Part shown: positions 1 through 51,813 of the stretch, in pieces
Layout of the letters: each line of letters starts with the position of its first letter
Numbering within the stretch: position 1 is the stretch's first letter
Assembly: GCA_017471185.1 (NCBI GenBank)
Contig: JAFUVZ010000002.1
Coordinates: forward strand, 1 to 51,813
Length of the DNA: 51,813 nucleotides
Direction of reading: 5' to 3'
Origin: Bacteroidaceae bacterium
GTDB lineage: Bacteria > Bacteroidota > Bacteroidia > Bacteroidales > Bacteroidaceae
The notes under the pieces: model-generated
The model's input: only the letters and a program-made list of their open reading frames with translations
Databases searched by the model: none
What the model was told of the DNA's origin: nothing
Position numbers and translations under genes: made by a program

Positions 1-1617
1 GAACAGGCTCAGCAGGAACAGGGCGCCCAGAGGAAGGCCAACGCCCAGTACCAGGGCGGCCAGCATGATGATGGAGCCGCGCGGGCTCACCTTGCCCTCG
101 CTGATCACGTCGTCTATCAGCTTGCCCTTGTCGGCGGTGGCGGCTAAGGAGATGCTGTTCTCCTCACGCTTCTGGAGCAGCATCAGGTAAAGGCCGGAAC
201 GAACCTCCTGCTGGCGGCCTATCTCGGTCAGCACGCGCTCCTGCTCGGGAGTGCTGCCGAGGCGGCTCTGGTAGCGGTTGTACTGACCCTGGAGGCTCTG
301 ACGCTGGATATCGGCGGAGCTGCGAGCCTGGGAGAGAGCCATGCGGATGGAGGCCAGCAGCTCGTCAAGCGTGGAGGTGATGGAAACGACCTGGGGGGCA
401 AGCTCGCTCGCGGAGCGAAGCAGGCGGTTGCGGTCCTGGACGGCCTGGTTGTAGGTGGATATCAGCTCCGTGGAGGCCTGGTCGGACATACCCACGTTGG
501 AGGGGATGATCTTGTACCTGTTATCGGGATTGTTGACGTACTCGCTCAGGTAGTCAAGCAGCTGGATCTGGGAGTTGATCTCAGTCAGCTTCGTGGAGTA
601 CTGGCTCGACATCTGCAGAGACTGGGAGGCGTCCATGTCGATACGTGTCACCGTGTTGCGGCGCTTGTAGTCCTCCAAGGCGCCTTCCGTGTTGCCCAGC
701 TCCTCGTTGATGCGCGCGATACGGTCGTTGATGAACTCCTCCGTCTTCAGCGCGATCTCGTTCTTGTCGGCGTTGGCCTGGCGGTTGTAGCACTCCACAA
801 GGGCGGTCAGGAAGTCTATGCCCCGGCGCTCATCAGAGTTGGTCGCGGTCAGCTCGGCGATGGTGGTCTGCTTCGACGTCGCGGCGACGGTCATGGACTT
901 CAGGTAACGCTTGGCCACCTCCACGGGTGGCTCCACCGTCACGATCAGGTCACGCTGCATGGAGTACGTGCCTTCCGGATTCAAGGTGAAGGAAAGCGTG
1001 CCGTAGTCGGTCGCTATGCTGAAAGGAAGCGTACGGGCATCCTCCGCGAAACGGCTGACAGTCTTACCCTTTGACCTCAGCTCGCCCTTCACGCTGTAGG
1101 ACGCCTCGCCCTCAAGGGAAAGCGTCAGGCGGATGGAACGGGAACCGTCCCTGTCGAGGCTGTCCAGAGACGCGGAGTCAAGATCGACGTTCACGGGCTG
1201 CTGGCTGTAAACCAGCTGGTTCTTGACGATACCGTCGGCGAAATACTGCGTGTGGAGCTTCAGGTCGTTAACCGCGTCACGCACGAGCATACGGGAATTG
1301 AGAATCTCTATCTCGTTCTCGATACCCGCGGAATTGGTCATAAAACCGATGTCCTGCATGTTAGACAGCACGTCACCGCCGCGCTTCTTGTCCTCATCCT
1401 TGATCAGCATACGGGCAGTAACACGGTACTGGGGAGTGGCATAGCGCAGGTAAATGAACGCGCCGCACAGGCAGATGAAGACCGTCAGCAGGAACCACTG
1501 CCAGTTCAACACGAACGTGGCGAACAGGTTCGGAAACGAGAAGAAATTCTGCTCCTCACCCTCACGGCTCATCAAATCCTCAACCTCATCGAGGCTGTAC
1601 TTCTTTTCTTCTGACAT
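1..1617 (-). CDS. Wzc/GumC-type polysaccharide chain-length determinant, C-terminus beyond window edge
   Basis: Translating the minus strand from ATG at 1617 gives 539 codons open to the window edge. Residues about 32-55 form a first membrane helix (NWQWFLLTVFICLCGAFIY). A Wzz-like periplasmic domain follows, with sheet and long coiled-coil character (GNTEGALEDYKRRN, then Gln-rich helices). A second membrane helix lies at about 514-539, just before the edge. This is the layout of the polysaccharide co-polymerase that sets exopolysaccharide or capsule chain length with the Wzy polymerase and export channel. Bacteroidota versions usually continue into a cytoplasmic BY-kinase domain, which would lie outside the window. 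It begins 28 bases after the NusG-like gene, so the two are probably co-transcribed at the start of an exopolysaccharide locus. The family call is firm; presence of the kinase domain is unknown. Confidence 0.88.
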   Translation of the reverse strand, partial: MSEEKKYSLDEVEDLMSREGEEQNFFSFPNLFATFVLNWQWFLLTVFICLCGAFIYLRYATPQYRVTARMLIKDEDKKRGGDVLSNMQDIGFMTNSAGIENEIEILNSRMLVRDAVNDLKLHTQYFADGIVKNQLVYSQQPVNVDLDSASLDSLDRDGSRSIRLTLSLEGEASYSVKGELRSKGKTVSRFAEDARTLPFSIATDYGTLSFTLNPEGTYSMQRDLIVTVEPPVEVAKRYLKSMTVAATSKQTTIAELTATNSDERRGIDFLTALVECYNRQANADKNEIALKTEEFINDRIARINEELGNTEGALEDYKRRNTVTRIDMDASQSLQMSSQYSTKLTEINSQIQLLDYLSEYVNNPDNRYKIIPSNVGMSDQASTELISTYNQAVQDRNRLLRSASELAPQVVSITSTLDELLASIRMALSQARSSADIQRQSLQGQYNRYQSRLGSTPEQERVLTEIGRQQEVRSGLYLMLLQKREENSISLAATADKGKLIDDVISEGKVSPRGSIIMLAALVLGVGLPLGALFLLSLF

Positions 1618-1645
1618 ATTATACTATTATTTTTATTATTTTGTT

Positions 1646-2734
1646 TTACCTACACCGTATCTTCTTCGCTATAGAGAAGAAACGGCAGATGATTTCAGGA
1701 CAATCGGGATGTGTCTGCCGGTATATCTTAACGGCATCACGCAAGGCTGGCTGGCGATTAGCAATGAAAAGGGCCATCATCAGGTAGGCATCGAGGGGCT
1801 TCCGCGCTTCTGTCTTGTCCCCTAACAGGTTCTGCACCTCATCAAGCAGGAGTCCCTTGTCTTCCTGATAGGTACGGAGCGAACTGCAGATAAGCATGAG
1901 TGCCTTGAAACGGCTTCGGTTTTCGGGGTCGTTGACCTTGACATTGGAGTAGTGGTAGATGCGTTCGAGGCGTGACTGGTCTTTTCGTGCTGCATCACCT
2001 GAGCCTTTGCTGCTGAAACGGTGACTGAAAATCTCAACCAGCTCTTCCTCTAAGTTATGGATGAAGTTGGTGCCTATCAGGTTCTTGACCTTACGGTCCA
2101 CAAAGATGACATCGCCTTCCCTCAGGTTGGGGAAGCTGATGCTGTGGGTATTGTTGAACATATTGACTGCCAAGGTGAGACGGACACCCTTGCGGGTATA
2201 ACGGATGTCGGTAATGACACCACGTCGTCCTGCCATAGGCCCTTCCTTGATGATGGCATGGTCGTTGACCTCTGCTTCCGCCACCGGCAAGCCGATGGTG
2301 AACTTGATCTGACGTTCCTGCAGAATCCCGATAAAGCCTTGCATCTCTGCATCGGGAACAATCACCTCATGTCCTGACACGTCACGGTAGAAATGCAGGT
2401 GAAGGCGTGAAGAACGGTTCCAAGCCGCATCGACCAGCTTCCTGACTCTATCTGCATCGGCATAGACGAAGACAAAGTTGTGAAGGTCATCTCGCAAACC
2501 GTTTTCATCTTTCCGCGGTTCATACACCTCATCAGCACCACTGCCCTTAACCGGCAGCAGGTCAGAATGGCTACGCTGCATGAAGCGGAACGGAATGAAA
2601 TACTTGAACGGCTGCAAAGGCTGTTCATCGGGTTCCTTCAGGAAAGCGCCTTCGTTATCCTTACGCAACATGATCTCAATCAGACTCGGGTTCAGGTGGG
2701 TCATCGCAAACCACCGCTTTGGCTGTGTATCCAT
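1646..2734 (-). CDS. UpxY-like NusG-family transcription antiterminator with long C-terminal extension
   Basis: This 362-residue protein starts with a NusG N-terminal domain (KRWFAMTHLNP near residues 6-16). A KOW motif covers about 156-190 (AIIKEGPMAGRRGVITDI). UpxY and other NusG paralogues bind RNA polymerase at the leader of one polysaccharide operon and let it read through the whole operon. That fits here, because the next gene is a Wzc-type chain-length protein and the leader is about 590 bases long. Residues 191-362 extend well past the usual length of about 180. They are mostly charged and helical, and I do not recognise a domain in them. The start at 2734 is supported by the conserved W-F motif directly after it. 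It probably regulates its own operon in cis. Confidence 0.85.
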   Translation of the reverse strand: MDTQPKRWFAMTHLNPSLIEIMLRKDNEGAFLKEPDEQPLQPFKYFIPFRFMQRSHSDLLPVKGSGADEVYEPRKDENGLRDDLHNFVFVYADADRVRKLVDAAWNRSSRLHLHFYRDVSGHEVIVPDAEMQGFIGILQERQIKFTIGLPVAEAEVNDHAIIKEGPMAGRRGVITDIRYTRKGVRLTLAVNMFNNTHSISFPNLREGDVIFVDRKVKNLIGTNFIHNLEEELVEIFSHRFSSKGSGDAARKDQSRLERIYHYSNVKVNDPENRSRFKALMLICSSLRTYQEDKGLLLDEVQNLLGDKTEARKPLDAYLMMALFIANRQPALRDAVKIYRQTHPDCPEIICRFFSIAKKIRCR

Positions 2735-3331
2735 ACTCTTTTACGCATTATCCTTCCTCGTCCCCATGGGTATATCCACAAGGACTAAAACTCTGTTTTA
2801 AAGGGGATTATCCCCTACTCCAATGGCTCACCGAAACCTTTGCGAAGTCCCGAGCAGACTCCATCAAACCATTGACGGAAATCTTTCGTCCGACGGCCGG
2901 CCAGCCTGTATTCCCCAGACAAAACATGTCTGAAGATGAACCATTGAAATCAGCAAAGCTAAATTTGAAACCGTAGGAACTGAACTTGACCTACAGATAC
3001 AAAGAAAGCGTGAACTCATTCCCTGTCAATCCATCTCTTAGGTCGTAGGAAAACCTGTATCCAAAAACTGACAGAATCCGATGCTCACGCCGTTGGTAAT
3101 ATTTGTATATGCACCCGTAAAGTGTGCCTGAGGCTACACGAGCCTCCGCACACTACGGAGAAGCATATATTATACCTACCCGTCTCGGCATCCACACTGT
3201 TTAATTTTTGTCGGATCTTTGAATTTCCTACGTTCAAGAGATCAAAAACTAACGTTGTAAGACGCTGATTCAATATGTTATTGCCCACACCTGCACTCTC
3301 CTCTATGAGTGTAACGGCGTGAAGCTTGCTG
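2735..3331 (-). promoter_or_regulatory. Long untranslated leader of the polysaccharide locus
   Basis: About 590 bases lie between the predicted transcription start and the NusG-like gene, and no convincing ORF was found on either strand. Visible structures include a strong hairpin at 3122-3153: GTGTGC pairs with GCACAC and GAGGCT with AGCCTC around a 5-base loop. A perfect palindrome, GGGGATTATCCCC, lies at 2803-2815, about 70 bases before the start codon. UpxY-type antiterminators are known to act through the leader of their own operon, so this is the likely recognition or attenuation region. Its function is inferred. Confidence 0.5.
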
Positions 3332-3362
3332 CAAAATTACATCTAATCTTTCAAATAGCAAA
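3332..3362 (-). promoter_or_regulatory. Bacteroidota-type promoter for the polysaccharide locus
   Basis: On the minus strand, TTTG (3362-3359) is followed after exactly 19 bases by TAATTTTG (3339-3332). This matches the Bacteroidota -33/-7 consensus TTTG / TAnnTTTG. It points towards the NusG-like gene, and the start site should fall near 3325. Confidence 0.65.
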
Positions 3363-3371
3363 AAAAATCAT

Positions 3372-3402
3372 AAAAAAAAACAGCACCCTACCGGATGCTG
3401 CC
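3372..3402 (-). terminator. Rho-independent terminator after DUF5606 gene
   Basis: Read on the minus strand, CAGCATCC pairs with GGGTGCTG (one G-U pair) around a 4-base loop, followed by a run of nine T. It lies 24 bases after the stop of the DUF5606 gene and insulates the polysaccharide promoter just beyond it. Confidence 0.8.
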
Positions 3403-3425
3403 TTATAAATAAATATGGTGTAATA

Positions 3426-3860
3426 TTACTCTGCCTTTGGAGTTTCTTCAGCAGATGCTTCCTCTTCCTTCTCCACGAAATCGGTATTCCCGCTCTTTAC
3501 TAAGATATTATACCAGCTGATGAGCTTGCGGATGTCATTAGGATGAACACGGTCACGGTCGAAATCGGGCAGCACTTCCTGCAAATAGGCTGCAAGGTCT
3601 GCACTACTGGCTTTCTTATAATCCATCGCTACTTCTGCACCCTTCTCTTTCTCAAGCATGGACTGCAGCACCTGAGCCAGAGGAACATCCTCTGCATCGG
3701 TAAACATGGCGATGTCACCTAAGGAGACAATCTTGTCGTTGCCGTATGCTGGAGAACGACGGCCGTCAGCCAATGATTCAACAATCAACATATTCTTGCC
3801 TTGGGAAACCAGCTTATAAAGACCTGGCTTGCCTGAAATTGATAAAATAGTCTTCAACAT
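3426..3860 (-). CDS. DUF5606 family protein
   Basis: This 144-residue protein begins MLKTILSISGKPGLYKLV, typical of the DUF5606 family found in Bacteroidota. The N-terminal half looks like a small beta-rich domain (SGKPGLYKLVSQGKNMLIVE). The middle is helical and the end is an acidic Glu/Ala tail. There is no signal peptide or membrane segment, so it is probably cytoplasmic. The molecular function is unknown. It ends the nusB-yajC-ybbR-coaE cluster but appears to have its own promoter at 3891-3898. A strong terminator follows it. The family call rests on sequence memory and conserved context. Confidence 0.8.
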   Translation of the reverse strand: MLKTILSISGKPGLYKLVSQGKNMLIVESLADGRRSPAYGNDKIVSLGDIAMFTDAEDVPLAQVLQSMLEKEKGAEVAMDYKKASSADLAAYLQEVLPDFDRDRVHPNDIRKLISWYNILVKSGNTDFVEKEEEASAEETPKAE

Positions 3861-3890
3861 AATTCTTTATCTGTTTTTTAATTTCGAGTG

Positions 3891-3898
3891 CAAAAGTA
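3891..3898 (-). promoter_or_regulatory. -7 element upstream of DUF5606 gene
   Basis: The minus strand reads TACTTTTG, a perfect match to TAnnTTTG, 30 bases before the DUF5606 start and just past the coaE stop. No clear -33 TTTG was found at the standard spacing, so this is a moderate call. Confidence 0.45.
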
Positions 3899-3902
3899 AG
3901 CA

Positions 3903-4531
3903 TTATTTTTCAGATAGCGTGTTAATAAAACCCAAAACCTGCGGAATCAAGGGTGCATCGCCATCATTACGTATCACAAACTGGCTCAAACGGGCCTTTT
4001 CTTCATCATCCATCTGCTGACGGATGCGATTCAGCACACTCTCGCGTGTAGCATGGTCGCGGTTCATGGCACGGGCTATCCTCACTTCCAAGGGGGCATA
4101 AACCATGAGTATCTGATCAACGGTGTCTTGGAACTTGGCCTCGAAGAGGATGGCTGACTCCATGGCAACTAACGGACAGGCGGCATGTTGCCCGCACCAA
4201 CGTTTGAAGTCTTCCCTCACACGGGGGTGGATAATGGCGTTAACTTCTGATACGTGAGCTGAGGAGGAGAATAGATAAGAAGATAGGAGATTTTTATTTA
4301 ATGGAGAATGGAGAATGGAGAATGACCCATGCGGGATGTATCGTTATTGAGATAGACATCGTCGCCAATGAGGGACTTGAGCTGGCTGATGATGACGGGA
4401 TCGGTGACGGTGAGGCGTTTGGCTTCGGCATCGCAATCATATACGGGGATGCCGAGGGTGCGGAGGATTTGGGAGACCACACTCTTGCCACTGCCAATGC
4501 CGCCAGTGATGCCTATCTTAATCTGTCCCAT
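3903..4531 (-). pseudogene. coaE: Dephospho-CoA kinase, reading frame broken at a 7-base tandem repeat
   Basis: CoaE phosphorylates dephospho-CoA in the last step of coenzyme A synthesis. The N-terminal piece has the P-loop GGIGSGKS at residues 10-17 and continues to DVYLNN. It then runs into three copies of TCTCCAT (minus strand) and stops. The rest of the enzyme is intact in another frame: [32 protein letters not shown] and the C-terminus to 3903. One or four repeat copies instead of three would restore one open frame through the break, giving MGHSP-LNKN. CoaE is normally essential, so three explanations are open: an assembly error at the repeat, a mixed population, or real slippage. The start overlaps ybbR by 14 bases, as is usual for this cluster. 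Confidence 0.85.
4300..4324. repeat. 7-base tandem repeat inside coaE (AATGGAG x3 plus partial)
   Basis: Three exact AATGGAG units (4300-4320) and a partial fourth lie inside the coaE coding region. They coincide with the frame break. The unit length of 7 is not divisible by 3, so every change in copy number shifts the frame. Confidence 0.9.
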
Positions 4532-5558
4532 GACCGGATATCTTTTCGATGAGGAAATCTACCTTGTCCGGAGTAATGCGTACCTGACTGGCTCCTTGGG
4601 GTATTTTCTTGAGCTTTACCTGGTATTTGTCACCGTCGAGCTTCGTCAGTTCTTCGTAGGAAACAAGGATGTGGAAATCGTCTTCGTTGAGTTCAAGATA
4701 CTTGCTCAGACCTACATGGAAAGTGACCTTGACCTTGGACGGGAAAGCACGTAAGGTCTTGTCGGCAGGGAAGTTGATGCCTTCGATGGGCACTTCCACC
4801 GTCTTCTCGGTATAGATGTCAACGGGGAGCTTCAGATCGACCACATCTGGCACGAATTTCACGCCACGGCCATGAACAAGTTCCAACTGTCTGTGCAGGG
4901 TGTCTTCTATCTGTGTCTCCTCGAAATAACGGGTGTAGGCGGCCTTGATGGTATCAAGGGCGTTACGAGGGGCATAAACCAGTACGGAGTCAGGACTGAA
5001 GATGGTGTCGCTCAGGTAGTACTGCAGTCCGGGAGCTACCCTTGCCTGCAACCTGACAGGCACTTTCTTTGACCTGCCCTCTGAGTAGTAGTATTCCAAA
5101 GTATCGGGCTTCATAGACAGCACCCGCGTGCTGCCGTTGAGCTGTGATGTGACGGAACGCTGGAAAGCAGAACTGAGCACTGTTACGTGATGGCTGCGGT
5201 TCTGGTATTCCGTGAAATCCACGCTGATTGGATAGAATCGCTTGGTTAGCTGGTAGTTCAGCAAGGTGGTTCCCTTGTCGCGCAGGTTCACCGTAAAGGC
5301 TTCTGGAAAGTCGGATGTGATGACCATATTCTCCGGCACGTTCTTCAGCCTGACAGGTACATTGACCTCAATTTCGTATTCACGGTCGAGGGTCTGCACG
5401 AGCCAGAAGGCGGAGGCGATGAGGAAGAAAAAGAGAAAAATGAAGAACTCCCTGCTGCGCTTGCTGAGCAGGAAGCTTTTCACTCGCCTCAATATGATTT
5501 CATATTTCTGACTCACCAATAAATAATTAATATTGTTATTTCGCTTGCGTGTTGGCAT
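4518..5558 (-). CDS. YbbR-like domain protein
   Basis: This 346-residue protein has one N-terminal membrane helix at about residues 36-57 ([20 protein letters not shown]). The remaining 290 residues are beta-rich and extracytoplasmic, with YbbR-type repeats ([32 protein letters not shown]). In Firmicutes YbbR (CdaR) regulates the diadenylate cyclase CdaA. No cyclase gene is next to this one, so the partner cannot be read from the context. It lies between yajC (22-base overlap) and coaE (14-base overlap), which implies one transcript. The conserved order nusB-yajC-ybbR-coaE supports the call. Confidence 0.8.
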
Positions 5559-5856
5559 CAGCTGCTGCAGCGAAGATAGAGTTCTTATCCACCTTAACCC
5601 TTACGTTGCGGTCGATTTCCAGGATCACGTCGTTATCATTAATCTCCTTGACAGTGCCATGTATGCCGCCAGCGGTAATCACCTGCTGGTTGACCTGCAG
5701 TGTTCTGCGGAATTCCGCGATTTCCTTCTGTTTCTTATTCTGAGGACGTATCATGAAGAAATACATGATGACGAACATCAGGATCAGCATGATCCACATC
5801 ATAGAAGAGTCCATGCCAGCGGCTGGCGCCTGTAACATTACGTTCATAATATTCAA
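5536..5856 (-). CDS. yajC: Preprotein translocase auxiliary subunit YajC
   Basis: This 106-residue protein has a single membrane helix at about residues 19-36 (MMWIMLILMFVIMYFFMI). The signature IRPQNKKQKE follows, then a soluble domain (VNQQVITAGGIHGTVKEI) and a short Ala-rich end. YajC binds SecDF and YidC at the Sec translocon in the inner membrane. Its length and motif are typical. It lies 22 bases after nusB, and its 3' end overlaps ybbR by 22 bases, so the three genes look co-translated. Confidence 0.93.
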   Translation of the reverse strand: MNIMNVMLQAPAAGMDSSMMWIMLILMFVIMYFFMIRPQNKKQKEIAEFRRTLQVNQQVITAGGIHGTVKEINDNDVILEIDRNVRVKVDKNSIFAAAADANTQAK

Positions 5857-5878
5857 TATTTAGAGTTAAAAATAAAAA

Positions 5879-6805
5879 TCAATGTTTCGTAATCTTTCCT
5901 TCAAGGCGTAAGGATTTCACAATGCCGTCGAGGGTGCCGTTGACAAAAGCGCCACTCTTTGGCGTACTGTAATACTTAGCTATGTCAACATATTCATTCA
6001 GGGAAACGCTGATCGGGATGTTGGAGAAGCTCAGGATCTCAGCCAATGCCACCTGCATGATGATCACATCCATAAACGCCACACGGTTCAGGTCCCAGTT
6101 ACGGGTATTCTCGTTGATGAGCTTGCGATATTCGTCACAATTCAGGATAGAGCGTCTGAACAGACGGATTGCAAACGAGCGGTCATCCTCATCCTTGAAC
6201 TCTGGAAGCAACTCTTGGTCAGCTCCCTCAGTCTCATCAAAGCGGTTGATGGTTTTCAACACAAATGAATCCACAATCTCCTTGTCATCGTTCCAATAGA
6301 GACTCATCTCCTCCATCAGGCGGTCTAAATCCTCATTGGCACAGATGAGCGCCTTGTAGAGCTTGCGCCAGAAGTCGCGGTCTTCCAGATATGTGGTAGA
6401 ACCCTTAGCCATATACTCCTTGTATATATCAGTAGCCTGTATCTTCTCGTATAGTGATTTCAGGAACTCCTCATGATCATTCCACGTCCTCTTCTGCCTG
6501 TGAGCATACTCCAAGAGCATCTTGTTTGACTGCAACTGCTGGATAAACTTGTTCTCCACAAACCGCATGTTGGGGTTCAGGTCTTCATCAGTGGCAAGCT
6601 TCTTGATTTTTCCGTTTTCGATACGTTTAAGGGCATATTCAGTAACGCCCACCATCAGCAGCAAAAGATAGTTGTAAAGGTCATAGGCTTTTGAGAGGCT
6701 GAAAAGCAACTCTTTTTCAGCAGCATCCAGATTCTTGCTATCATTCTGATAATAGGCATAGACAATCTGAATAATCTTCAGTCGGATAAGAACTCTGTTT
6801 ATCAT
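5879..6805 (-). CDS. nusB: Transcription antitermination factor NusB (long Bacteroidota form)
   Basis: NusB binds NusE (S10) and boxA RNA to keep RNA polymerase processive on rRNA operons. The classical all-helical NusB domain is the C-terminal part of this 308-residue protein, from about residue 175 (NRVAFMDVIIMQVALAEIL, then ISVSLNEYVDIAKYY and a C-terminal GAFVNGTLDGIVKSL). The N-terminal half (about 170 residues, helical, starting INRVLIRLKIIQIVYAYYQ) is an extension normal for this phylum; most NusB proteins are about 140 residues long. It is the first gene of the nusB-yajC-ybbR-coaE cluster. A -7 element, TACCTTTG on the minus strand (6843-6836), lies 31 bases upstream. Confidence 0.9.
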   Translation of the reverse strand: MINRVLIRLKIIQIVYAYYQNDSKNLDAAEKELLFSLSKAYDLYNYLLLLMVGVTEYALKRIENGKIKKLATDEDLNPNMRFVENKFIQQLQSNKMLLEYAHRQKRTWNDHEEFLKSLYEKIQATDIYKEYMAKGSTTYLEDRDFWRKLYKALICANEDLDRLMEEMSLYWNDDKEIVDSFVLKTINRFDETEGADQELLPEFKDEDDRSFAIRLFRRSILNCDEYRKLINENTRNWDLNRVAFMDVIIMQVALAEILSFSNIPISVSLNEYVDIAKYYSTPKSGAFVNGTLDGIVKSLRLEGKITKH

Positions 6806-6835
6806 ATAAAATCACAATCATATTTAAACACGGTG

Positions 6836-6945
6836 CAAAGGTAGTCAATTTAATTGACATAAGGCCTTATTCCCATCTTTTTTTTTCATTTGCCGCACAT
6901 TATCCCTAAAATTCTTTGTCAGTTGAAAAAAAATAGCCACCTTTG
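6836..6945. promoter_or_regulatory. Divergent promoter region between nusB and DUF3276 gene
   Basis: Towards nusB, TACCTTTG lies on the minus strand at 6843-6836. Towards the DUF3276 gene, TTTG (6915-6918) is followed after 19 bases by CACCTTTG (6938-6945). A perfect palindrome, GTCAATT-T-AATTGAC (6844-6858), directly touches the nusB -7 element and could be an operator. That role is inferred. Confidence 0.55.
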
Positions 6946-6989
6946 CCCTCTGTAGATTGAATACTATAAATTAAATAAGGAGAAACGAG

Positions 6990-7376
6990 ATGGAAGAATT
7001 TAAGAAAAAGAGTGGATTTGAACCTTATGACAAAGAGATTGTGTTCTCACAGGCTGTTAAGGCAGGTAAGAGGATTTATTACCTGGATGTGAAGAAAAAT
7101 CGTAAAGGTGAGTTGTTCTTAGCTATCACCGAAAGCAAGAAAATCGCCAACGGCGAAGGTGAAGACGCACAGTTCTCTTATGAAAAGCACAAAATCTTCA
7201 TCTACAAGGAAGACTTGGAGAAGTTCAGCAAAAGCATCAGCGAGGCAATTGCATACATCAAACAGAACCAGCCATACGAAGCTCACGCTGAGGAGGAAGA
7301 GGTGAAGGAAGAAGCAGCAGCTGGCACAGAGACACCTTCATTGGGCGAAGATATCAAAATTGACATCGATTTTTAA
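6990..7376 (+). CDS. DUF3276 family (PUR-alpha-like) nucleic-acid-binding protein
   Basis: This 128-residue protein carries the PUR-like repeat of DUF3276 over about residues 12-85: EIVFSQAVKAGKRIYYLDV, then ELFLAITESKK and KHKIFIYKEDLEKF. A very acidic tail follows (AEEEEVKEEAAAG...IKIDIDF). PUR-domain proteins bind single-stranded nucleic acids; the Borrelia homologue BpuR binds RNA and DNA. No partner can be read from the neighbours. It stands alone under its own promoter, with the rplY promoter immediately downstream. It is probably an abundant small cytoplasmic protein. Confidence 0.82.
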   Translation: MEEFKKKSGFEPYDKEIVFSQAVKAGKRIYYLDVKKNRKGELFLAITESKKIANGEGEDAQFSYEKHKIFIYKEDLEKFSKSISEAIAYIKQNQPYEAHAEEEEVKEEAAAGTETPSLGEDIKIDIDF

Positions 7377-7384
7377 GCAGAAGT

Positions 7385-7415
7385 TTTGAGAATTGAGAAA
7401 AGTGTTGTACCTTTG
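7385..7415 (+). promoter_or_regulatory. Promoter of rplY
   Basis: TTTG (7385-7388), 19 bases, then TACCTTTG (7408-7415) is a perfect Bacteroidota promoter. The start site should be near 7422, giving a 5' untranslated region of about 95 bases. Confidence 0.75.
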
Positions 7416-7516
7416 CACCGCTTTTTTGCGAACATTGTGTGTTTTGCCACACACCGTGTGATGGTGAATTAAGCAAAAGTAACTTAATTTTAGAGTAACA
7501 CAAAAAAATTATCAAG

Positions 7517-8098
7517 ATGAAAAGTTATGATCTGAAAGGTTCTGTTAGAACAATCGCTGAGCGTTCATCAGAGCAGACAAAGGCCTTGAAGGCTATGCGT
7601 AGAAACAATGGTGTGCCATGCGTTCTCTACGGAGGTGAGAAGAACATCAATTTCTGCGTAGCTAACGCTGACCTGCGCAAGCTGGTTTATTCTCCAGACA
7701 TCCACTATGTGAACCTGAACATCGATGGTGAGGCACACGTGGCTATCATCCGCGAGATTCAGTTCCACCCGGTAAAAGACACTATCCTGCACATGGACTT
7801 TCTGGAGATTAACGACCAGAAGCCTATCATTATGGAAGTGCCTCTGAAGCTGGTAGGTCTGGCAGCCGGAGTTAAGGCCGGTGGTAAGATGCGTCAGCTG
7901 ATGCGTACTCTCAAGGCTAAGGGTATTTATACCAACATCCCTGAGGTTCTGACTATCGACGTTACCGAGATGGGTCTGGGTAAGGCTAAGAAGGTGGCTG
8001 ACCTGAGTTACGAGAACCTGGAGCTGGTTAATCCTAAGACAGCCGTTGTATGCATGGTTGCTGCAACCCGTCAGTCTAAGGACAATGCAGCTCAGTAA
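7517..8098 (+). CDS. rplY: 50S ribosomal protein L25/general stress protein Ctc
   Basis: This 193-residue protein has the L25 domain at about residues 5-95 (VPCVLYGGEKNINFCV, ILHMDFLEIND) and the C-terminal TL5/Ctc beta domain at about 100-185 (VPLKLVGLAAGVKAGGKMRQ, LTIDVTEMGLGKAKKVADL). L25 binds 5S rRNA in the large subunit. The length matches the two-domain form. It is transcribed from its own strong promoter and ends with a clear terminator before pth. rplY-pth adjacency is common across bacteria. Confidence 0.95.
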   Translation: MKSYDLKGSVRTIAERSSEQTKALKAMRRNNGVPCVLYGGEKNINFCVANADLRKLVYSPDIHYVNLNIDGEAHVAIIREIQFHPVKDTILHMDFLEINDQKPIIMEVPLKLVGLAAGVKAGGKMRQLMRTLKAKGIYTNIPEVLTIDVTEMGLGKAKKVADLSYENLELVNPKTAVVCMVAATRQSKDNAAQ

Positions 8099-8128
8099 TC
8101 TGGCAGAACAGAATAATTAAAGCAAATT

Positions 8129-8167
8129 GCGGATTGGCGCAGATTCATACTGCTCAATCCGCTTTTT
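8129..8167 (+). terminator. Rho-independent terminator after rplY
   Basis: GCGGATTG (8129-8136) pairs perfectly with CAATCCGC (8155-8162) around an 18-base loop, followed by TTTTT. Confidence 0.75.
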
Positions 8168-8239
8168 CATAACATCATGTGGAGAATCCTAAGCTTTCTA
8201 CCGTTTTTCAGAAACAAGAAGGCCAAACAAGAAACCGAT

Positions 8240-8809
8240 ATGATAAAGTACTTGGTTGTTGGCTTGGGTAACATCGGACCAGAGTATCAGAAAACCCGAC
8301 ATAACACGGGGTTTATGGTGGTGGACAGGTTCGCTGAGAAGAATAACGCGCCAGCATGGCAGGACCGCCGTTATGGTTTTGTCAACTATGTAAATATCAA
8401 GGGCAGACAGATTGTTTTACTGAAGCCTTCTACCTTCATGAACCTGAGTGGCAATGCCGTGAGATACTGGATGAAGGAGGAGAACATCCCCCTGGAGAAC
8501 CTGCTGGTAGTGGTGGATGACCTGGCACTACCTGTGGGTGAACTGCGTCTGAAACCAAAAGGCAGTGACGCTGGCCATAACGGACTGAAGCACATAGCTG
8601 ACATCCTGGGCACTCAGGCTTACGCCCGCCTGCGATTCGGCATTGGTAACGAGTTTCCACGCGGTGGTCAGGTGGATTTTGTCTTAGGTCATTTCAGTGA
8701 GGAGGACTGGCAGGTTCTGCCTGAGCGCATGGACATTGCATGCGAGATGATCAAGAGTTTCTGCCTGGCTGGGATTACCCTCACGATGAATCAGTTTAAT
8801 AAGAAATAA
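8240..8809 (+). CDS. pth: Peptidyl-tRNA hydrolase
   Basis: Pth releases tRNA from drop-off peptidyl-tRNA. The protein starts [13 protein letters not shown] and carries the signature [10 protein letters not shown] with its catalytic His. [21 protein letters not shown] and [12 protein letters not shown] follow. From ATG 8240 it has 189 residues, the normal length. An in-frame ATG at 8177 would add 21 residues ([14 protein letters not shown]...), but these are not part of the family. The 8177 codon also lies only 10 bases after the rplY terminator, and 8240 has the A-rich upstream sequence usual for this phylum, so 8240 is preferred. It overlaps nothing and is followed two bases later by the S4 gene. 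Confidence 0.93.
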
Positions 8810-8811
8810 CG

Positions 8812-9234
8812 ATGGCTACTGCAAGAATTGACAAATGGCTTTGGGCTGTGCGTATATTCAAGACGCGCTCGATTGCCGCTGAGGCATGCAAGAAGGGACG
8901 TGTGACATTGAACGGTTCGCAGGCTAAACCGGCTCATACCGTGAAGGAAGGTGATGTGGTCGGTGTGAAGAAACCGCCTATCACATGGTCGTTTAAGGTG
9001 AAGCAAGCGATTGAGAAACGTATAGGCGCCAAGCTGGTGAACGAGATGATGGAGAATGTGACCACGCCCGACCAGCTGGAGCTGTTAGAGGTAAGCAAGA
9101 TTAATGGTTTTGTGAACCGTGCCAAAGGTACCGGCAGGCCTACAAAGAAGGAGCGTCGTGAACTTGATGAGTTTACAGATCCTGTATTCATGGCGGATTT
9201 TGACTTCGACTTTGATGACGAGGAGGATATTTAA
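8812..9234 (+). CDS. S4-domain RNA-binding protein (Hsp15/HslR family)
   Basis: This 140-residue protein has an S4 RNA-binding domain at about residues 4-65 (ARIDKWLWAVRIFKTRSIA, KKGRVTLNGSQAKPA). A helical region and an acidic tail (FDFDFDDEEDI) follow. Hsp15 binds 50S subunits that carry stalled peptidyl-tRNA so that they can be recycled. Its position two bases after pth, another enzyme dealing with peptidyl-tRNA, fits that role. The stop codon is built into the first unit of the 7-base repeat array at 9233. Confidence 0.88.
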   Translation: MATARIDKWLWAVRIFKTRSIAAEACKKGRVTLNGSQAKPAHTVKEGDVVGVKKPPITWSFKVKQAIEKRIGAKLVNEMMENVTTPDQLELLEVSKINGFVNRAKGTGRPTKKERRELDEFTDPVFMADFDFDFDDEEDI

Positions 9235-9295
9235 TGAATAATGAATAATGAATAATGCTCAACGGTCAAGGGTCAAGGGTCAATGTTCAATGCTA
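9233..9295. repeat. 7-base tandem array, nine units in phase
   Basis: Nine consecutive heptamers run without slip from the stop codon of the S4 gene: AATGAAT (three times), AATGCTC, AACGGTC, AAGGGTC (twice), AATGTTC, AATGCTA. Each unit fits AA-N-G-N-N-N. The array ends exactly where the palindromic element at 9296 begins. Confidence 0.85.
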
Positions 9296-9541
9296 AAGTT
9301 TCGTAAGTGAATGAATATACTATTAAACAGCGCCCCGAAGGGGCAGAATGCTAATAGTCCAGGGCATCGCCCTGGGTACAAGGATATGGTTAGGTTCGCC
9401 CTGAAAGGGCAAAAGCCTTATCATGTCTTTCATGCTTTTGCCCTTACAGGGCGTAAGCTGCGAACTACATTTACCCAGGGCGTTGCCCTGGGCTGAAAGG
9501 TTACTGGCCTTTCAGGCCGTATATACAAGCTTGTGAGACTT
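9296..9541 (-). repeat. Modular palindromic intergenic element, copy A
   Basis: Terminal repeats are AAGTTTCGTAAG (9296-9307) and CTTGTGAGACTT (9530-9541), inverted with two mismatches. Inside, in order, are a GCCCCGAAGGGGC palindrome, a CCAGGGC...GCCCTGG palindrome, a 20-base-arm hairpin (9397-9416 with 9434-9453, one mismatch), a second CCCAGGGC...GCCCTGGG palindrome, and GGCCTTTCAGGCC. The strand is assigned by comparison: the module order is the exact reverse of copy C at 34093. Confidence 0.8.
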
Positions 9542-9570
9542 GAATTCAATGTTCAATAAATAAAAGTAGT

Positions 9571-10548
9571 ATGGACAAGATTAAGTGGGGTTTTATCGGT
9601 TGTGGAGAAGTGACCAAGTATAAGAGTGGTCCGGCTTTTCAGAAGATTGAGAATTCTGAGGTGGTGGCGGTCATGAGCCGCGAGTTACAGAAAGCCAAGG
9701 ATTATGCCGAAGAGAGGGGCATACCCAAGTGGTATGACGATGCGTCAGCCCTGGTGAATGATCCTGAGGTGAACGCAGTATATATCGCTACTCCGCCATC
9801 CTCTCACGCCACTTATGCCATCATGGCCATGAAGGCTGGAAAGCCTGTCTATATTGAGAAACCGATGGCTGTGACCTATGAGGAATGTTGCCGCATCAAC
9901 CGCATCTCGGTGGAGACGGGCGTGCCTTGTTTCGTGGCTTACTATCGCCGCTATCTGCCTTATTTCCAGAAGGTGAAGCAATTGGTTGACGATGATGTGA
10001 TTGGCAATATCGCCAATATACAGATCCGCTTTGCCGTGCCTCCCCGTGACCTCGACTATACAGGAACACAGCCTTGGAGACTGCAGCCTGACATCGCCGG
10101 TGGTGGCTATTTCTATGACCTGGCTCCTCATCAGTTAGACATGATACAGTATATCTTCGGTGTGATACTCGAAGCGTCTGGCTTCAAAGCCAACCGTGGC
10201 GGTCTGTATGAGGTGGAGGACTCGCTGAGCGCCTGTTTCCAGTTTGAGAGCGGACTGGTAGGTAGCGGTTCCTGGTGCTTTGTGGCACAGGAATCTGCAC
10301 GTGAGGACCGCATCGTGGTAATTGGCGACAAGGGTACTATCAGCTTCTCTGTTTATACCTACGAGCCTATTAGGCTCTATACTGAAAACAATTGTGAGGA
10401 AATCACCGTGGAGAATCCGCTTTATGTGCAACAGCCTATCATACAAGCGGTGGTTGACCACTTGCTGGAGAAGAAAGTATGCACCTGCGACGGGGAAAGC
10501 GCGACGCTGACCAACTGGGTGATGGATAAGATTTTAGGCAAGATATAG
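9571..10548 (+). CDS. Gfo/Idh/MocA family oxidoreductase
   Basis: This 325-residue protein has an N-terminal Rossmann fold (WGFIGCGEVTKYKSGPAF) and the family motif YIEKPMA near residue 95, which carries the catalytic Lys. The C-terminal alpha/beta domain includes GGYFYDLAPHQLDMIQYIFG. Such enzymes oxidise or reduce sugars, inositols or related polyols with NAD(P). The substrate cannot be told from the sequence, and the neighbours (an S4 protein and an antiporter) do not help. There is no signal peptide, so it acts in the cytoplasm. It is convergent with the antiporter gene, with only 4 bases between the stops. Confidence 0.88.
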   Translation: MDKIKWGFIGCGEVTKYKSGPAFQKIENSEVVAVMSRELQKAKDYAEERGIPKWYDDASALVNDPEVNAVYIATPPSSHATYAIMAMKAGKPVYIEKPMAVTYEECCRINRISVETGVPCFVAYYRRYLPYFQKVKQLVDDDVIGNIANIQIRFAVPPRDLDYTGTQPWRLQPDIAGGGYFYDLAPHQLDMIQYIFGVILEASGFKANRGGLYEVEDSLSACFQFESGLVGSGSWCFVAQESAREDRIVVIGDKGTISFSVYTYEPIRLYTENNCEEITVENPLYVQQPIIQAVVDHLLEKKVCTCDGESATLTNWVMDKILGKI

Positions 10549-10552
10549 GCAC

Positions 10553-12817
10553 TTAGTCGTAAGAGACAGATAGAGAGCCTCCCACAACCTGCTGCACGGC
10601 TTCACGCTCACCCACAATCCACACGACATCACCATACTGGAACAGTTCATGAGGATTGACAGCATGCAGCTCGTCACTGCCGCGTTCCACACCTACAATC
10701 AGGCAGTGGTATTTATTTCTGATATCGCTTTCTATCAGATTCTTACCCAAGAAAGGAGATTCCTCATCAATAACAAACTGGCGCAGAATCATCTCACCTC
10801 GTTCGTAGATGTCTTCTCCCAAATCAACCTTAGGACGCATCACTTCACTGAACTTAGTCAGTTCGGCGTCTGTGCCTATCACCTGTATCTTATCATTGGG
10901 AAATACCCGGTCATTGGCCTTCGGGATATTGATCCGCTTGTTACCCCGCAGAATAGATACCACATGAACACCATATAGTTTACCAAAGTTCAGATCCTTG
11001 AGCATACTGCCCACCCACTCCACTTCAGCAGGAACCTCGAAATCAGCCAGGTGGATATCCTTCGACATCAGTCGGCCCGCATACTCAGGTTTCTTGGTCC
11101 CTAAGTATTCCGCACGCACCTCACGAGAGCGCAGATTGGTGAAGAAGATCTTCTCTATCTTGATGGACTGCTGCTTGAGGCCACGGGAGATAATCATACC
11201 CGTCACCAGGATCAGTGCCACACCGAAAATCAATCCGGTGGAAATCTTGAATAAAGACCCCATCACAAACATGAGGAAAACGATGGCTATCAGTACCCTG
11301 AATATCACGGTAGCCAGCAGGGGCGCATGGTTCTTGGAGTCATGCCACAAGGTGACGAACTCATCGCTGTGATTGCCTTTCACCATGATGGCACGGAGGA
11401 AAGGAGCCAGGAAACAGATGGTAATAACCGCCACTACCAGATTGCCCCAGATACCTGGCAGCAAGCCTGTGAAGAAAGGACGGACAAAGCTCATACAGAT
11501 TGTTACTATCGCCACACTGACAATAGAATATATTACCGTATTCCTGATAATCTTTATCAAAAAACGTTTCCAACAGCTGTCATGGTTTACATTGCGTGTA
11601 CCCGTGGCATAATGCGTCAATGTACGTTTCCATTTCTCTGGCAAACGGGATTCCACGAGATCAGATGCCGGTTCGGCCAGCCTGATCATGTAAGGTGTCA
11701 GGAAAGTAGTGATGACTGACACAGCCACCACAATAGGATACAGGAAATCACTCGTCACGCCTAATGAGACACCCAAAGAGGCGATGATGAAAGCAAACTC
11801 ACCAATCTGTGTCAAGCTGAATCCACACTGCATGGATGTCTTGAGCGTCTGGCCTGAAAGCAATACACCCATAGAGCCAAAGATACTCTGTCCCAGCAGG
11901 ATAGTCAGCGTGATGACAAGGATTGGAACGGCATATTCCACAATCATGGCCGGGTCAACCATCATACCTACTGATACAAAGAAAATGGCACCAAACAGGT
12001 CTTTCACCGGTTTCACCAGATGGTCAATATGCTCTGCCTCTACCGTCTCTGCCAGAATGGAGCCCATGATGAATGCTCCGAAAGCTGCAGAGAATCCCGT
12101 CTTTGCCGCTACCACCACCATGAAGAAGCACAGGGCCAATGAGACTATCAGCAAAGTCTCGTCGCTCATCAACTTACGTGTTTTCCTCAGCAGTAACGGG
12201 ATCAGCCAGATGCCCACCACAAACCACAGGATCAGGAAGAAGCCCAGTTTGCCGATGCTCATCAGCAGTTCGAGCCCTTCCACATTGTTACTGACCGCCA
12301 TGGTTGATAGCAACACCATCAAGACTATGGCGAGTATATCCTCCAGGATCAGGATGCTCATCACCAACTGTGTGAACTGCTTCTTGAACAGTCCTAAGTC
12401 GTCGAAAGCCTTGTAGATAATCGTGGTGGATGACATGGCCAGCATACCGCCAAGGAAGAGGCAGTCCATGCGGCTCCAACCGAACAAGGTACCCACACTG
12501 ATACCCAAGAATATCATACAGAAAATGATGGTGCAAGCAGCAATGACAGCTGAGCCACCCACCTTCACTATCTTCTTGAAACTGAACTCTAAGCCGAGGG
12601 CAAACAGCAGGAAGATGACACCTATGTCAGCCCATACGCGCACACTCTCGTTATCCACTACAGAAGGGGTCATGCTGAGATGCGGGCTTGCCAGGAAACC
12701 TGCCACGATATAGCCCAGTACCAGAGGCTGCCTGAGCTTTTTAAACAGCAAGGTCATCACACCTGCACAGACCAGAATCAACGCCAAGTCGGCTATCAAA
12801 GGAGCTAATTCAGACAT
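10553..12817 (-). CDS. Kef/CPA2-type cation:proton antiporter with C-terminal TrkA-C domains
   Basis: This 754-residue protein starts with a CPA2 antiporter domain of about 12 membrane helices (residues 5-385), including PLVLGYIVAGFLASP and LGLEFSFKKI. More membrane helices follow at about 415-540 (IYSIVSVAIVTICMSF, LIAIVFLMFVMG). The C-terminal part from about 590 has TrkA-C-like regulatory domains (VHVVSILRGNKRINIPKANDR, FQYGDVVWIVGE). It probably exchanges K+ or Na+ for protons across the inner membrane under ligand control. No separate KefF/KefG-type partner is present. The extra membrane segment between antiporter and TrkA-C domains is typical of Bacteroidota versions. Confidence 0.88.
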   Translation of the reverse strand: MSELAPLIADLALILVCAGVMTLLFKKLRQPLVLGYIVAGFLASPHLSMTPSVVDNESVRVWADIGVIFLLFALGLEFSFKKIVKVGGSAVIAACTIIFCMIFLGISVGTLFGWSRMDCLFLGGMLAMSSTTIIYKAFDDLGLFKKQFTQLVMSILILEDILAIVLMVLLSTMAVSNNVEGLELLMSIGKLGFFLILWFVVGIWLIPLLLRKTRKLMSDETLLIVSLALCFFMVVVAAKTGFSAAFGAFIMGSILAETVEAEHIDHLVKPVKDLFGAIFFVSVGMMVDPAMIVEYAVPILVITLTILLGQSIFGSMGVLLSGQTLKTSMQCGFSLTQIGEFAFIIASLGVSLGVTSDFLYPIVVAVSVITTFLTPYMIRLAEPASDLVESRLPEKWKRTLTHYATGTRNVNHDSCWKRFLIKIIRNTVIYSIVSVAIVTICMSFVRPFFTGLLPGIWGNLVVAVITICFLAPFLRAIMVKGNHSDEFVTLWHDSKNHAPLLATVIFRVLIAIVFLMFVMGSLFKISTGLIFGVALILVTGMIISRGLKQQSIKIEKIFFTNLRSREVRAEYLGTKKPEYAGRLMSKDIHLADFEVPAEVEWVGSMLKDLNFGKLYGVHVVSILRGNKRINIPKANDRVFPNDKIQVIGTDAELTKFSEVMRPKVDLGEDIYERGEMILRQFVIDEESPFLGKNLIESDIRNKYHCLIVGVERGSDELHAVNPHELFQYGDVVWIVGEREAVQQVVGGSLSVSYD

Positions 12818-12900
12818 TTCTATATTCCTTTACGGTTCTAATATCAAGGCAAAGATAATGCAAATTGTATATTTTAGACAAGAATTAGGCTCAAAAAAAT

Positions 12901-12931
12901 TTTCTACTTATATAAGAAATGTGTAACTTTG
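12901..12931 (+). promoter_or_regulatory. Promoter of the methylmalonyl-CoA decarboxylase operon
   Basis: TTTC (12901-12904), 19 bases, then TAACTTTG (12924-12931) gives a perfect -7 and near-perfect -33. The gene start is 43 bases downstream. Confidence 0.7.
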
Positions 12932-12974
12932 CACCAAAATAGGAAAATACTAATTTTTTAAAATCAATAAACAA

Positions 12975-13394
12975 ATGAAAATTTCACACATTGAGCATCT
13001 GGGTATCGCTGTTCCCAGCATTGAGAAAGCTCTACCATTTTTCGAAAATGTTTTAGGTTTGAAGTGTTACAACGTAGAGGTTGTTGAGGACCAGAAGGTT
13101 AAGACCGCCTTCCTGAAGGTTGGCGAGGTTAAGCTGGAGCTGTTGGAGCCAACAAGCCCAGAAAGTACCATCGCTAAGTTTATCGAGAAGAACGGTGGCC
13201 GTGGCGGTATGCATCACCTGGCATTCTGCATCGAGGACGGTGTGGCTAACGCACTGGCAGAGGCAGAAGGTCTGGGTATTGCACTGATTGACAAGGCTCC
13301 ACGTAAGGGTGCCGAGGGTCTGAACATCGCATTCCTGCACCCGAAATCAACTGCAGCTGTGCTGACAGAACTTTGTGAAAACCCCAATAAATAA
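12975..13394 (+). CDS. mce: Methylmalonyl-CoA epimerase
   Basis: This 139-residue protein of the vicinal-oxygen-chelate fold begins [20 protein letters not shown], which carries the first metal His. [18 protein letters not shown] and a Glu near the end of the second module supply the other ligands. It interconverts (S)- and (R)-methylmalonyl-CoA between methylmalonyl-CoA mutase and the decarboxylase in the succinate-to-propionate route. It is the first gene of a tight five-gene operon, 19 bases before mmdA, so all steps after the mutase are encoded together. Confidence 0.95.
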
Positions 13395-13413
13395 TCATAA
13401 TCGTTACAATACA

Positions 13414-14967
13414 ATGAGTAATCAGGTTGAAAAGATTAAAGAACTGATCGAGCTTCGTGCTAAGGCTCGTCTGGGCGGTGGCGAAAAAGCTATCGAAAAG
13501 CAGCACGCTAAAGGTAAGTACACAGCTCGTGAGCGCATCACCATGCTGTTGGATGAAGGCAGCTTTGAGGAAATCGACATGTTCGTGCAGCATCGTTGCA
13601 CCAACTTCGGTCAAGAGAAAAAGCACTTCCTTGGTGACGGCGTCGTAACCGGTTGCGGTACAATCGACGGCCGTCTTGTTTATGTTTTCGCACAGGACTT
13701 CACCGTATTCGGTGGCTCTCTGTCTGAAACAATGGCACAGAAAATCTGCAAGGTGATGGACCTGGCTATGCGCATGGGTGCTCCTTGCATCGGTATCAAT
13801 GACTCAGGTGGCGCACGCATCCAGGAGGCTGTTAACGCACTGGCTGGCTATTCTGAGATTTTTGAACGCAACATCCTGGCTTCTGGTGTTATCCCACAGA
13901 TTTCAGGTATCTTCGGCCCTTGCGCAGGTGGTGCCGTTTACTCTCCTGCACTGACCGACTTCACCATCATGATGGAAGGCACTTCTTATATGTTCCTGAC
14001 AGGTCCTAAGGTGGTTAAGACTGTGACTGGCGAGGACGTGAACGAGGAGAACCTGGGTGGTGCAAGCGTTCATTCATCTAAGTCTGGTGTAACTCACTTC
14101 ACAGCTTCTACTGAGGAGGATGCACTGGCTCTGATCCGCAACCTTATCAGCTATATTCCACAGAACAACATGGAAGAGGCTCCACGTAAGGCTTGCAATG
14201 ACCCAATCGACCGTATCGAGGATTCACTGAACGAGATTATCCCTGACAATCCTAACCACGCATACGATATGTATGAGGTTATCGGCGCTATCGTGGATAA
14301 CGGAGAGTTCCTGGAGGTTCACAAGAACTACGCTAAGAACATCATCGTTGGTTTCGCCCGCATGAACGGCCAGTCTGTAGGTGTGGTTGCTAACCAGCCT
14401 AAGATGATGGCAGGTGTGCTCGACTGCAACGCTTCCCGCAAGGGTGCCCGTTTCGTTCGTTTCTGCGATGCATTCAACATTCCATTGGTAACCCTGGTTG
14501 ACGTTCCTGGATTCCTGCCTGGTACTGGTCAGGAGTACAACGGTGTGATCCTGCATGGTGCTAAGCTGCTGTATGCATACGGAGAGGCTACTGTACCAAA
14601 GGTGACCGTTACCCTGCGCAAGAGCTACGGTGGTTCTCACATCGTGATGGGTTGCAAGCAGCTGCGTGCTGATATCAACTACGCTTGGCCAACCGCTGAG
14701 ATCGCAGTGATGGGTGCAGCTGGTGCCGTTGCAGTGCTGTTCGCTAAGGAAGCTAAGGAGAAGGAAGATCCTAAGGCATTCCTGGCTGAGAAGGAAGCTG
14801 AATACCAGAAACTGTTCGCTAACCCATACAATGCCGCTTCTTATGGCTACATTGATGACGTTATCGAGCCTCGTAACACCCGCTTCCGCATCATCCGCGC
14901 TCTGGAGCAGTTGAAGAACAAGCGCCAGACCACTCCAGCTAAGAAGCATGGTAATATTCCATTGTAA
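13414..14967 (+). CDS. mmdA: Methylmalonyl-CoA decarboxylase alpha subunit (carboxyltransferase)
   Basis: This 517-residue biotin-dependent carboxyltransferase moves CO2 from methylmalonyl-CoA to biotin, yielding propionyl-CoA. The two crotonase-type halves are visible: [20 protein letters not shown] and [17 protein letters not shown] in the N half; [18 protein letters not shown] and [10 protein letters not shown] in the C half. The start at ATG 13414 ([15 protein letters not shown]) is chosen; an earlier in-frame GTG lies inside mce. Together with the biotin carrier and beta subunit downstream it forms the sodium-pumping complex. High similarity to propionyl-CoA carboxylase beta subunits is expected, and the operon decides between the two. 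Confidence 0.94.
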
Positions 14968-14987
14968 TCTTTAATAACAGACAATTT

Positions 14988-15956
14988 ATGAAGAAAATCA
15001 ATTTTGGAATAATTCTTGCCTTCGTGCTGGCAGTGAGCTTCACTTCCTGCCGTGACCTGTCAACCAGCAGCAAAGTACTGATTAATGAGGTCATGATGCA
15101 GAATGAAGACAACGCAACCGATGAATATGGTGCACACAGCGCATGGATAGAATTATTCGTCAAATATTACGGACAGATAGATGTAGCCGCTTACCAGATC
15201 GAGGCTCAAGCCGAAGATGAGGCACCTGTGCGTTACACTATCCCTAAGGGTGACCAAATCACCTCTGTTGCTGCCCGGCAACACATCGTGTTCTGGGCAG
15301 ACGGACAGCCAAACCGCGGTACCCTGCATACCAACTTTACCTTGGATCCTTCCAAGACTACTACCATTCGTCTTTTCAATTCTAACAAGGACTTGATTGA
15401 CGAGGTGACTATACCTGCTTTCAAGCTGAAGGCTAACCAAAGTCTGGGCCGTATCGACCAGCTTGCTACCGAACGTGGCATGGAAAACTGGGAGGTTAAA
15501 GATAGTTCAGATGGTAATCCTAACACTTACGTTACTCCTAACGCCAGCAACCGCGTGATGGACGTAAATGCCAAGATGGAGACTTTCGCTGAGAAAGACC
15601 CTGTAGGTGTGGGTATGGCCATCACCGCAATGGCTGTTGTATTCAGCTGCTTGATCCTGTTGTTCTTCGCATTTACCGCTGTTGGTAAGGCTTCTATGAA
15701 CATGGCAAACAAGAACGAGCAGAAGGCTAAAGCTGCCAAAGGTGGTGAAACGGCTGCTACAGCTAAGGGCGACACTAAGGTCAATGAAACTCCGGGTGAG
15801 GTATTCGCTGCCATCGGTATGGCTCTGCATGAGATGCAGAACGATGTTCACGATATCGAAGACATGGTTCTGACCATCCAGACCGACCAGAAGGTTGAGG
15901 AATCAGCTTGGAGCAACAAGGCGTTCGCAATGCGTCAGATGCCTATTAGGAAATAA
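14988..15956 (+). CDS. OadG-type small subunit with N-terminal lamin-tail-like lipoprotein domain
   Basis: This 322-residue protein begins with a lipoprotein signal ending in SFTSC (Cys21). Residues about 30-195 form a beta-rich domain resembling a lamin-tail domain (KVLINEVMMQNEDNATDEY, AWIELFV, LGRIDQL). A membrane helix follows at about 206-232 (VGVGMAITAMAVVFSCLILL), the usual core of OadG/MmdD gamma or delta subunits. An Ala/Lys-rich cytoplasmic part comes last. OadG subunits hold the carboxyltransferase to the membrane-bound sodium pump. Classical OadG proteins are only about 80-110 residues long, so the exported front domain is an addition. Its position between mmdA and the carrier supports the call. 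Confidence 0.85.
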   Translation: MKKINFGIILAFVLAVSFTSCRDLSTSSKVLINEVMMQNEDNATDEYGAHSAWIELFVKYYGQIDVAAYQIEAQAEDEAPVRYTIPKGDQITSVAARQHIVFWADGQPNRGTLHTNFTLDPSKTTTIRLFNSNKDLIDEVTIPAFKLKANQSLGRIDQLATERGMENWEVKDSSDGNPNTYVTPNASNRVMDVNAKMETFAEKDPVGVGMAITAMAVVFSCLILLFFAFTAVGKASMNMANKNEQKAKAAKGGETAATAKGDTKVNETPGEVFAAIGMALHEMQNDVHDIEDMVLTIQTDQKVEESAWSNKAFAMRQMPIRK

Positions 15957-15990
15957 TTACACCATATTTAATTAGTAGTGATTTTAAACA

Positions 15991-16428
15991 ATGAAAGAAT
16001 ATAAATATACAATCAATGGTAATAAATACAACGTTACCATTGGCGACATTGAAGAGAACATCGCTCATGTAGAGGTGAACGGAACTCCCTACACTGTAGA
16101 GATGGAGAAAGCTCCTGCTGCTCCTAAGAAAGTTGTCCGCCCAGTAGTTGCCGCAGCTCCTGCTGCAGCCGCAGCTCCAGAACCAGCTAAGGTTAGCCGT
16201 CCAGCTGCCGGTGGTAAGAGCGGCATCAAGTCACCTCTGCCAGGTGTAATCCTGCAGGTGAAGGTGAATGTAGGCGACCAGGTAACCAAGGGTCAGGTAC
16301 TGATGGTACTGGAAGCCATGAAGATGGAGAACAACATTCTGTCTGACAAGGACGGTAAGGTTGCCGCAATTAACGTAAGCAAGGGTGATTCTATCCTTGA
16401 GGGTACTGACCTTATAGTTATTGAATAA
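15991..16428 (+). CDS. mmdC: Biotin carrier subunit of methylmalonyl-CoA decarboxylase
   Basis: This 145-residue protein has a short N-terminal domain (YKYTINGNKYNVTIGDIEE) and an Ala/Pro-rich linker at about residues 40-75. The C-terminal biotinyl domain carries EAMKMEN, with Lys111 as the biotin attachment site. The linker gives the swinging arm its reach between the carboxyltransferase and the membrane pump. It lies 34 bases after the OadG-type gene and 6 bases before mmdB. A lipoyl function is excluded by the AMKM motif and the operon. Confidence 0.94.
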   Translation: MKEYKYTINGNKYNVTIGDIEENIAHVEVNGTPYTVEMEKAPAAPKKVVRPVVAAAPAAAAAPEPAKVSRPAAGGKSGIKSPLPGVILQVKVNVGDQVTKGQVLMVLEAMKMENNILSDKDGKVAAINVSKGDSILEGTDLIVIE

Positions 16429-16434
16429 AAGAGT

Positions 16435-17595
16435 ATGGGAGAATTTATTAGTTTCTTAGGATCCAACCTGCAGACATTCTGGGAGTACACGGGTTATGCT
16501 AATGCAACCCTGGGCAACTGGATTATGATTCTCGTAGGTCTGGTATTCATCTACCTGGCTGTGACCAAGGAGTTCGAGCCTATGCTGCTCGTACCAATTG
16601 GCTTCGGTATCCTGGTAGGTAACGTGCCTTTCAACCTCGACGCTGGTCTGAAAGTAGGTATTTATGAATCTAACTCCGTATTCAACATTCTATACGGAGG
16701 TGTGACAAACGGCTGGTATCCGCCACTTATCTTCCTCGGCATCGGTGCCATGACTGACTTCTCAGCCCTGATTTCCCAGCCTCGTCTGGTGCTGATCGGT
16801 GCTGCTGCACAGTTCGGTATCTTCGGCGCTTATATGCTGGCATTGCTGCTGGGCTTCGATCCTCAGCAGGCAGGTGCTATCGGTATCATCGGTGGTGCTG
16901 ACGGTCCTACCGCTATCTTCCTTTCCAGTAAGCTGGCTCCTAACCTGATGGGTGCCATCGCGGTGGCAGCTTACTCTTACATGGCACTGGTGCCAGTGAT
17001 CCAGCCGCCTATCATGCGACTGCTCACCACAAAGAAGGAGCGTGTGATCCGCATGAAACCTCCAAGAGCCGTTTCTAAGAATGAGAAGGTAATCTTCCCT
17101 ATCGTAGGTCTGTTGCTGACTGCCTTCCTGGTACCTTCAGGTCTGCCACTGTTAGGTATGCTGTTCTTCGGTAACCTGCTGAAGGAAAGTGGTGTGACCC
17201 GTCGTCTGGCAGAGACTGCACGTAACCAGTTGATCGACGTCGTGACTATTCTGCTGGGCTTCACCGTAGGTTGCTCAACTCAGGCATCAGAGTTCATCAC
17301 CGTGAACTCTCTGCTGATCTTCGGTCTGGGTGCTTTGTCATTCGTGATCGCTACCGCATCAGGTGTGCTGTTCGTTAAGTTCTTCAACCTGTTCCTGAAA
17401 GAGGGTAACAAGATTAATCCGTTGATTGGTAACGCAGGTGTATCTGCTGTGCCTGATGCTGCCCGTATCTCTCAGAACGTAGGTCTGGAATACGACCCAT
17501 CTAACTACCTGCTGATGCAGGCTATGGGTCCTAACGTAGCAGGTGTGATCGGTTCTGCCGTAGCTGCCGGTGTGCTGCTTGGCTTCCTGATTTAA
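16435..17595 (+). CDS. mmdB: Sodium ion-translocating decarboxylase beta subunit
   Basis: This 386-residue integral membrane protein has about ten helices. It carries the family motifs IGIIGGADGPTAIFLSSKLA (sodium-site region), GNAGVSAVPDAARIS and a C-terminal MQAMGPNVAGVIGSAVAAG. It decarboxylates carboxybiotin and pumps Na+ outwards, so propionate formation conserves energy. It is the last gene of the operon, followed by a strong terminator. Oxaloacetate and glutaconyl-CoA decarboxylases share this subunit; the adjacent epimerase points to methylmalonyl-CoA. Confidence 0.95.
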   Translation: MGEFISFLGSNLQTFWEYTGYANATLGNWIMILVGLVFIYLAVTKEFEPMLLVPIGFGILVGNVPFNLDAGLKVGIYESNSVFNILYGGVTNGWYPPLIFLGIGAMTDFSALISQPRLVLIGAAAQFGIFGAYMLALLLGFDPQQAGAIGIIGGADGPTAIFLSSKLAPNLMGAIAVAAYSYMALVPVIQPPIMRLLTTKKERVIRMKPPRAVSKNEKVIFPIVGLLLTAFLVPSGLPLLGMLFFGNLLKESGVTRRLAETARNQLIDVVTILLGFTVGCSTQASEFITVNSLLIFGLGALSFVIATASGVLFVKFFNLFLKEGNKINPLIGNAGVSAVPDAARISQNVGLEYDPSNYLLMQAMGPNVAGVIGSAVAAGVLLGFLI

Positions 17596-17619
17596 GATTC
17601 TATCTTAATCGCTTGATAA

Positions 17620-17658
17620 AAAAGCGGGGAAAGTTTGATGCTTTCTCCGCTTTTCTTA
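17620..17658 (+). terminator. Rho-independent terminator after mmdB
   Basis: AAAAGCGG-G-GAAAG pairs with CTTTC-T-CCGCTTTT around a 7-base loop and runs into a T-rich tract. It closes the decarboxylase operon. Confidence 0.75.
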
Positions 17659-17689
17659 TTACCTTTATGCCAACAAAACTTATATCACC

Positions 17690-19534
17690 ATGAAGAAACT
17701 GTTTTCTATGTTGGGAGCTCTGATGCTCAGCTTCACCTCTCACGCCGCTACTATCGACAAGATTGACCCACCTTATTGGTATGCAGGACTCCAACAGGAG
17801 GAGCTGCAACTGATGGTTTATGGCCAGGACATTGGCTTCTCACAAGTATCTACCGATTATCCTGGGGTGGAGATTACGAATACTGTAACATTGGAGAGCC
17901 GCAACTATCTGCTGGTTTATCTGAATGTGAAGGATGCCAAGCCCGGGAAGATGCAGCTTACATTCAAGAAAGAAAAGCAGGAGCTGAAGCAGGAATATGA
18001 GTTGAAGGCACGGCAAAAGAAAGGTGAGGATCACAAAGGATTTGACAGCAGTGACGTGCTTTACCTGCTCATGCCCGACCGCTTTGCCAACGGTGACGAA
18101 AGCATTGACAACATCAAGGGTATGTCTGAGTATAAAGTGGACCGTGCCAATCCGAACGCCCGCCATGGCGGTGATATGAAAGGCATTGAGCAACACTTGG
18201 ATTACTTTACGGAACTGGGTGTCACGGCACTGTGGTTCACACCTGTATTAGAGAACAACATGAGGGGTGGCTCTTATCACGGATATGCCACTACCGACTA
18301 CTATAAGGTGGATCCTCGTTTCGGTTCCAACGAAGAGTATCGACAGCTGATTGCCAAGGCTCATGAAAAAGGACTGAAGGTGGTGATGGACATGATATTC
18401 AACCACTGTGGCAGTGAACATCGATGGCTGAAAGATATGCCTTCACGCGACTGGTTCAACCACTCAGACTATCAGGAGAATTACGTGCAGACCAACTACC
18501 GCCTGACACCTGTGGTTGACCCATACGCCTCCAAGCATGATTATGACCGTATGGCTAACGGATGGTTCGTGCGTACCATGCCCGACCTGAATCAGAACAA
18601 CCCTCATGTGATGCAGTATCTGCTGCAGACCAGTGTGTGGTGGGTGGAATACGCTGATATCGATGGCATCCGCATGGACACCTATCCGTATGCAGACTAT
18701 CAGGCGATGAGCCACTGGATGCAGACCATCAACAAGGAATATCCTAACTTCAACGTGGTGGGCGAGTCATGGGTGACAGAACCTGCCTTCACAGCTTGGT
18801 TCCAGAAGGATTCCAAACTGGCGAAGCCTTTGAACAGCCACCTAACCACTGTGATGGACTTCAGTTTCTTCGACAAAGTGAACATCGCCAAGAAGGAACA
18901 GAGCGACGGACAAGGCAGGGGACTTGACCGTATCTACAACAATTTTGTGTATGACTTCCTCTACCCTAACCCGCTCTCTGTGCTGACATTCATCGAGAAC
19001 CATGACACCGACCGCTATCTGGAAGAAGGTGCAGACTTCGCTTCACTGAAGCAAGCTGCCACTCTCTTACTGACCGTGCCACGCATTCCACAGCTGTATT
19101 ATGGCACAGAGGTTTTGATGAATGGTGTGAAGAACAAGAGTGATGGTTACGTGCGTAAGGATTTCCCCGGAGGATGGAAGGGTGACAAAGAGAATGCTTT
19201 CACACGGGCAGGAAGAACTGCTGCACAGAATGAGAGTTTCGACTTCTACAAGACTATCCTGCACTGGCGTCAGGGCAATGAGGTGATCAGTAAGGGAAGC
19301 ATGACACATTTCATTGTAGAAAATGGCGTTTACGCTTATGCCCGTCAGTATAATGACAAGACGGTATTCGTGATCTTGAACGGCAATGATAAGGAGACCA
19401 CCGCAGACCTAAGTATTTATGCGGAGATTCTGCAAGGAATCAGCCAAGGCAAGGATGTGCTGACAGGCAAGAACATCCAGTTAGGGAAAGAGCTAAAGAT
19501 GCAGCCCAGGGAAACATTGCTACTGGAACTTTAA
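17690..19534 (+). CDS. GH13 alpha-amylase family protein (neopullulanase/SusA-like), exported
   Basis: This 614-residue protein has a signal peptide (residues 1-19) and an N-terminal cyclomaltodextrinase-type beta domain at about 20-110 (IDKIDPPYWYAGLQQEELQL). The GH13 barrel follows. Catalytic residues are visible: nucleophile Asp330 in DGIRMDTY, acid Glu359 in VVGESWV, and Asp439 in ENHDTDR. It should cut alpha-1,4 (perhaps also alpha-1,6) glucans in the periplasm. Its closest known counterpart is SusA/neopullulanase, but no susC/susD or other sus gene is next to it. A weak -7 element TACCTTTA (17660-17667) lies between the mmdB terminator and the start. Confidence 0.92.
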   Translation: MKKLFSMLGALMLSFTSHAATIDKIDPPYWYAGLQQEELQLMVYGQDIGFSQVSTDYPGVEITNTVTLESRNYLLVYLNVKDAKPGKMQLTFKKEKQELKQEYELKARQKKGEDHKGFDSSDVLYLLMPDRFANGDESIDNIKGMSEYKVDRANPNARHGGDMKGIEQHLDYFTELGVTALWFTPVLENNMRGGSYHGYATTDYYKVDPRFGSNEEYRQLIAKAHEKGLKVVMDMIFNHCGSEHRWLKDMPSRDWFNHSDYQENYVQTNYRLTPVVDPYASKHDYDRMANGWFVRTMPDLNQNNPHVMQYLLQTSVWWVEYADIDGIRMDTYPYADYQAMSHWMQTINKEYPNFNVVGESWVTEPAFTAWFQKDSKLAKPLNSHLTTVMDFSFFDKVNIAKKEQSDGQGRGLDRIYNNFVYDFLYPNPLSVLTFIENHDTDRYLEEGADFASLKQAATLLLTVPRIPQLYYGTEVLMNGVKNKSDGYVRKDFPGGWKGDKENAFTRAGRTAAQNESFDFYKTILHWRQGNEVISKGSMTHFIVENGVYAYARQYNDKTVFVILNGNDKETTADLSIYAEILQGISQGKDVLTGKNIQLGKELKMQPRETLLLEL

Positions 19535-19536
19535 AG

Positions 19537-19581
19537 AAAAGGAGGGAGGTGCCTTAGCGAAGGGGCTTCCCTCCTTTTTTT
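19537..19581 (+). terminator. Rho-independent terminator after the GH13 gene
   Basis: AAGGAGGGA pairs with TCCCTCCTT, with further pairs inside, followed by seven T. It starts 3 bases after the stop codon. Confidence 0.75.
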
Positions 19582-19898
19582 AATGGAGACTGGAAATTCT
19601 TTTTTACTATGAGTTCACATATTATAAAAGACAGTAACAGCCATATCTTGCGATATGGTCTGAAAATATGCCTCACGGGAAAAATATTCGTCCCTCACGA
19701 GGGACAAAAAAATCTCTCGTGAGGGACGAAAAAAAAGGTAATTGGAGAGGGACTATTGACCGGAGGTCACAAAAATAGTTTTTTCCTTATCAGATAAAAA
19801 GAAAAAACGGGGATAGCAAAGACCTCCAAGAAGCACGGAAAGGAACACAGAAAAAGCCATTCCTAATGTGCCCCCTGTCCAACAATTGGCAGCAAAGC
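19582..19898. other. Intergenic stretch with an inverted repeat
   Basis: Apart from the repeat at 19689-19728, I see no gene or promoter here. The sequence is AT-rich, begins with a single AATGGAG heptamer and lies between convergent genes. Confidence 0.5.
19689..19728. repeat. Perfect 13-base inverted repeat containing a nested palindrome
   Basis: CGTCCCTCACGAG (19689-19701) is repeated inverted as CTCGTGAGGGACG (19716-19728). The left part is itself a palindrome, GTCCCTC-AC-GAGGGAC. A run of eight A follows on the plus strand. It could terminate transcription on either strand or be a dispersed repeat. Confidence 0.7.
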
Positions 19899-20462
19899 CT
19901 ATTTCTTATCCTTGAAATAGCGGTTGTACAGACCTTCGAAGCCCTTGCCGTGACGAGCCTCATCCTTAGCCATTTCATGAACAGTGTCATGAATAGCGTC
20001 TAAGTTCAGCGCCTTAGCCTTTACAGCCAGTTTCTTCTTACCCTCGCAAGCACCTTTCTCTGCCATCATACGCTTATAGAGGTTGGTCTTGGTGTCCCAG
20101 ACAACCTCGCCCAGCAGTTCCGCATAGCGGGAAGCATGGTCAGCCTCCTCGAAAGCATAACGCTTGAAAGCCTCTGCGATTTCAGGATAGCCTTCACGGT
20201 CAGCCTGACGGCTCATTGCCAGGTACATACCTACCTCTGAACATTCACCGTTAAAATCGTGTACCAGTCCTTCATAAATTTCAGGATCAACACCTTTAGC
20301 GATGCCTACCACATGCTCGTCAGCGAAAACCAACGGTCCATCAGCCTCTTCTTCTACAATCTCAACAAACTTGGAAGCAGGAACCTTACACTGGGGGCAG
20401 CGTTCAGGAGCTTCATCTCCCTCATGGATATAGCCACAAACAGTACATCTAAATTTCTTCAT
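19899..20462 (-). CDS. Reverse rubrerythrin (N-terminal rubredoxin, C-terminal diiron domain)
   Basis: This 187-residue protein starts with a rubredoxin-type FeS4 site (Cys6, Cys9, Cys22, Cys25; [12 protein letters not shown] and RCPQCKVP). A ferritin-like four-helix domain follows, with the diiron ligands in [19 protein letters not shown] and [10 protein letters not shown]. The domain order is opposite to classical rubrerythrin. It acts as a cytoplasmic peroxide reductase, protecting an anaerobe from oxidative stress. It is divergent from nadE, with overlapping promoters between them. Confidence 0.93.
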
Positions 20463-20512
20463 AAAACACAGATTTAAACAATTAGTAATTCATTTTTCAT
20501 ATCTCCAGTTTA

Positions 20513-20560
20513 CAAAGATAAGAAAAGATTTGTAATGATGAAACAATTTAGGTATTTTTG
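20513..20560. promoter_or_regulatory. Overlapping divergent promoters of reverse rubrerythrin and nadE
   Basis: Minus strand: TTTC (20543-20540), 19 bases, TATCTTTG (20520-20513), towards the rubrerythrin gene. Plus strand: TTTG (20529-20532), 20 bases, TATTTTTG (20553-20560), towards nadE. The two promoters share DNA, so polymerases would compete for the site. Confidence 0.65.
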
Positions 20561-20579
20561 TACAAAAAAAAATGATACT

Positions 20580-22505
20580 ATGAAATACGGATATGTGAAA
20601 GTGGCTGCCGCCATACCTGGCGTAAAGGTGGCAGACTGTATGTATAACGCCCAAGAAATAGAAAAACAGATTGTAGAGGCTAACGAGCAAGGGGTGGAAA
20701 TCATTACCTTTCCTGAGCTGGCACTGACTGCCTACACTTGCGGAGACCTGTTCGCCCAGCAGTTGCTGTTAGACGAAGCGGAACGCGGACTGATGCTGAT
20801 TATGGACCACACGCGCCAGATGGACATCATCTCCATCATTGGCCTGCCTGTCTGCGTGCACGGCATGCTGCTGAACGCTGCCGCCGTGATACAGCATGGC
20901 AAAGTACTGGGCGTTGTTCCGAAATATTACCTGCCCAATTACAAGGAATTTTACGAGATGAGATGGTTTACATCCGGCGACATGATCAAGCAGGAGAATG
21001 TGAGGTTGTGCGGACAGTTGGTTCCCGTTTCCTTCGACATGATCTTTGAGACTCCTGACGCTGTGTTTGGCGTGGAAATCTGTGAGGATGTGTGGGCGCC
21101 TATTCCTACCAGTTCGATGCTGACGCTGAAGGGGGCTGACCTTATCTTCAACCTCTCCTCTACCGACGAGTGCATCGGCAAGCACGATTATCTGTGCCAG
21201 TTGCTGAGCCAGCAGTCAGCCAGAAGTATGTGCGGCTATATTTTCAGTTCCAGCGGTTTCGGAGAATCAACTACCGATGTGGTTTTCGCTGGCAACGCCT
21301 TGATTTATGAGAACGGCAACCTGCTGGCCCGCAGCAAACGCTTCGAGATGGATCCGCAATTAGTCATCAGCGAGATTGACATTGAGATGCTTCGCGGCGA
21401 AAGACGTGTGAACACCACCTTCGCTACCAGCATGAGGCAGTTTATCGGCAAGGAAGCCTTGAGAGTGAACATCGACAGAGTGGCTGACACTCCTCTCGAA
21501 CTGACACGCCAATATGAGCCACACCCCTTTGTACCTAATGGCCCGAAGTTAGACGAGCGTTGCGAGGAGGTATTCTCCATTCAAGTGGCCGGCCTGGCAC
21601 AGCGACTGCTGCACACTCATACCCGGACAGCCGTGGTAGGCATCTCCGGAGGACTGGACTCTACCCTCGCCCTGCTGGTATGCGTGAAGACCTTCGACAA
21701 ACTGCATCGTGACCGAAAAGACATCGTGGGCATCACGATGCCCGGATTCGGCACTACAGACCGTACCTACAACAATGCACTGACGCTGATGAGAGCCTTG
21801 GGGGTGACGGTGCGGGAGATTAGCATCAAAGACGCCTGTATCCAGCATTTCAAGGACATCGGTCATGATGTGAACAACCACGATGTGACCTATGAGAACT
21901 CACAAGCCCGCGAACGCACACAGATACTGATGGATGTGGCCAACCAGCTGAACGGAATGGTGATCGGTACGGGAGACCTCTCAGAGTTAGCGTTAGGATG
22001 GGCAACCTACAATGGCGACCACATGTCGATGTACGGAGTAAACGGCAGTGTCCCCAAGACATTGGTAAAACACCTGGTGAAATGGGTAGCGCTCCATGAT
22101 ATGGACGAAGTATCTAAAGACACCTTATTAGATATAGTGGATACACCAATCAGTCCGGAGCTGATTCCCGCTGACGAGCAAGGCAACATCAAGCAGATAA
22201 CAGAAGACTTAGTGGGTCCATACGAGCTACACGATTTCTTCATCTACTACTTCATGCGCTTCGGTTTCAGTCCTGCCAAGATATTCCTGCTTGCCCAGCG
22301 AAGCTTTGCCGGAGTCTATGATGATGACACCATCAAGAAATGGCTCAAGACATTCTGCCGCAGGTTCTTCAACCAGCAGTTCAAACGTTCCTGTCTGCCT
22401 GACGGACCCAAGGTCGGTAGTATCTCCCTGAGTCCGAGGGGCGACTGGCGTATGCCGAGCGACGCATCATCCACTTCATGGCTGAAAGAAGCGGAAGGGT
22501 TATAA
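20580..22505 (+). CDS. nadE: Glutamine-dependent NAD+ synthetase
   Basis: This 641-residue two-domain enzyme makes NAD+ from deamido-NAD+, ATP and glutamine. The N-terminal nitrilase-type glutaminase has its triad at Glu46 (FPELALTAY), Lys115 (PKYYLPNY) and Cys168 (GVEICEDVW). The C-terminal synthetase has the pyrophosphate loop SGGLDS at 356-361. The start at ATG 20580 is chosen. An in-frame ATG at 20535 would add 15 residues that overlap the promoter (TATTTTTG at 20553-20560) and that the family lacks. A bidirectional terminator follows. Confidence 0.96.
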
Positions 22506-22509
22506 TAAA

Positions 22510-22543
22510 AAATAGAAGGCTGCCAAATGGCAGCCTTCTATTT
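22510..22543. terminator. Bidirectional terminator between nadE and outer-membrane protein gene
   Basis: A perfect 15-base stem: AAATAGAAGGCTGCC (22510-22524) pairs with GGCAGCCTTCTATTT (22529-22543) around AAAT. The A-rich and T-rich flanks let it work for both convergent genes. Confidence 0.85.
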
Positions 22544-22558
22544 ATACCCTTTGTACTC

Positions 22559-24127
22559 TTAGAATCTTACACCCAGTGTCAGGAGAGCCTGGCTTCGTGA
22601 GTTTGTAACCTTCGTGACAGACGAAGCAGAAGGGTAGATGACATTGCCCTGCTTCACTACGAACGGATACATATTTGAGTTATAAGTGTCAAACTTATAA
22701 GCCAGGTCAGCATAGAACATACTGCCACGATAGCCTACACCGAAGGTAACGGTATGACGGTCGCCTGTGTTGGCATAATCCGTGTCGGTCTGGATTGAGT
22801 AATACGGCAGATCCTTATAAGCATTGTCATTGAAGATGGCAGTGCGGTAGTTATAACCTGCCCGGATACCGAACTCGGGTATCGGCTTGAACTCTGCACC
22901 TACCTTGAATGTGCTGACAGCCTTCAGCATGCTACGGGTAGAATTCTCAAAATCCATATATTCGTCATAACCGTCAACATCCTTGAACTTCAGCTTGGAA
23001 TAGTCCTCATACTCATATTCAGCGTCAAAAGCAAACATACTGCCCACTGTAGAAGCGACACTGACATTGAAGAGCCAAGGAGTGTTCAACTTAAACGGGC
23101 GAACCATTTCACCACGACTTGAAATCTGCTCTGGGGTATAGACATCATAATCGTACAGATTTCCGTCAGAAGCATCGAGCACCGTAGAGGTCAAGCGAGC
23201 TGAGGTCTTATACTCCAGGTCATAGAATGTAGGGGAATGAACAGCCAAGCCGAAACGGAATGGAGAATCCTCGAACGGACGGAAGATAGCGCCAAGCTTA
23301 AAGTTAACGCCCGTTCCCACGATGCGGTTCCAGCTGGCCAGGTCATAACCTTCAAGCTGTGTGCCAGGATAGTCTTCCACATAATAAGTGTATTTCCTAT
23401 ACTTCATATCGTTAATGCCAAGCGTAAAGCCCAGATACACACGGTCGTTGAAGTTAAGGCCCAAGTTGAAGCTATACTCATCCAAGCCACCTCGCTCCTC
23501 TACATCAAGTTGTCCGAGACCCTGGTCATACATGCCGATATACTCTTCATTCTCTCCAACAGGATCAATCACGGCTCCATAGTAGCCGATAGCCGACAGC
23601 CAGCCAATCTCGTCATTCTCAAAAGCATTATCCCAAGCATCATATTTAATACCGTCAGCCTGCTGTGCCATCTGGAGCGTCTGGGTGAAATCTCCCAGTC
23701 CTCCGGAGAATCTCTGTTTGCGGTAGAAAGACTTAGCCCTACGGTAGTTGAAACCGAAGTTCACATACCTCAGCGCAGTGGTGTTGCCTATCTTTGAGGA
23801 ATAAACGAAGCCAATCTGGTCGAAATCGCCCCTCAAATCATCCTTCTTGTATGTTCCGTCGAGCGTCTTGCTCTTGGAATTGTAGGCTGACAAACCGAAA
23901 GTTGTCTGAAGATCGCTGCTTCGGTAGATACCGATACCGCCAGGATTGGTATTCATGGTGGAGATGTCTCCACCCAAGGCACTCATGGCACCACCCATAC
24001 TGACGAAACGGGCTGTACCGTTCAAATCCTTATCCACGAACTTAGCCGCATCATATACTGTCTGGGCAGCAACAGGGGCTGACAAGAAAATCAAGCCCCA
24101 TGCAACCATCAAAAACTTATTCTTCAT
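22559..24127 (-). CDS. OmpP1/FadL-like outer-membrane beta-barrel protein
   Basis: From ATG 24127 the protein has 522 residues and a signal peptide (KNKFLMVAWGLIFLSAPVAAQ). The front of the mature chain is GTARFVSMGGAMSALGGD and TNPGGIGIYRSSDL, the conserved plug-like start of OmpP1/FadL/TodX proteins. A barrel with alternating aromatic strands follows, ending in ALLTLGVRF with a C-terminal Phe. Such proteins carry hydrophobic or other small substrates across the outer membrane; this substrate is unknown. Upstream in-frame starts (24151, or TTG 24163) run into palindromic element B, so 24127 is preferred. Confidence 0.82.
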   Translation of the reverse strand: MKNKFLMVAWGLIFLSAPVAAQTVYDAAKFVDKDLNGTARFVSMGGAMSALGGDISTMNTNPGGIGIYRSSDLQTTFGLSAYNSKSKTLDGTYKKDDLRGDFDQIGFVYSSKIGNTTALRYVNFGFNYRRAKSFYRKQRFSGGLGDFTQTLQMAQQADGIKYDAWDNAFENDEIGWLSAIGYYGAVIDPVGENEEYIGMYDQGLGQLDVEERGGLDEYSFNLGLNFNDRVYLGFTLGINDMKYRKYTYYVEDYPGTQLEGYDLASWNRIVGTGVNFKLGAIFRPFEDSPFRFGLAVHSPTFYDLEYKTSARLTSTVLDASDGNLYDYDVYTPEQISSRGEMVRPFKLNTPWLFNVSVASTVGSMFAFDAEYEYEDYSKLKFKDVDGYDEYMDFENSTRSMLKAVSTFKVGAEFKPIPEFGIRAGYNYRTAIFNDNAYKDLPYYSIQTDTDYANTGDRHTVTFGVGYRGSMFYADLAYKFDTYNSNMYPFVVKQGNVIYPSASSVTKVTNSRSQALLTLGVRF

Positions 24128-24152
24128 ATCTATCAATTTTATATTATTCATT

Positions 24153-24335
24153 ATGTTACGCAAGTAATGATACTTTTGTCAAAAACGCCCTGAAGGGGCA
24201 ACAGCATTACATCAGGGCTTTTGCCCTTACAGGGCGAACTCCTCAGATTGCCTTTATACCCAGGGCGATGCCCTGGGCTATGGGCTCTCTGCCCCTTCGG
24301 GGCGATATTCAGCCGCATATTCATTCCACACTTCA
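24153..24335 (+). repeat. Modular palindromic intergenic element, copy B (shortened)
   Basis: The left end ATGTTACGCAAG (24153-24164) matches the element terminus with two changes. The hairpin has arms 24186-24205 and 24217-24236 (CGCCCTGAAGGGGCAACAGC against GCTTTTGCCCTTACAGGGCG). A CCCAGGGC...GCCCTGGG palindrome and GCCCCTTCGGGGC follow. The GGCCTGAAAGGCC module and first CCCAGGGC module of copy C are missing. It fills the gap between two minus-strand genes. Confidence 0.75.
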
Positions 24336-25808
24336 TTAGCGAGTTCTTGTACCGCCGCCGCCACCGCCACCGCGGGAGCCACCGCCGCCACCGCCGCCGC
24401 TGAAGCCACCGCCACTTGAGCGAGTTGCGCCGCCAGAGCTGAAGCCACCACCACTATATGAGCGAGAAGAGCTTGAACTGCCAGAGTAGCTGCGGGTAGA
24501 GCCGCTTGATGCTCCACTGTAAGAGCGAACGCGTGGACTACTGCTTGAGCCGGTAGAGTAGCTGCGGTTGGAAGAAGTGCTGCCGCTTGGAGTGTAAGAG
24601 CGAGAGCGTACTGCATTGTTACTTGAACTGCTTCTTACCGTTGCTCCGCTACGGGTATTGATTGATGTCCCGGCATTGCTCCTAACGCCAGTGCTGTTGC
24701 TGCGAACGCCAGTTGAGTTGCTGCGAACGCCAGTGCTGTTGCTACGAACACCAGTTGAGTTGCTACGAACCGCCGTACCACTGCGAGTACCTATCACACG
24801 CCCGGCATTACTGCGGGTGGCGCTTCTGACAGTACCGTTGTCAGAACGGACGCCAGCCGTATTGTTACGGGTACGTACAGAAGAACGGGCACCACTACCT
24901 ACACCATAGCTTGAACCACCAACGCCACGACGGGTATTGCTTGAATAGCTGCTACGTGCTCCCGGCTGTCCGCGGAAAGTAACGTTCTGCGGGCGATAGT
25001 GATAGCCACCCCAACCATAGTAGTGGTGAGGACCGTGCCAACCAGCATACCAGCCGCCATACCAACCGGTGTACCAAGGGCTATACCAAGGAGAGTACCA
25101 TGAAGAATACCATCCACCGTGCCAAGGTCCCCATCCCCAGCCACTGTACCAAGAGGTGTAGTACCAAGGGCTGTGCCAAGGAGAATACCACGTGCTATAC
25201 CATCCCCAGCCAACGGTCGAGAATCTCCAGTCATACCACAGACGGTTGGTAAATGTCGGGAACACGTATGCATAATAGTCATCCACAAACACATTCCACT
25301 CCCACGAGTTCAAACCGTAAACCACATCCCAGTAATAAGGGCTGCTGATGCTGATTGCGAAACGAGGGTTACGGAAACGGATGATGCGGGTGGCATATTC
25401 GTAGTCGTCGGCATTGCCGTCGAAACCGTTCACCCATTCGCCATCAAGCTCTTCATCATAATTGGTATCACCGTTCACCACAGCAGTCTCATTGCTTACA
25501 GTGCCACCGTTGCTACCATTGGCATACCTACGGTTATATTCATCCACATTGCGCTTATTCTGCCTATTACCTTTCACCACTACCTTGGTACCGGCAGGAA
25601 CCGTAACGGTAGCAGCAGGAGTTCCAGACTTAACGACCACAGTTTTGCGTGCTGCATCAGCCTCTGTTTTCTGCTCCGCAGCCTTCACTTCTTCCTTCTT
25701 GGTCTTAGAAGGAATGTAATAAAGGTCGTCAACCACGTTCTGAGCCATCACCAGGAAAGGTGCGCACAAAACCATCAGCAATAAAACAATCGACTTCTTC
25801 ATATCCAT
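24336..25808 (-). CDS. Secreted low-complexity protein rich in Trp/Tyr, Ser/Arg and Gly
   Basis: This 490-residue protein has a signal peptide (KKSIVLLLMVLCAPFLVMAQ). I do not recognise a family. Residues 25-165 are ordinary in composition. About 167-270 are extremely rich in Trp and Tyr in a repeating WYSPW / GWYGGW pattern. About 280-345 are Arg/Ser/Gly-rich. About 346-376 hold four copies of the heptapeptide SNSTGVR, followed by RSYSG-type repeats and a tail of Gly runs. It looks like an adhesive, matrix or surface-layer protein, but that is inference. No sorting signal of the type IX system is evident at the C-terminus. Confidence 0.72.
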   Translation of the reverse strand: MDMKKSIVLLLMVLCAPFLVMAQNVVDDLYYIPSKTKKEEVKAAEQKTEADAARKTVVVKSGTPAATVTVPAGTKVVVKGNRQNKRNVDEYNRRYANGSNGGTVSNETAVVNGDTNYDEELDGEWVNGFDGNADDYEYATRIIRFRNPRFAISISSPYYWDVVYGLNSWEWNVFVDDYYAYVFPTFTNRLWYDWRFSTVGWGWYSTWYSPWHSPWYYTSWYSGWGWGPWHGGWYSSWYSPWYSPWYTGWYGGWYAGWHGPHHYYGWGGYHYRPQNVTFRGQPGARSSYSSNTRRGVGGSSYGVGSGARSSVRTRNNTAGVRSDNGTVRSATRSNAGRVIGTRSGTAVRSNSTGVRSNSTGVRSNSTGVRSNSTGVRSNAGTSINTRSGATVRSSSSNNAVRSRSYTPSGSTSSNRSYSTGSSSSPRVRSYSGASSGSTRSYSGSSSSSRSYSGGGFSSGGATRSSGGGFSGGGGGGGSRGGGGGGGTRTR

Positions 25809-25932
25809 AATCTTTTTTTAAATTATAATTCCTTTTACACCTTTTAAACACCCGAAAGTAATCATTACTGCGCACATCCACAAATAAATTTGAAAAAAAC
25901 TTTAGCTTTGTAGATTTTTTTAACCAAAATGC

Positions 25933-25963
25933 TTTTACGATAACAAAAAAGACTATATCTTTG
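25933..25963 (+). promoter_or_regulatory. Promoter of the CapD-like gene
   Basis: TTTT (25933-25936), 19 bases, then TATCTTTG (25956-25963) gives a perfect -7 and a near -33, 23 bases before the start codon. Confidence 0.65.
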
Positions 25964-25986
25964 TAGCGGTAAATTTACGTGAATGT

Positions 25987-27900
25987 ATGAAAGTTGGTAA
26001 TTTCGTTCAGAGTTATATATCCGAGCGAGTGCTGCCCATTTGGTGCATATTTTTGCTGGATGTATTTATTGTAGCCTTTTCTGTCTTACTGGCGTATCTT
26101 CTGCGCTACAGTGTAGATACTATTTTCCTACCCTCCAGTTCTCTTGGCAAGTCCATGCTGTGGATAACCCTTGTAAACATCATATTCTTCAGGGTCTTTC
26201 ACACCTATGCGAACATCTTGCGGTTCTCGTCGTTCGTTGACATCTTGCACATCTTCGTGTCGCTGACCGTGAGCTACCTGCTGCTATTCACCGGATGTCT
26301 TATTTCCGAAGTGGGTTTCGACTTTGAGTTCCTGCCCATCAGTACGCTCATCATCTCCTACGTCATCAGCTTTGCGGTGATGGCGGGTGTCAGAGTAGTC
26401 ATCAAGATTATTTACGAGCATCTGAACTTTGACGACCAGCACGGCACCAATGTGTTTATTTTCGGTACGCGCGAGTATGGCGTTGACATCGCCAAGTCTA
26501 TCCGCTCTAAAGCTCATTACAAATACCGTCTGAAAGGATTCATCTCTTCTGATCCTGATTTTATAGGCAAGATCATTATGGGCGTGAAGGTTTATCCATA
26601 CGACGGGAGCCTATTAGCCAAGCTGATAGAGAAGAACATCAAGTCTGTGATTGTGACTCCATATAATATGGATAAGCTGAAGAACAGCGACTTTACCGAC
26701 CAGCTGCTGGCTAACAACATCAAGATTCTGATTATCCCTAACCTGAGCGAATGGAACAACAGCAACTCTCACGGCATCAACCAGCTGAAGGAACTGCAGA
26801 TAGAGGACTTGCTGCAGCGTGACACCATACAGATTGACATGCAGAAGATAGCCTCTCACTTAGAGGGGAAGCGCGTGATGATTACCGGAGCCGCAGGCTC
26901 TATAGGCAGCGAGATCGTCCGTCAGGTAGCATCTTTCAATCCTTTTGACCTGATTCTGATTGACCAGGCAGAGACCCCGCTTCACGACATCCGCTTGGAA
27001 CTGCAGTCGAAATGGATGGAGATTAAGGCAGAGACGATCGTAGCTGATATTTCCAACGCCTCACGCATGGAGGAGATCTTTAAAGACTATCGCCCGCAAT
27101 ACGTATTCCACGCAGCTGCATACAAACATGTGCCTATGATGGAAGACAATGCTTCTGAGGCCATACAGAACAACGTGGCCGGCACACGCATCCTGGCTGA
27201 CCTGGCCGTTAAATATAAGACTGAGAAGTTTGTGATGATATCAACGGATAAGGCAGTTAATCCGTCAAACGTGATGGGTTGCTCCAAACGAATCTGTGAG
27301 ATATACGTGCAGTCACTCGCCAAGAAGCTTGAGAAGGAAGGAATCAAGACTACCCAGTTCATTACCACCCGCTTTGGCAATGTGCTCGGTTCAAACGGTT
27401 CCGTTATTCCTTTGTTCCGCAAGCAGATTGAGAAAGGTGGCCCTGTTACGGTAACTCATCCGGAAATAATCCGCTACTTTATGACGATTCCTGAGGCTTG
27501 CCGGCTGGTATTGGAAGCGGGCAGCATGGGCAACGGTGGTGAGATTTTCATCTTCGACATGGGTAAGCCTGTGAAGATTCTGGACCTGGCTAAGCAGATG
27601 ATCAGCCTTTCCGGAAGGACTGACGTACAAATCAAGTTCACCGGTCTGCGTCACGGAGAGAAACTGTATGAAGTACTGCTGAACGACAAGGAGCACACCA
27701 AGCCAACCTACAATGAGAAGATTATGATTGCTGATGTACGTGAATATGATTATGACGAAGTGAAGGTCAAGATTCACGAACTGGAGGAAATCGCTGCAAC
27801 ATATGACCAGATGAAGATTGTGGAGAAGATGAAAGAGCTGGTGCCTGAATACGTCAGCAAGAATTCCATCTTCGAACAACTCGACCACAAGGACAATTGA
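25987..27900 (+). CDS. Membrane nucleotide-sugar 4,6-dehydratase (CapD/PglF/WbpM family)
   Basis: This 637-residue protein has four N-terminal membrane helices (about residues 15-135) and a first Rossmann-like domain (TNVFIFGTREYGVDIAKS). The large extended SDR domain has its NAD(P) loop TGAAGSIGSE at about 300-309. The catalytic region around FVMISTDKAVNPSNVMG carries the modified active-site Met/Lys of UDP-GlcNAc 4,6-dehydratases. It makes 4-keto-6-deoxy sugars for capsule, O-antigen or glycoprotein glycans. No glycosyltransferase genes are adjacent. The stop codon is formed within the first unit of a 7-base repeat array. Confidence 0.9.
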   Translation: MKVGNFVQSYISERVLPIWCIFLLDVFIVAFSVLLAYLLRYSVDTIFLPSSSLGKSMLWITLVNIIFFRVFHTYANILRFSSFVDILHIFVSLTVSYLLLFTGCLISEVGFDFEFLPISTLIISYVISFAVMAGVRVVIKIIYEHLNFDDQHGTNVFIFGTREYGVDIAKSIRSKAHYKYRLKGFISSDPDFIGKIIMGVKVYPYDGSLLAKLIEKNIKSVIVTPYNMDKLKNSDFTDQLLANNIKILIIPNLSEWNNSNSHGINQLKELQIEDLLQRDTIQIDMQKIASHLEGKRVMITGAAGSIGSEIVRQVASFNPFDLILIDQAETPLHDIRLELQSKWMEIKAETIVADISNASRMEEIFKDYRPQYVFHAAAYKHVPMMEDNASEAIQNNVAGTRILADLAVKYKTEKFVMISTDKAVNPSNVMGCSKRICEIYVQSLAKKLEKEGIKTTQFITTRFGNVLGSNGSVIPLFRKQIEKGGPVTVTHPEIIRYFMTIPEACRLVLEAGSMGNGGEIFIFDMGKPVKILDLAKQMISLSGRTDVQIKFTGLRHGEKLYEVLLNDKEHTKPTYNEKIMIADVREYDYDEVKVKIHELEEIAATYDQMKIVEKMKELVPEYVSKNSIFEQLDHKDN

Positions 27901-27922
27901 CAATTAATAATGAATAATAACA
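27895..27922. repeat. 7-base tandem array of four units over the capD-like stop codon
   Basis: Four heptamers in phase, AATTGAC, AATTAAT, AATGAAT and AATAACA, begin inside the last two codons. The TGA stop is bases 4-6 of the first unit. Confidence 0.75.
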
Positions 27923-27954
27923 ACATCTCACTCTCAATAGGGTGAGATGTTGTT
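27919..27954. terminator. Bidirectional terminator overlapping the end of the GH2 gene
   Basis: AACAACATCTCAC (27919-27931) pairs perfectly with GTGAGATGTTGTT (27942-27954) around a 10-base loop. It serves the convergent capD-like and GH2 genes. Its right arm also encodes the last residues (NNIS) of the GH2 protein. Confidence 0.75.
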
Positions 27955-30474
27955 TAATGCGCCAATCTTTCCTTCTTTCACCTCAGTAGTAAACAAACTG
28001 TTGAGATCAGCAAAGGTGATGTGAGTTTCAGGGGCAAAATCAGTGGAAGCCATATAGTTGATCACGCTTTGGTAGAAAGCCCTGCCTTCAGGATATGCTG
28101 CGGCTTTATCCAGATCAGCCATCACCACCAGCAGCCTTCCCTTTCCTAGCGTAAACTCAAAGACAAGTCCCAACTTGTGATTACGCTCTATATTGTCAAT
28201 GACCTGCACTACAGGCCTGTATTCCTTACCTGTATTGTCGAGCATGAACGGATGACTGTTTTTGATGACAGGGAACCACTGCCAGTCGGTGTGCATTTCC
28301 GTAGGGAAACTATTGAACAGCGGATGCTGTGGATTACAAAGAATACCCAATGTTCCAGGCGACACATCTTTCTTGTTATTCTCGCAGATGGTCTTGAACA
28401 TACGGTAATTCCAATAATCCGTCTGGAACAAACCTCCTACCGTCAGCTTTGAAGCGCCAGGCATGAGCAGCACATTGCCCCCCTCTTCCAACAGCCTGCC
28501 GATCGAGGCATTCAACTCTCTGGCTATGACCACCTGACTCTTCAGTTGGTTCAAATCCGTCTTATCAGGATAAACCCAAAGCTTGTAGGAGTTGTGATAC
28601 TCAGTATCGTCAATAGCTATAGACAGCCTCACTTGCGAAGGTTCCGAATATCCATTTAAGTCAACAGCTATGGAGGCAGCCTCTATCAATCCTTCGCCAG
28701 CAGGCAACATCAGGCTGCCCTGCTGTTCACCCAAAGTCCATCTCAAAGTCTTGCCTTCTAAAGAAGTACCGCTGTAGTTGGCAACCTGAATCTTAGCGTG
28801 CAGTCCTTCATCGGTCGTAAAGCAGTATTTGTCAGCCACTAATAGCGGAACCACTTCTGAGCAGAAGCCCCTCCATTCTTCAGGAGTAACCAGCCCTTTG
28901 GAATCCAAGAAGGCATCAAGCATCCCCACATACGCACTGCCCTGACCCGGATAATCCTGCAGGTCGAGCAACTGGAATCCTGCCATATCAGGCGTACGCA
29001 AATCCATCTCGATATCCTGCTTGTAGAGTTGCAAGGACCATAAGCCACTTGCCAGATGGAAGTCCTTCGCCAGATCCAGCATGCCCGCTTTCTCCAAACG
29101 GTCTTTGAACACCTCCATATTATAAGGGTATAACACTCCCGTATATTTCTGAATCTCGTCATAGTCGGGATAAGTCTGGAACTGAGCCGTTTCGTGTGAT
29201 ATAACGGGTACGTCTGTCAAGCTGCATCCTTCTTCGAAATTCATCACAGAGTTAGGATGGAAATGGTTAATCATTCCTCCGTCGAAAGCGTCTGCAAACG
29301 AGAACGAACCACGCGTATGCGTGTTATAGTTGCCCCACTCCTCACCTCCTACTCTACAAGTGGTGAAATAATCCATTCCGGGCTTTACGCCCTGATACCC
29401 CAGATAATAATTTGATCCGAAGGTATAAACCTTATCAGGTGCGATTTTTCTGAAATCAGCGATAAACTCCGCCATCTTGTCGATGCTGCCCCACAGCTCA
29501 TTGCCCAAGGCAAACATACGGAACGAAGGATGATGTCCATACCATTTCAGTATGTTCTCACCCTCTTTGTGCAGGAAAGTCATCAGTTCCTCGTTGCCAG
29601 CATCAAAGTCACCCCAGAAAGGCAGCTCTGGCTGCAAGATGACGCCCGCTTCATCAGCTGCCACGAATGCAGCCTCCGGTGGACACCAGGAGTGAAAACG
29701 CACATGATTGAGTCCATAATCCTTACAGACGGCGAAGTACTTGCGCCAAGAGTCCACATCCATTGGCACATGACCAGTCAAAGGCCACACGCAGGCATCA
29801 TGTCTGCCTCGCAGGAAAATACGATGTCCGTTGGCATAGAAGTGACGACCCTCGATGTGAAAACCGTTGAAAATTGACAATTGAGAATTGGCAATTGACA
29901 ATTTATCATTATCCATTATACTCAGGAAAATTTCGCCAATAATGCCGTTCCAATTGGTCTGGGTGTCTTCGGTGTAAACGTGGCTGTTGGCATAGAGTTG
30001 TTCAGGCACACCACTCCCGTTGTCAATCATGATGGCCAATTCATGACTACCTGGAGTGAGTAACTCAGACAGGTCGAACACCTGAGGCGTAGAGATGTCG
30101 TTAGAGGCGCCAGCTAAACGGCCATCCACATAGATTTCAGACGGTTTGGTACGTTCCAAAGTAAGATAGACTGGTTCGCCTTCCCAGCTTTTTGGGATTT
30201 CAACCGTACGCTTATACCAAGCCCTGCCTTTATATGAATACGGTCTTGAGAGATGTGTAGTTTCAGTCTTATCTACGATAGGGTCACCTTTCAGATTAGT
30301 ATCAGTCGTACCGGGCAGCATGACAGTTTCCGTCATCGCATCACCAGGTTTCACGCTTCCCTCTCTGTCTAAGGTAAACTGCCAGGTTCCGCTCAAATCG
30401 ATATAATCTGCATGATTCCCATTGCAAGCCCATAGGCAAAGCATTGAACAAAGCAGTGTAATCAGTTTTCTCAT
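27934..30474 (-). CDS. GH2-family glycoside hydrolase, lipoprotein
   Basis: This 846-residue protein has a lipoprotein signal ending in CLWAC (Cys17). The GH2 sugar-binding jelly-roll covers about residues 25-185 (YIDLSGTWQFTLDREG, GRAWYKRTVEIP). A TIM barrel follows, with the acid/base Glu326 in ALGNELWG and a likely nucleophile Glu428 in VISHETAQF. It would act as a beta-galactosidase, glucuronidase or related exo-enzyme at the cell surface or in the periplasm; the substrate is not readable. About residues 185-201 (DNDKLSIANSQLSIFNG) are encoded by 7-base tandem repeats inserted in frame between the first two domains. It is probably co-transcribed with the downstream genes only if the terminator leaks. 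Confidence 0.88.
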   Translation of the reverse strand: MRKLITLLCSMLCLWACNGNHADYIDLSGTWQFTLDREGSVKPGDAMTETVMLPGTTDTNLKGDPIVDKTETTHLSRPYSYKGRAWYKRTVEIPKSWEGEPVYLTLERTKPSEIYVDGRLAGASNDISTPQVFDLSELLTPGSHELAIMIDNGSGVPEQLYANSHVYTEDTQTNWNGIIGEIFLSIMDNDKLSIANSQLSIFNGFHIEGRHFYANGHRIFLRGRHDACVWPLTGHVPMDVDSWRKYFAVCKDYGLNHVRFHSWCPPEAAFVAADEAGVILQPELPFWGDFDAGNEELMTFLHKEGENILKWYGHHPSFRMFALGNELWGSIDKMAEFIADFRKIAPDKVYTFGSNYYLGYQGVKPGMDYFTTCRVGGEEWGNYNTHTRGSFSFADAFDGGMINHFHPNSVMNFEEGCSLTDVPVISHETAQFQTYPDYDEIQKYTGVLYPYNMEVFKDRLEKAGMLDLAKDFHLASGLWSLQLYKQDIEMDLRTPDMAGFQLLDLQDYPGQGSAYVGMLDAFLDSKGLVTPEEWRGFCSEVVPLLVADKYCFTTDEGLHAKIQVANYSGTSLEGKTLRWTLGEQQGSLMLPAGEGLIEAASIAVDLNGYSEPSQVRLSIAIDDTEYHNSYKLWVYPDKTDLNQLKSQVVIARELNASIGRLLEEGGNVLLMPGASKLTVGGLFQTDYWNYRMFKTICENNKKDVSPGTLGILCNPQHPLFNSFPTEMHTDWQWFPVIKNSHPFMLDNTGKEYRPVVQVIDNIERNHKLGLVFEFTLGKGRLLVVMADLDKAAAYPEGRAFYQSVINYMASTDFAPETHITFADLNSLFTTEVKEGKIGALNNISPY
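29872..29920. repeat. 7-base tandem array inside the GH2 coding region
   Basis: Seven heptamers in phase on the plus strand: AATTGAC, AATTGAG, AATTGGC, AATTGAC, AATTTAT, CATTATC, CATTATA. They are the same unit types as intergenic arrays elsewhere here, but are translated as part of the GH2 protein. Confidence 0.85.
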
Positions 30475-30490
30475 GGCCGTGATGATTATT

Positions 30491-31015
30491 TTAATCTATC
30501 CGTTTTATCAGCTTGGCTGGCACTCCACCCACCACCGTATTGTCTTCCACATCCTTGGTCACCACAGAGCCAGCTGCCACCACAGCGTTCTCACCAACGG
30601 TTACTCCTGGCAGGATAGTGGAGCCTGCGCCAATCCAGCAGTTGTGCTTCAACAATACCGGCTTACAGGTCAGTATCATGCGTTCGTGCAGGTCGTGGTT
30701 GTTGGATATCAGCTGTACGTTGGCGGCAATCATCGCGTCATCCTCGATGGTGATACCTCCTGCAGCCATCATCAGGCAGTTGTTCATCACCACCACCCGA
30801 TTACCAATCTTTACATTTCCTGGCCTCACCACCGTTACAGGCACCGACACTCGGCTGTACTCTCCCACATGAGGAAAAAGTTCATGCATCAGCCTTAGTG
30901 ACTCCTCCGTTTCCGGCATAGTATGGTTAAATTCAAAGTTCAACTGACGGTTCTTAGCGTCTCCCGCCCTTTCTTCAGGTGTCGCTTTACGCAAATCTAT
31001 TCTAATTTCTTCCAT
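30491..31015 (-). CDS. Hexapeptide-repeat O-acetyltransferase (maltose/galactoside type)
   Basis: This 174-residue protein has a left-handed beta-helix signature ([59 protein letters not shown]). The catalytic His is probably in SNNHDLHER. Such enzymes transfer acetyl groups from acetyl-CoA to sugars. The very Pro-Ala-Lys end ([10 protein letters not shown]) is typical. It lies 16 bases upstream of the GH2 gene on the same strand, so a sugar substrate shared with that enzyme is plausible. A minus-strand -7 element TAACTTTG lies at 31044-31037. Confidence 0.87.
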
Positions 31016-31060
31016 AATTTTTATTTAATTCGTAGCCAAAGTTACAAAAGGAATATAATC

Positions 31061-32755
31061 TCAAGGATGATAGACCAGTTTCTTGGTCTGCAAATCACGG
31101 GAGAAGTGCTTGAAATGCTCCCACATCACCTGGGCAGCTGGCTGGAAGTTCCAGTGCCCGTAATGATTCACAGCCACCAGCTTCATCAATGGCACATCAC
31201 CCTTATACAGATAACCCGTTTCCATAGAGATACCCTTGTTGGTCTGTTCCGTCTTGCGGTCACGCATCGTCTGACCGAAAGCCTCATCCAGGGTGAAATC
31301 ATAGTCCTCTACAACCTCCATATCATTCATCGTCTCGTAAATCTTCCACGCATTAATCACGCTGTTACCCTTCCAGTCGTTGTTCTTAGGATAACGGATT
31401 ACTGCGTCATCAGTTCCGAAAACGCCAATGTAAGCGGTTTCCACGAAGCCTCGCTTCTGCACTGCCTCATTATAGATGCCATCGCCGCCGAACACGCCAC
31501 CGCCAGGGAACAGTCCACCGCTCATCGCACCGATGGCTGCAAACAGGTGTGATTTCTTGACACCCAACGCAGAAGAGGTCATCGCTCCGGCTGAAAGACC
31601 TTCAGTATAGATACGCGTAGGGTCAATCTGCGGATATTTCTGTACCAGTTGCATCACGGTATTCTCAATACCGTCATGCCCCATCGCTGCGTAACCGGGC
31701 TTGCCCTGCCACTCCAGTTCCGCCACGAAGATCTTTTCCTTAGCAGCCACCTGAATCCAACCTGACGTATCAGCCTGCGTGCGAGGGTCATTATTGTTGC
31801 CGTGCAGCAGCAACACCAGAGGCACACTGCCTTTCGGTGAGCTCAGCACGCCCTCCGGGATATACTCATACCACAGGTATTTTGTACGGGTGAAACCTTC
31901 CTCCTGTACCACGATGTTACGCTTCACCTTCAGTTCGTCTAAGTTCAGCCAAGGCTCCAGTTCATAAGCTCCATACTGTCCGTAGCGTTGCCCTTCATAG
32001 AAAGTATGACGGAAGTTATTGAAACGGTAGTTCTTTTTCAGCAACGTATTCCAAGCATCTTGGAAAAACTCACCCAACGTCTTTGTGGTAGCAGCACTCA
32101 CCACTACCCGCTGCAGAGGTTCATCAGCATTGGTATATACCTGCACGTGAGCCTCCTTTCCTGTAAGCTGGGCCTTATTGATGGTCAGATAAGGCTTGGC
32201 GATGTTCGCGGCACCTTTGCCTACGATGAAAGCGGGCACAGGCACAGCGTCAGCAGCAGCCTTACCAGCCTTACCGTTGATGCTCACGATGCCAGCCACC
32301 TCAGCGGCATGATTGGCTATCACCTGATTCACAAATGTAGCACCGTTTCCGATGCCGATGATTTTCAAATTACTGATCACACGCAGACTATCTATCATAG
32401 TCTGATAAGCCTTGAAATCAGTATCATTGTTATATGTGTCGCCAACTGGGTTCACCACCCCGAAGCCGACACCGAACTCTTTGAGCTGACGGTCGATACC
32501 CAGTTCCTGAATCAGGCTCATTGACTGCGCCTCATCCAGTTTTTTGTCAGGATAAACCAGATAGAGGGGTGAGAAGCTGGTCAGTCGTCCCGTTTCCAGT
32601 TCCAAGTCATCACCCATCTGCATCGGGCGATACACATACGCCTTCTGTGGCAGGCCCCTCATTTCCGAGAGCTTTACCTCTGCTTTCTGCGGAGCCTGGG
32701 CCTGCACAAGTCCTGCTACCGCCATTGCCAATACCAATAAAAAGTTTCTTTTCAT
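31061..32755 (-). CDS. Exported alpha/beta-hydrolase, PHB-depolymerase/feruloyl-esterase-like
   Basis: This 564-residue protein has a signal peptide (residues 1-20, ending VQAQA). The catalytic part is C-terminal: VPLVLLLHGNNNDPRTQ (oxyanion region), nucleophile Ser388 in GLSAGAM, then GTDDAVI (acid) and HYGHWNFQPA (His). This is the arrangement of PHB-depolymerase-type esterases, which also include feruloyl and acetylxylan esterases. The first 270 residues may be a second, inactive hydrolase-like domain (IIGIGNGATFVNQVI lacks the Ser). With the nearby GH2 and acetyltransferase it suggests work on decorated plant glycans. A -7 element TAATTTTG lies at 32779-32772 on the minus strand. Confidence 0.82.
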   Translation of the reverse strand: MKRNFLLVLAMAVAGLVQAQAPQKAEVKLSEMRGLPQKAYVYRPMQMGDDLELETGRLTSFSPLYLVYPDKKLDEAQSMSLIQELGIDRQLKEFGVGFGVVNPVGDTYNNDTDFKAYQTMIDSLRVISNLKIIGIGNGATFVNQVIANHAAEVAGIVSINGKAGKAAADAVPVPAFIVGKGAANIAKPYLTINKAQLTGKEAHVQVYTNADEPLQRVVVSAATTKTLGEFFQDAWNTLLKKNYRFNNFRHTFYEGQRYGQYGAYELEPWLNLDELKVKRNIVVQEEGFTRTKYLWYEYIPEGVLSSPKGSVPLVLLLHGNNNDPRTQADTSGWIQVAAKEKIFVAELEWQGKPGYAAMGHDGIENTVMQLVQKYPQIDPTRIYTEGLSAGAMTSSALGVKKSHLFAAIGAMSGGLFPGGGVFGGDGIYNEAVQKRGFVETAYIGVFGTDDAVIRYPKNNDWKGNSVINAWKIYETMNDMEVVEDYDFTLDEAFGQTMRDRKTEQTNKGISMETGYLYKGDVPLMKLVAVNHYGHWNFQPAAQVMWEHFKHFSRDLQTKKLVYHP

Positions 32756-32810
32756 ATTTATCTATTTTTCCCAAAATTACACAAATTTACTGACATAAGC
32801 AAGCATAGCG

Positions 32811-32841
32811 TTTGTTTTTTCGGAAATAATCACTAACTTTA
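32811..32841 (+). promoter_or_regulatory. Promoter of the aldo/keto reductase gene
   Basis: TTTG (32811-32814), 19 bases, then TAACTTTA (32834-32841): perfect -33 and one mismatch in -7, 38 bases before the start. Confidence 0.6.
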
Positions 32842-32879
32842 TCACCGAATCTTGATTAACAATCAAACATCAACGAATT

Positions 32880-33998
32880 ATGACTAAGAAACTGGGATTT
32901 GGATGCATGCGTCTGCCGTTACTGAACCCCGCAGACCAGACAAGCTTCGACAAGGAACAATTGAAACGGATGGTTGACACTTTCATCGAACGTGGATTCA
33001 CTTATTTCGACACAGCCTGGATGTACCACAACTTCCAAAGCGAGGAGGTGGTGAAGGAAGTACTGGTTGACCGTTATCCCCGTGACAGATACACCATTAC
33101 GACCAAACTGCCCATCATGATGCTCCGTTCTGAGGAGAACCAGCGGCAGACTTTCGAACGCCAGTTGCAGAAGTTAGGCGTGAGCTACCTGGATTATTAC
33201 CTGGTTCACTCGCTCAACGAGGCGACTTACAAGAATGCCACGAAGCTCCACAGTTTCGAATACCTGCAGCAGCTCAAGGCTGAAGGAAAAATCAAACACA
33301 TGGGTATTTCTTTCCACGACAGTGCGGAACTGTTAGACCGCATCCTGACCGAACACCCGGAGATTGAACTCGTGCAGATTCAACTGAACTATGTGGATTG
33401 GGAGAGCGACAGCATCCAGTCACGCAAATGCTACGAGGTAATCTGCAAGCATGGCAAGCCTGTCGTGGTGATGGAGCCTATCAAGGGCGGCACACTCGCC
33501 AATGTGCCTGAAGAGGTGGAAGCTATGTTCAAGAAGGCTGAACCTGAGCTGTCTATATCATCCTGGGCCATCCGCTTTGCAGCGTCACAGCCTCAGGTGA
33601 TGATGGTGCTCTCAGGCATGAGCAAGTATGAGCAGCTGGACGACAACACTTCGTTCATGCAGGACTTCAAGCCGCTCTCAGAGGAAGAGATTGCCCTCGC
33701 CCACAAGGCGGCTGAGATCATCAACGCCAGCACCGCCGTGCCCTGCACAGCCTGCCGCTATTGCGTAAAGGGATGCCCCAAACAGATCGCTATCCCCGAA
33801 TACTTCTCGCTCTTCAACCAGAAGAAGCGTTTCAGCGCAAAGGGCTTCACTACAGAGACGGCCTACTACTCCAATCTCATCAACGATCACGGCAAGGCTT
33901 CGGATTGCATTCAGTGCCGCAAGTGCGAGAAGATCTGTCCGCAGCACATCAAGATCAGTGAGGTCATGAAGGAAGTGGCGAAGGAGTTTGAAGGATAA
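32880..33998 (+). CDS. Aldo/keto reductase with C-terminal double [4Fe-4S] domain
   Basis: This 372-residue protein has an aldo/keto-reductase barrel at about residues 1-270, with FDTAWMYHNFQSEEVV (Asp, Tyr), a Lys in TTKLP and His in YLVHSLN. A bacterial ferredoxin-type segment follows, with CTACRYCVKGCP (first Cys289) and CIQCRKCEKICP (first Cys343). Each motif has the CxxCxxCxxxCP spacing of a [4Fe-4S] cluster. Such fused enzymes occur in anaerobes and probably couple ferredoxin or cluster electrons to carbonyl chemistry. The substrate is unknown. It is cytoplasmic and a single-gene unit. Confidence 0.9.
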   Translation: MTKKLGFGCMRLPLLNPADQTSFDKEQLKRMVDTFIERGFTYFDTAWMYHNFQSEEVVKEVLVDRYPRDRYTITTKLPIMMLRSEENQRQTFERQLQKLGVSYLDYYLVHSLNEATYKNATKLHSFEYLQQLKAEGKIKHMGISFHDSAELLDRILTEHPEIELVQIQLNYVDWESDSIQSRKCYEVICKHGKPVVVMEPIKGGTLANVPEEVEAMFKKAEPELSISSWAIRFAASQPQVMMVLSGMSKYEQLDDNTSFMQDFKPLSEEEIALAHKAAEIINASTAVPCTACRYCVKGCPKQIAIPEYFSLFNQKKRFSAKGFTTETAYYSNLINDHGKASDCIQCRKCEKICPQHIKISEVMKEVAKEFEG

Positions 33999-34012
33999 AT
34001 TCCTCGGTCGCG

Positions 34013-34034
34013 ATTACAGTATTACAGATTACAG
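34013..34034. repeat. Short ATTACAG repeat (period 7-8)
   Basis: Three ATTACAG units occur at 34013, 34021 and 34028; the first step is 8 bases and the second 7. It lies 14 bases after the stop of the aldo/keto reductase gene. Confidence 0.6.
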
Positions 34035-34092
34035 TTTTCTAGGGAGCTATGTATGCTTTGGACGACGAAATAGAAAGTTTACAATTTTACTC

Positions 34093-34341
34093 ATTTTTCG
34101 CAAGTTGAACAACAACGGCCTGAAAGGCCAATAAGCTCACAGCCCAGGGCAACACCCTGGGTAAATGTGGTGTGCAGTTCACGCCCTGTAAGGGCAAAAG
34201 CTTTTGGATGCATATAAGTGCTGTTGCCCCTTCAGGGCGAAAACTGGGTGATTGCTTTTTCCCAGGGCGTTGCCCTGGGCTGTTGGGTTGTTGCCCCTTC
34301 GGGGCGCTATTAAATAGCACATTCATACACTTGAGAAACTT
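34093..34341 (+). repeat. Modular palindromic intergenic element, copy C (full length)
   Basis: Ends are ATTTTTCGCAAG (34093-34104) and CTTGAGAAACTT (34330-34341). The module order is GGCCTGAAAGGCC, CCCAGGGC...CCCTGGG, hairpin with arms 34192-34211 and 34220-34239, CCCAGGGC...GCCCTGGG, GCCCCTTCGGGGC. This is the exact reverse of copy A, so the two are the same element in opposite orientations. Both right termini here and in copy A read ACTTGAATT. Confidence 0.8.
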
Positions 34342-34434
34342 GAATTAATTACTGTCTATTAGTACCGCTAAACGCCCTGTTTAGTTCTAGTAAACTCGCC
34401 TTATACTTCCGCTAAGCGTGGAAGATGCCTCTGT
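34342..34434. other. Remainder of the gap after element C
   Basis: No gene was found. A weak stem CTTCC-N9-GGAAG lies near 34407-34425 and could end the DUF3256 transcript, but it lacks a T-run. Confidence 0.3.
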
Positions 34435-35067
34435 TCATTCGAACTGCCGCCCATTCCAGTGCTTGGTTACCGACGGGATGATGGATGGTTCCAGCAGTTT
34501 GGCTGCATCCGCCGACATATATTCGGGAGTTGTGAAGGTGAATGTCAGCGAAGAATCATCCGGAGAAAGCTCTGCCTTCATCAGCAGCATGTCAGCCTTT
34601 CGGAAAGCGTCACGCAATTCATAAGCGGCATCCTCAGGCAAGGGCTTGAGAAAGTCACTTATTTCGGGGAGTCGAGGCAGATACGCCGAAGCATCAAGTT
34701 CTTGCCAATCAGGGGTATAAAAGCGGATATGGCTGTCGCAGGCAGGACCACAGACGGTAGATACGGCACAGAGCACCTGAGCATCACCAGTCTTCAAGAC
34801 TTTCAACTGGAAAGTGCTCTGTCCGCTCATCTTTACTTCCAGGAAGTCATCAGTCAGGCGTGTCATTTCCGTCTTTCCGCCCAAGCGGTTGTTCACTTCA
34901 GCCTTCATGTTACTATCCAGAAAGTCGATAAAATCCTCGCGGTTCACCTTGGTCAGTAATGCACTCAGGCTATCCGGCATATTCACGAAACTTTCCCTAA
35001 TCTGCTGGGCCATTGCCATTTGGCAGACAGTCAGCATCACAGCTATTATCAAAACAAACTTCTTCAT
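34435..35067 (-). CDS. DUF3256 family exported protein
   Basis: This 210-residue protein has a signal peptide (KKFVLIIAVMLTVCQMAMAQ). The conserved front IRESFVNMPDSLSALLTKVNRE is typical of DUF3256, a family limited to Bacteroidota. Further recognisable parts are VKMSGQSTFQLKVLK and VCGPACDSHIRFYT, whose paired Cys may form a disulfide. The rest is a mixed alpha/beta domain. The function is unknown and the neighbours give no clue. It is probably periplasmic. Confidence 0.8.
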   Translation of the reverse strand: MKKFVLIIAVMLTVCQMAMAQQIRESFVNMPDSLSALLTKVNREDFIDFLDSNMKAEVNNRLGGKTEMTRLTDDFLEVKMSGQSTFQLKVLKTGDAQVLCAVSTVCGPACDSHIRFYTPDWQELDASAYLPRLPEISDFLKPLPEDAAYELRDAFRKADMLLMKAELSPDDSSLTFTFTTPEYMSADAAKLLEPSIIPSVTKHWNGRQFE

Positions 35068-35123
35068 CTTTCTTACATTTTACTTCTCCATCCCTTTCGC
35101 CCCCTATATAGGAGAGCAATATA

Positions 35124-35242
35124 AATGTGCAACGTTCAATGTTCAATGTTCAATGTTCAACGTTCAATGTTCAACGTTCAATGTTCAATGTTCAATGTTT
35201 AATGTTCAACGTTCAATGTTCAACGTTCAATGTTTAATGTTC
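35124..35242. repeat. Long 7-base tandem array, 17 units in phase
   Basis: Seventeen heptamers run without slip: one AATGTGC, then a mix of AATGTTC, AACGTTC and AATGTTT. The end at 35242 forms two bases of the TGA stop codon of the DMT transporter gene on the minus strand. No unit copy is disrupted. Confidence 0.92.
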
Positions 35243-36140
35243 ATTCGCTCCCCAAATATAGGAAGAACATTCCAATCAGCACCAAAATTAAGTCAATAAC
35301 TTTACTTTTTAAGTTCTTTTCACGAAAAACAAGGGCTCCGAAGAGGAATGATACCACCACACTGCCCCTTCTGACCATCGAGACAATCGAAATCATAGAC
35401 CCTTCCAAGCTGAGCGAATAGAAGTAGGCGAAATCAGCGGCACAGAGGAACAGCGAGATACACACGATGGTCCATTTCCAACGGAAAGGGGTGCTGTTCT
35501 TACGGTTGGGCCACCACAGCAAGGCGATGATGGGACACATGATACCCACCTGATAGACATTGTACCACGACTGCACCAGCATGGGGTTGAGGCGAGTCAT
35601 GAGATACTTGTCGTAGAGCCCGCTGACAGCACCCATCACAGCCGCCAGCACGATGCACGCGATCCACTTGTTATGCCGGAAATCAATGCCTTCTTTCTTA
35701 CCAGAAAGACTCAGCATGAAGAATGACAGGATGGCCAGAGAGACACCTATCCACTGGTAGAGATTAAGACGTTCGCCAAACAGGAGCAAGGCCCCTATCA
35801 GCACCATTACAGGGCGCGTGGCATTGATAGGTCCCACGATGGTCAGGGGCAGGTGTTTCATGCCGAAATAGCCCAAAATCCACGAAGAAAGTACGATAAA
35901 CGACTTCAAAAGTATGTACTTATGAGCCTCCCACCCCGCTTCCGGCACCATAAAGACAGTATCTTGCAATGTTTCCGGGCTTAAATGAGAGACAATAATG
36001 AAGGGAAGAAACACCAGAGATGAAAAAACGGTGTTCAGAAACAACACCGGTAACACGGCGTTGTCCTTGAGCGACTGCTTCTTAAAAGCGTCGTAAAAGC
36101 CCAACAACAGGGCGGAAACGAATGCTAAGACTAACCACAT
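35241..36140 (-). CDS. EamA/DMT-family transporter
   Basis: This 299-residue protein has ten membrane helices and the two EamA halves (about residues 1-140 and 150-299), beginning WLVLAFVSALLLGFYDAF and ending VIDLILVLIGMFFLYLG. DMT proteins export or import small metabolites such as amino acids or nucleobases. No substrate is indicated. The first helix starts at residue 2, so the start codon at 36140 is well fixed. The only -7 element (TATCTTTG, minus 36153-36146) is 5 bases before the ATG, which suggests a leaderless transcript. The stop codon is part of a 7-base repeat array. Confidence 0.87.
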   Translation of the reverse strand: MWLVLAFVSALLLGFYDAFKKQSLKDNAVLPVLFLNTVFSSLVFLPFIIVSHLSPETLQDTVFMVPEAGWEAHKYILLKSFIVLSSWILGYFGMKHLPLTIVGPINATRPVMVLIGALLLFGERLNLYQWIGVSLAILSFFMLSLSGKKEGIDFRHNKWIACIVLAAVMGAVSGLYDKYLMTRLNPMLVQSWYNVYQVGIMCPIIALLWWPNRKNSTPFRWKWTIVCISLFLCAADFAYFYSLSLEGSMISIVSMVRRGSVVVSFLFGALVFREKNLKSKVIDLILVLIGMFFLYLGSE

Positions 36141-36145
36141 GGCCG

Positions 36146-36153
36146 CAAAGATA
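36146..36153 (-). promoter_or_regulatory. -7 element directly before the DMT transporter start
   Basis: TATCTTTG on the minus strand, a perfect TAnnTTTG, ends 5 bases before the ATG. No clear -33 was found at 19 bases. Confidence 0.45.
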
Positions 36154-36266
36154 ACGATTTTTTCTCATACGTTATTCAAAGAAAATGTTAAAGAAATTTC
36201 TCAGTTCAAAAATAAAATCGTACTTTAGCACAACTTTTTAATAACAAACCGAAAAAAGACAAGCGT

Positions 36267-37079
36267 ATGGCTGTATTATCAGACGACAAGAAACTGCTCT
36301 CATACCCGTCTATGAAAGCGTTTCCAGAGATTACCTGCTTTACCACCACCCGTTTCGGAGGTGTAAGCGAAGGAAACTATAGCTCACTGAACTGTGGTAT
36401 CTACACTGACGATGACCCTGAGAATATCAAAAAAAACCTGGAGATAGTATGCGAGGCTCTGCCTAAAAAGCCTCAGGTGCTGGCTATCCCTCACCTGGCT
36501 CACGGCACAGACTACGCGCATCTGGGAAGATCATTCCTCAAGAGTACGGAGGAAGAACGGAAAGCACGTCTGGAAGGAAAGGACATCCTGATGACCCGTG
36601 AGAAGGGCATCTGCATCTGTGTCACTTCCGCCGATTGCCTGCCTATAGCCATCTACGACGAGAAGAATAAGGCGATATGTATAGTTCACGCAGGCTGGAG
36701 AGGCACGGTGAAGCACGTCACACTAACAGCCTTACAGAAGATGCAACAGAAGTTTGACACGCGTCCTGAAGACCTGCATATCGTAGTGGGGCCAGGCATC
36801 TCACTGGCTGGTTTCGAAGTGGGTGACGAGGTGTACGAGGAATTCAAAAACTCCAGTTATCCGATAGAACATGTGGCAGAATGGGTGCCTCGTTCTCATA
36901 AGTACCATATCAACCTTTGGGTGGCTAACCGATTGGATATGCAGGAGTTCGGCATTCAGTCTTCTCAAATAGAGATGTCGGGTATCTGCACCTACCTCCG
37001 CTATCTTGAGTTCTTTTCAGTTAGGCGCCTGACCAGAGACTCCGGACGTCTGCTGACGGGAATCATGCTGAATAAATAA
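36267..37079 (+). CDS. pgeF: Peptidoglycan editing factor / YfiH-type multicopper purine-nucleoside-binding protein
   Basis: This 270-residue protein of the YfiH/laccase-domain family has ITCFTTTRFGGVSEGNYSSL at the front and the metal-site motifs CVTSADCLPI and IVHAGWRGTVKHV, with Cys and His ligands. YfiH proteins act on purine nucleosides in several species. In E. coli, PgeF keeps L-Ser out of muropeptides. It is cytoplasmic with no signal peptide. A -7-like TACTTTAG lies at 36221-36228. It heads a co-directional run that includes an M23 peptidase. Confidence 0.88.
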   Translation: MAVLSDDKKLLSYPSMKAFPEITCFTTTRFGGVSEGNYSSLNCGIYTDDDPENIKKNLEIVCEALPKKPQVLAIPHLAHGTDYAHLGRSFLKSTEEERKARLEGKDILMTREKGICICVTSADCLPIAIYDEKNKAICIVHAGWRGTVKHVTLTALQKMQQKFDTRPEDLHIVVGPGISLAGFEVGDEVYEEFKNSSYPIEHVAEWVPRSHKYHINLWVANRLDMQEFGIQSSQIEMSGICTYLRYLEFFSVRRLTRDSGRLLTGIMLNK

Positions 37080-37080
37080 A

Positions 37081-37108
37081 TTACAAGCTACGAGTTACGA
37101 GAGACGAG
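37081..37108. repeat. 7-base tandem array of four units after pgeF
   Basis: TTACAAG, CTACGAG, TTACGAG and AGACGAG are in phase, starting one base after the pgeF stop codon. They fill most of the gap to the next gene. Confidence 0.75.
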
Positions 37109-37118
37109 TGAATGGAAT

Positions 37119-37784
37119 ATGCTAAAGATTGAAGTATCAGAAGTAATTAAGAATAAATGCCCTGAATTTAAAGGAGCGGCTGTAGAGGCATGGGTGACCA
37201 ATACACCTTACAATGAGGACTTATGGCAAGAGATTGATGAGTTTACCTGCAGTCTTCAGGCCAGCAGTGATGTGGATGATTGCAAGGAACAATACGCTAT
37301 AGCCGCCACTCGTCAGGCTTACCGCAGGTGTGGCAAGGATCCCAGCAGATACCGCCCGTCAGCAGAGGCCTTGAGACGCCGGCTCTTGAAAGGCATGAAG
37401 TTGTATCAGATTGACACGCTGGTAGATATCATCAACCTGGTGTCACTACGCTCAGGCTTCAGCATTGGAGGTTTTGATGCTGATAAGATACAAGGCGACA
37501 GTCTCGTGCTGGGCATTGGTCGTGAAGGAGAGCCTTACGAAGGCATAGGCCGAGGGCTGCTGAATATTGACGGTCTTCCCGTTTATCGGGACTCTGCAGG
37601 AGGTATCGGTACTCCTACCAGCGATCATGAGCGGACCAAGATGGATTTGGGAACAGTACACCTGTTGGCTATCATCAATGGATATAGTGGAGAGCGCGGG
37701 CTACAGGAAGCGGCAGAGCTGACCATCGACCTGCTGAAAAGATTCGCCTCAATGACTAAGGCTGAAGTAAAATACTTTGAATGA
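37119..37784 (+). CDS. Stand-alone B3/B4 (PheT-like) domain protein
   Basis: This 221-residue protein matches the B3/B4 domain found in the phenylalanyl-tRNA synthetase beta chain, where it edits mischarged Tyr-tRNA. Visible are SRYRPSAEALRRRLLKGMKL, VDIINLVSLRSGFSIGGFDADK, and a C-terminal part with GGIGTPTSDHERTKMDLGTV. Free-standing copies may edit mischarged tRNA in trans, but this is not shown for most. It is cytoplasmic. Its stop overlaps the next start by 4 bases, so it is translationally coupled to the M23 peptidase gene. Confidence 0.85.
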   Translation: MLKIEVSEVIKNKCPEFKGAAVEAWVTNTPYNEDLWQEIDEFTCSLQASSDVDDCKEQYAIAATRQAYRRCGKDPSRYRPSAEALRRRLLKGMKLYQIDTLVDIINLVSLRSGFSIGGFDADKIQGDSLVLGIGREGEPYEGIGRGLLNIDGLPVYRDSAGGIGTPTSDHERTKMDLGTVHLLAIINGYSGERGLQEAAELTIDLLKRFASMTKAEVKYFE

Positions 37785-38392
37785 TGAGGATTCTGATAAC
37801 CATATTTATTTTATGTGTATGCCTTCCTTTAACCGCTTGGGGGCAGGATTACTATGACGTTGGAGTGAACCACATCAAGGTAACTTCCGCTGAGAAGCTG
37901 AGCGACAAAGAAGAGTTGCTAATCTGCCCCATGGACCTGTTGGAAGAAGGCTTCCGGTTTCCGTTGCCCGGCAGCAAAATCCTATCGCCTTATGGTGGCA
38001 GAGACGGGAGGATGCATGCGGGATGGGACATCAAGACTTTCCCGAATGATACCATCCGCTGTGCCTTCGACGGGGAAGTAATCATGTCACAAGTCTTCAG
38101 CGGTTACGGCAACTGTGTCATCGTGCGCCATCTCAATGGTCTGGAGACACTCTATAGCCACAACTCGAAGAACCTGGTCAAGAAAGGAGAAAAGGTAAAG
38201 GCTGGCACTCCGCTGGCTTTGGAAGGAAGAACCGGCAGGGCGACAACCGAGCACCTGCATTTCGAGACACGCGTAAACAACCAGCATTTTGACCCTAACC
38301 TGCTGTTTGACTTCGAGAATCACACCCTTCGGAAAGATTGTTTGCGCATTACGAAAAAAAAGAGTGGCATCAAGGTGAAAAAAGTGAAGTAA
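37781..38392 (+). CDS. M23-family metallopeptidase (peptidoglycan hydrolase)
   Basis: This 203-residue protein has a signal peptide (MRILITIFILCVCLPLTAWG) and one M23/LytM domain. Zinc ligands are His79 and Asp83 in MHAGWD and His160 in HLHFE (with His158 catalytic). All four key residues are present, so it should be an active endopeptidase cutting peptidoglycan cross-links in the periplasm. There is no LysM or coiled-coil region. It is coupled to the B3/B4 gene by a 4-base overlap and lies near pgeF, another cell-wall-related gene. Confidence 0.9.
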   Translation: MMRILITIFILCVCLPLTAWGQDYYDVGVNHIKVTSAEKLSDKEELLICPMDLLEEGFRFPLPGSKILSPYGGRDGRMHAGWDIKTFPNDTIRCAFDGEVIMSQVFSGYGNCVIVRHLNGLETLYSHNSKNLVKKGEKVKAGTPLALEGRTGRATTEHLHFETRVNNQHFDPNLLFDFENHTLRKDCLRITKKKSGIKVKKVK

Positions 38393-38398
38393 AATTGC

Positions 38399-38406
38399 TA
38401 AATTTG
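38399..38406 (+). promoter_or_regulatory. -7 element of phoH
   Basis: TAAATTTG is a perfect TAnnTTTG located just after the M23 stop and 24 bases before phoH. The -33 region is weak. Confidence 0.5.
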
Positions 38407-38430
38407 CATCCTAAATGTAAAACCGTTTGA

Positions 38431-39417
38431 ATGATTGAAAAAGTAATTGTACTGGAGGATGTAGATCCAATTGTTTTTTATGGTGTGAACAACACCAACA
38501 TGCAGCTCATCAAGGCCCTTTATCCCAAGCTGCGCATCGTGGCGAGAGGAAACGTAATCAAGGCACTGGGCGAAGAAGAAGAGCTGCACGCTTTTGAGGA
38601 GAACCTCATCAAACTGCAAGCATACTGCGCCGAGTTCAATTCTCTCAAGGAGGAAGTGATCATTGACATCATCAAGGGCAACGCCCCTCAGGCTGAGAAA
38701 TCAGGCAACGTGATTGTATTCAGCGTAACGGGCAAGCCCATCATACCCCGTAGCGAAAATCAGTATAGACTGGTTGAGGCTTTCAACAGCAATGACCTCA
38801 CCTTCGCCATCGGACCCGCAGGATCTGGAAAGACATATACCGCCATCGCCTTAGCGGTGAGGGCGTTGAAGAATAAGGAGATACGCAAGATTATCCTGAG
38901 CCGTCCGGCTGTAGAGGCCGGCGAGAAATTAGGATTCCTGCCAGGCGACATGAAGGAGAAGATTGACCCTTATCTGCAGCCACTGTATGATGCGCTTCAA
39001 GACATGATTCCAGCTGCCAAGCTGCAGGAATATATGGAGTCGAATGTGATCCAGATTGCGCCATTAGCTTTTATGCGAGGCAGGACGCTGAGTGACGCTG
39101 TAGTGATACTTGACGAGGCTCAGAATACAACCACACAGCAGATTAAGATGTTTCTGACGCGCATGGGTATGAATACGAAAATGATTGTGACGGGTGATAT
39201 CACGCAGATAGACCTGCCTGCCTCTCAGACTTCAGGTCTCATACAGGCCTTGCACATCCTGAGGGGGGTGAAAGGTATTTCTGTGGTTGAGATGAACAAG
39301 AAAGACATCGTGCGTCATAAACTTGTGGAACGCATTGTGGAAGCGTATGACAGGTTCGACAAAGAAAAGAAAACCGTAACTAAAGATAACAACAATGAGA
39401 GCATTAACAAAGACTGA
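38431..39417 (+). CDS. PhoH-like ATPase
   Basis: This 328-residue protein has a short N-terminal RNA-binding-like domain (about residues 15-60, [18 protein letters not shown]) and the PhoH ATPase domain. Walker A is GPAGSGKT at about 128-135 and Walker [10 protein letters not shown] with Asp228-Glu229. PhoH-like proteins are ATPases linked to RNA turnover and ribosome assembly, often next to ybeY in other bacteria; here the neighbour is purC. It is cytoplasmic. The last 23 bases overlap the start of purC, which points to coupled translation. Confidence 0.92.
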
Positions 39418-40336
39418 CTTCAATTTCCCGAAGCAGAAAAGCGTGTATCACGGGAAAGTGCGCGATGTTTATAACATCAATGATGAGAAACTGGTGATGG
39501 TGGCTACCGACCGCATCTCTGCCTTCGATGTCATTTTACCGAAAGGCATCCCTTTCAAGGGACAGGTGTTGAACCAGATAGCTTCTAAATTCCTGGACGC
39601 TACCACCGACATCTGCCCGAACTGGAAACTGTCGTCTCCTGACCCGATGGTGACGGTAGGCGTTATGTGCGAAGGGTTCCCGGTAGAGATGATCGTGCGC
39701 GGTTACCTTTGCGGAAGTGCCTGGAGAGCTTACAAGAGCGGCGTGCGTGAAATATGTGGCGTAAAGCTACCTGACGGCATGAAGGAGAATGAGAAGTTCC
39801 CTACCCCAATCATCACCCCTACCACGAAAGCTGAGATCGGCGAGCATGACGCTGATATCTCCAAGGAAGAAATCCTGGCAAAAGGTCTCGCTACTCCAGA
39901 GGAATACGCTTTGTTAGAGAAATATACGCTGGCGTTGTTTGAGCGTGGTACAGAGATTGCCTCTAAACGCGGGCTCATCCTGGTGGATACCAAATATGAA
40001 TTTGGCAAGCACGATGGCGTGATCTACCTGATGGATGAGATTCACACTCCAGACTCCAGCCGCTACTTCTATGCTGAAGGATATGCAGAGAAGTTCGCCA
40101 AAGGCGAGCCACAGAAGCAGCTTTCTAAGGAATTTGTGCGTGAATGGCTGATGGATAACGGATTCCAGGGTAAGGCTGGCCAGCAGGTTCCTGAAATGAC
40201 TGACGCAATCGTTGAGTCTATCAGCGACCGATATATCGAGCTATATGAACATATCACCGGTGAGCGATTCCAAAAAGAGGAAGCGGAAGGTGACGTGCTG
40301 AAGCGCATCGAGGAGAATGTCATAAAGGTATTGTAA
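39395..40336 (+). CDS. purC: Phosphoribosylaminoimidazole-succinocarboxamide synthase
   Basis: This 313-residue SAICAR synthetase joins CAIR and aspartate with ATP in purine synthesis. Visible motifs are YHGKVRDVY (nucleotide loop), [36 protein letters not shown] and [13 protein letters not shown] with [11 protein letters not shown]. The length fits the longer, eukaryote-like form common in Bacteroidota. The start ([19 protein letters not shown]) overlaps phoH by 23 bases. It is followed 4 bases later by menG, so phoH, purC, menG and aroE appear to be one transcript. Confidence 0.96.
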
Positions 40337-40340
40337 ATCA

Positions 40341-41078
40341 TTGGAATACCGCCACGACCATATCATACCCTACGGGGCTGAGGGCGACAAGAGCCAGCAG
40401 GTGGAGAAGATGTTCAACAACATCGCTCCGGCTTACGACAGGTTGAACTACACCCTGTCGCTGGGCATCGACCACTACTGGAGACGCAAGGCTATCAACA
40501 GGCTGAAACCTGTAAAGCCGAAGCGGATTCTTGATGTGGCCACAGGTACGGGAGATTTCGCCATTCTTGCCTGCAAGAGGCTGAAACCTGATTATCTGTT
40601 AGGGATTGACATTTCTGACGGCATGATGGAAGTGGCTAAAAAGAAATCAGCGCGAGCTCGGCTGGAAAGGCAGGTCTTTTTCGCCCATGAAGACTGCACT
40701 TGCCTTTCCATGGCTTCCTGCTCGTTTGATGCCGTAACGGTGGCGTTTGGCATACGCAATTTCGAGGGATTGGACAAAGGTCTGCAAGAAATGTGCAGGG
40801 TATTGAAGCCAGGAGGACACCTGGTGATACTTGAACTTTCTACCCCGCATCATTTCCCTATGAAGCAGCTTTATTCGCTTTACTCCAAAACAGTGATTCC
40901 GCTGATAGGCAGACTGATATCAAAAGACAACAGTGCCTACACATACTTGCCTCAAAGCATAGCGGCTTGTCCGCAAGGAGCAGAGATGCAGCGGGTGATC
41001 AAGCAGGCTGGATTCAGCGAGGTGAGATACGAAACTCTCACTTTCGGAATCTGCACACTATATGAGGCTATTAAATAA
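40341..41078 (+). CDS. menG: Demethylmenaquinone methyltransferase
   Basis: This 245-residue UbiE/MenG methyltransferase performs the last step of menaquinone synthesis with S-adenosylmethionine. Motifs are [32 protein letters not shown] (SAM site), [17 protein letters not shown] and YTYLPQSI. The only start upstream of the conserved region is TTG 40341, four bases after the purC stop; the next ATG lies within the conserved [14 protein letters not shown] start is therefore likely. Menaquinone is the usual quinone of anaerobic Bacteroidota with fumarate respiration, which fits the propionate operon in this window. Confidence 0.94.
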
Positions 41079-41097
41079 CTTATAAAGAGATAAGATT

Positions 41098-41844
41098 ATG
41101 GACATTTACGGATTGATCGGTTACCCGCTGGGACACTCGTTCTCTGCAGGATATTTTAATGAAAAGTTTGAGGCTGAGGGTATAGATGCCCAATATGTGA
41201 ATTTTGAGATTCCAAGCATCAAAGAGTTTAAGGAGGTGGTGGAAAAGAGCGCCAATCTAAACGGACTGAACGTGACGATTCCTTATAAGGAACAAGTGAT
41301 TCCTTTGCTGGATGATTTGGATAAAGATACCGCAAAACGCATCGGAGCCGTGAATGTCATCAAGATTGTGCGAGACGGCAAGAAGACGAAGCTCGTAGGC
41401 TATAACTCAGACATCCTGGGATTCACAAAGTCTATCGAACCGTATGTAGAAGACCATCACCAGAAAGCACTGATACTGGGTACAGGCGGAGCATCGAAAG
41501 CGGTATTCTGTGGCTTGCAGGACTTAGGCATAGAGAGCATTTACGTTTCGCGAAGCAAGAAGTCGGCCAACACCATCACTTATGAAGACCTTACGCCGGA
41601 AGTGATAGACAGCCATCACGTAATCGTAAACTGCACTCCTGTCGGTATGTATCCCAAGATTAACGAATGCCCTGATATACCCTACGAACTGCTGACTCCA
41701 AAGCATTTGCTCTACGACTTGCTTTACAACCCTGATGAGACGCTGTTTATGAAGAAGGGCAAGCAACAGGGTGCCATTGTGAAAAACGGTCTGGAAATGT
41801 TGCTTCTGCAGGCTTTTGCAGCCTGGGAGATATGGCAGAGATAG
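41098..41844 (+). CDS. aroE: Shikimate dehydrogenase
   Basis: This 248-residue enzyme reduces 3-dehydroshikimate with NADPH in the aromatic pathway. Motifs are GLIGYPLGHSFSAGYFNEKF (substrate site), LNGLNVTIPYKEQVIPLLD with the catalytic Lys, GYNSDILGFTKSI, and the Rossmann loop LILGTGGASKAV. It is slightly short (usual about 270) but complete at both ends. It follows menG by 19 bases; shikimate also feeds menaquinone, so the neighbourhood makes sense. The stop codon touches a 7-base repeat. Confidence 0.95.
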   Translation: MDIYGLIGYPLGHSFSAGYFNEKFEAEGIDAQYVNFEIPSIKEFKEVVEKSANLNGLNVTIPYKEQVIPLLDDLDKDTAKRIGAVNVIKIVRDGKKTKLVGYNSDILGFTKSIEPYVEDHHQKALILGTGGASKAVFCGLQDLGIESIYVSRSKKSANTITYEDLTPEVIDSHHVIVNCTPVGMYPKINECPDIPYELLTPKHLLYDLLYNPDETLFMKKGKQQGAIVKNGLEMLLLQAFAAWEIWQR

Positions 41845-41864
41845 TTACGAGTTACCAGTAAAAA
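41844..41864. repeat. Short 7-base array after aroE
   Basis: GTTACGA, GTTACCA and GTAAAAA are in phase. The first base is the last base of the aroE TAG stop codon. Its unit GTTACGA is the same type as the array after pgeF. Confidence 0.6.
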
Positions 41865-41876
41865 CAGGTGCGGGAA

Positions 41877-42860
41877 ATGAAGAAGAGGAATAAAAGGATA
41901 TTGTGGTTTCTGATAGGCGTACTGCTTGTTATCATCATCGCCTTTCCGTTAGTTATCGCCAATATGGCTGTAAATATGCTTGTGAATCCCAACCGTGACA
42001 CATCCCATAACCCGGAGAAAGCATATGCGCAGCTGTTTGAAGAACTTCCTCCTGCCAAAGCCTGGGTGGATAGTCTGAATGCCCGTCATGCGTTGAAGGA
42101 CACCTTCATCATTGCTGCTGATGGCCGCAGACTCCACGCTGTCTATGCGGCTGCAAACCATCCTACTGACAAGACTGCCTTCATCATTCACGGATGGACA
42201 GACAGTGCGATACGCATGATGCGATACGGCTATATGTTCCAGCACGACTTAGGTTACAATATGTTCCTCCCCGACCTCAACGGTCACGGATTGAGCGATG
42301 GCAAATATGCGCAGATGGGATGGCTTGACCGTCTGGACGTAATTGAATGGCTGGATGTGGCTAATGCGATTTTCGCCCCCAAGGATAGTTTAGGAAACAA
42401 GCTGGCTGACACACAGATGGTGATTCACGGCACTTCAATGGGAGCAGCTACCGCTATGTGTGTCAGCGGTGAAGAACAGAAACCTTTCGTCAAGGCATAC
42501 ATTGAGGACTGCGGCTATACGAGCGTATGGGATGAGGTGTCGGGCGACCAGCATGAGCAAGGTCTGTTGCAGTTCGTCATTCCTATTGCCAGCTGGTGGT
42601 GCGGCATTCTTCACGGATGGACTTTCAGCGAGGCTTCTCCCTTGAATATGGTAAAAAAAAGCTATCTGCCCATGTTCTTCATTCATGGTGACGATGATGC
42701 ATTCGTGCCCACCTGGATGGTGCACCCACTCTATGAAGCAAAGCCTGAGCCTAAGGAAATATGGCTGGCTCCGGGTTCTCAACATGCACGCTCCTACTTC
42801 GATCATCCCGAAGAATATACCGCCAAGGTGCAGAATTTCTTAGCAAAATACGTCAGGTAA
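41877..42860 (+). CDS. Alpha/beta-hydrolase with N-terminal membrane anchor
   Basis: From ATG 41877 the protein has 327 residues. One membrane helix (about residues 8-28, ILWFLIGVLLVIIIAFPLVI) anchors it. The hydrolase core has KTAFIIHGWTDSAIRM, nucleophile Ser in VIHGTSMGAAT, Asp in IHGDDDAFVP and His in GSQHARSY. A GTG at 41868 could add three residues. The family covers esterases and peptidases of unknown substrate. It is co-directional with aroE, 32 bases downstream, and may be part of that operon. Confidence 0.86.
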   Translation: MKKRNKRILWFLIGVLLVIIIAFPLVIANMAVNMLVNPNRDTSHNPEKAYAQLFEELPPAKAWVDSLNARHALKDTFIIAADGRRLHAVYAAANHPTDKTAFIIHGWTDSAIRMMRYGYMFQHDLGYNMFLPDLNGHGLSDGKYAQMGWLDRLDVIEWLDVANAIFAPKDSLGNKLADTQMVIHGTSMGAATAMCVSGEEQKPFVKAYIEDCGYTSVWDEVSGDQHEQGLLQFVIPIASWWCGILHGWTFSEASPLNMVKKSYLPMFFIHGDDDAFVPTWMVHPLYEAKPEPKEIWLAPGSQHARSYFDHPEEYTAKVQNFLAKYVR

Positions 42861-42904
42861 GGATTTTTTTGTGTATCTTAGTGGCGTGAAACAAACTTTA
42901 TATT

Positions 42905-43810
42905 ATGAGGACAAAACGACTTATTATATGTTTGATTGGGCTGTGCTGCTGCCTCAGTATAGAGGCACAGAAGGTCTTCACTCCGGATAACCTGCCCAAG
43001 GTTCATCTACAGGACCGCACGAAATATGTGTGCAATCCTTCTGGAATCCTCTCTCAGGCAGCCACTGACAGTATTGACGCTATGCTTTACCGTCTGGAGG
43101 AGCAGACTGGCATTGAGACTGTTGTGGCAGCTCTACCGTCTATTGGCGAAGTGGAGGCTTTTGATTTCTGTCATGAACTGCTCAATAGCTGGGGTGTGGG
43201 TAAGAAAGGCAAGGATAACGGACTTGTGGTATTGCTGGTGATAGACCAACGTGTAGTGCATTTCTATACCGGCTACGGACTGGAAGGTGTGTTGCCTGAC
43301 GCAATCTGTAAGCGAATACAAGTGAAATACATGTTACCATACTTGAATGAGAACAAATGGGATGAAGGTATGGTTTCAGGTATGGCACAGGTAGTAGGCA
43401 GGCTCGACGGCTCTATGGAGAAAGAGGAGGAAAAATCAGGCGGTGGCTTCCGTTTGCTTACATTCCTGGCATTTACCTTAGGATTCCCTGGTATCTTGAT
43501 GTTTTTTGCCTGGCTTTCCGCACGCAGGCAACGCAAATGTCCTCAGTGTGGCAAGTATATGCTCGAGCAGGATTCCTCTAAATTACTGTATTACAAGAGA
43601 GGCGTCAGGACTTATGAGATAACATACATCTGCGCCAATTGCGGACATACCGTGAAGCGCAGACGCACAGCATACGACAGCACCAGGAACATCGACAATG
43701 ACGGAGGCCCTATTATCATAGGTGGCGGAGGAGGTGGCTTCAGCGGGCCTATCGGCGGTAGTTTTGGCGGTGGTATGGGTGGCGGAGGAGGCGCAGGTTC
43801 CCACTTCTAA
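42905..43810 (+). CDS. TPM-domain protein with C-terminal zinc ribbon and glycine-rich tail
   Basis: This 301-residue protein has a signal peptide (RLIICLIGLCCCLSIEAQ) and a TPM (YgcG/Psb32) domain at about residues 30-165 (TDSIDAMLYRLEEQTGIETV, WGVGKKGKDNGLVVLL, HFYTGYGLEGVLPD). A membrane helix lies at about 182-204. A zinc-ribbon-like segment follows with two CxxC pairs (Cys212/215 and 243/246). The tail is almost pure Gly/Ser/Phe. TPM proteins are often paired with LemA, as here. The physiological role of the pair is unclear. A -7-like TATCTTAG lies at 42874-42881. Confidence 0.87.
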   Translation: MRTKRLIICLIGLCCCLSIEAQKVFTPDNLPKVHLQDRTKYVCNPSGILSQAATDSIDAMLYRLEEQTGIETVVAALPSIGEVEAFDFCHELLNSWGVGKKGKDNGLVVLLVIDQRVVHFYTGYGLEGVLPDAICKRIQVKYMLPYLNENKWDEGMVSGMAQVVGRLDGSMEKEEEKSGGGFRLLTFLAFTLGFPGILMFFAWLSARRQRKCPQCGKYMLEQDSSKLLYYKRGVRTYEITYICANCGHTVKRRRTAYDSTRNIDNDGGPIIIGGGGGGFSGPIGGSFGGGMGGGGGAGSHF

Positions 43811-43826
43811 ACGGTGTCCTTTTATT

Positions 43827-43846
43827 CCTCCCCTACGTAGGGGAGG
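43827..43846. repeat. Perfect 20-base palindrome between TPM and lemA
   Basis: CCTCCCCTACGTAGGGGAGG is a perfect palindrome. It is followed by further purine-rich sequence (43850-43870). It may be a dispersed repeat or an attenuator between two genes of one unit. Confidence 0.7.
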
Positions 43847-43921
43847 TGTCCCCAAGGAGACGGAGGAGTATAATAAGGCTATTGAAGCTAAAGACAAATT
43901 TAATTAAAAACTAATAATAAG

Positions 43922-44503
43922 ATGAAGAAATCAACTATCGGACTGCTTGCAGTCATCGCAGTAATCGCCTTTTGGCTCATCGGAGTCTATAACGGCATGG
44001 TTGGCCTTGATGAAGGCGTAAACACAGCTTGGGCAAACGTAGAGACCCAGTATCAGCGTCGTGCAGACCTCATTCCTAACCTGGTTAATACGGTTAAGGG
44101 TTATGCACAGCACGAGCAGTCAACATTTGAAGCAGTGGTAAACGCACGTAGCAAGGCCACTTCCATTACCGTTGACCCTTCTAACCTGACACCAGAGAAG
44201 CTGCAGGAATTCCAGCAGGCACAAGGTGAAATCACTTCTGCATTAGGCAGACTTATCGCTATCTCAGAGAATTATCCTGATCTGAAGGCTAACGAGCAGT
44301 TCAAGGAACTGCAGGCTCAGCTTGAGGGCACCGAGAACCGTATCAATGTGGCTCGCACTACATTCAATAAAGAGGCTCAGAAGTACAACACGACTATCCG
44401 CACGTTTCCTCGCAATCTCTTTGCCGGTATGCTGGGATTCACGCAACGCGCATACTTCGAGGCTGATGCAGGGGCAAGCCAGGCTCCTACCGTTCAGTTC
44501 TGA
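43922..44503 (+). CDS. lemA: LemA family protein
   Basis: This 193-residue protein has an N-terminal membrane helix (about residues 6-24, GLLAVIAVIAFWLIGVYNGM). The LemA core follows: VNTAWANVETQYQRRADLIP, NLVNTVKGYAQHEQSTFEAV, and the helical bundle ending KEAQKYNTTIRTFPRNL. LemA proteins are membrane-anchored helical bundles of unknown biochemical role, usually beside a TPM protein, as here. It is 111 bases after the TPM gene. Nothing is missing. Confidence 0.93.
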   Translation: MKKSTIGLLAVIAVIAFWLIGVYNGMVGLDEGVNTAWANVETQYQRRADLIPNLVNTVKGYAQHEQSTFEAVVNARSKATSITVDPSNLTPEKLQEFQQAQGEITSALGRLIAISENYPDLKANEQFKELQAQLEGTENRINVARTTFNKEAQKYNTTIRTFPRNLFAGMLGFTQRAYFEADAGASQAPTVQF

Positions 44504-44538
44504 CAACATTTATCTCCATTCACGAGGAAAAGGATATC

Positions 44539-46941
44539 ATGAAGAAACTATTATTGTGGGTGCTGCTGCTGAACGTACATTGTGCGCTCTATGCAGCATC
44601 TACTGTCATTATAAAAGGTAAAGTGGTGGATTCTGTTTCCGGGCAGTCGGTAGATTATGCCGATGTCATCGTAACAGACCTTAACGACAAGATTGTGGCC
44701 ACAGGTATGGTGACCGACGGAACGTTCACCGTTGAGAAAGTTCCATCCGGCGATATTCTCGTTATGATTCGCATGATGGGATATGACCCTTATATAAGCG
44801 AGAAGCTGACCGTTAAAGGCGGTCAGACCGTTGATTTGGGTACCATCCAGCTGCACGAACTGGCTACAGGCCTTTCTGAAGTGACTGTAGTAGGGGAAAA
44901 GAATCAGATTGTCTATAAACTTGACAGACAGCGTATCAGCGGATCAACTTCTGTTACAGCATCCGGCGGTACGGCAGTAGATATCCTCGCCAACACTCCA
45001 TCTGTACAGGTGGATGCCGACGGAGGATTAACATTCCGAGGCAGCAGCAACTTTCTGGTGTATGTTGACGGCAAGCTCAGTCCGCTAACCGGCACCCAGG
45101 CGCTTCAGCAAATTCCTGCGGCTTCTATCGAAGATATCGAACTTATCACCACCCCTTCGGCCCGCTATAGGGCTGAGGGCGATGTAGGCATCATCAACAT
45201 CACCACCAAGCGTACAAGTGGTGACGGCTGGAGTGGTATGCTCAACGCTTCGGCTGGCACATTGGGTACCTGGACAGTTGATGGCTTACTGAATTACCGC
45301 AAGGGTAAAAACACTTTCTATATTGGAGGCACAGGTACCCATATCAAAGGAAAAAGTAACTTCCAGCAAGCCAAGAAGACCATTGTGGATGATTTCACAA
45401 CCACTTCTGAATCAGACGGAACTCGTTTCAGTCAGAATCAATCGCTGATAGGTAAGGCAGGCTGGCAGTATAATGACGGCAAGCATCACAACCTCTCACT
45501 TGACTTGCAAAGCGGTCAGACCAAATTCAGACGCGGCGGCGATATGCTTTATGACGAGCTGCGCCTGCAAGGTGACGAGGTGCTCAACGATGCTACCTAT
45601 AACAGCCATGACCGCTATTTGCTGATGAAAGATTTCTTTCAAGCCAGCTTGACCTGGAACTGGAAGATTAACGAGCGAAGCGACTTGAGTGCGGTAAGCC
45701 GTTTCCGTTACGACTGGTATTCATTGGAATATACCGAGAGTAATATGTTTGACCTGTCGGGAAAACGCTATGAAGGCACACGAGGCTATGAAGCGGAACA
45801 TCACTGGGACAGCGACTTCACGGCCACTTACCGGAACCGCTATAGCAAGACTGGCAGTTTCGAGAGCGGTTATTTTTACTCCACATATAGCGAACACGGC
45901 GATTATAACATCAAGTATTGGGACCGAGGTCAAGAGCAATTCATCTGGCAGGATGACCTGCATGCTCCTTTCTATTACCGACGTCAGATTCACGCTCTTT
46001 ACGCAATGGTAAACGATAAGTTCGGAAAGTTTGAGTTTGACGCCGGCCTGCGTGCTGAACATGTAATTGACCTGGTGGATATAACCGTTCCAGGAGGCAG
46101 TCTTGACAAAAACCGGACAGACCTCTTCCCCTCAGCCCACCTTTCTTATAACTTGGGTAAAGGCGGCATCTTCACCTTAGGCTATTCAAGGCGCACTAAC
46201 CGCCCTGGCATCTGGCAGACAGAGCCTTATATTACTTACGAAGATTATTATACCCGTAAGATCGGTAGTACGGATATACGTCCTGAATTCATCAACTCCA
46301 TTGAATTGAATTACCGCAATTCTTTCGACGGCGGTCACAGCATTTCATTCGGAGGCTTCTACCGCCATCGTAAGGATGTGGTGGATTGGGTACGTGAGGC
46401 ATACGAACCTGGAGTCACTCTCGACCGTAATGTGAACGCAGGCCGCCAGATTGAAAAAGGACTGGAATTCAACGGCGTTGCGAAGGCAACCAATTGGTGG
46501 ACCACCACCTTGAACGGCAGCATCTACCAGTATAACTTCAAAGCGAAGCACATTGGTTGTTCTGACGCTGACGGTTTCTCTTTCCAGTTGGGTTGGATCA
46601 ACGCCGTTTCTCTGGGCAAAGATACCAAGATACAACTCGACGGTCATTTCATCGGTCCTAAGAACCTGACGCAAGGAAAGGAACACGGCTATGCCTACTT
46701 CAACCTTGCTTTCCGCCAGCAGTTGTTTAACGGCAAGGTAGCGTTTGCGGCCGTTGCCAACGATGTATTCCATACGGCTAAGTACTACAATCGACGTAGC
46801 AGTGACTACCTGCGTTCCGAGACCTGGGTACGTCCTAAGTATCCGAACATCGTATTCTCTCTCAGCTACATCTTCAATGCTGGAGGCAAACACAGTTCGT
46901 CAACCAGTAGCGGAGCATTGTTTGAAGGAAAAGAATTCTAA
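44539..46941 (+). CDS. TonB-dependent receptor-like outer-membrane beta-barrel protein
   Basis: This 800-residue protein has a signal peptide (KKLLLWVLLLNVHCALYA) and a carboxypeptidase-D regulatory-like domain at about residues 22-105 (IIKGKVVDSVSGQSVDYADV). A plug domain follows at about 125-225 (VDILANTPSVQVDADGGLTF, GEVGIINITTK-like segment at RAEGDVGIINITTK). The C-terminal barrel ends with NIVFSLSYIF. This is the outer-membrane beta-barrel family protein layout (OMP_b-brl_3), related to SusC-type receptors but without a SusD partner. The transported compound is unknown. It starts 35 bases after lemA. Confidence 0.9.
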   Translation: MKKLLLWVLLLNVHCALYAASTVIIKGKVVDSVSGQSVDYADVIVTDLNDKIVATGMVTDGTFTVEKVPSGDILVMIRMMGYDPYISEKLTVKGGQTVDLGTIQLHELATGLSEVTVVGEKNQIVYKLDRQRISGSTSVTASGGTAVDILANTPSVQVDADGGLTFRGSSNFLVYVDGKLSPLTGTQALQQIPAASIEDIELITTPSARYRAEGDVGIINITTKRTSGDGWSGMLNASAGTLGTWTVDGLLNYRKGKNTFYIGGTGTHIKGKSNFQQAKKTIVDDFTTTSESDGTRFSQNQSLIGKAGWQYNDGKHHNLSLDLQSGQTKFRRGGDMLYDELRLQGDEVLNDATYNSHDRYLLMKDFFQASLTWNWKINERSDLSAVSRFRYDWYSLEYTESNMFDLSGKRYEGTRGYEAEHHWDSDFTATYRNRYSKTGSFESGYFYSTYSEHGDYNIKYWDRGQEQFIWQDDLHAPFYYRRQIHALYAMVNDKFGKFEFDAGLRAEHVIDLVDITVPGGSLDKNRTDLFPSAHLSYNLGKGGIFTLGYSRRTNRPGIWQTEPYITYEDYYTRKIGSTDIRPEFINSIELNYRNSFDGGHSISFGGFYRHRKDVVDWVREAYEPGVTLDRNVNAGRQIEKGLEFNGVAKATNWWTTTLNGSIYQYNFKAKHIGCSDADGFSFQLGWINAVSLGKDTKIQLDGHFIGPKNLTQGKEHGYAYFNLAFRQQLFNGKVAFAAVANDVFHTAKYYNRRSSDYLRSETWVRPKYPNIVFSLSYIFNAGGKHSSSTSSGALFEGKEF

Positions 46942-47020
46942 TTATTTAAGTTTCAAGAGTTCTTAACTCGCCATTTTACAATGTAATTGATTATAGATTA
47001 TTAAACCAAAAACAAAGGCT

Positions 47021-47146
47021 ATGTTAGGTATTGAAGAAAAAGACACTGTTATTACAGGTGTTTATGCTGATGACTTGTATGAAGAATACAAGGGTGTTTA
47101 TGGCGAGCCTGATTACGCTGATGATAAAGCCCAGGCAACCGTATGA
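47021..47146 (+). CDS. Possible 41-residue acidic small protein
   Basis: ATG 47021 to TGA 47144-47146 encodes a 41-residue acidic peptide (MLGIEEKDTVITGVYADDLY, then EEYKGVYGEPDYADD...). I do not recognise it. Support comes from a strong terminator 28 bases downstream, A-rich sequence before the ATG, and codon use similar to its neighbours. No convincing promoter was seen, so it could also be a decayed gene end or an artefact within a small-RNA gene. Confidence 0.35.
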   Translation: MLGIEEKDTVITGVYADDLYEEYKGVYGEPDYADDKAQATV

Positions 47147-47173
47147 GTGCAATCAGGCACAATCTGACTAACG

Positions 47174-47209
47174 AAAGAACAGATGACATGTCTGTTCTTT
47201 CTGATTTTT
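47174..47209 (+). terminator. Rho-independent terminator
   Basis: AAAGAACAGA (47174-47183) pairs perfectly with TCTGTTCTTT (47191-47200) around TGACATG and leads into a T-rich tract. It probably ends the small ORF transcript. Confidence 0.75.
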
Positions 47210-47329
47210 ATTGTGGAGTCAAGGATATGGACTTTTATATCCATGAACATCTTCAGGAAAAAATCAATAAAAGTACGACATCTCCTGATGCCTGAATGAT
47301 GTATCCGACACTGACACCCATTTTGGCAT

Positions 47330-47368
47330 AAAAAAATCAGGCATTTACATCACGTAAACGCCTGATTA
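47330..47368 (-). terminator. Terminator after tRNA-Arg
   Basis: On the minus strand AATCAGGCGTTTAC pairs with GTAAATGCCTGATT (one G-U pair) around a 5-base loop, followed by TTTTT. It begins 10 bases after the tRNA. Confidence 0.85.
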
Positions 47369-47377
47369 TCTGTTTTG

Positions 47378-47451
47378 TGATTCCGCCGCGATTCGAACGC
47401 GGGACCCACAGCTTAGAAGGCTGTTGCTCTATCCAGCTGAGCTACGGAACC
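47378..47451 (-). tRNA. tRNA-Arg (anticodon TCT)
   Basis: The minus strand folds into a complete 74-base cloverleaf: acceptor GGTTCCG with CGGAATC, D stem GCTC/GAGC, anticodon stem ACAGC/GCTGT with loop CTTCTAA, and T stem CCGCG/CGCGG with loop TTCGAAT. The anticodon TCT reads AGA/AGG arginine codons (47417-47415). CCA is not encoded. A terminator follows. Confidence 0.95.
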
Positions 47452-47602
47452 ATCCAAAACAACTATTATGAGCAAAATTTCGGCTGCAAAGTTAAGGCTT
47501 TTTATCCGAACTTCAAACTTTCTAAGCAGTTTTTTTATCTTTTAGTGCTGTTGTTCTAAAATAATACCTATCTTTACACGCGGAATCAATAAACTATTTG
47601 TT

Positions 47603-48316
47603 ATGAAGAATTATTATGTAACAATGATGTATGCCGTCCTCATTGGAATCATGATGACGGTGTCTTTTCTGCCAAAAGCTTACGCCCAAAGCATTGACAT
47701 TAATGACTTGAAGACCTGGGCAAACTATGAGCGTTACGCAGAAGCCAACAAGACTGCCGGCACTCCGGTTGCTGTTTTTATGGGTAATTCCATCACTGAC
47801 AACTGGGCTCGCATGCACAGTGAGTTCTTTACAGAGAACAATTTCGCCGGTCGTGGCATCAGCGGTCAGGTAACAGCCCAGATGCTGGCGAGATTCCGTG
47901 CAGACGTGCTGAATCTTCATCCGAAAGTGGTAGTCATCATGGCAGGTACAAATGATGTTGCCCGTAATGACAAGTATGTACCGTCCGAGCATATCGCAGG
48001 TAACATTATCTCCATGGTAGAACTGGCTCAGGCCCATGGCATTCAGCCTATCATCCTAAGCATCCTGCCAGCTGCAGAATATCCCTGGCGTAAGGAAATC
48101 ACCGATTCTACGAAAATGATTAAGGATATCAACTCTATGCTGGAAACCTACGCACGTCTGAACGGAATCACTTACATTGACCTGTTCAATCTCATGAAGG
48201 ACGAGAATGACGCGTTGCCACTTACTGTTTCTATGGATGGTGTTCATCCTAACCTGGAGGGCTACGCCATCATGGAGCCGGTGGTTAAAGCTGAGATTAT
48301 GAAACTGTTGAAATAA
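47603..48316 (+). CDS. SGNH/GDSL-type esterase, exported
   Basis: This 237-residue protein has a signal peptide (about residues 1-28, ending KAYAQ). The SGNH blocks are complete: Ser63 in FMGNSITDNWA (block I), Gly in GRGISGQVT (II), Asn in MAGTNDVA (III), and Asp212/His215 in DGVHPN (V). It resembles platelet-activating-factor acetylhydrolase-type SGNH enzymes, which in gut Bacteroidota often remove acetyl groups from glycans. The substrate is unknown. A weak -7 TATCTTTA lies at 47569-47576. Confidence 0.9.
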   Translation: MKNYYVTMMYAVLIGIMMTVSFLPKAYAQSIDINDLKTWANYERYAEANKTAGTPVAVFMGNSITDNWARMHSEFFTENNFAGRGISGQVTAQMLARFRADVLNLHPKVVVIMAGTNDVARNDKYVPSEHIAGNIISMVELAQAHGIQPIILSILPAAEYPWRKEITDSTKMIKDINSMLETYARLNGITYIDLFNLMKDENDALPLTVSMDGVHPNLEGYAIMEPVVKAEIMKLLK

Positions 48317-48497
48317 TATTGTTGATGGCGGTTGTCGTAATTACGGCTGTTCACTCCTCATTGGACTGGGTGATGTAGAGCCAATCATAGTAGTTGCATG
48401 ATATTCCCCACTTCGGGATTCCATATCTCGGCTACCTGGCAGAACAACCTGAAAGACCTCGCCCCAAGATTGTTCCGCAAATAGCAGCCTCAGAAGA
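48317..48497. other. Short gap with no clear gene
   Basis: No intact ORF was found. A short open stretch (about 48399-48484) ends in a stop but matches nothing I recognise. The sequence next to the porin remnant looks decayed. Confidence 0.3.
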
Positions 48498-49201
48498 TTA
48501 GAAATTGTACTGAGTGGTAAACATCAGGCGATGATTAGTCACGGCATGCGTATTGTCCACACGTCCTTTCGATGTGTTGGAGCCATACCATGCCGTGGTT
48601 GTATTATACTCCAGTCCTAACTTCAAGTGTGACCAGGTTCGGCTGAGTCCTATCACACCAGTAAGTGTCTGGTCAATGTTGGTACCCATGCCTGTAAGTT
48701 CGCTCACGGCTTTTGATGCGCCGAAGTTCTTGGCATATCCACCTAAGAAATTCAGTCGCCAGTCTGTTCCATAACCGATATTCAGCCAACTGTGGGAAAT
48801 ACGTAACGGACTATATTCACGCTTGCCAGTACGGCTATCCACACTGCTTACGCCATAGCCACCCAGGGTATTGAGCATCGTCATGTTACTGGTAAGGAAG
48901 CTCTTTGCAGCAATCAGGAACTTATCCTTCTTATACTTCACATGAGCCTCCGCACTGATGGTGGTAAAACGCTCGTTCACCTTATTACCCATCTCTGTCT
49001 TGTCACGCATCTTCAACGAAAGAAGTTCAGCGCCAACGCCGATGGTGAAGTATTGGTCTGGCTCTGGCGCTTACTCAAGAAGATATCATTGCGCACAAAA
49101 CCATAGTAATTATAGGAGAATCCACTTTTTTGCGCAGACACAATCTGCGGGGCAGACATGGCTATCGCCATGCCTGCCAACAGGGTTTGAACATATTTCA
49201 T
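48498..49201 (-). pseudogene. Outer-membrane porin remnant with internal deletion and frame break
   Basis: The front (49201 to about 49070) has a signal peptide (LLAGMAIAMSAPQIVSAQ) and the porin start GFSYNYYGFVRNDIF. The back (about 49016 to 48498) is the last four to six strands, including LGGYGVSSVDSRTGKREYSP, SWLNIGYGTDWRLNF, LGLEYNTTTAWYG and NTHAVTNHRLMF. Bacteroidota porins of this type have about 390 residues; only about 230 codons remain. The middle is missing and the two parts are in different frames, joined near 49013-49040. It is almost certainly non-functional. Confidence 0.8.
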
Positions 49202-49277
49202 AAGAGCTTATTTATTATTCTGGTCGGTCAGAATGAACTGATAAAGAGCATACATACGCACACTTATCTCATCACAG

Positions 49278-50363
49278 TTAAACAATTTCAGTAAAGCGAT
49301 GGGTAGGGTTAGGACGGCCAGGCATCAGGTATTTCCAAGCCAATACACTTTCAGTCAAGTTGTCACCCAACTGGGCAGAGAGGGTTTCACGTACCAAGCT
49401 GTCTAATGACTCAGGCGACATCTCCACACGGGCATTGACAATCACCTTCGCCTCGTCACTTGTTCCCGCACTGTGACGGATGGTGAGTTTGCCATCACCA
49501 GCCAGATTGCCAACGGTGTATTTCGCGCCATTCTCTACGATCACTTTCACATGACCGATGCCTGCGTTGCGAAGCTTGAACTGCCGGTCCAATGCATTGA
49601 GCAACTTATTGGCAAAAGCATCCCAGTCAGTCTCTGCGCCCTTGACAATCAGCGTACCGTTCAACCACCCCAGCACAGCCTCGCCATGAGCATATATATC
49701 ATAATCAATATCAAGCAAACGCTTGCCGGCATCTGTGCGGGACAAGGCATCAGCCAGCCATTCGTCTATACCTTCGCCAGAAACGGAACTTACCTTGCGG
49801 ACATTAGAACCAGAGAATTCAGCGGCAGTCTTAATCTGCAGCTGAGCTATCTCAGCGTCATCGTATGCATCCGTCTTGGTGAGCAGGATGATATCGCTCT
49901 CTTCCAGCTGCTTGTGATAGATGTATGCCGCATCGGGATGCAAACCTCCGTTTTCACCGTTAAGGATAGCACCCAGACGAGCAGGATCAGCCAGCACGGT
50001 AAAAGGAGCCACCTCCAGGTCAGCCTGATAGAACTTCTTCAAAGGCTGAATAATTGTAGCCGAAAGGTCTGCACAACTGCCAACAGGCTCAGCGATAATC
50101 ACATCCGGCGCAGCCTTCAGCCTCAATTGCTTGATGGCATCGGCAAATCCAGGGAAGTTGCAGCAGAAACAGCTGCCACTCACCTCTGCTACTTCCAGTC
50201 CTTCATGCTGCAGCAAAGCACTGTCAACCAGTTCAGGTGCCTGGTCGTTAGTAATCAAGGCCACTTTCTTGCCTTGAGCTATCAGTCGTTTCGCCGTCTC
50301 CCACAACAGGGTAGTCTTTCCGGCTCCGAGGAATCCTCCTACAAGTAATAATTTTGTCTTCAT
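49278..50363 (-). CDS. CobW/COG0523-family metal-chaperone GTPase
   Basis: From ATG 50363 the protein has 361 residues. It begins KTKLLLVGGFLGAGKTTLLW with the P-loop at residues 9-17, followed by the metal-binding CxCC motif (CFCC, residues 65-68) in EVSGSCFCCNFPG and the LLTKTDAYDD guanine-specificity motif. The C-terminal part has a COG0523-like alpha/beta region (LLDIDYDIYAHGEAVLGWLNG). Such GTPases deliver zinc, cobalt or other metals to target proteins; the target here is unknown. An earlier TTG-initiated frame from 50396 starts inside repeat element D and is not preferred. Confidence 0.87.
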   Translation of the reverse strand: MKTKLLLVGGFLGAGKTTLLWETAKRLIAQGKKVALITNDQAPELVDSALLQHEGLEVAEVSGSCFCCNFPGFADAIKQLRLKAAPDVIIAEPVGSCADLSATIIQPLKKFYQADLEVAPFTVLADPARLGAILNGENGGLHPDAAYIYHKQLEESDIILLTKTDAYDDAEIAQLQIKTAAEFSGSNVRKVSSVSGEGIDEWLADALSRTDAGKRLLDIDYDIYAHGEAVLGWLNGTLIVKGAETDWDAFANKLLNALDRQFKLRNAGIGHVKVIVENGAKYTVGNLAGDGKLTIRHSAGTSDEAKVIVNARVEMSPESLDSLVRETLSAQLGDNLTESVLAWKYLMPGRPNPTHRFTEIV

Positions 50364-50385
50364 CTCTTTATTGGTTAATTGATTC

Positions 50386-50508
50386 AAGTTTCGCAAGCTA
50401 ATATTGACGGCCTGAAAGGCCAGTAAGCTCCCAGCCCAGGGCGTTGGCTAATCGCTCCTTGGCCTTTCAGGCCGTTTCCATACGGGGTTTTCATTACTTG
50501 CGAAACTT
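50386..50508. repeat. Modular palindromic intergenic element, copy D (short form)
   Basis: It is bounded by perfect 12-base inverted repeats, AAGTTTCGCAAG (50386-50397) and CTTGCGAAACTT (50497-50508). Inside are GGCCTGAAAGGCC, one half of the CCCAGGGC module (CAGCCCAGGGCGTTGG), and GGCCTTTCAGGCC. The central 20-base-arm hairpin and the GCCCC palindrome are absent, so it looks like a deletion derivative with intact ends. Confidence 0.8.
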
Positions 50509-50527
50509 TAATTGGTTATATTCATGT

Positions 50528-51316
50528 TCAACGTTTCTTCATGGCTGGTTCCAGCACATAAAGGAAGAAAAGCGTGGCAATGACGCCACCCAGCACAGGT
50601 CCTAAGATATAGACGAAGAAGAAACCGCCTGAAGCATCAGGAAAAGCAGCATTGCCCCACCCTCCGAGCCAAGCCACCATTCGGGGACCGAAATCTCGTG
50701 CAGGATTGAAACAAGCCTGGGTAAGAGGAGCGATGAGCGTGATGCAGATAGAAACGGTCAAGCCTATGAACAAAGGAGCGATATTACTGTCAGGACGGCC
50801 AACATTGCAATCTTCCGTAAAGCAGAAGATGAACAATACCAGTACAAAAGTACCCACAGCCTCGGCAGCTATGGCAAGTGACATAGAAACCGTCGCCACA
50901 CTGGCATCGCCTGGATTAGGATAATACTCGCCAAACATACGTGCCGTATCGACCGAAGCAGCCGTGCCACGCTCAATGCCGTGAGCCAGTTCATAGGCCT
51001 CTATTGACGGATTAAACAATAGCAGGAGCAAGCCACCAGCCAGGAAAGCGCCAATGAACTGTGCCAGCAGATAACCGGGCAACTTGCCGGCGGGCATACG
51101 CTTTCCAACCACCATCGCCACAGAAACAGCTGGATTCAGATGGGCAGGACAAAGATGACGTGTGACATAGATGGCCAAAGTAACGGCAAGTCCCCACACG
51201 ATGGCAATCTGGAAAATACTGCCATATTCGCCAAACAGCACGGCCACAGCCACAGAGCCGCAGCCAAAGAGGGTCAGGATAAAGGTGCCTAACGCCTCGC
51301 CAATCAGTTCTTTCAT
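50528..51316 (-). CDS. MIP-family channel (aquaglyceroporin/GlpF-like)
   Basis: From ATG 51316 the protein has 262 residues and six membrane helices plus two half-helices. Both NPA boxes are present: HLNPAVSVAM near residue 63 and CFNPARDFGP near residue 200. The Asp after the second NPA-Arg is typical of glycerol facilitators rather than strict water channels, so glycerol or small polyols are likely. An upstream in-frame ATG at 51331 would add five residues. No glycerol kinase gene is next to it. A -7 element TACATTTG (minus 51353-51346) lies 29 bases upstream. Confidence 0.9.
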   Translation of the reverse strand: MKELIGEALGTFILTLFGCGSVAVAVLFGEYGSIFQIAIVWGLAVTLAIYVTRHLCPAHLNPAVSVAMVVGKRMPAGKLPGYLLAQFIGAFLAGGLLLLLFNPSIEAYELAHGIERGTAASVDTARMFGEYYPNPGDASVATVSMSLAIAAEAVGTFVLVLFIFCFTEDCNVGRPDSNIAPLFIGLTVSICITLIAPLTQACFNPARDFGPRMVAWLGGWGNAAFPDASGGFFFVYILGPVLGGVIATLFFLYVLEPAMKKR

Positions 51317-51345
51317 AATCTTACAAGACATTATTTTTCCTGCTG

Positions 51346-51353
51346 CAAATGTA
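51346..51353 (-). promoter_or_regulatory. -7 element of the MIP-channel gene
   Basis: TACATTTG on the minus strand matches TAnnTTTG, 29 bases before the chosen start. Confidence 0.5.
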
Positions 51354-51407
51354 ATGAATTAGCAGATACGACAGGCCAATCTCATAATCATCACGAAAGA
51401 AAAGTCA

Positions 51408-51635
51408 TCAAAGCGAATATTCGTTATTTGGCAAACATAGAACAAGAAATGGTAAATTCTTGTTGATAATGGCGAGAACGTGCCACCGCTTCGTGACATA
51501 GACTTTAGACTTGCGCTTGCGAATGGCTGCACTGATCTGGCTGGCAACCTTTTCGACGGGCATCACCCAGAAGAGGCCCTCGCCTTTTGCCATTGCCGTA
51601 TTGACAAGGCCGGGGCGTATATCTGTGACTATGAC
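51408..51635 (-). pseudogene. C-terminal remnant of a short-chain dehydrogenase/reductase
   Basis: Seventy-five codons ending at TGA 51408-51410 read VTDIRPGLVNTAMAKGEG, FWVMPVEKVASQI and KSKVYVTKRWHVLAII. These match the last third of an SDR oxidoreductase. The Rossmann fold, Ser/Tyr/Lys active site and start are gone. The remnant begins immediately after the stop codon of the BRO-like gene and in the same frame. This looks like a recombination or insertion scar. Confidence 0.7.
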
Positions 51636-51812
51636 TTATTCGTCCTCCTTGGGCAGAGTGTTCTGCCCTTTGTCCTCAATTGGCCTTATGTAGTCTGATG
51701 CACGCTCAGAAGAAACAACGCTTCTGCCAAGACGGCGTTCCATCGTCTCGCGTGCTTCGCGTGCTACTTCGCCACCTTCCTTTGCAATACGTTGGCTCTC
51801 GGCCATCGACTG
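51636..51812 (-). CDS. C-terminal part of a BRO/antirepressor-like or DinD-like protein (partial)
   Basis: The visible 58 codons (entering from the right edge, stop at 51636-51638) read AKEGGEVAREARETMERRLG, RSVVSSERASDYI and a short acidic end. The A-K-x-G-G-x-x-A-R-x-A-R...GRSVVS pattern is typical of the C-terminal region of BRO-N/DNA-damage-inducible-type proteins of Bacteroidota, which are often phage-derived or stress-related. The N-terminal domain needed for a firm call lies outside the window. Confidence 0.5.
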   Translation of the reverse strand, partial: QSMAESQRIAKEGGEVAREARETMERRLGRSVVSSERASDYIRPIEDKGQNTLPKEDE

Positions 51813-51813
51813 C

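Follow-up and report, generated by a model that had tools for sequence, protein, structure and literature searches.

Related heptanucleotide arrays of fixed polarity, mostly between genes, in a Bacteroidaceae genome and the paired palindromic elements of its congeners

The stretch of Bacteroidaceae DNA analysed here (51,813 nucleotides, called the window) and the genome of the rumen bacterium to which it belongs carry tandem arrays of 7-base units that lie mostly between genes and have a fixed polarity relative to these. The arrays are mutually related and look more like copies of a spreading element than like independent stutters. Our preferred reading, to which we give a probability of about 0.5, is that they are copies or remains of an interspersed element resembling a MITE or a foldback element, whose heptad arms were later eroded and expanded by slippage.

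Arrays were called by a local score at a given lag (10 or more at lag 7 in the window), and the count covered 842,349 of the 2,763,526 bases of the genome (40 stretches and the window, about 30%). At lag 7, 98 arrays were found versus 11 at lag 6 and 5 at lag 8, and one order-3 Markov control contained a single lag-7 array. These are heptanucleotide simple sequence repeats (LSSR or STRR), with head-to-tail 7-base units beyond chance and above periods 6 and 8. A search of the whole genome located AATGTTCAATGTTC 114 times, spread over many contigs, and the same letters read backwards twice. The preliminary description had held that its reading would be refuted if period 7 did not exceed periods 6 and 8, or if other contigs had none; because of these counts and the spread of AATGTTCAATGTTC over the contigs neither applies, and the period-7 arrays of the window are real. 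Base-by-base autocorrelation of the window gave no period-7 signal (0.249 at lag 7), as this measure is blind to arrays that form a small fraction of the DNA.

Eight places in the window had been listed at the outset. Six pass the lag-7 scorer; the one at 34013 was found by Tandem Repeats Finder (TRF, run on the window with a minimum score of 30) only, and the one at 41844 by neither. TRF added an array of 2.7 units with period 7 at 23583-23601 that was absent from this list. The following arrays are all given on the + strand. An AATGGAG array of 3.6 copies and sR type (100% matches in TRF, and scored) is present at 4300..4324. A composite array at 9232..9292 (TRF 9232-9257 and 9254-9292, and scorer), in which three AATGAAT units are followed by AATGCTC, AACGGTC, AAGGGTC and AATGTTC in the order sR then R, overlaps the stop codon of an S4-domain gene (8812-9234). 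A two-unit remnant of R type, TTCAATGTTCAAT (9545..9557), was recognized by eye immediately before the gene at 9571, upstream of its start codon; alone it is too short for significance. The short GACAATT/AATAATG array at 27892..27918 (scorer only, not TRF) lies at the stop codon of a polysaccharide-synthesis gene (25987-27900) and is followed by a terminator-like hairpin. AATTGAC-type and then ATTATCC-type units (F then sF; 29867..29919 by the scorer, 29867-29903 by TRF) are situated within a GH2 open reading frame on the minus strand (27934-30474), in frame and without a stop. Three ATTACAG units with one 8-base step, an indel, are found at 34013..34035, 15 bases past the stop of the gene 32880-33998. 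Seventeen AATGTTC/AACGTTC units (35124..35241 by the scorer, 35124-35243 by TRF) fill most of the 173-base gap between a DUF3256 gene and an EamA gene, both on the minus strand. The TACGAGT/TACAAGC array (37082..37111 by the scorer; TRF 37081-37109, 72% matches) lies in the 39-base stop-start gap between a Cu-oxidase_4 (YfiH-like) gene and a B3/4 gene. Finally, the marginal GTTACGAGTTACCAG, two units read at 41844..41858, has as its first base the final one of the shikimate dehydrogenase stop codon (gene 41098-41844).

That the arrays form a dispersed family with unit types common to several of them, as had been supposed from the window, was confirmed: one unit family covers 81 of the 98 arrays, versus 5.8% of random intergenic heptamers. 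This share is 28 of 40 in the first 452 kb alone and 42 of 57 without the AATGTTC class, which is perhaps somewhat over-represented because the sampled contigs were picked from those with an AATGTTC match. The arrays fall into 26 unit classes, the top five making up 70% of the arrays, versus about 90 classes expected for random intergenic heptamers (minimum 82 in 300 draws). This bears out the earlier suggestion that more than ordinary slippage is involved. GGG or CCC is present in one of the 26 classes, and the units lack the G-tracts of a quadruplex. The unit TAACTGA is found in none of the classes and in no tandem pair in the 842 kb.

Only 24 of the 98 arrays are located in called genes, though coding sequence makes up 82% of the DNA. 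Near stop codons left-hand and right-hand types number 35 and 10, near start codons 10 and 16 (p 0.0018). Among 32 neighbouring pairs within 200 bp, 19 run from left-hand to right-hand type and none in reverse, 3 are of the same type and 10 include an unclassed array. The same polarity is seen in 16 stretches of congeners, with left/right types at 16/3 near stops and 2/10 near starts (p 0.0005); all three stretches read of genome G334 have the opposite order. For selection on spacing, which had also been proposed, no evidence was found. Polarity to genes and the opposed pairs of the relatives were out of reach of the preliminary description.

In the distant congeners G062, G070 and G101 the heptads form the two arms of palindromic elements: about four heptads of one type, e.g. 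ATTGAAC, and about four of the complementary type (GTTCAAT) enclose a core composed of small palindromic modules (CGGCTTCGCCG, CCATCCGGATGG and CAAGCAAGCTTGG). We compared 26 such elements, 17 of them from loci fetched for holding CCATCCGGATGG. Arms mostly have four units (left 18, right 20 of the 26), and the majority unit class is identical between the arms in every element (8 of C class, 18 of A/G class; p 6e-7). The paired arrays could fold into a hairpin, with a mean fold z of -7.3 and all 26 below -4.4. At least 60 nt, arms included, are shared by 112 of the 325 element pairs, the best match being 92% over 135 nt between two species, and matching flanks occur in none of the 112; the elements are thus dispersed to unrelated sites. 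Only these congener elements have the inverted repeats at the ends and the short, dispersed copies of a MITE. In the congener stretches, which are partly core-selected, 35 of 53 neighbouring pairs are inverted and 38 of 52 arms have four units. Mirroring unit by unit between arms was not above chance (25 versus 23.2 +/- 1.2 expected, p 0.125), and was dropped as a sign of hairpin-templated copying. Over 158 genomes the core motifs cluster in a few: CCATCCGGATGG in G062 (20), G070 (8), G101 (8) and G029 (6), CAAGCAAGCTTGG in G065 (22), G100 (12) and G063 (11). As CCATCCGGATGG is enriched in four of the 158 only, and heptads are absent from two of the three sites read in G029, it is not a universal core. 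Some copies of the P1 core (G000, G065, G100) have, by eye, heptads of the same direction on both sides.

Single arms, with between 2 and 40 units, predominate among the arrays of the window's genome. Its 25 neighbouring pairs within 250 bp include 5 inverted and 8 direct ones, and order-level stretches have 12 and 27, respectively, among 46. The mean fold z of 97 arrays is -1.0 versus -0.93 for 176 array-free junction controls, with 14% below -3 in both, and the hairpin was therefore rejected as the general form in this genome. So was the P1 core as the usual partner of an array, its profile having 7 copies in the 842 kb versus 98 arrays.

Three junctions of the window are without heptads in all relatives compared, and position is not conserved there. 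The junction 37080-37118 measures 39 bases in the window, -4 to 9 in six of seven relatives and 60 in the seventh. Orthologous junctions of 5, 54 and 5 bases in G062, taken as empty sites, are 32, 117 and 126 bases long in G101; one heptad site is common to both genomes. A window protein searched in seven genomes (six matched) served only to rank relatedness; an L114 protein used as orthologue query had best matches of only 29-33% identity, and this comparison was dropped. The relative L032 has the ATTACAG array of 34013 as well (7611-7635), the sequence downstream being alike, and in L032 it is opposed by a complementary array (7763-7787), where the window has one arm. At one orthologous site the unit class has changed (L115 versus L075). 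Among the G101 insertions one has 8-base units, another has no heptads at all and one contains an inverted copy of the adjoining gene end. Inspection by eye of the window and congener junctions compared with relatives revealed no target-site duplication.

Similar arrays are patchy across the order and in contigs of rumen viruses; an L117 element had no match in the plasmid and deposited-phage collections. Rfam gave nine matches at E up to 1 for 18 element loci, all under the gathering score, and nothing above that score in the window but one tRNA. REP/BIME sequences with their RAYT transposases are, like the present elements, mosaics of small palindromes dispersed between genes; tandem heptad arms are to our knowledge not a REP feature. 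Y1_Tnp (RAYT) matched six times in four of nine genomes searched. The six neighbourhoods of about 3 kb contain no paired element and none of the three core motifs, and three have a lag-7 array (score at least 9). A REP/RAYT origin was rejected on these grounds, and this search in nine genomes yielded no enzyme for the active 7-base copying that the preliminary description had envisaged; the mobile step is one that we infer.

Spread of the elements would be transposition-like. An element would enter, or survive, at stop-start junctions inside gene clusters. The ATTGAAC type gives TGA in every frame because 7 is not a multiple of 3; the left-hand type near a stop codon could thus supply stops, and the right-hand type near a start would stay open. 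Once in place, each arm would lengthen, shorten and mutate on its own through replication slippage. Within the window's genome this may have left mostly single arms, probably derived from paired forms, with which one case is compatible (34013 versus L032). Drosophila foldback elements likewise enclose a variable middle between long inverted ends composed of short tandem subrepeats, but are eukaryotic, much larger and of another period. A more far-reaching version, which we consider rather unlikely, is that Bacteroidales and their phages have an undescribed dispersal system by which foldback-like elements are copied to stop-start junctions and which also determines the 7-base period. The unit would then drift between species, elements and even at one orthologous site while the arms keep one class; nothing but the period, the arm length of four units and the gene polarity would be nearly fixed.

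Most discussion of bacterial heptamer repeats has treated them as products of slippage or as potential binding sites. The STRR heptamers of cyanobacteria have period seven and are intergenic, with units that differ from those here, and we know of no paired palindromic form of them. An origin in situ is in our view the less probable course: slippage would favour 7-base units, foldback or template-switch synthesis would make the inverted partners, junctions would tolerate the arrays, and units would be shared because seeds at stop and start codons (TTGA, AATGA, TAATGA) recur. The avoidance of genes, the dominance of single arms in the window's genome and the inverted gene end inside a G101 insertion fit this course, as does the variety of units elsewhere (26 classes among 60 arrays at the order level, 47 among 117 arrays of viral contigs). 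Among long simple repeats, moreover, heptads rank first in most genomes of a survey cited in the introduction of PMC4679880, which ascribes to Mrazek 2007 the idea of a polymerase contact for 7-base units. However, the unit classes of the window's genome are far fewer than random seeds would give, core sequence is common to unrelated sites, insertions occur at orthologous junctions, and seeds at stop codons leave the same family near starts unexplained.

For the TAACTGA repeats a role as selected regulatory or binding elements at operon junctions was proposed (MacGregor, 2015; PMC4679880). That the present heptads were selected as regulatory RNA hairpins or protein-binding arrays appears quite improbable: junction position, polarity to genes and the strong folding of the congener elements would suit such a role, whereas position is mostly not conserved (with 34013/L032 as the exception), arrays of the window's genome fold no better than controls and the unit class can differ at one orthologous site. 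An artefact of short-read metagenome assembly or binning can practically be discounted, for although the assembly is 80% complete in 85 contigs and some arrays lie at contig ends (L053, L170), alike arrays are present in many separate assemblies, including a contig of 538 kb (G360), and in virus contigs, and the literature has heptads from other bacteria too (PMC4679880, PMC4692102).

The preliminary description knew of no equivalent in this phylum, which is incorrect: TAACTGA direct repeats are reported from marine Beggiatoaceae, Cyanobacteria and five Bacteroidetes, the latter with other heptamer direct repeats besides (PMC4679880). Like the window arrays these are intergenic, near start or stop codons, patchy over distant taxa and missing in some relatives with the same gene order. 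They differ in their unit, and related heptamers are rare among them as direct repeats; the sections of that paper drawn on here present neither a palindromic core nor a comparison of arms or a test of dispersal. The GGGAATC heptads described from Xanthomonas (Rehm et al., 2015; PMC4692102) are likewise mostly intergenic; their arrays mostly have four units, and many are paired and inverted so that they may form a stem-loop, an arrangement that here is common in the congeners and rare in the window's genome. They are G-rich, quadruplex-capable and of one family, whereas the present units are A+T-rich and varied; according to the parts of that report used here their positions are mostly kept between two species and a link to mobile elements was in general not seen, whereas here positions are mostly not kept and core modules recur between congener sites. 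Within Bacteroidales, Klein et al. (2015; PMC4596501) describe BrickBuilt, a MITE with 19 copies in one strain of Porphyromonas gingivalis, which is also interspersed, always intergenic and built of internal tandem repeats with small inverted ends, but its units have 23 bases and its distance to the closest coding sequence is 49 to 591 bases.

Opposed heptads, in Xanthomonas, and heptads in some Bacteroidetes are already published; related units, polarity, agreeing arms, shared cores and empty sites are found together here. With one period they bear on how heptads originate and spread, a question that can therefore be tested by comparison of strains. Insertions reshape operon junctions: a 4-base gene overlap in several relatives corresponds to the 39-base gap in the window, and congener junctions of 5 bases are extended to up to 126, by which translational coupling could be altered.

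Tandem units of exactly 7 bases had been claimed in the preliminary description at eight places in the window (4300, 9233, 27895, 29872, 34013, 35124, 37081 and 41844). Six of these were recovered by a lag-7 local scorer (score of at least 10) and the one at 34013 only by Tandem Repeats Finder (minimum score 30), while that at 41844 was detected by neither. The anticipated excess of period 7 was present beyond the window. In an 842,349-base sample of the window's genome 98 arrays of period 7 were found against 11 of period 6 and 5 of period 8, and a Markov control of the sample contained a single period-7 array. In the whole genome AATGTTCAATGTTC occurs 114 times and its letters reversed twice. 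Besides lags 14 and 21, lag-22 matches were in excess (12 runs of at least 10 in the fetched stretches L009-L028 and the window). The dispersed heptads are genuine and extend beyond the window. In a search with a window protein, 9 of the 11 loci found were 85-88% identical; their assemblies are titled Bacteroidaceae, Prevotellaceae or Bacteroidales and several originate from the forestomach of sheep, goat or yak.

As had been proposed earlier, plain slippage does not account for these arrays. They are inter-related. When the consensus unit was classed irrespective of rotation and strand, the 98 arrays fell into 26 classes, far fewer than the 90 obtained with an equal number of random intergenic heptamers (minimum 82, 300 draws). 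One unit family holds 81 of the 98 arrays and 5.8% of random heptamers, in a sample biased toward the AATGTTC unit since every sampled contig contains a match to it; when AATGTTC was left out, the family still accounted for 42 of 57 arrays, and in the first 452 kb of the sample for 28 of 40.

The arrays lie mostly between genes, as called with a simple caller written for this analysis: 24 of the 98 are inside called genes, with a coding share of 82%. Their density per kb is 0.21 in divergent, 0.90 in co-directional and 0.98 in convergent gaps, and in many of the 51 gaps inspected the array spans from stop to start. Units were divided into F (ATTGAAC/AATTGAC-like), its complement R, sF (ATTATTC/ATTCTCC) and its complement sR (AATGAAT, AATGGAG), F and sR being left types and R and sF right types. 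In unselected stretches, left and right types numbered 35 and 10 near stop codons and 10 and 16 near starts in this genome (P = 0.0018), and 16 and 3 near stops and 2 and 10 near starts in 16 congener stretches (P = 0.0005). Among 32 neighbouring pairs no more than 200 bp apart, likewise from unselected stretches, 19 were ordered left to right, none right to left, three were of the same type and 10 included an unclassed array. The ATTGAAC type supplies a TGA whatever the frame, and R types stay open; the polarity is taken as a filter on survival, and it could also reflect function. Arrays at gene starts in this genome encode peptides such as MFNVQCS. In locus L158 of the order-level genome G360 (10265-10460) the left arm precedes a start codon that lies within the hairpin loop, and the right arm falls just past an apparent lipoprotein signal peptide, as judged by eye.

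Among 158 congeners AATGTTC pairs were counted 114 times in G000, 43 in G062, 22 in G070, 17 in G069, 13 in G101 and 3 in G063, the remainder having none or one. Identity to the window protein is 53-54% in G062, G070 and G101 and 87-88% in G065 and G069. Many arrays of G062, G070 and G101 form opposed pairs that flank a core built of small palindromes; this core was selected for in 17 of the 26 elements analysed, which came from loci fetched for CCATCCGGATGG. The majority unit class was the same in both arms in all 26 (8 and 18; P = 6e-7), the left arm comprised four units in 18 elements and the right arm in 20, and folding was far stronger than in shuffled sequences (mean z -7.3). Variant units did not follow a mirrored order in the two arms (25 vs 23.2 expected), indicating that the arms change independently once formed. 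Of three core sites read in G029, one had arms of another heptad (GATTAGT/ACTAATC) and two had no arms.

At least 60 nt, arms included, were in common in 112 of the 325 pairs among the 26 elements, and in none of the 112 did the flanks match. For instance, L117 (G070) and L114 (G062) are 92% alike over 135 nt at unrelated sites. Eight orthologous junctions were compared between G062 and G101. Three had insertions in G101 only (5 to 32, 54 to 117 and 5 to 126 called bases), one had a G101 insertion lacking heptads (3 to 96), three were without heptads and one carried an element in both genomes, the two elements differing in the unit class of both arms and in part of their core modules. The arms are made of heptads in two of the three insertions confined to G101 and of 8-base units in the third, indicating that period seven is not absolute; the 54-base junction of G062 has a short CTAAACC-like run of its own. 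The hairpin insertion with 8-base units (ATTAAAAG) at about 6267-6393 of L075 (G101) also includes the end of the adjacent gene copied in inverted orientation (TTCAGCATT..AATGCTGAA), which hints at foldback synthesis. In L159 (G360) one heptad-armed hairpin occurs twice, 800 bases apart (8459-8580 and 9259-9387); the loops are similar and the adjoining hairpins differ.

Of 247 genomes surveyed in the order, 35 contained AATTGACAATTGAC, at most 97 times (G360), and long hairpins in G360, G261, G212 and G334 form three families. Stretches picked for AATTGACAATTGAC had 60 period-7 arrays against 5 of period 6 and 7 of period 8; twenty other genomes gave no excess (6 vs 9 and 6, each count including three all-N contigs). 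A scan of IMG/VR returned 35 stretches containing AATGTTC three times, with 75 period-7 arrays against 16 and 7 when arrays of this unit were excluded. Ten proteins from five of these loci included one terminase (L203), two in L207 matched phage families without known function, and two of the ten had Pfam matches; the other loci are possibly of host origin. Many long heptad arrays with other units (TGATGTC, TCTTACA, TATGATG) occur in a single virus contig 111,678 bases long (L217, L228), and the three proteins of this contig that were searched matched no PHROG or Pfam family.

Array places in the window with comparable neighbours in relatives numbered four. The array-bearing gap between the genes at 37079 and 37119 is 39 bases in the window and -4, 3, 9, -4, -4, -4 and 60 in seven relatives; that at 41845 is 32 bases and ranges from -4 to 125 among nine relatives, where the larger values hinge on the called start; that at 35068 is 173 bases and 152 to 196 in four. 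The scorer found no array in the relatives' gaps matching these three. At 34013 the ATTACAG array and the bases downstream are alike in locus L032, where a complementary partner array follows 130 bases further on; the array at 34013 is therefore common to both, paired in L032 and single in the window. The L033 gap matching 35068 holds another dispersed palindrome, P1, a palindromic core that spans about 85-100 bases around CAAGCAAGCTTGG (L132-L148, L151) and is dispersed in G065, G100, G063 and others, at times in tandem pairs (L135, L138, L151). A second dispersed palindromic repeat, of the CCCAGGGCGTTGCCCTGGGC type, lies at 9326-9545 and 34115-34308, each time in a gap that also contains heptad arrays, and partially at 24216-24304 and 50382-50442. 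These places are 80-85% alike, and the repeat matched 12 of 41 sequences searched from this genome. A strong terminator-like hairpin (AACAACATCTCAC..GTGAGATGTTGTT, 27915-27955) immediately follows a heptad array.

Several results do not fit the simple picture of a palindromic element. Folding of the arrays in the window's genome was no stronger than that of array-free junctions (z -1.0, n = 97, vs -0.93, n = 176). Array pairs of this genome were inverted in 5 of 25 cases and direct in 8, and 46 pairs in order-level stretches comprised 27 direct and 12 inverted. P1 has seven copies in the sample of this genome, and several copies in G000, G065 and G100 are flanked by heptads in the same direction on both sides. 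G334 showed the opposite order in all three stretches read. Because of these results the step from the palindromic element to the single arms of the window is inferred, 34013 being the one compatible case.

GGGAATC heptads of Xanthomonas (PMC4692102) resemble the congener elements in their four-unit opposed-pair layout, TAACTGA heptads were reported from five Bacteroidetes (PMC4679880), and BrickBuilt is a MITE with tandem units of 23 bases (PMC4596501). Heptad-armed palindromes in Bacteroidales were not found described in the open-licence library searched, a scope outside which most subscription journals fall. A MITE- or foldback-like element family with heptad arms is the preferred interpretation, at roughly even odds.
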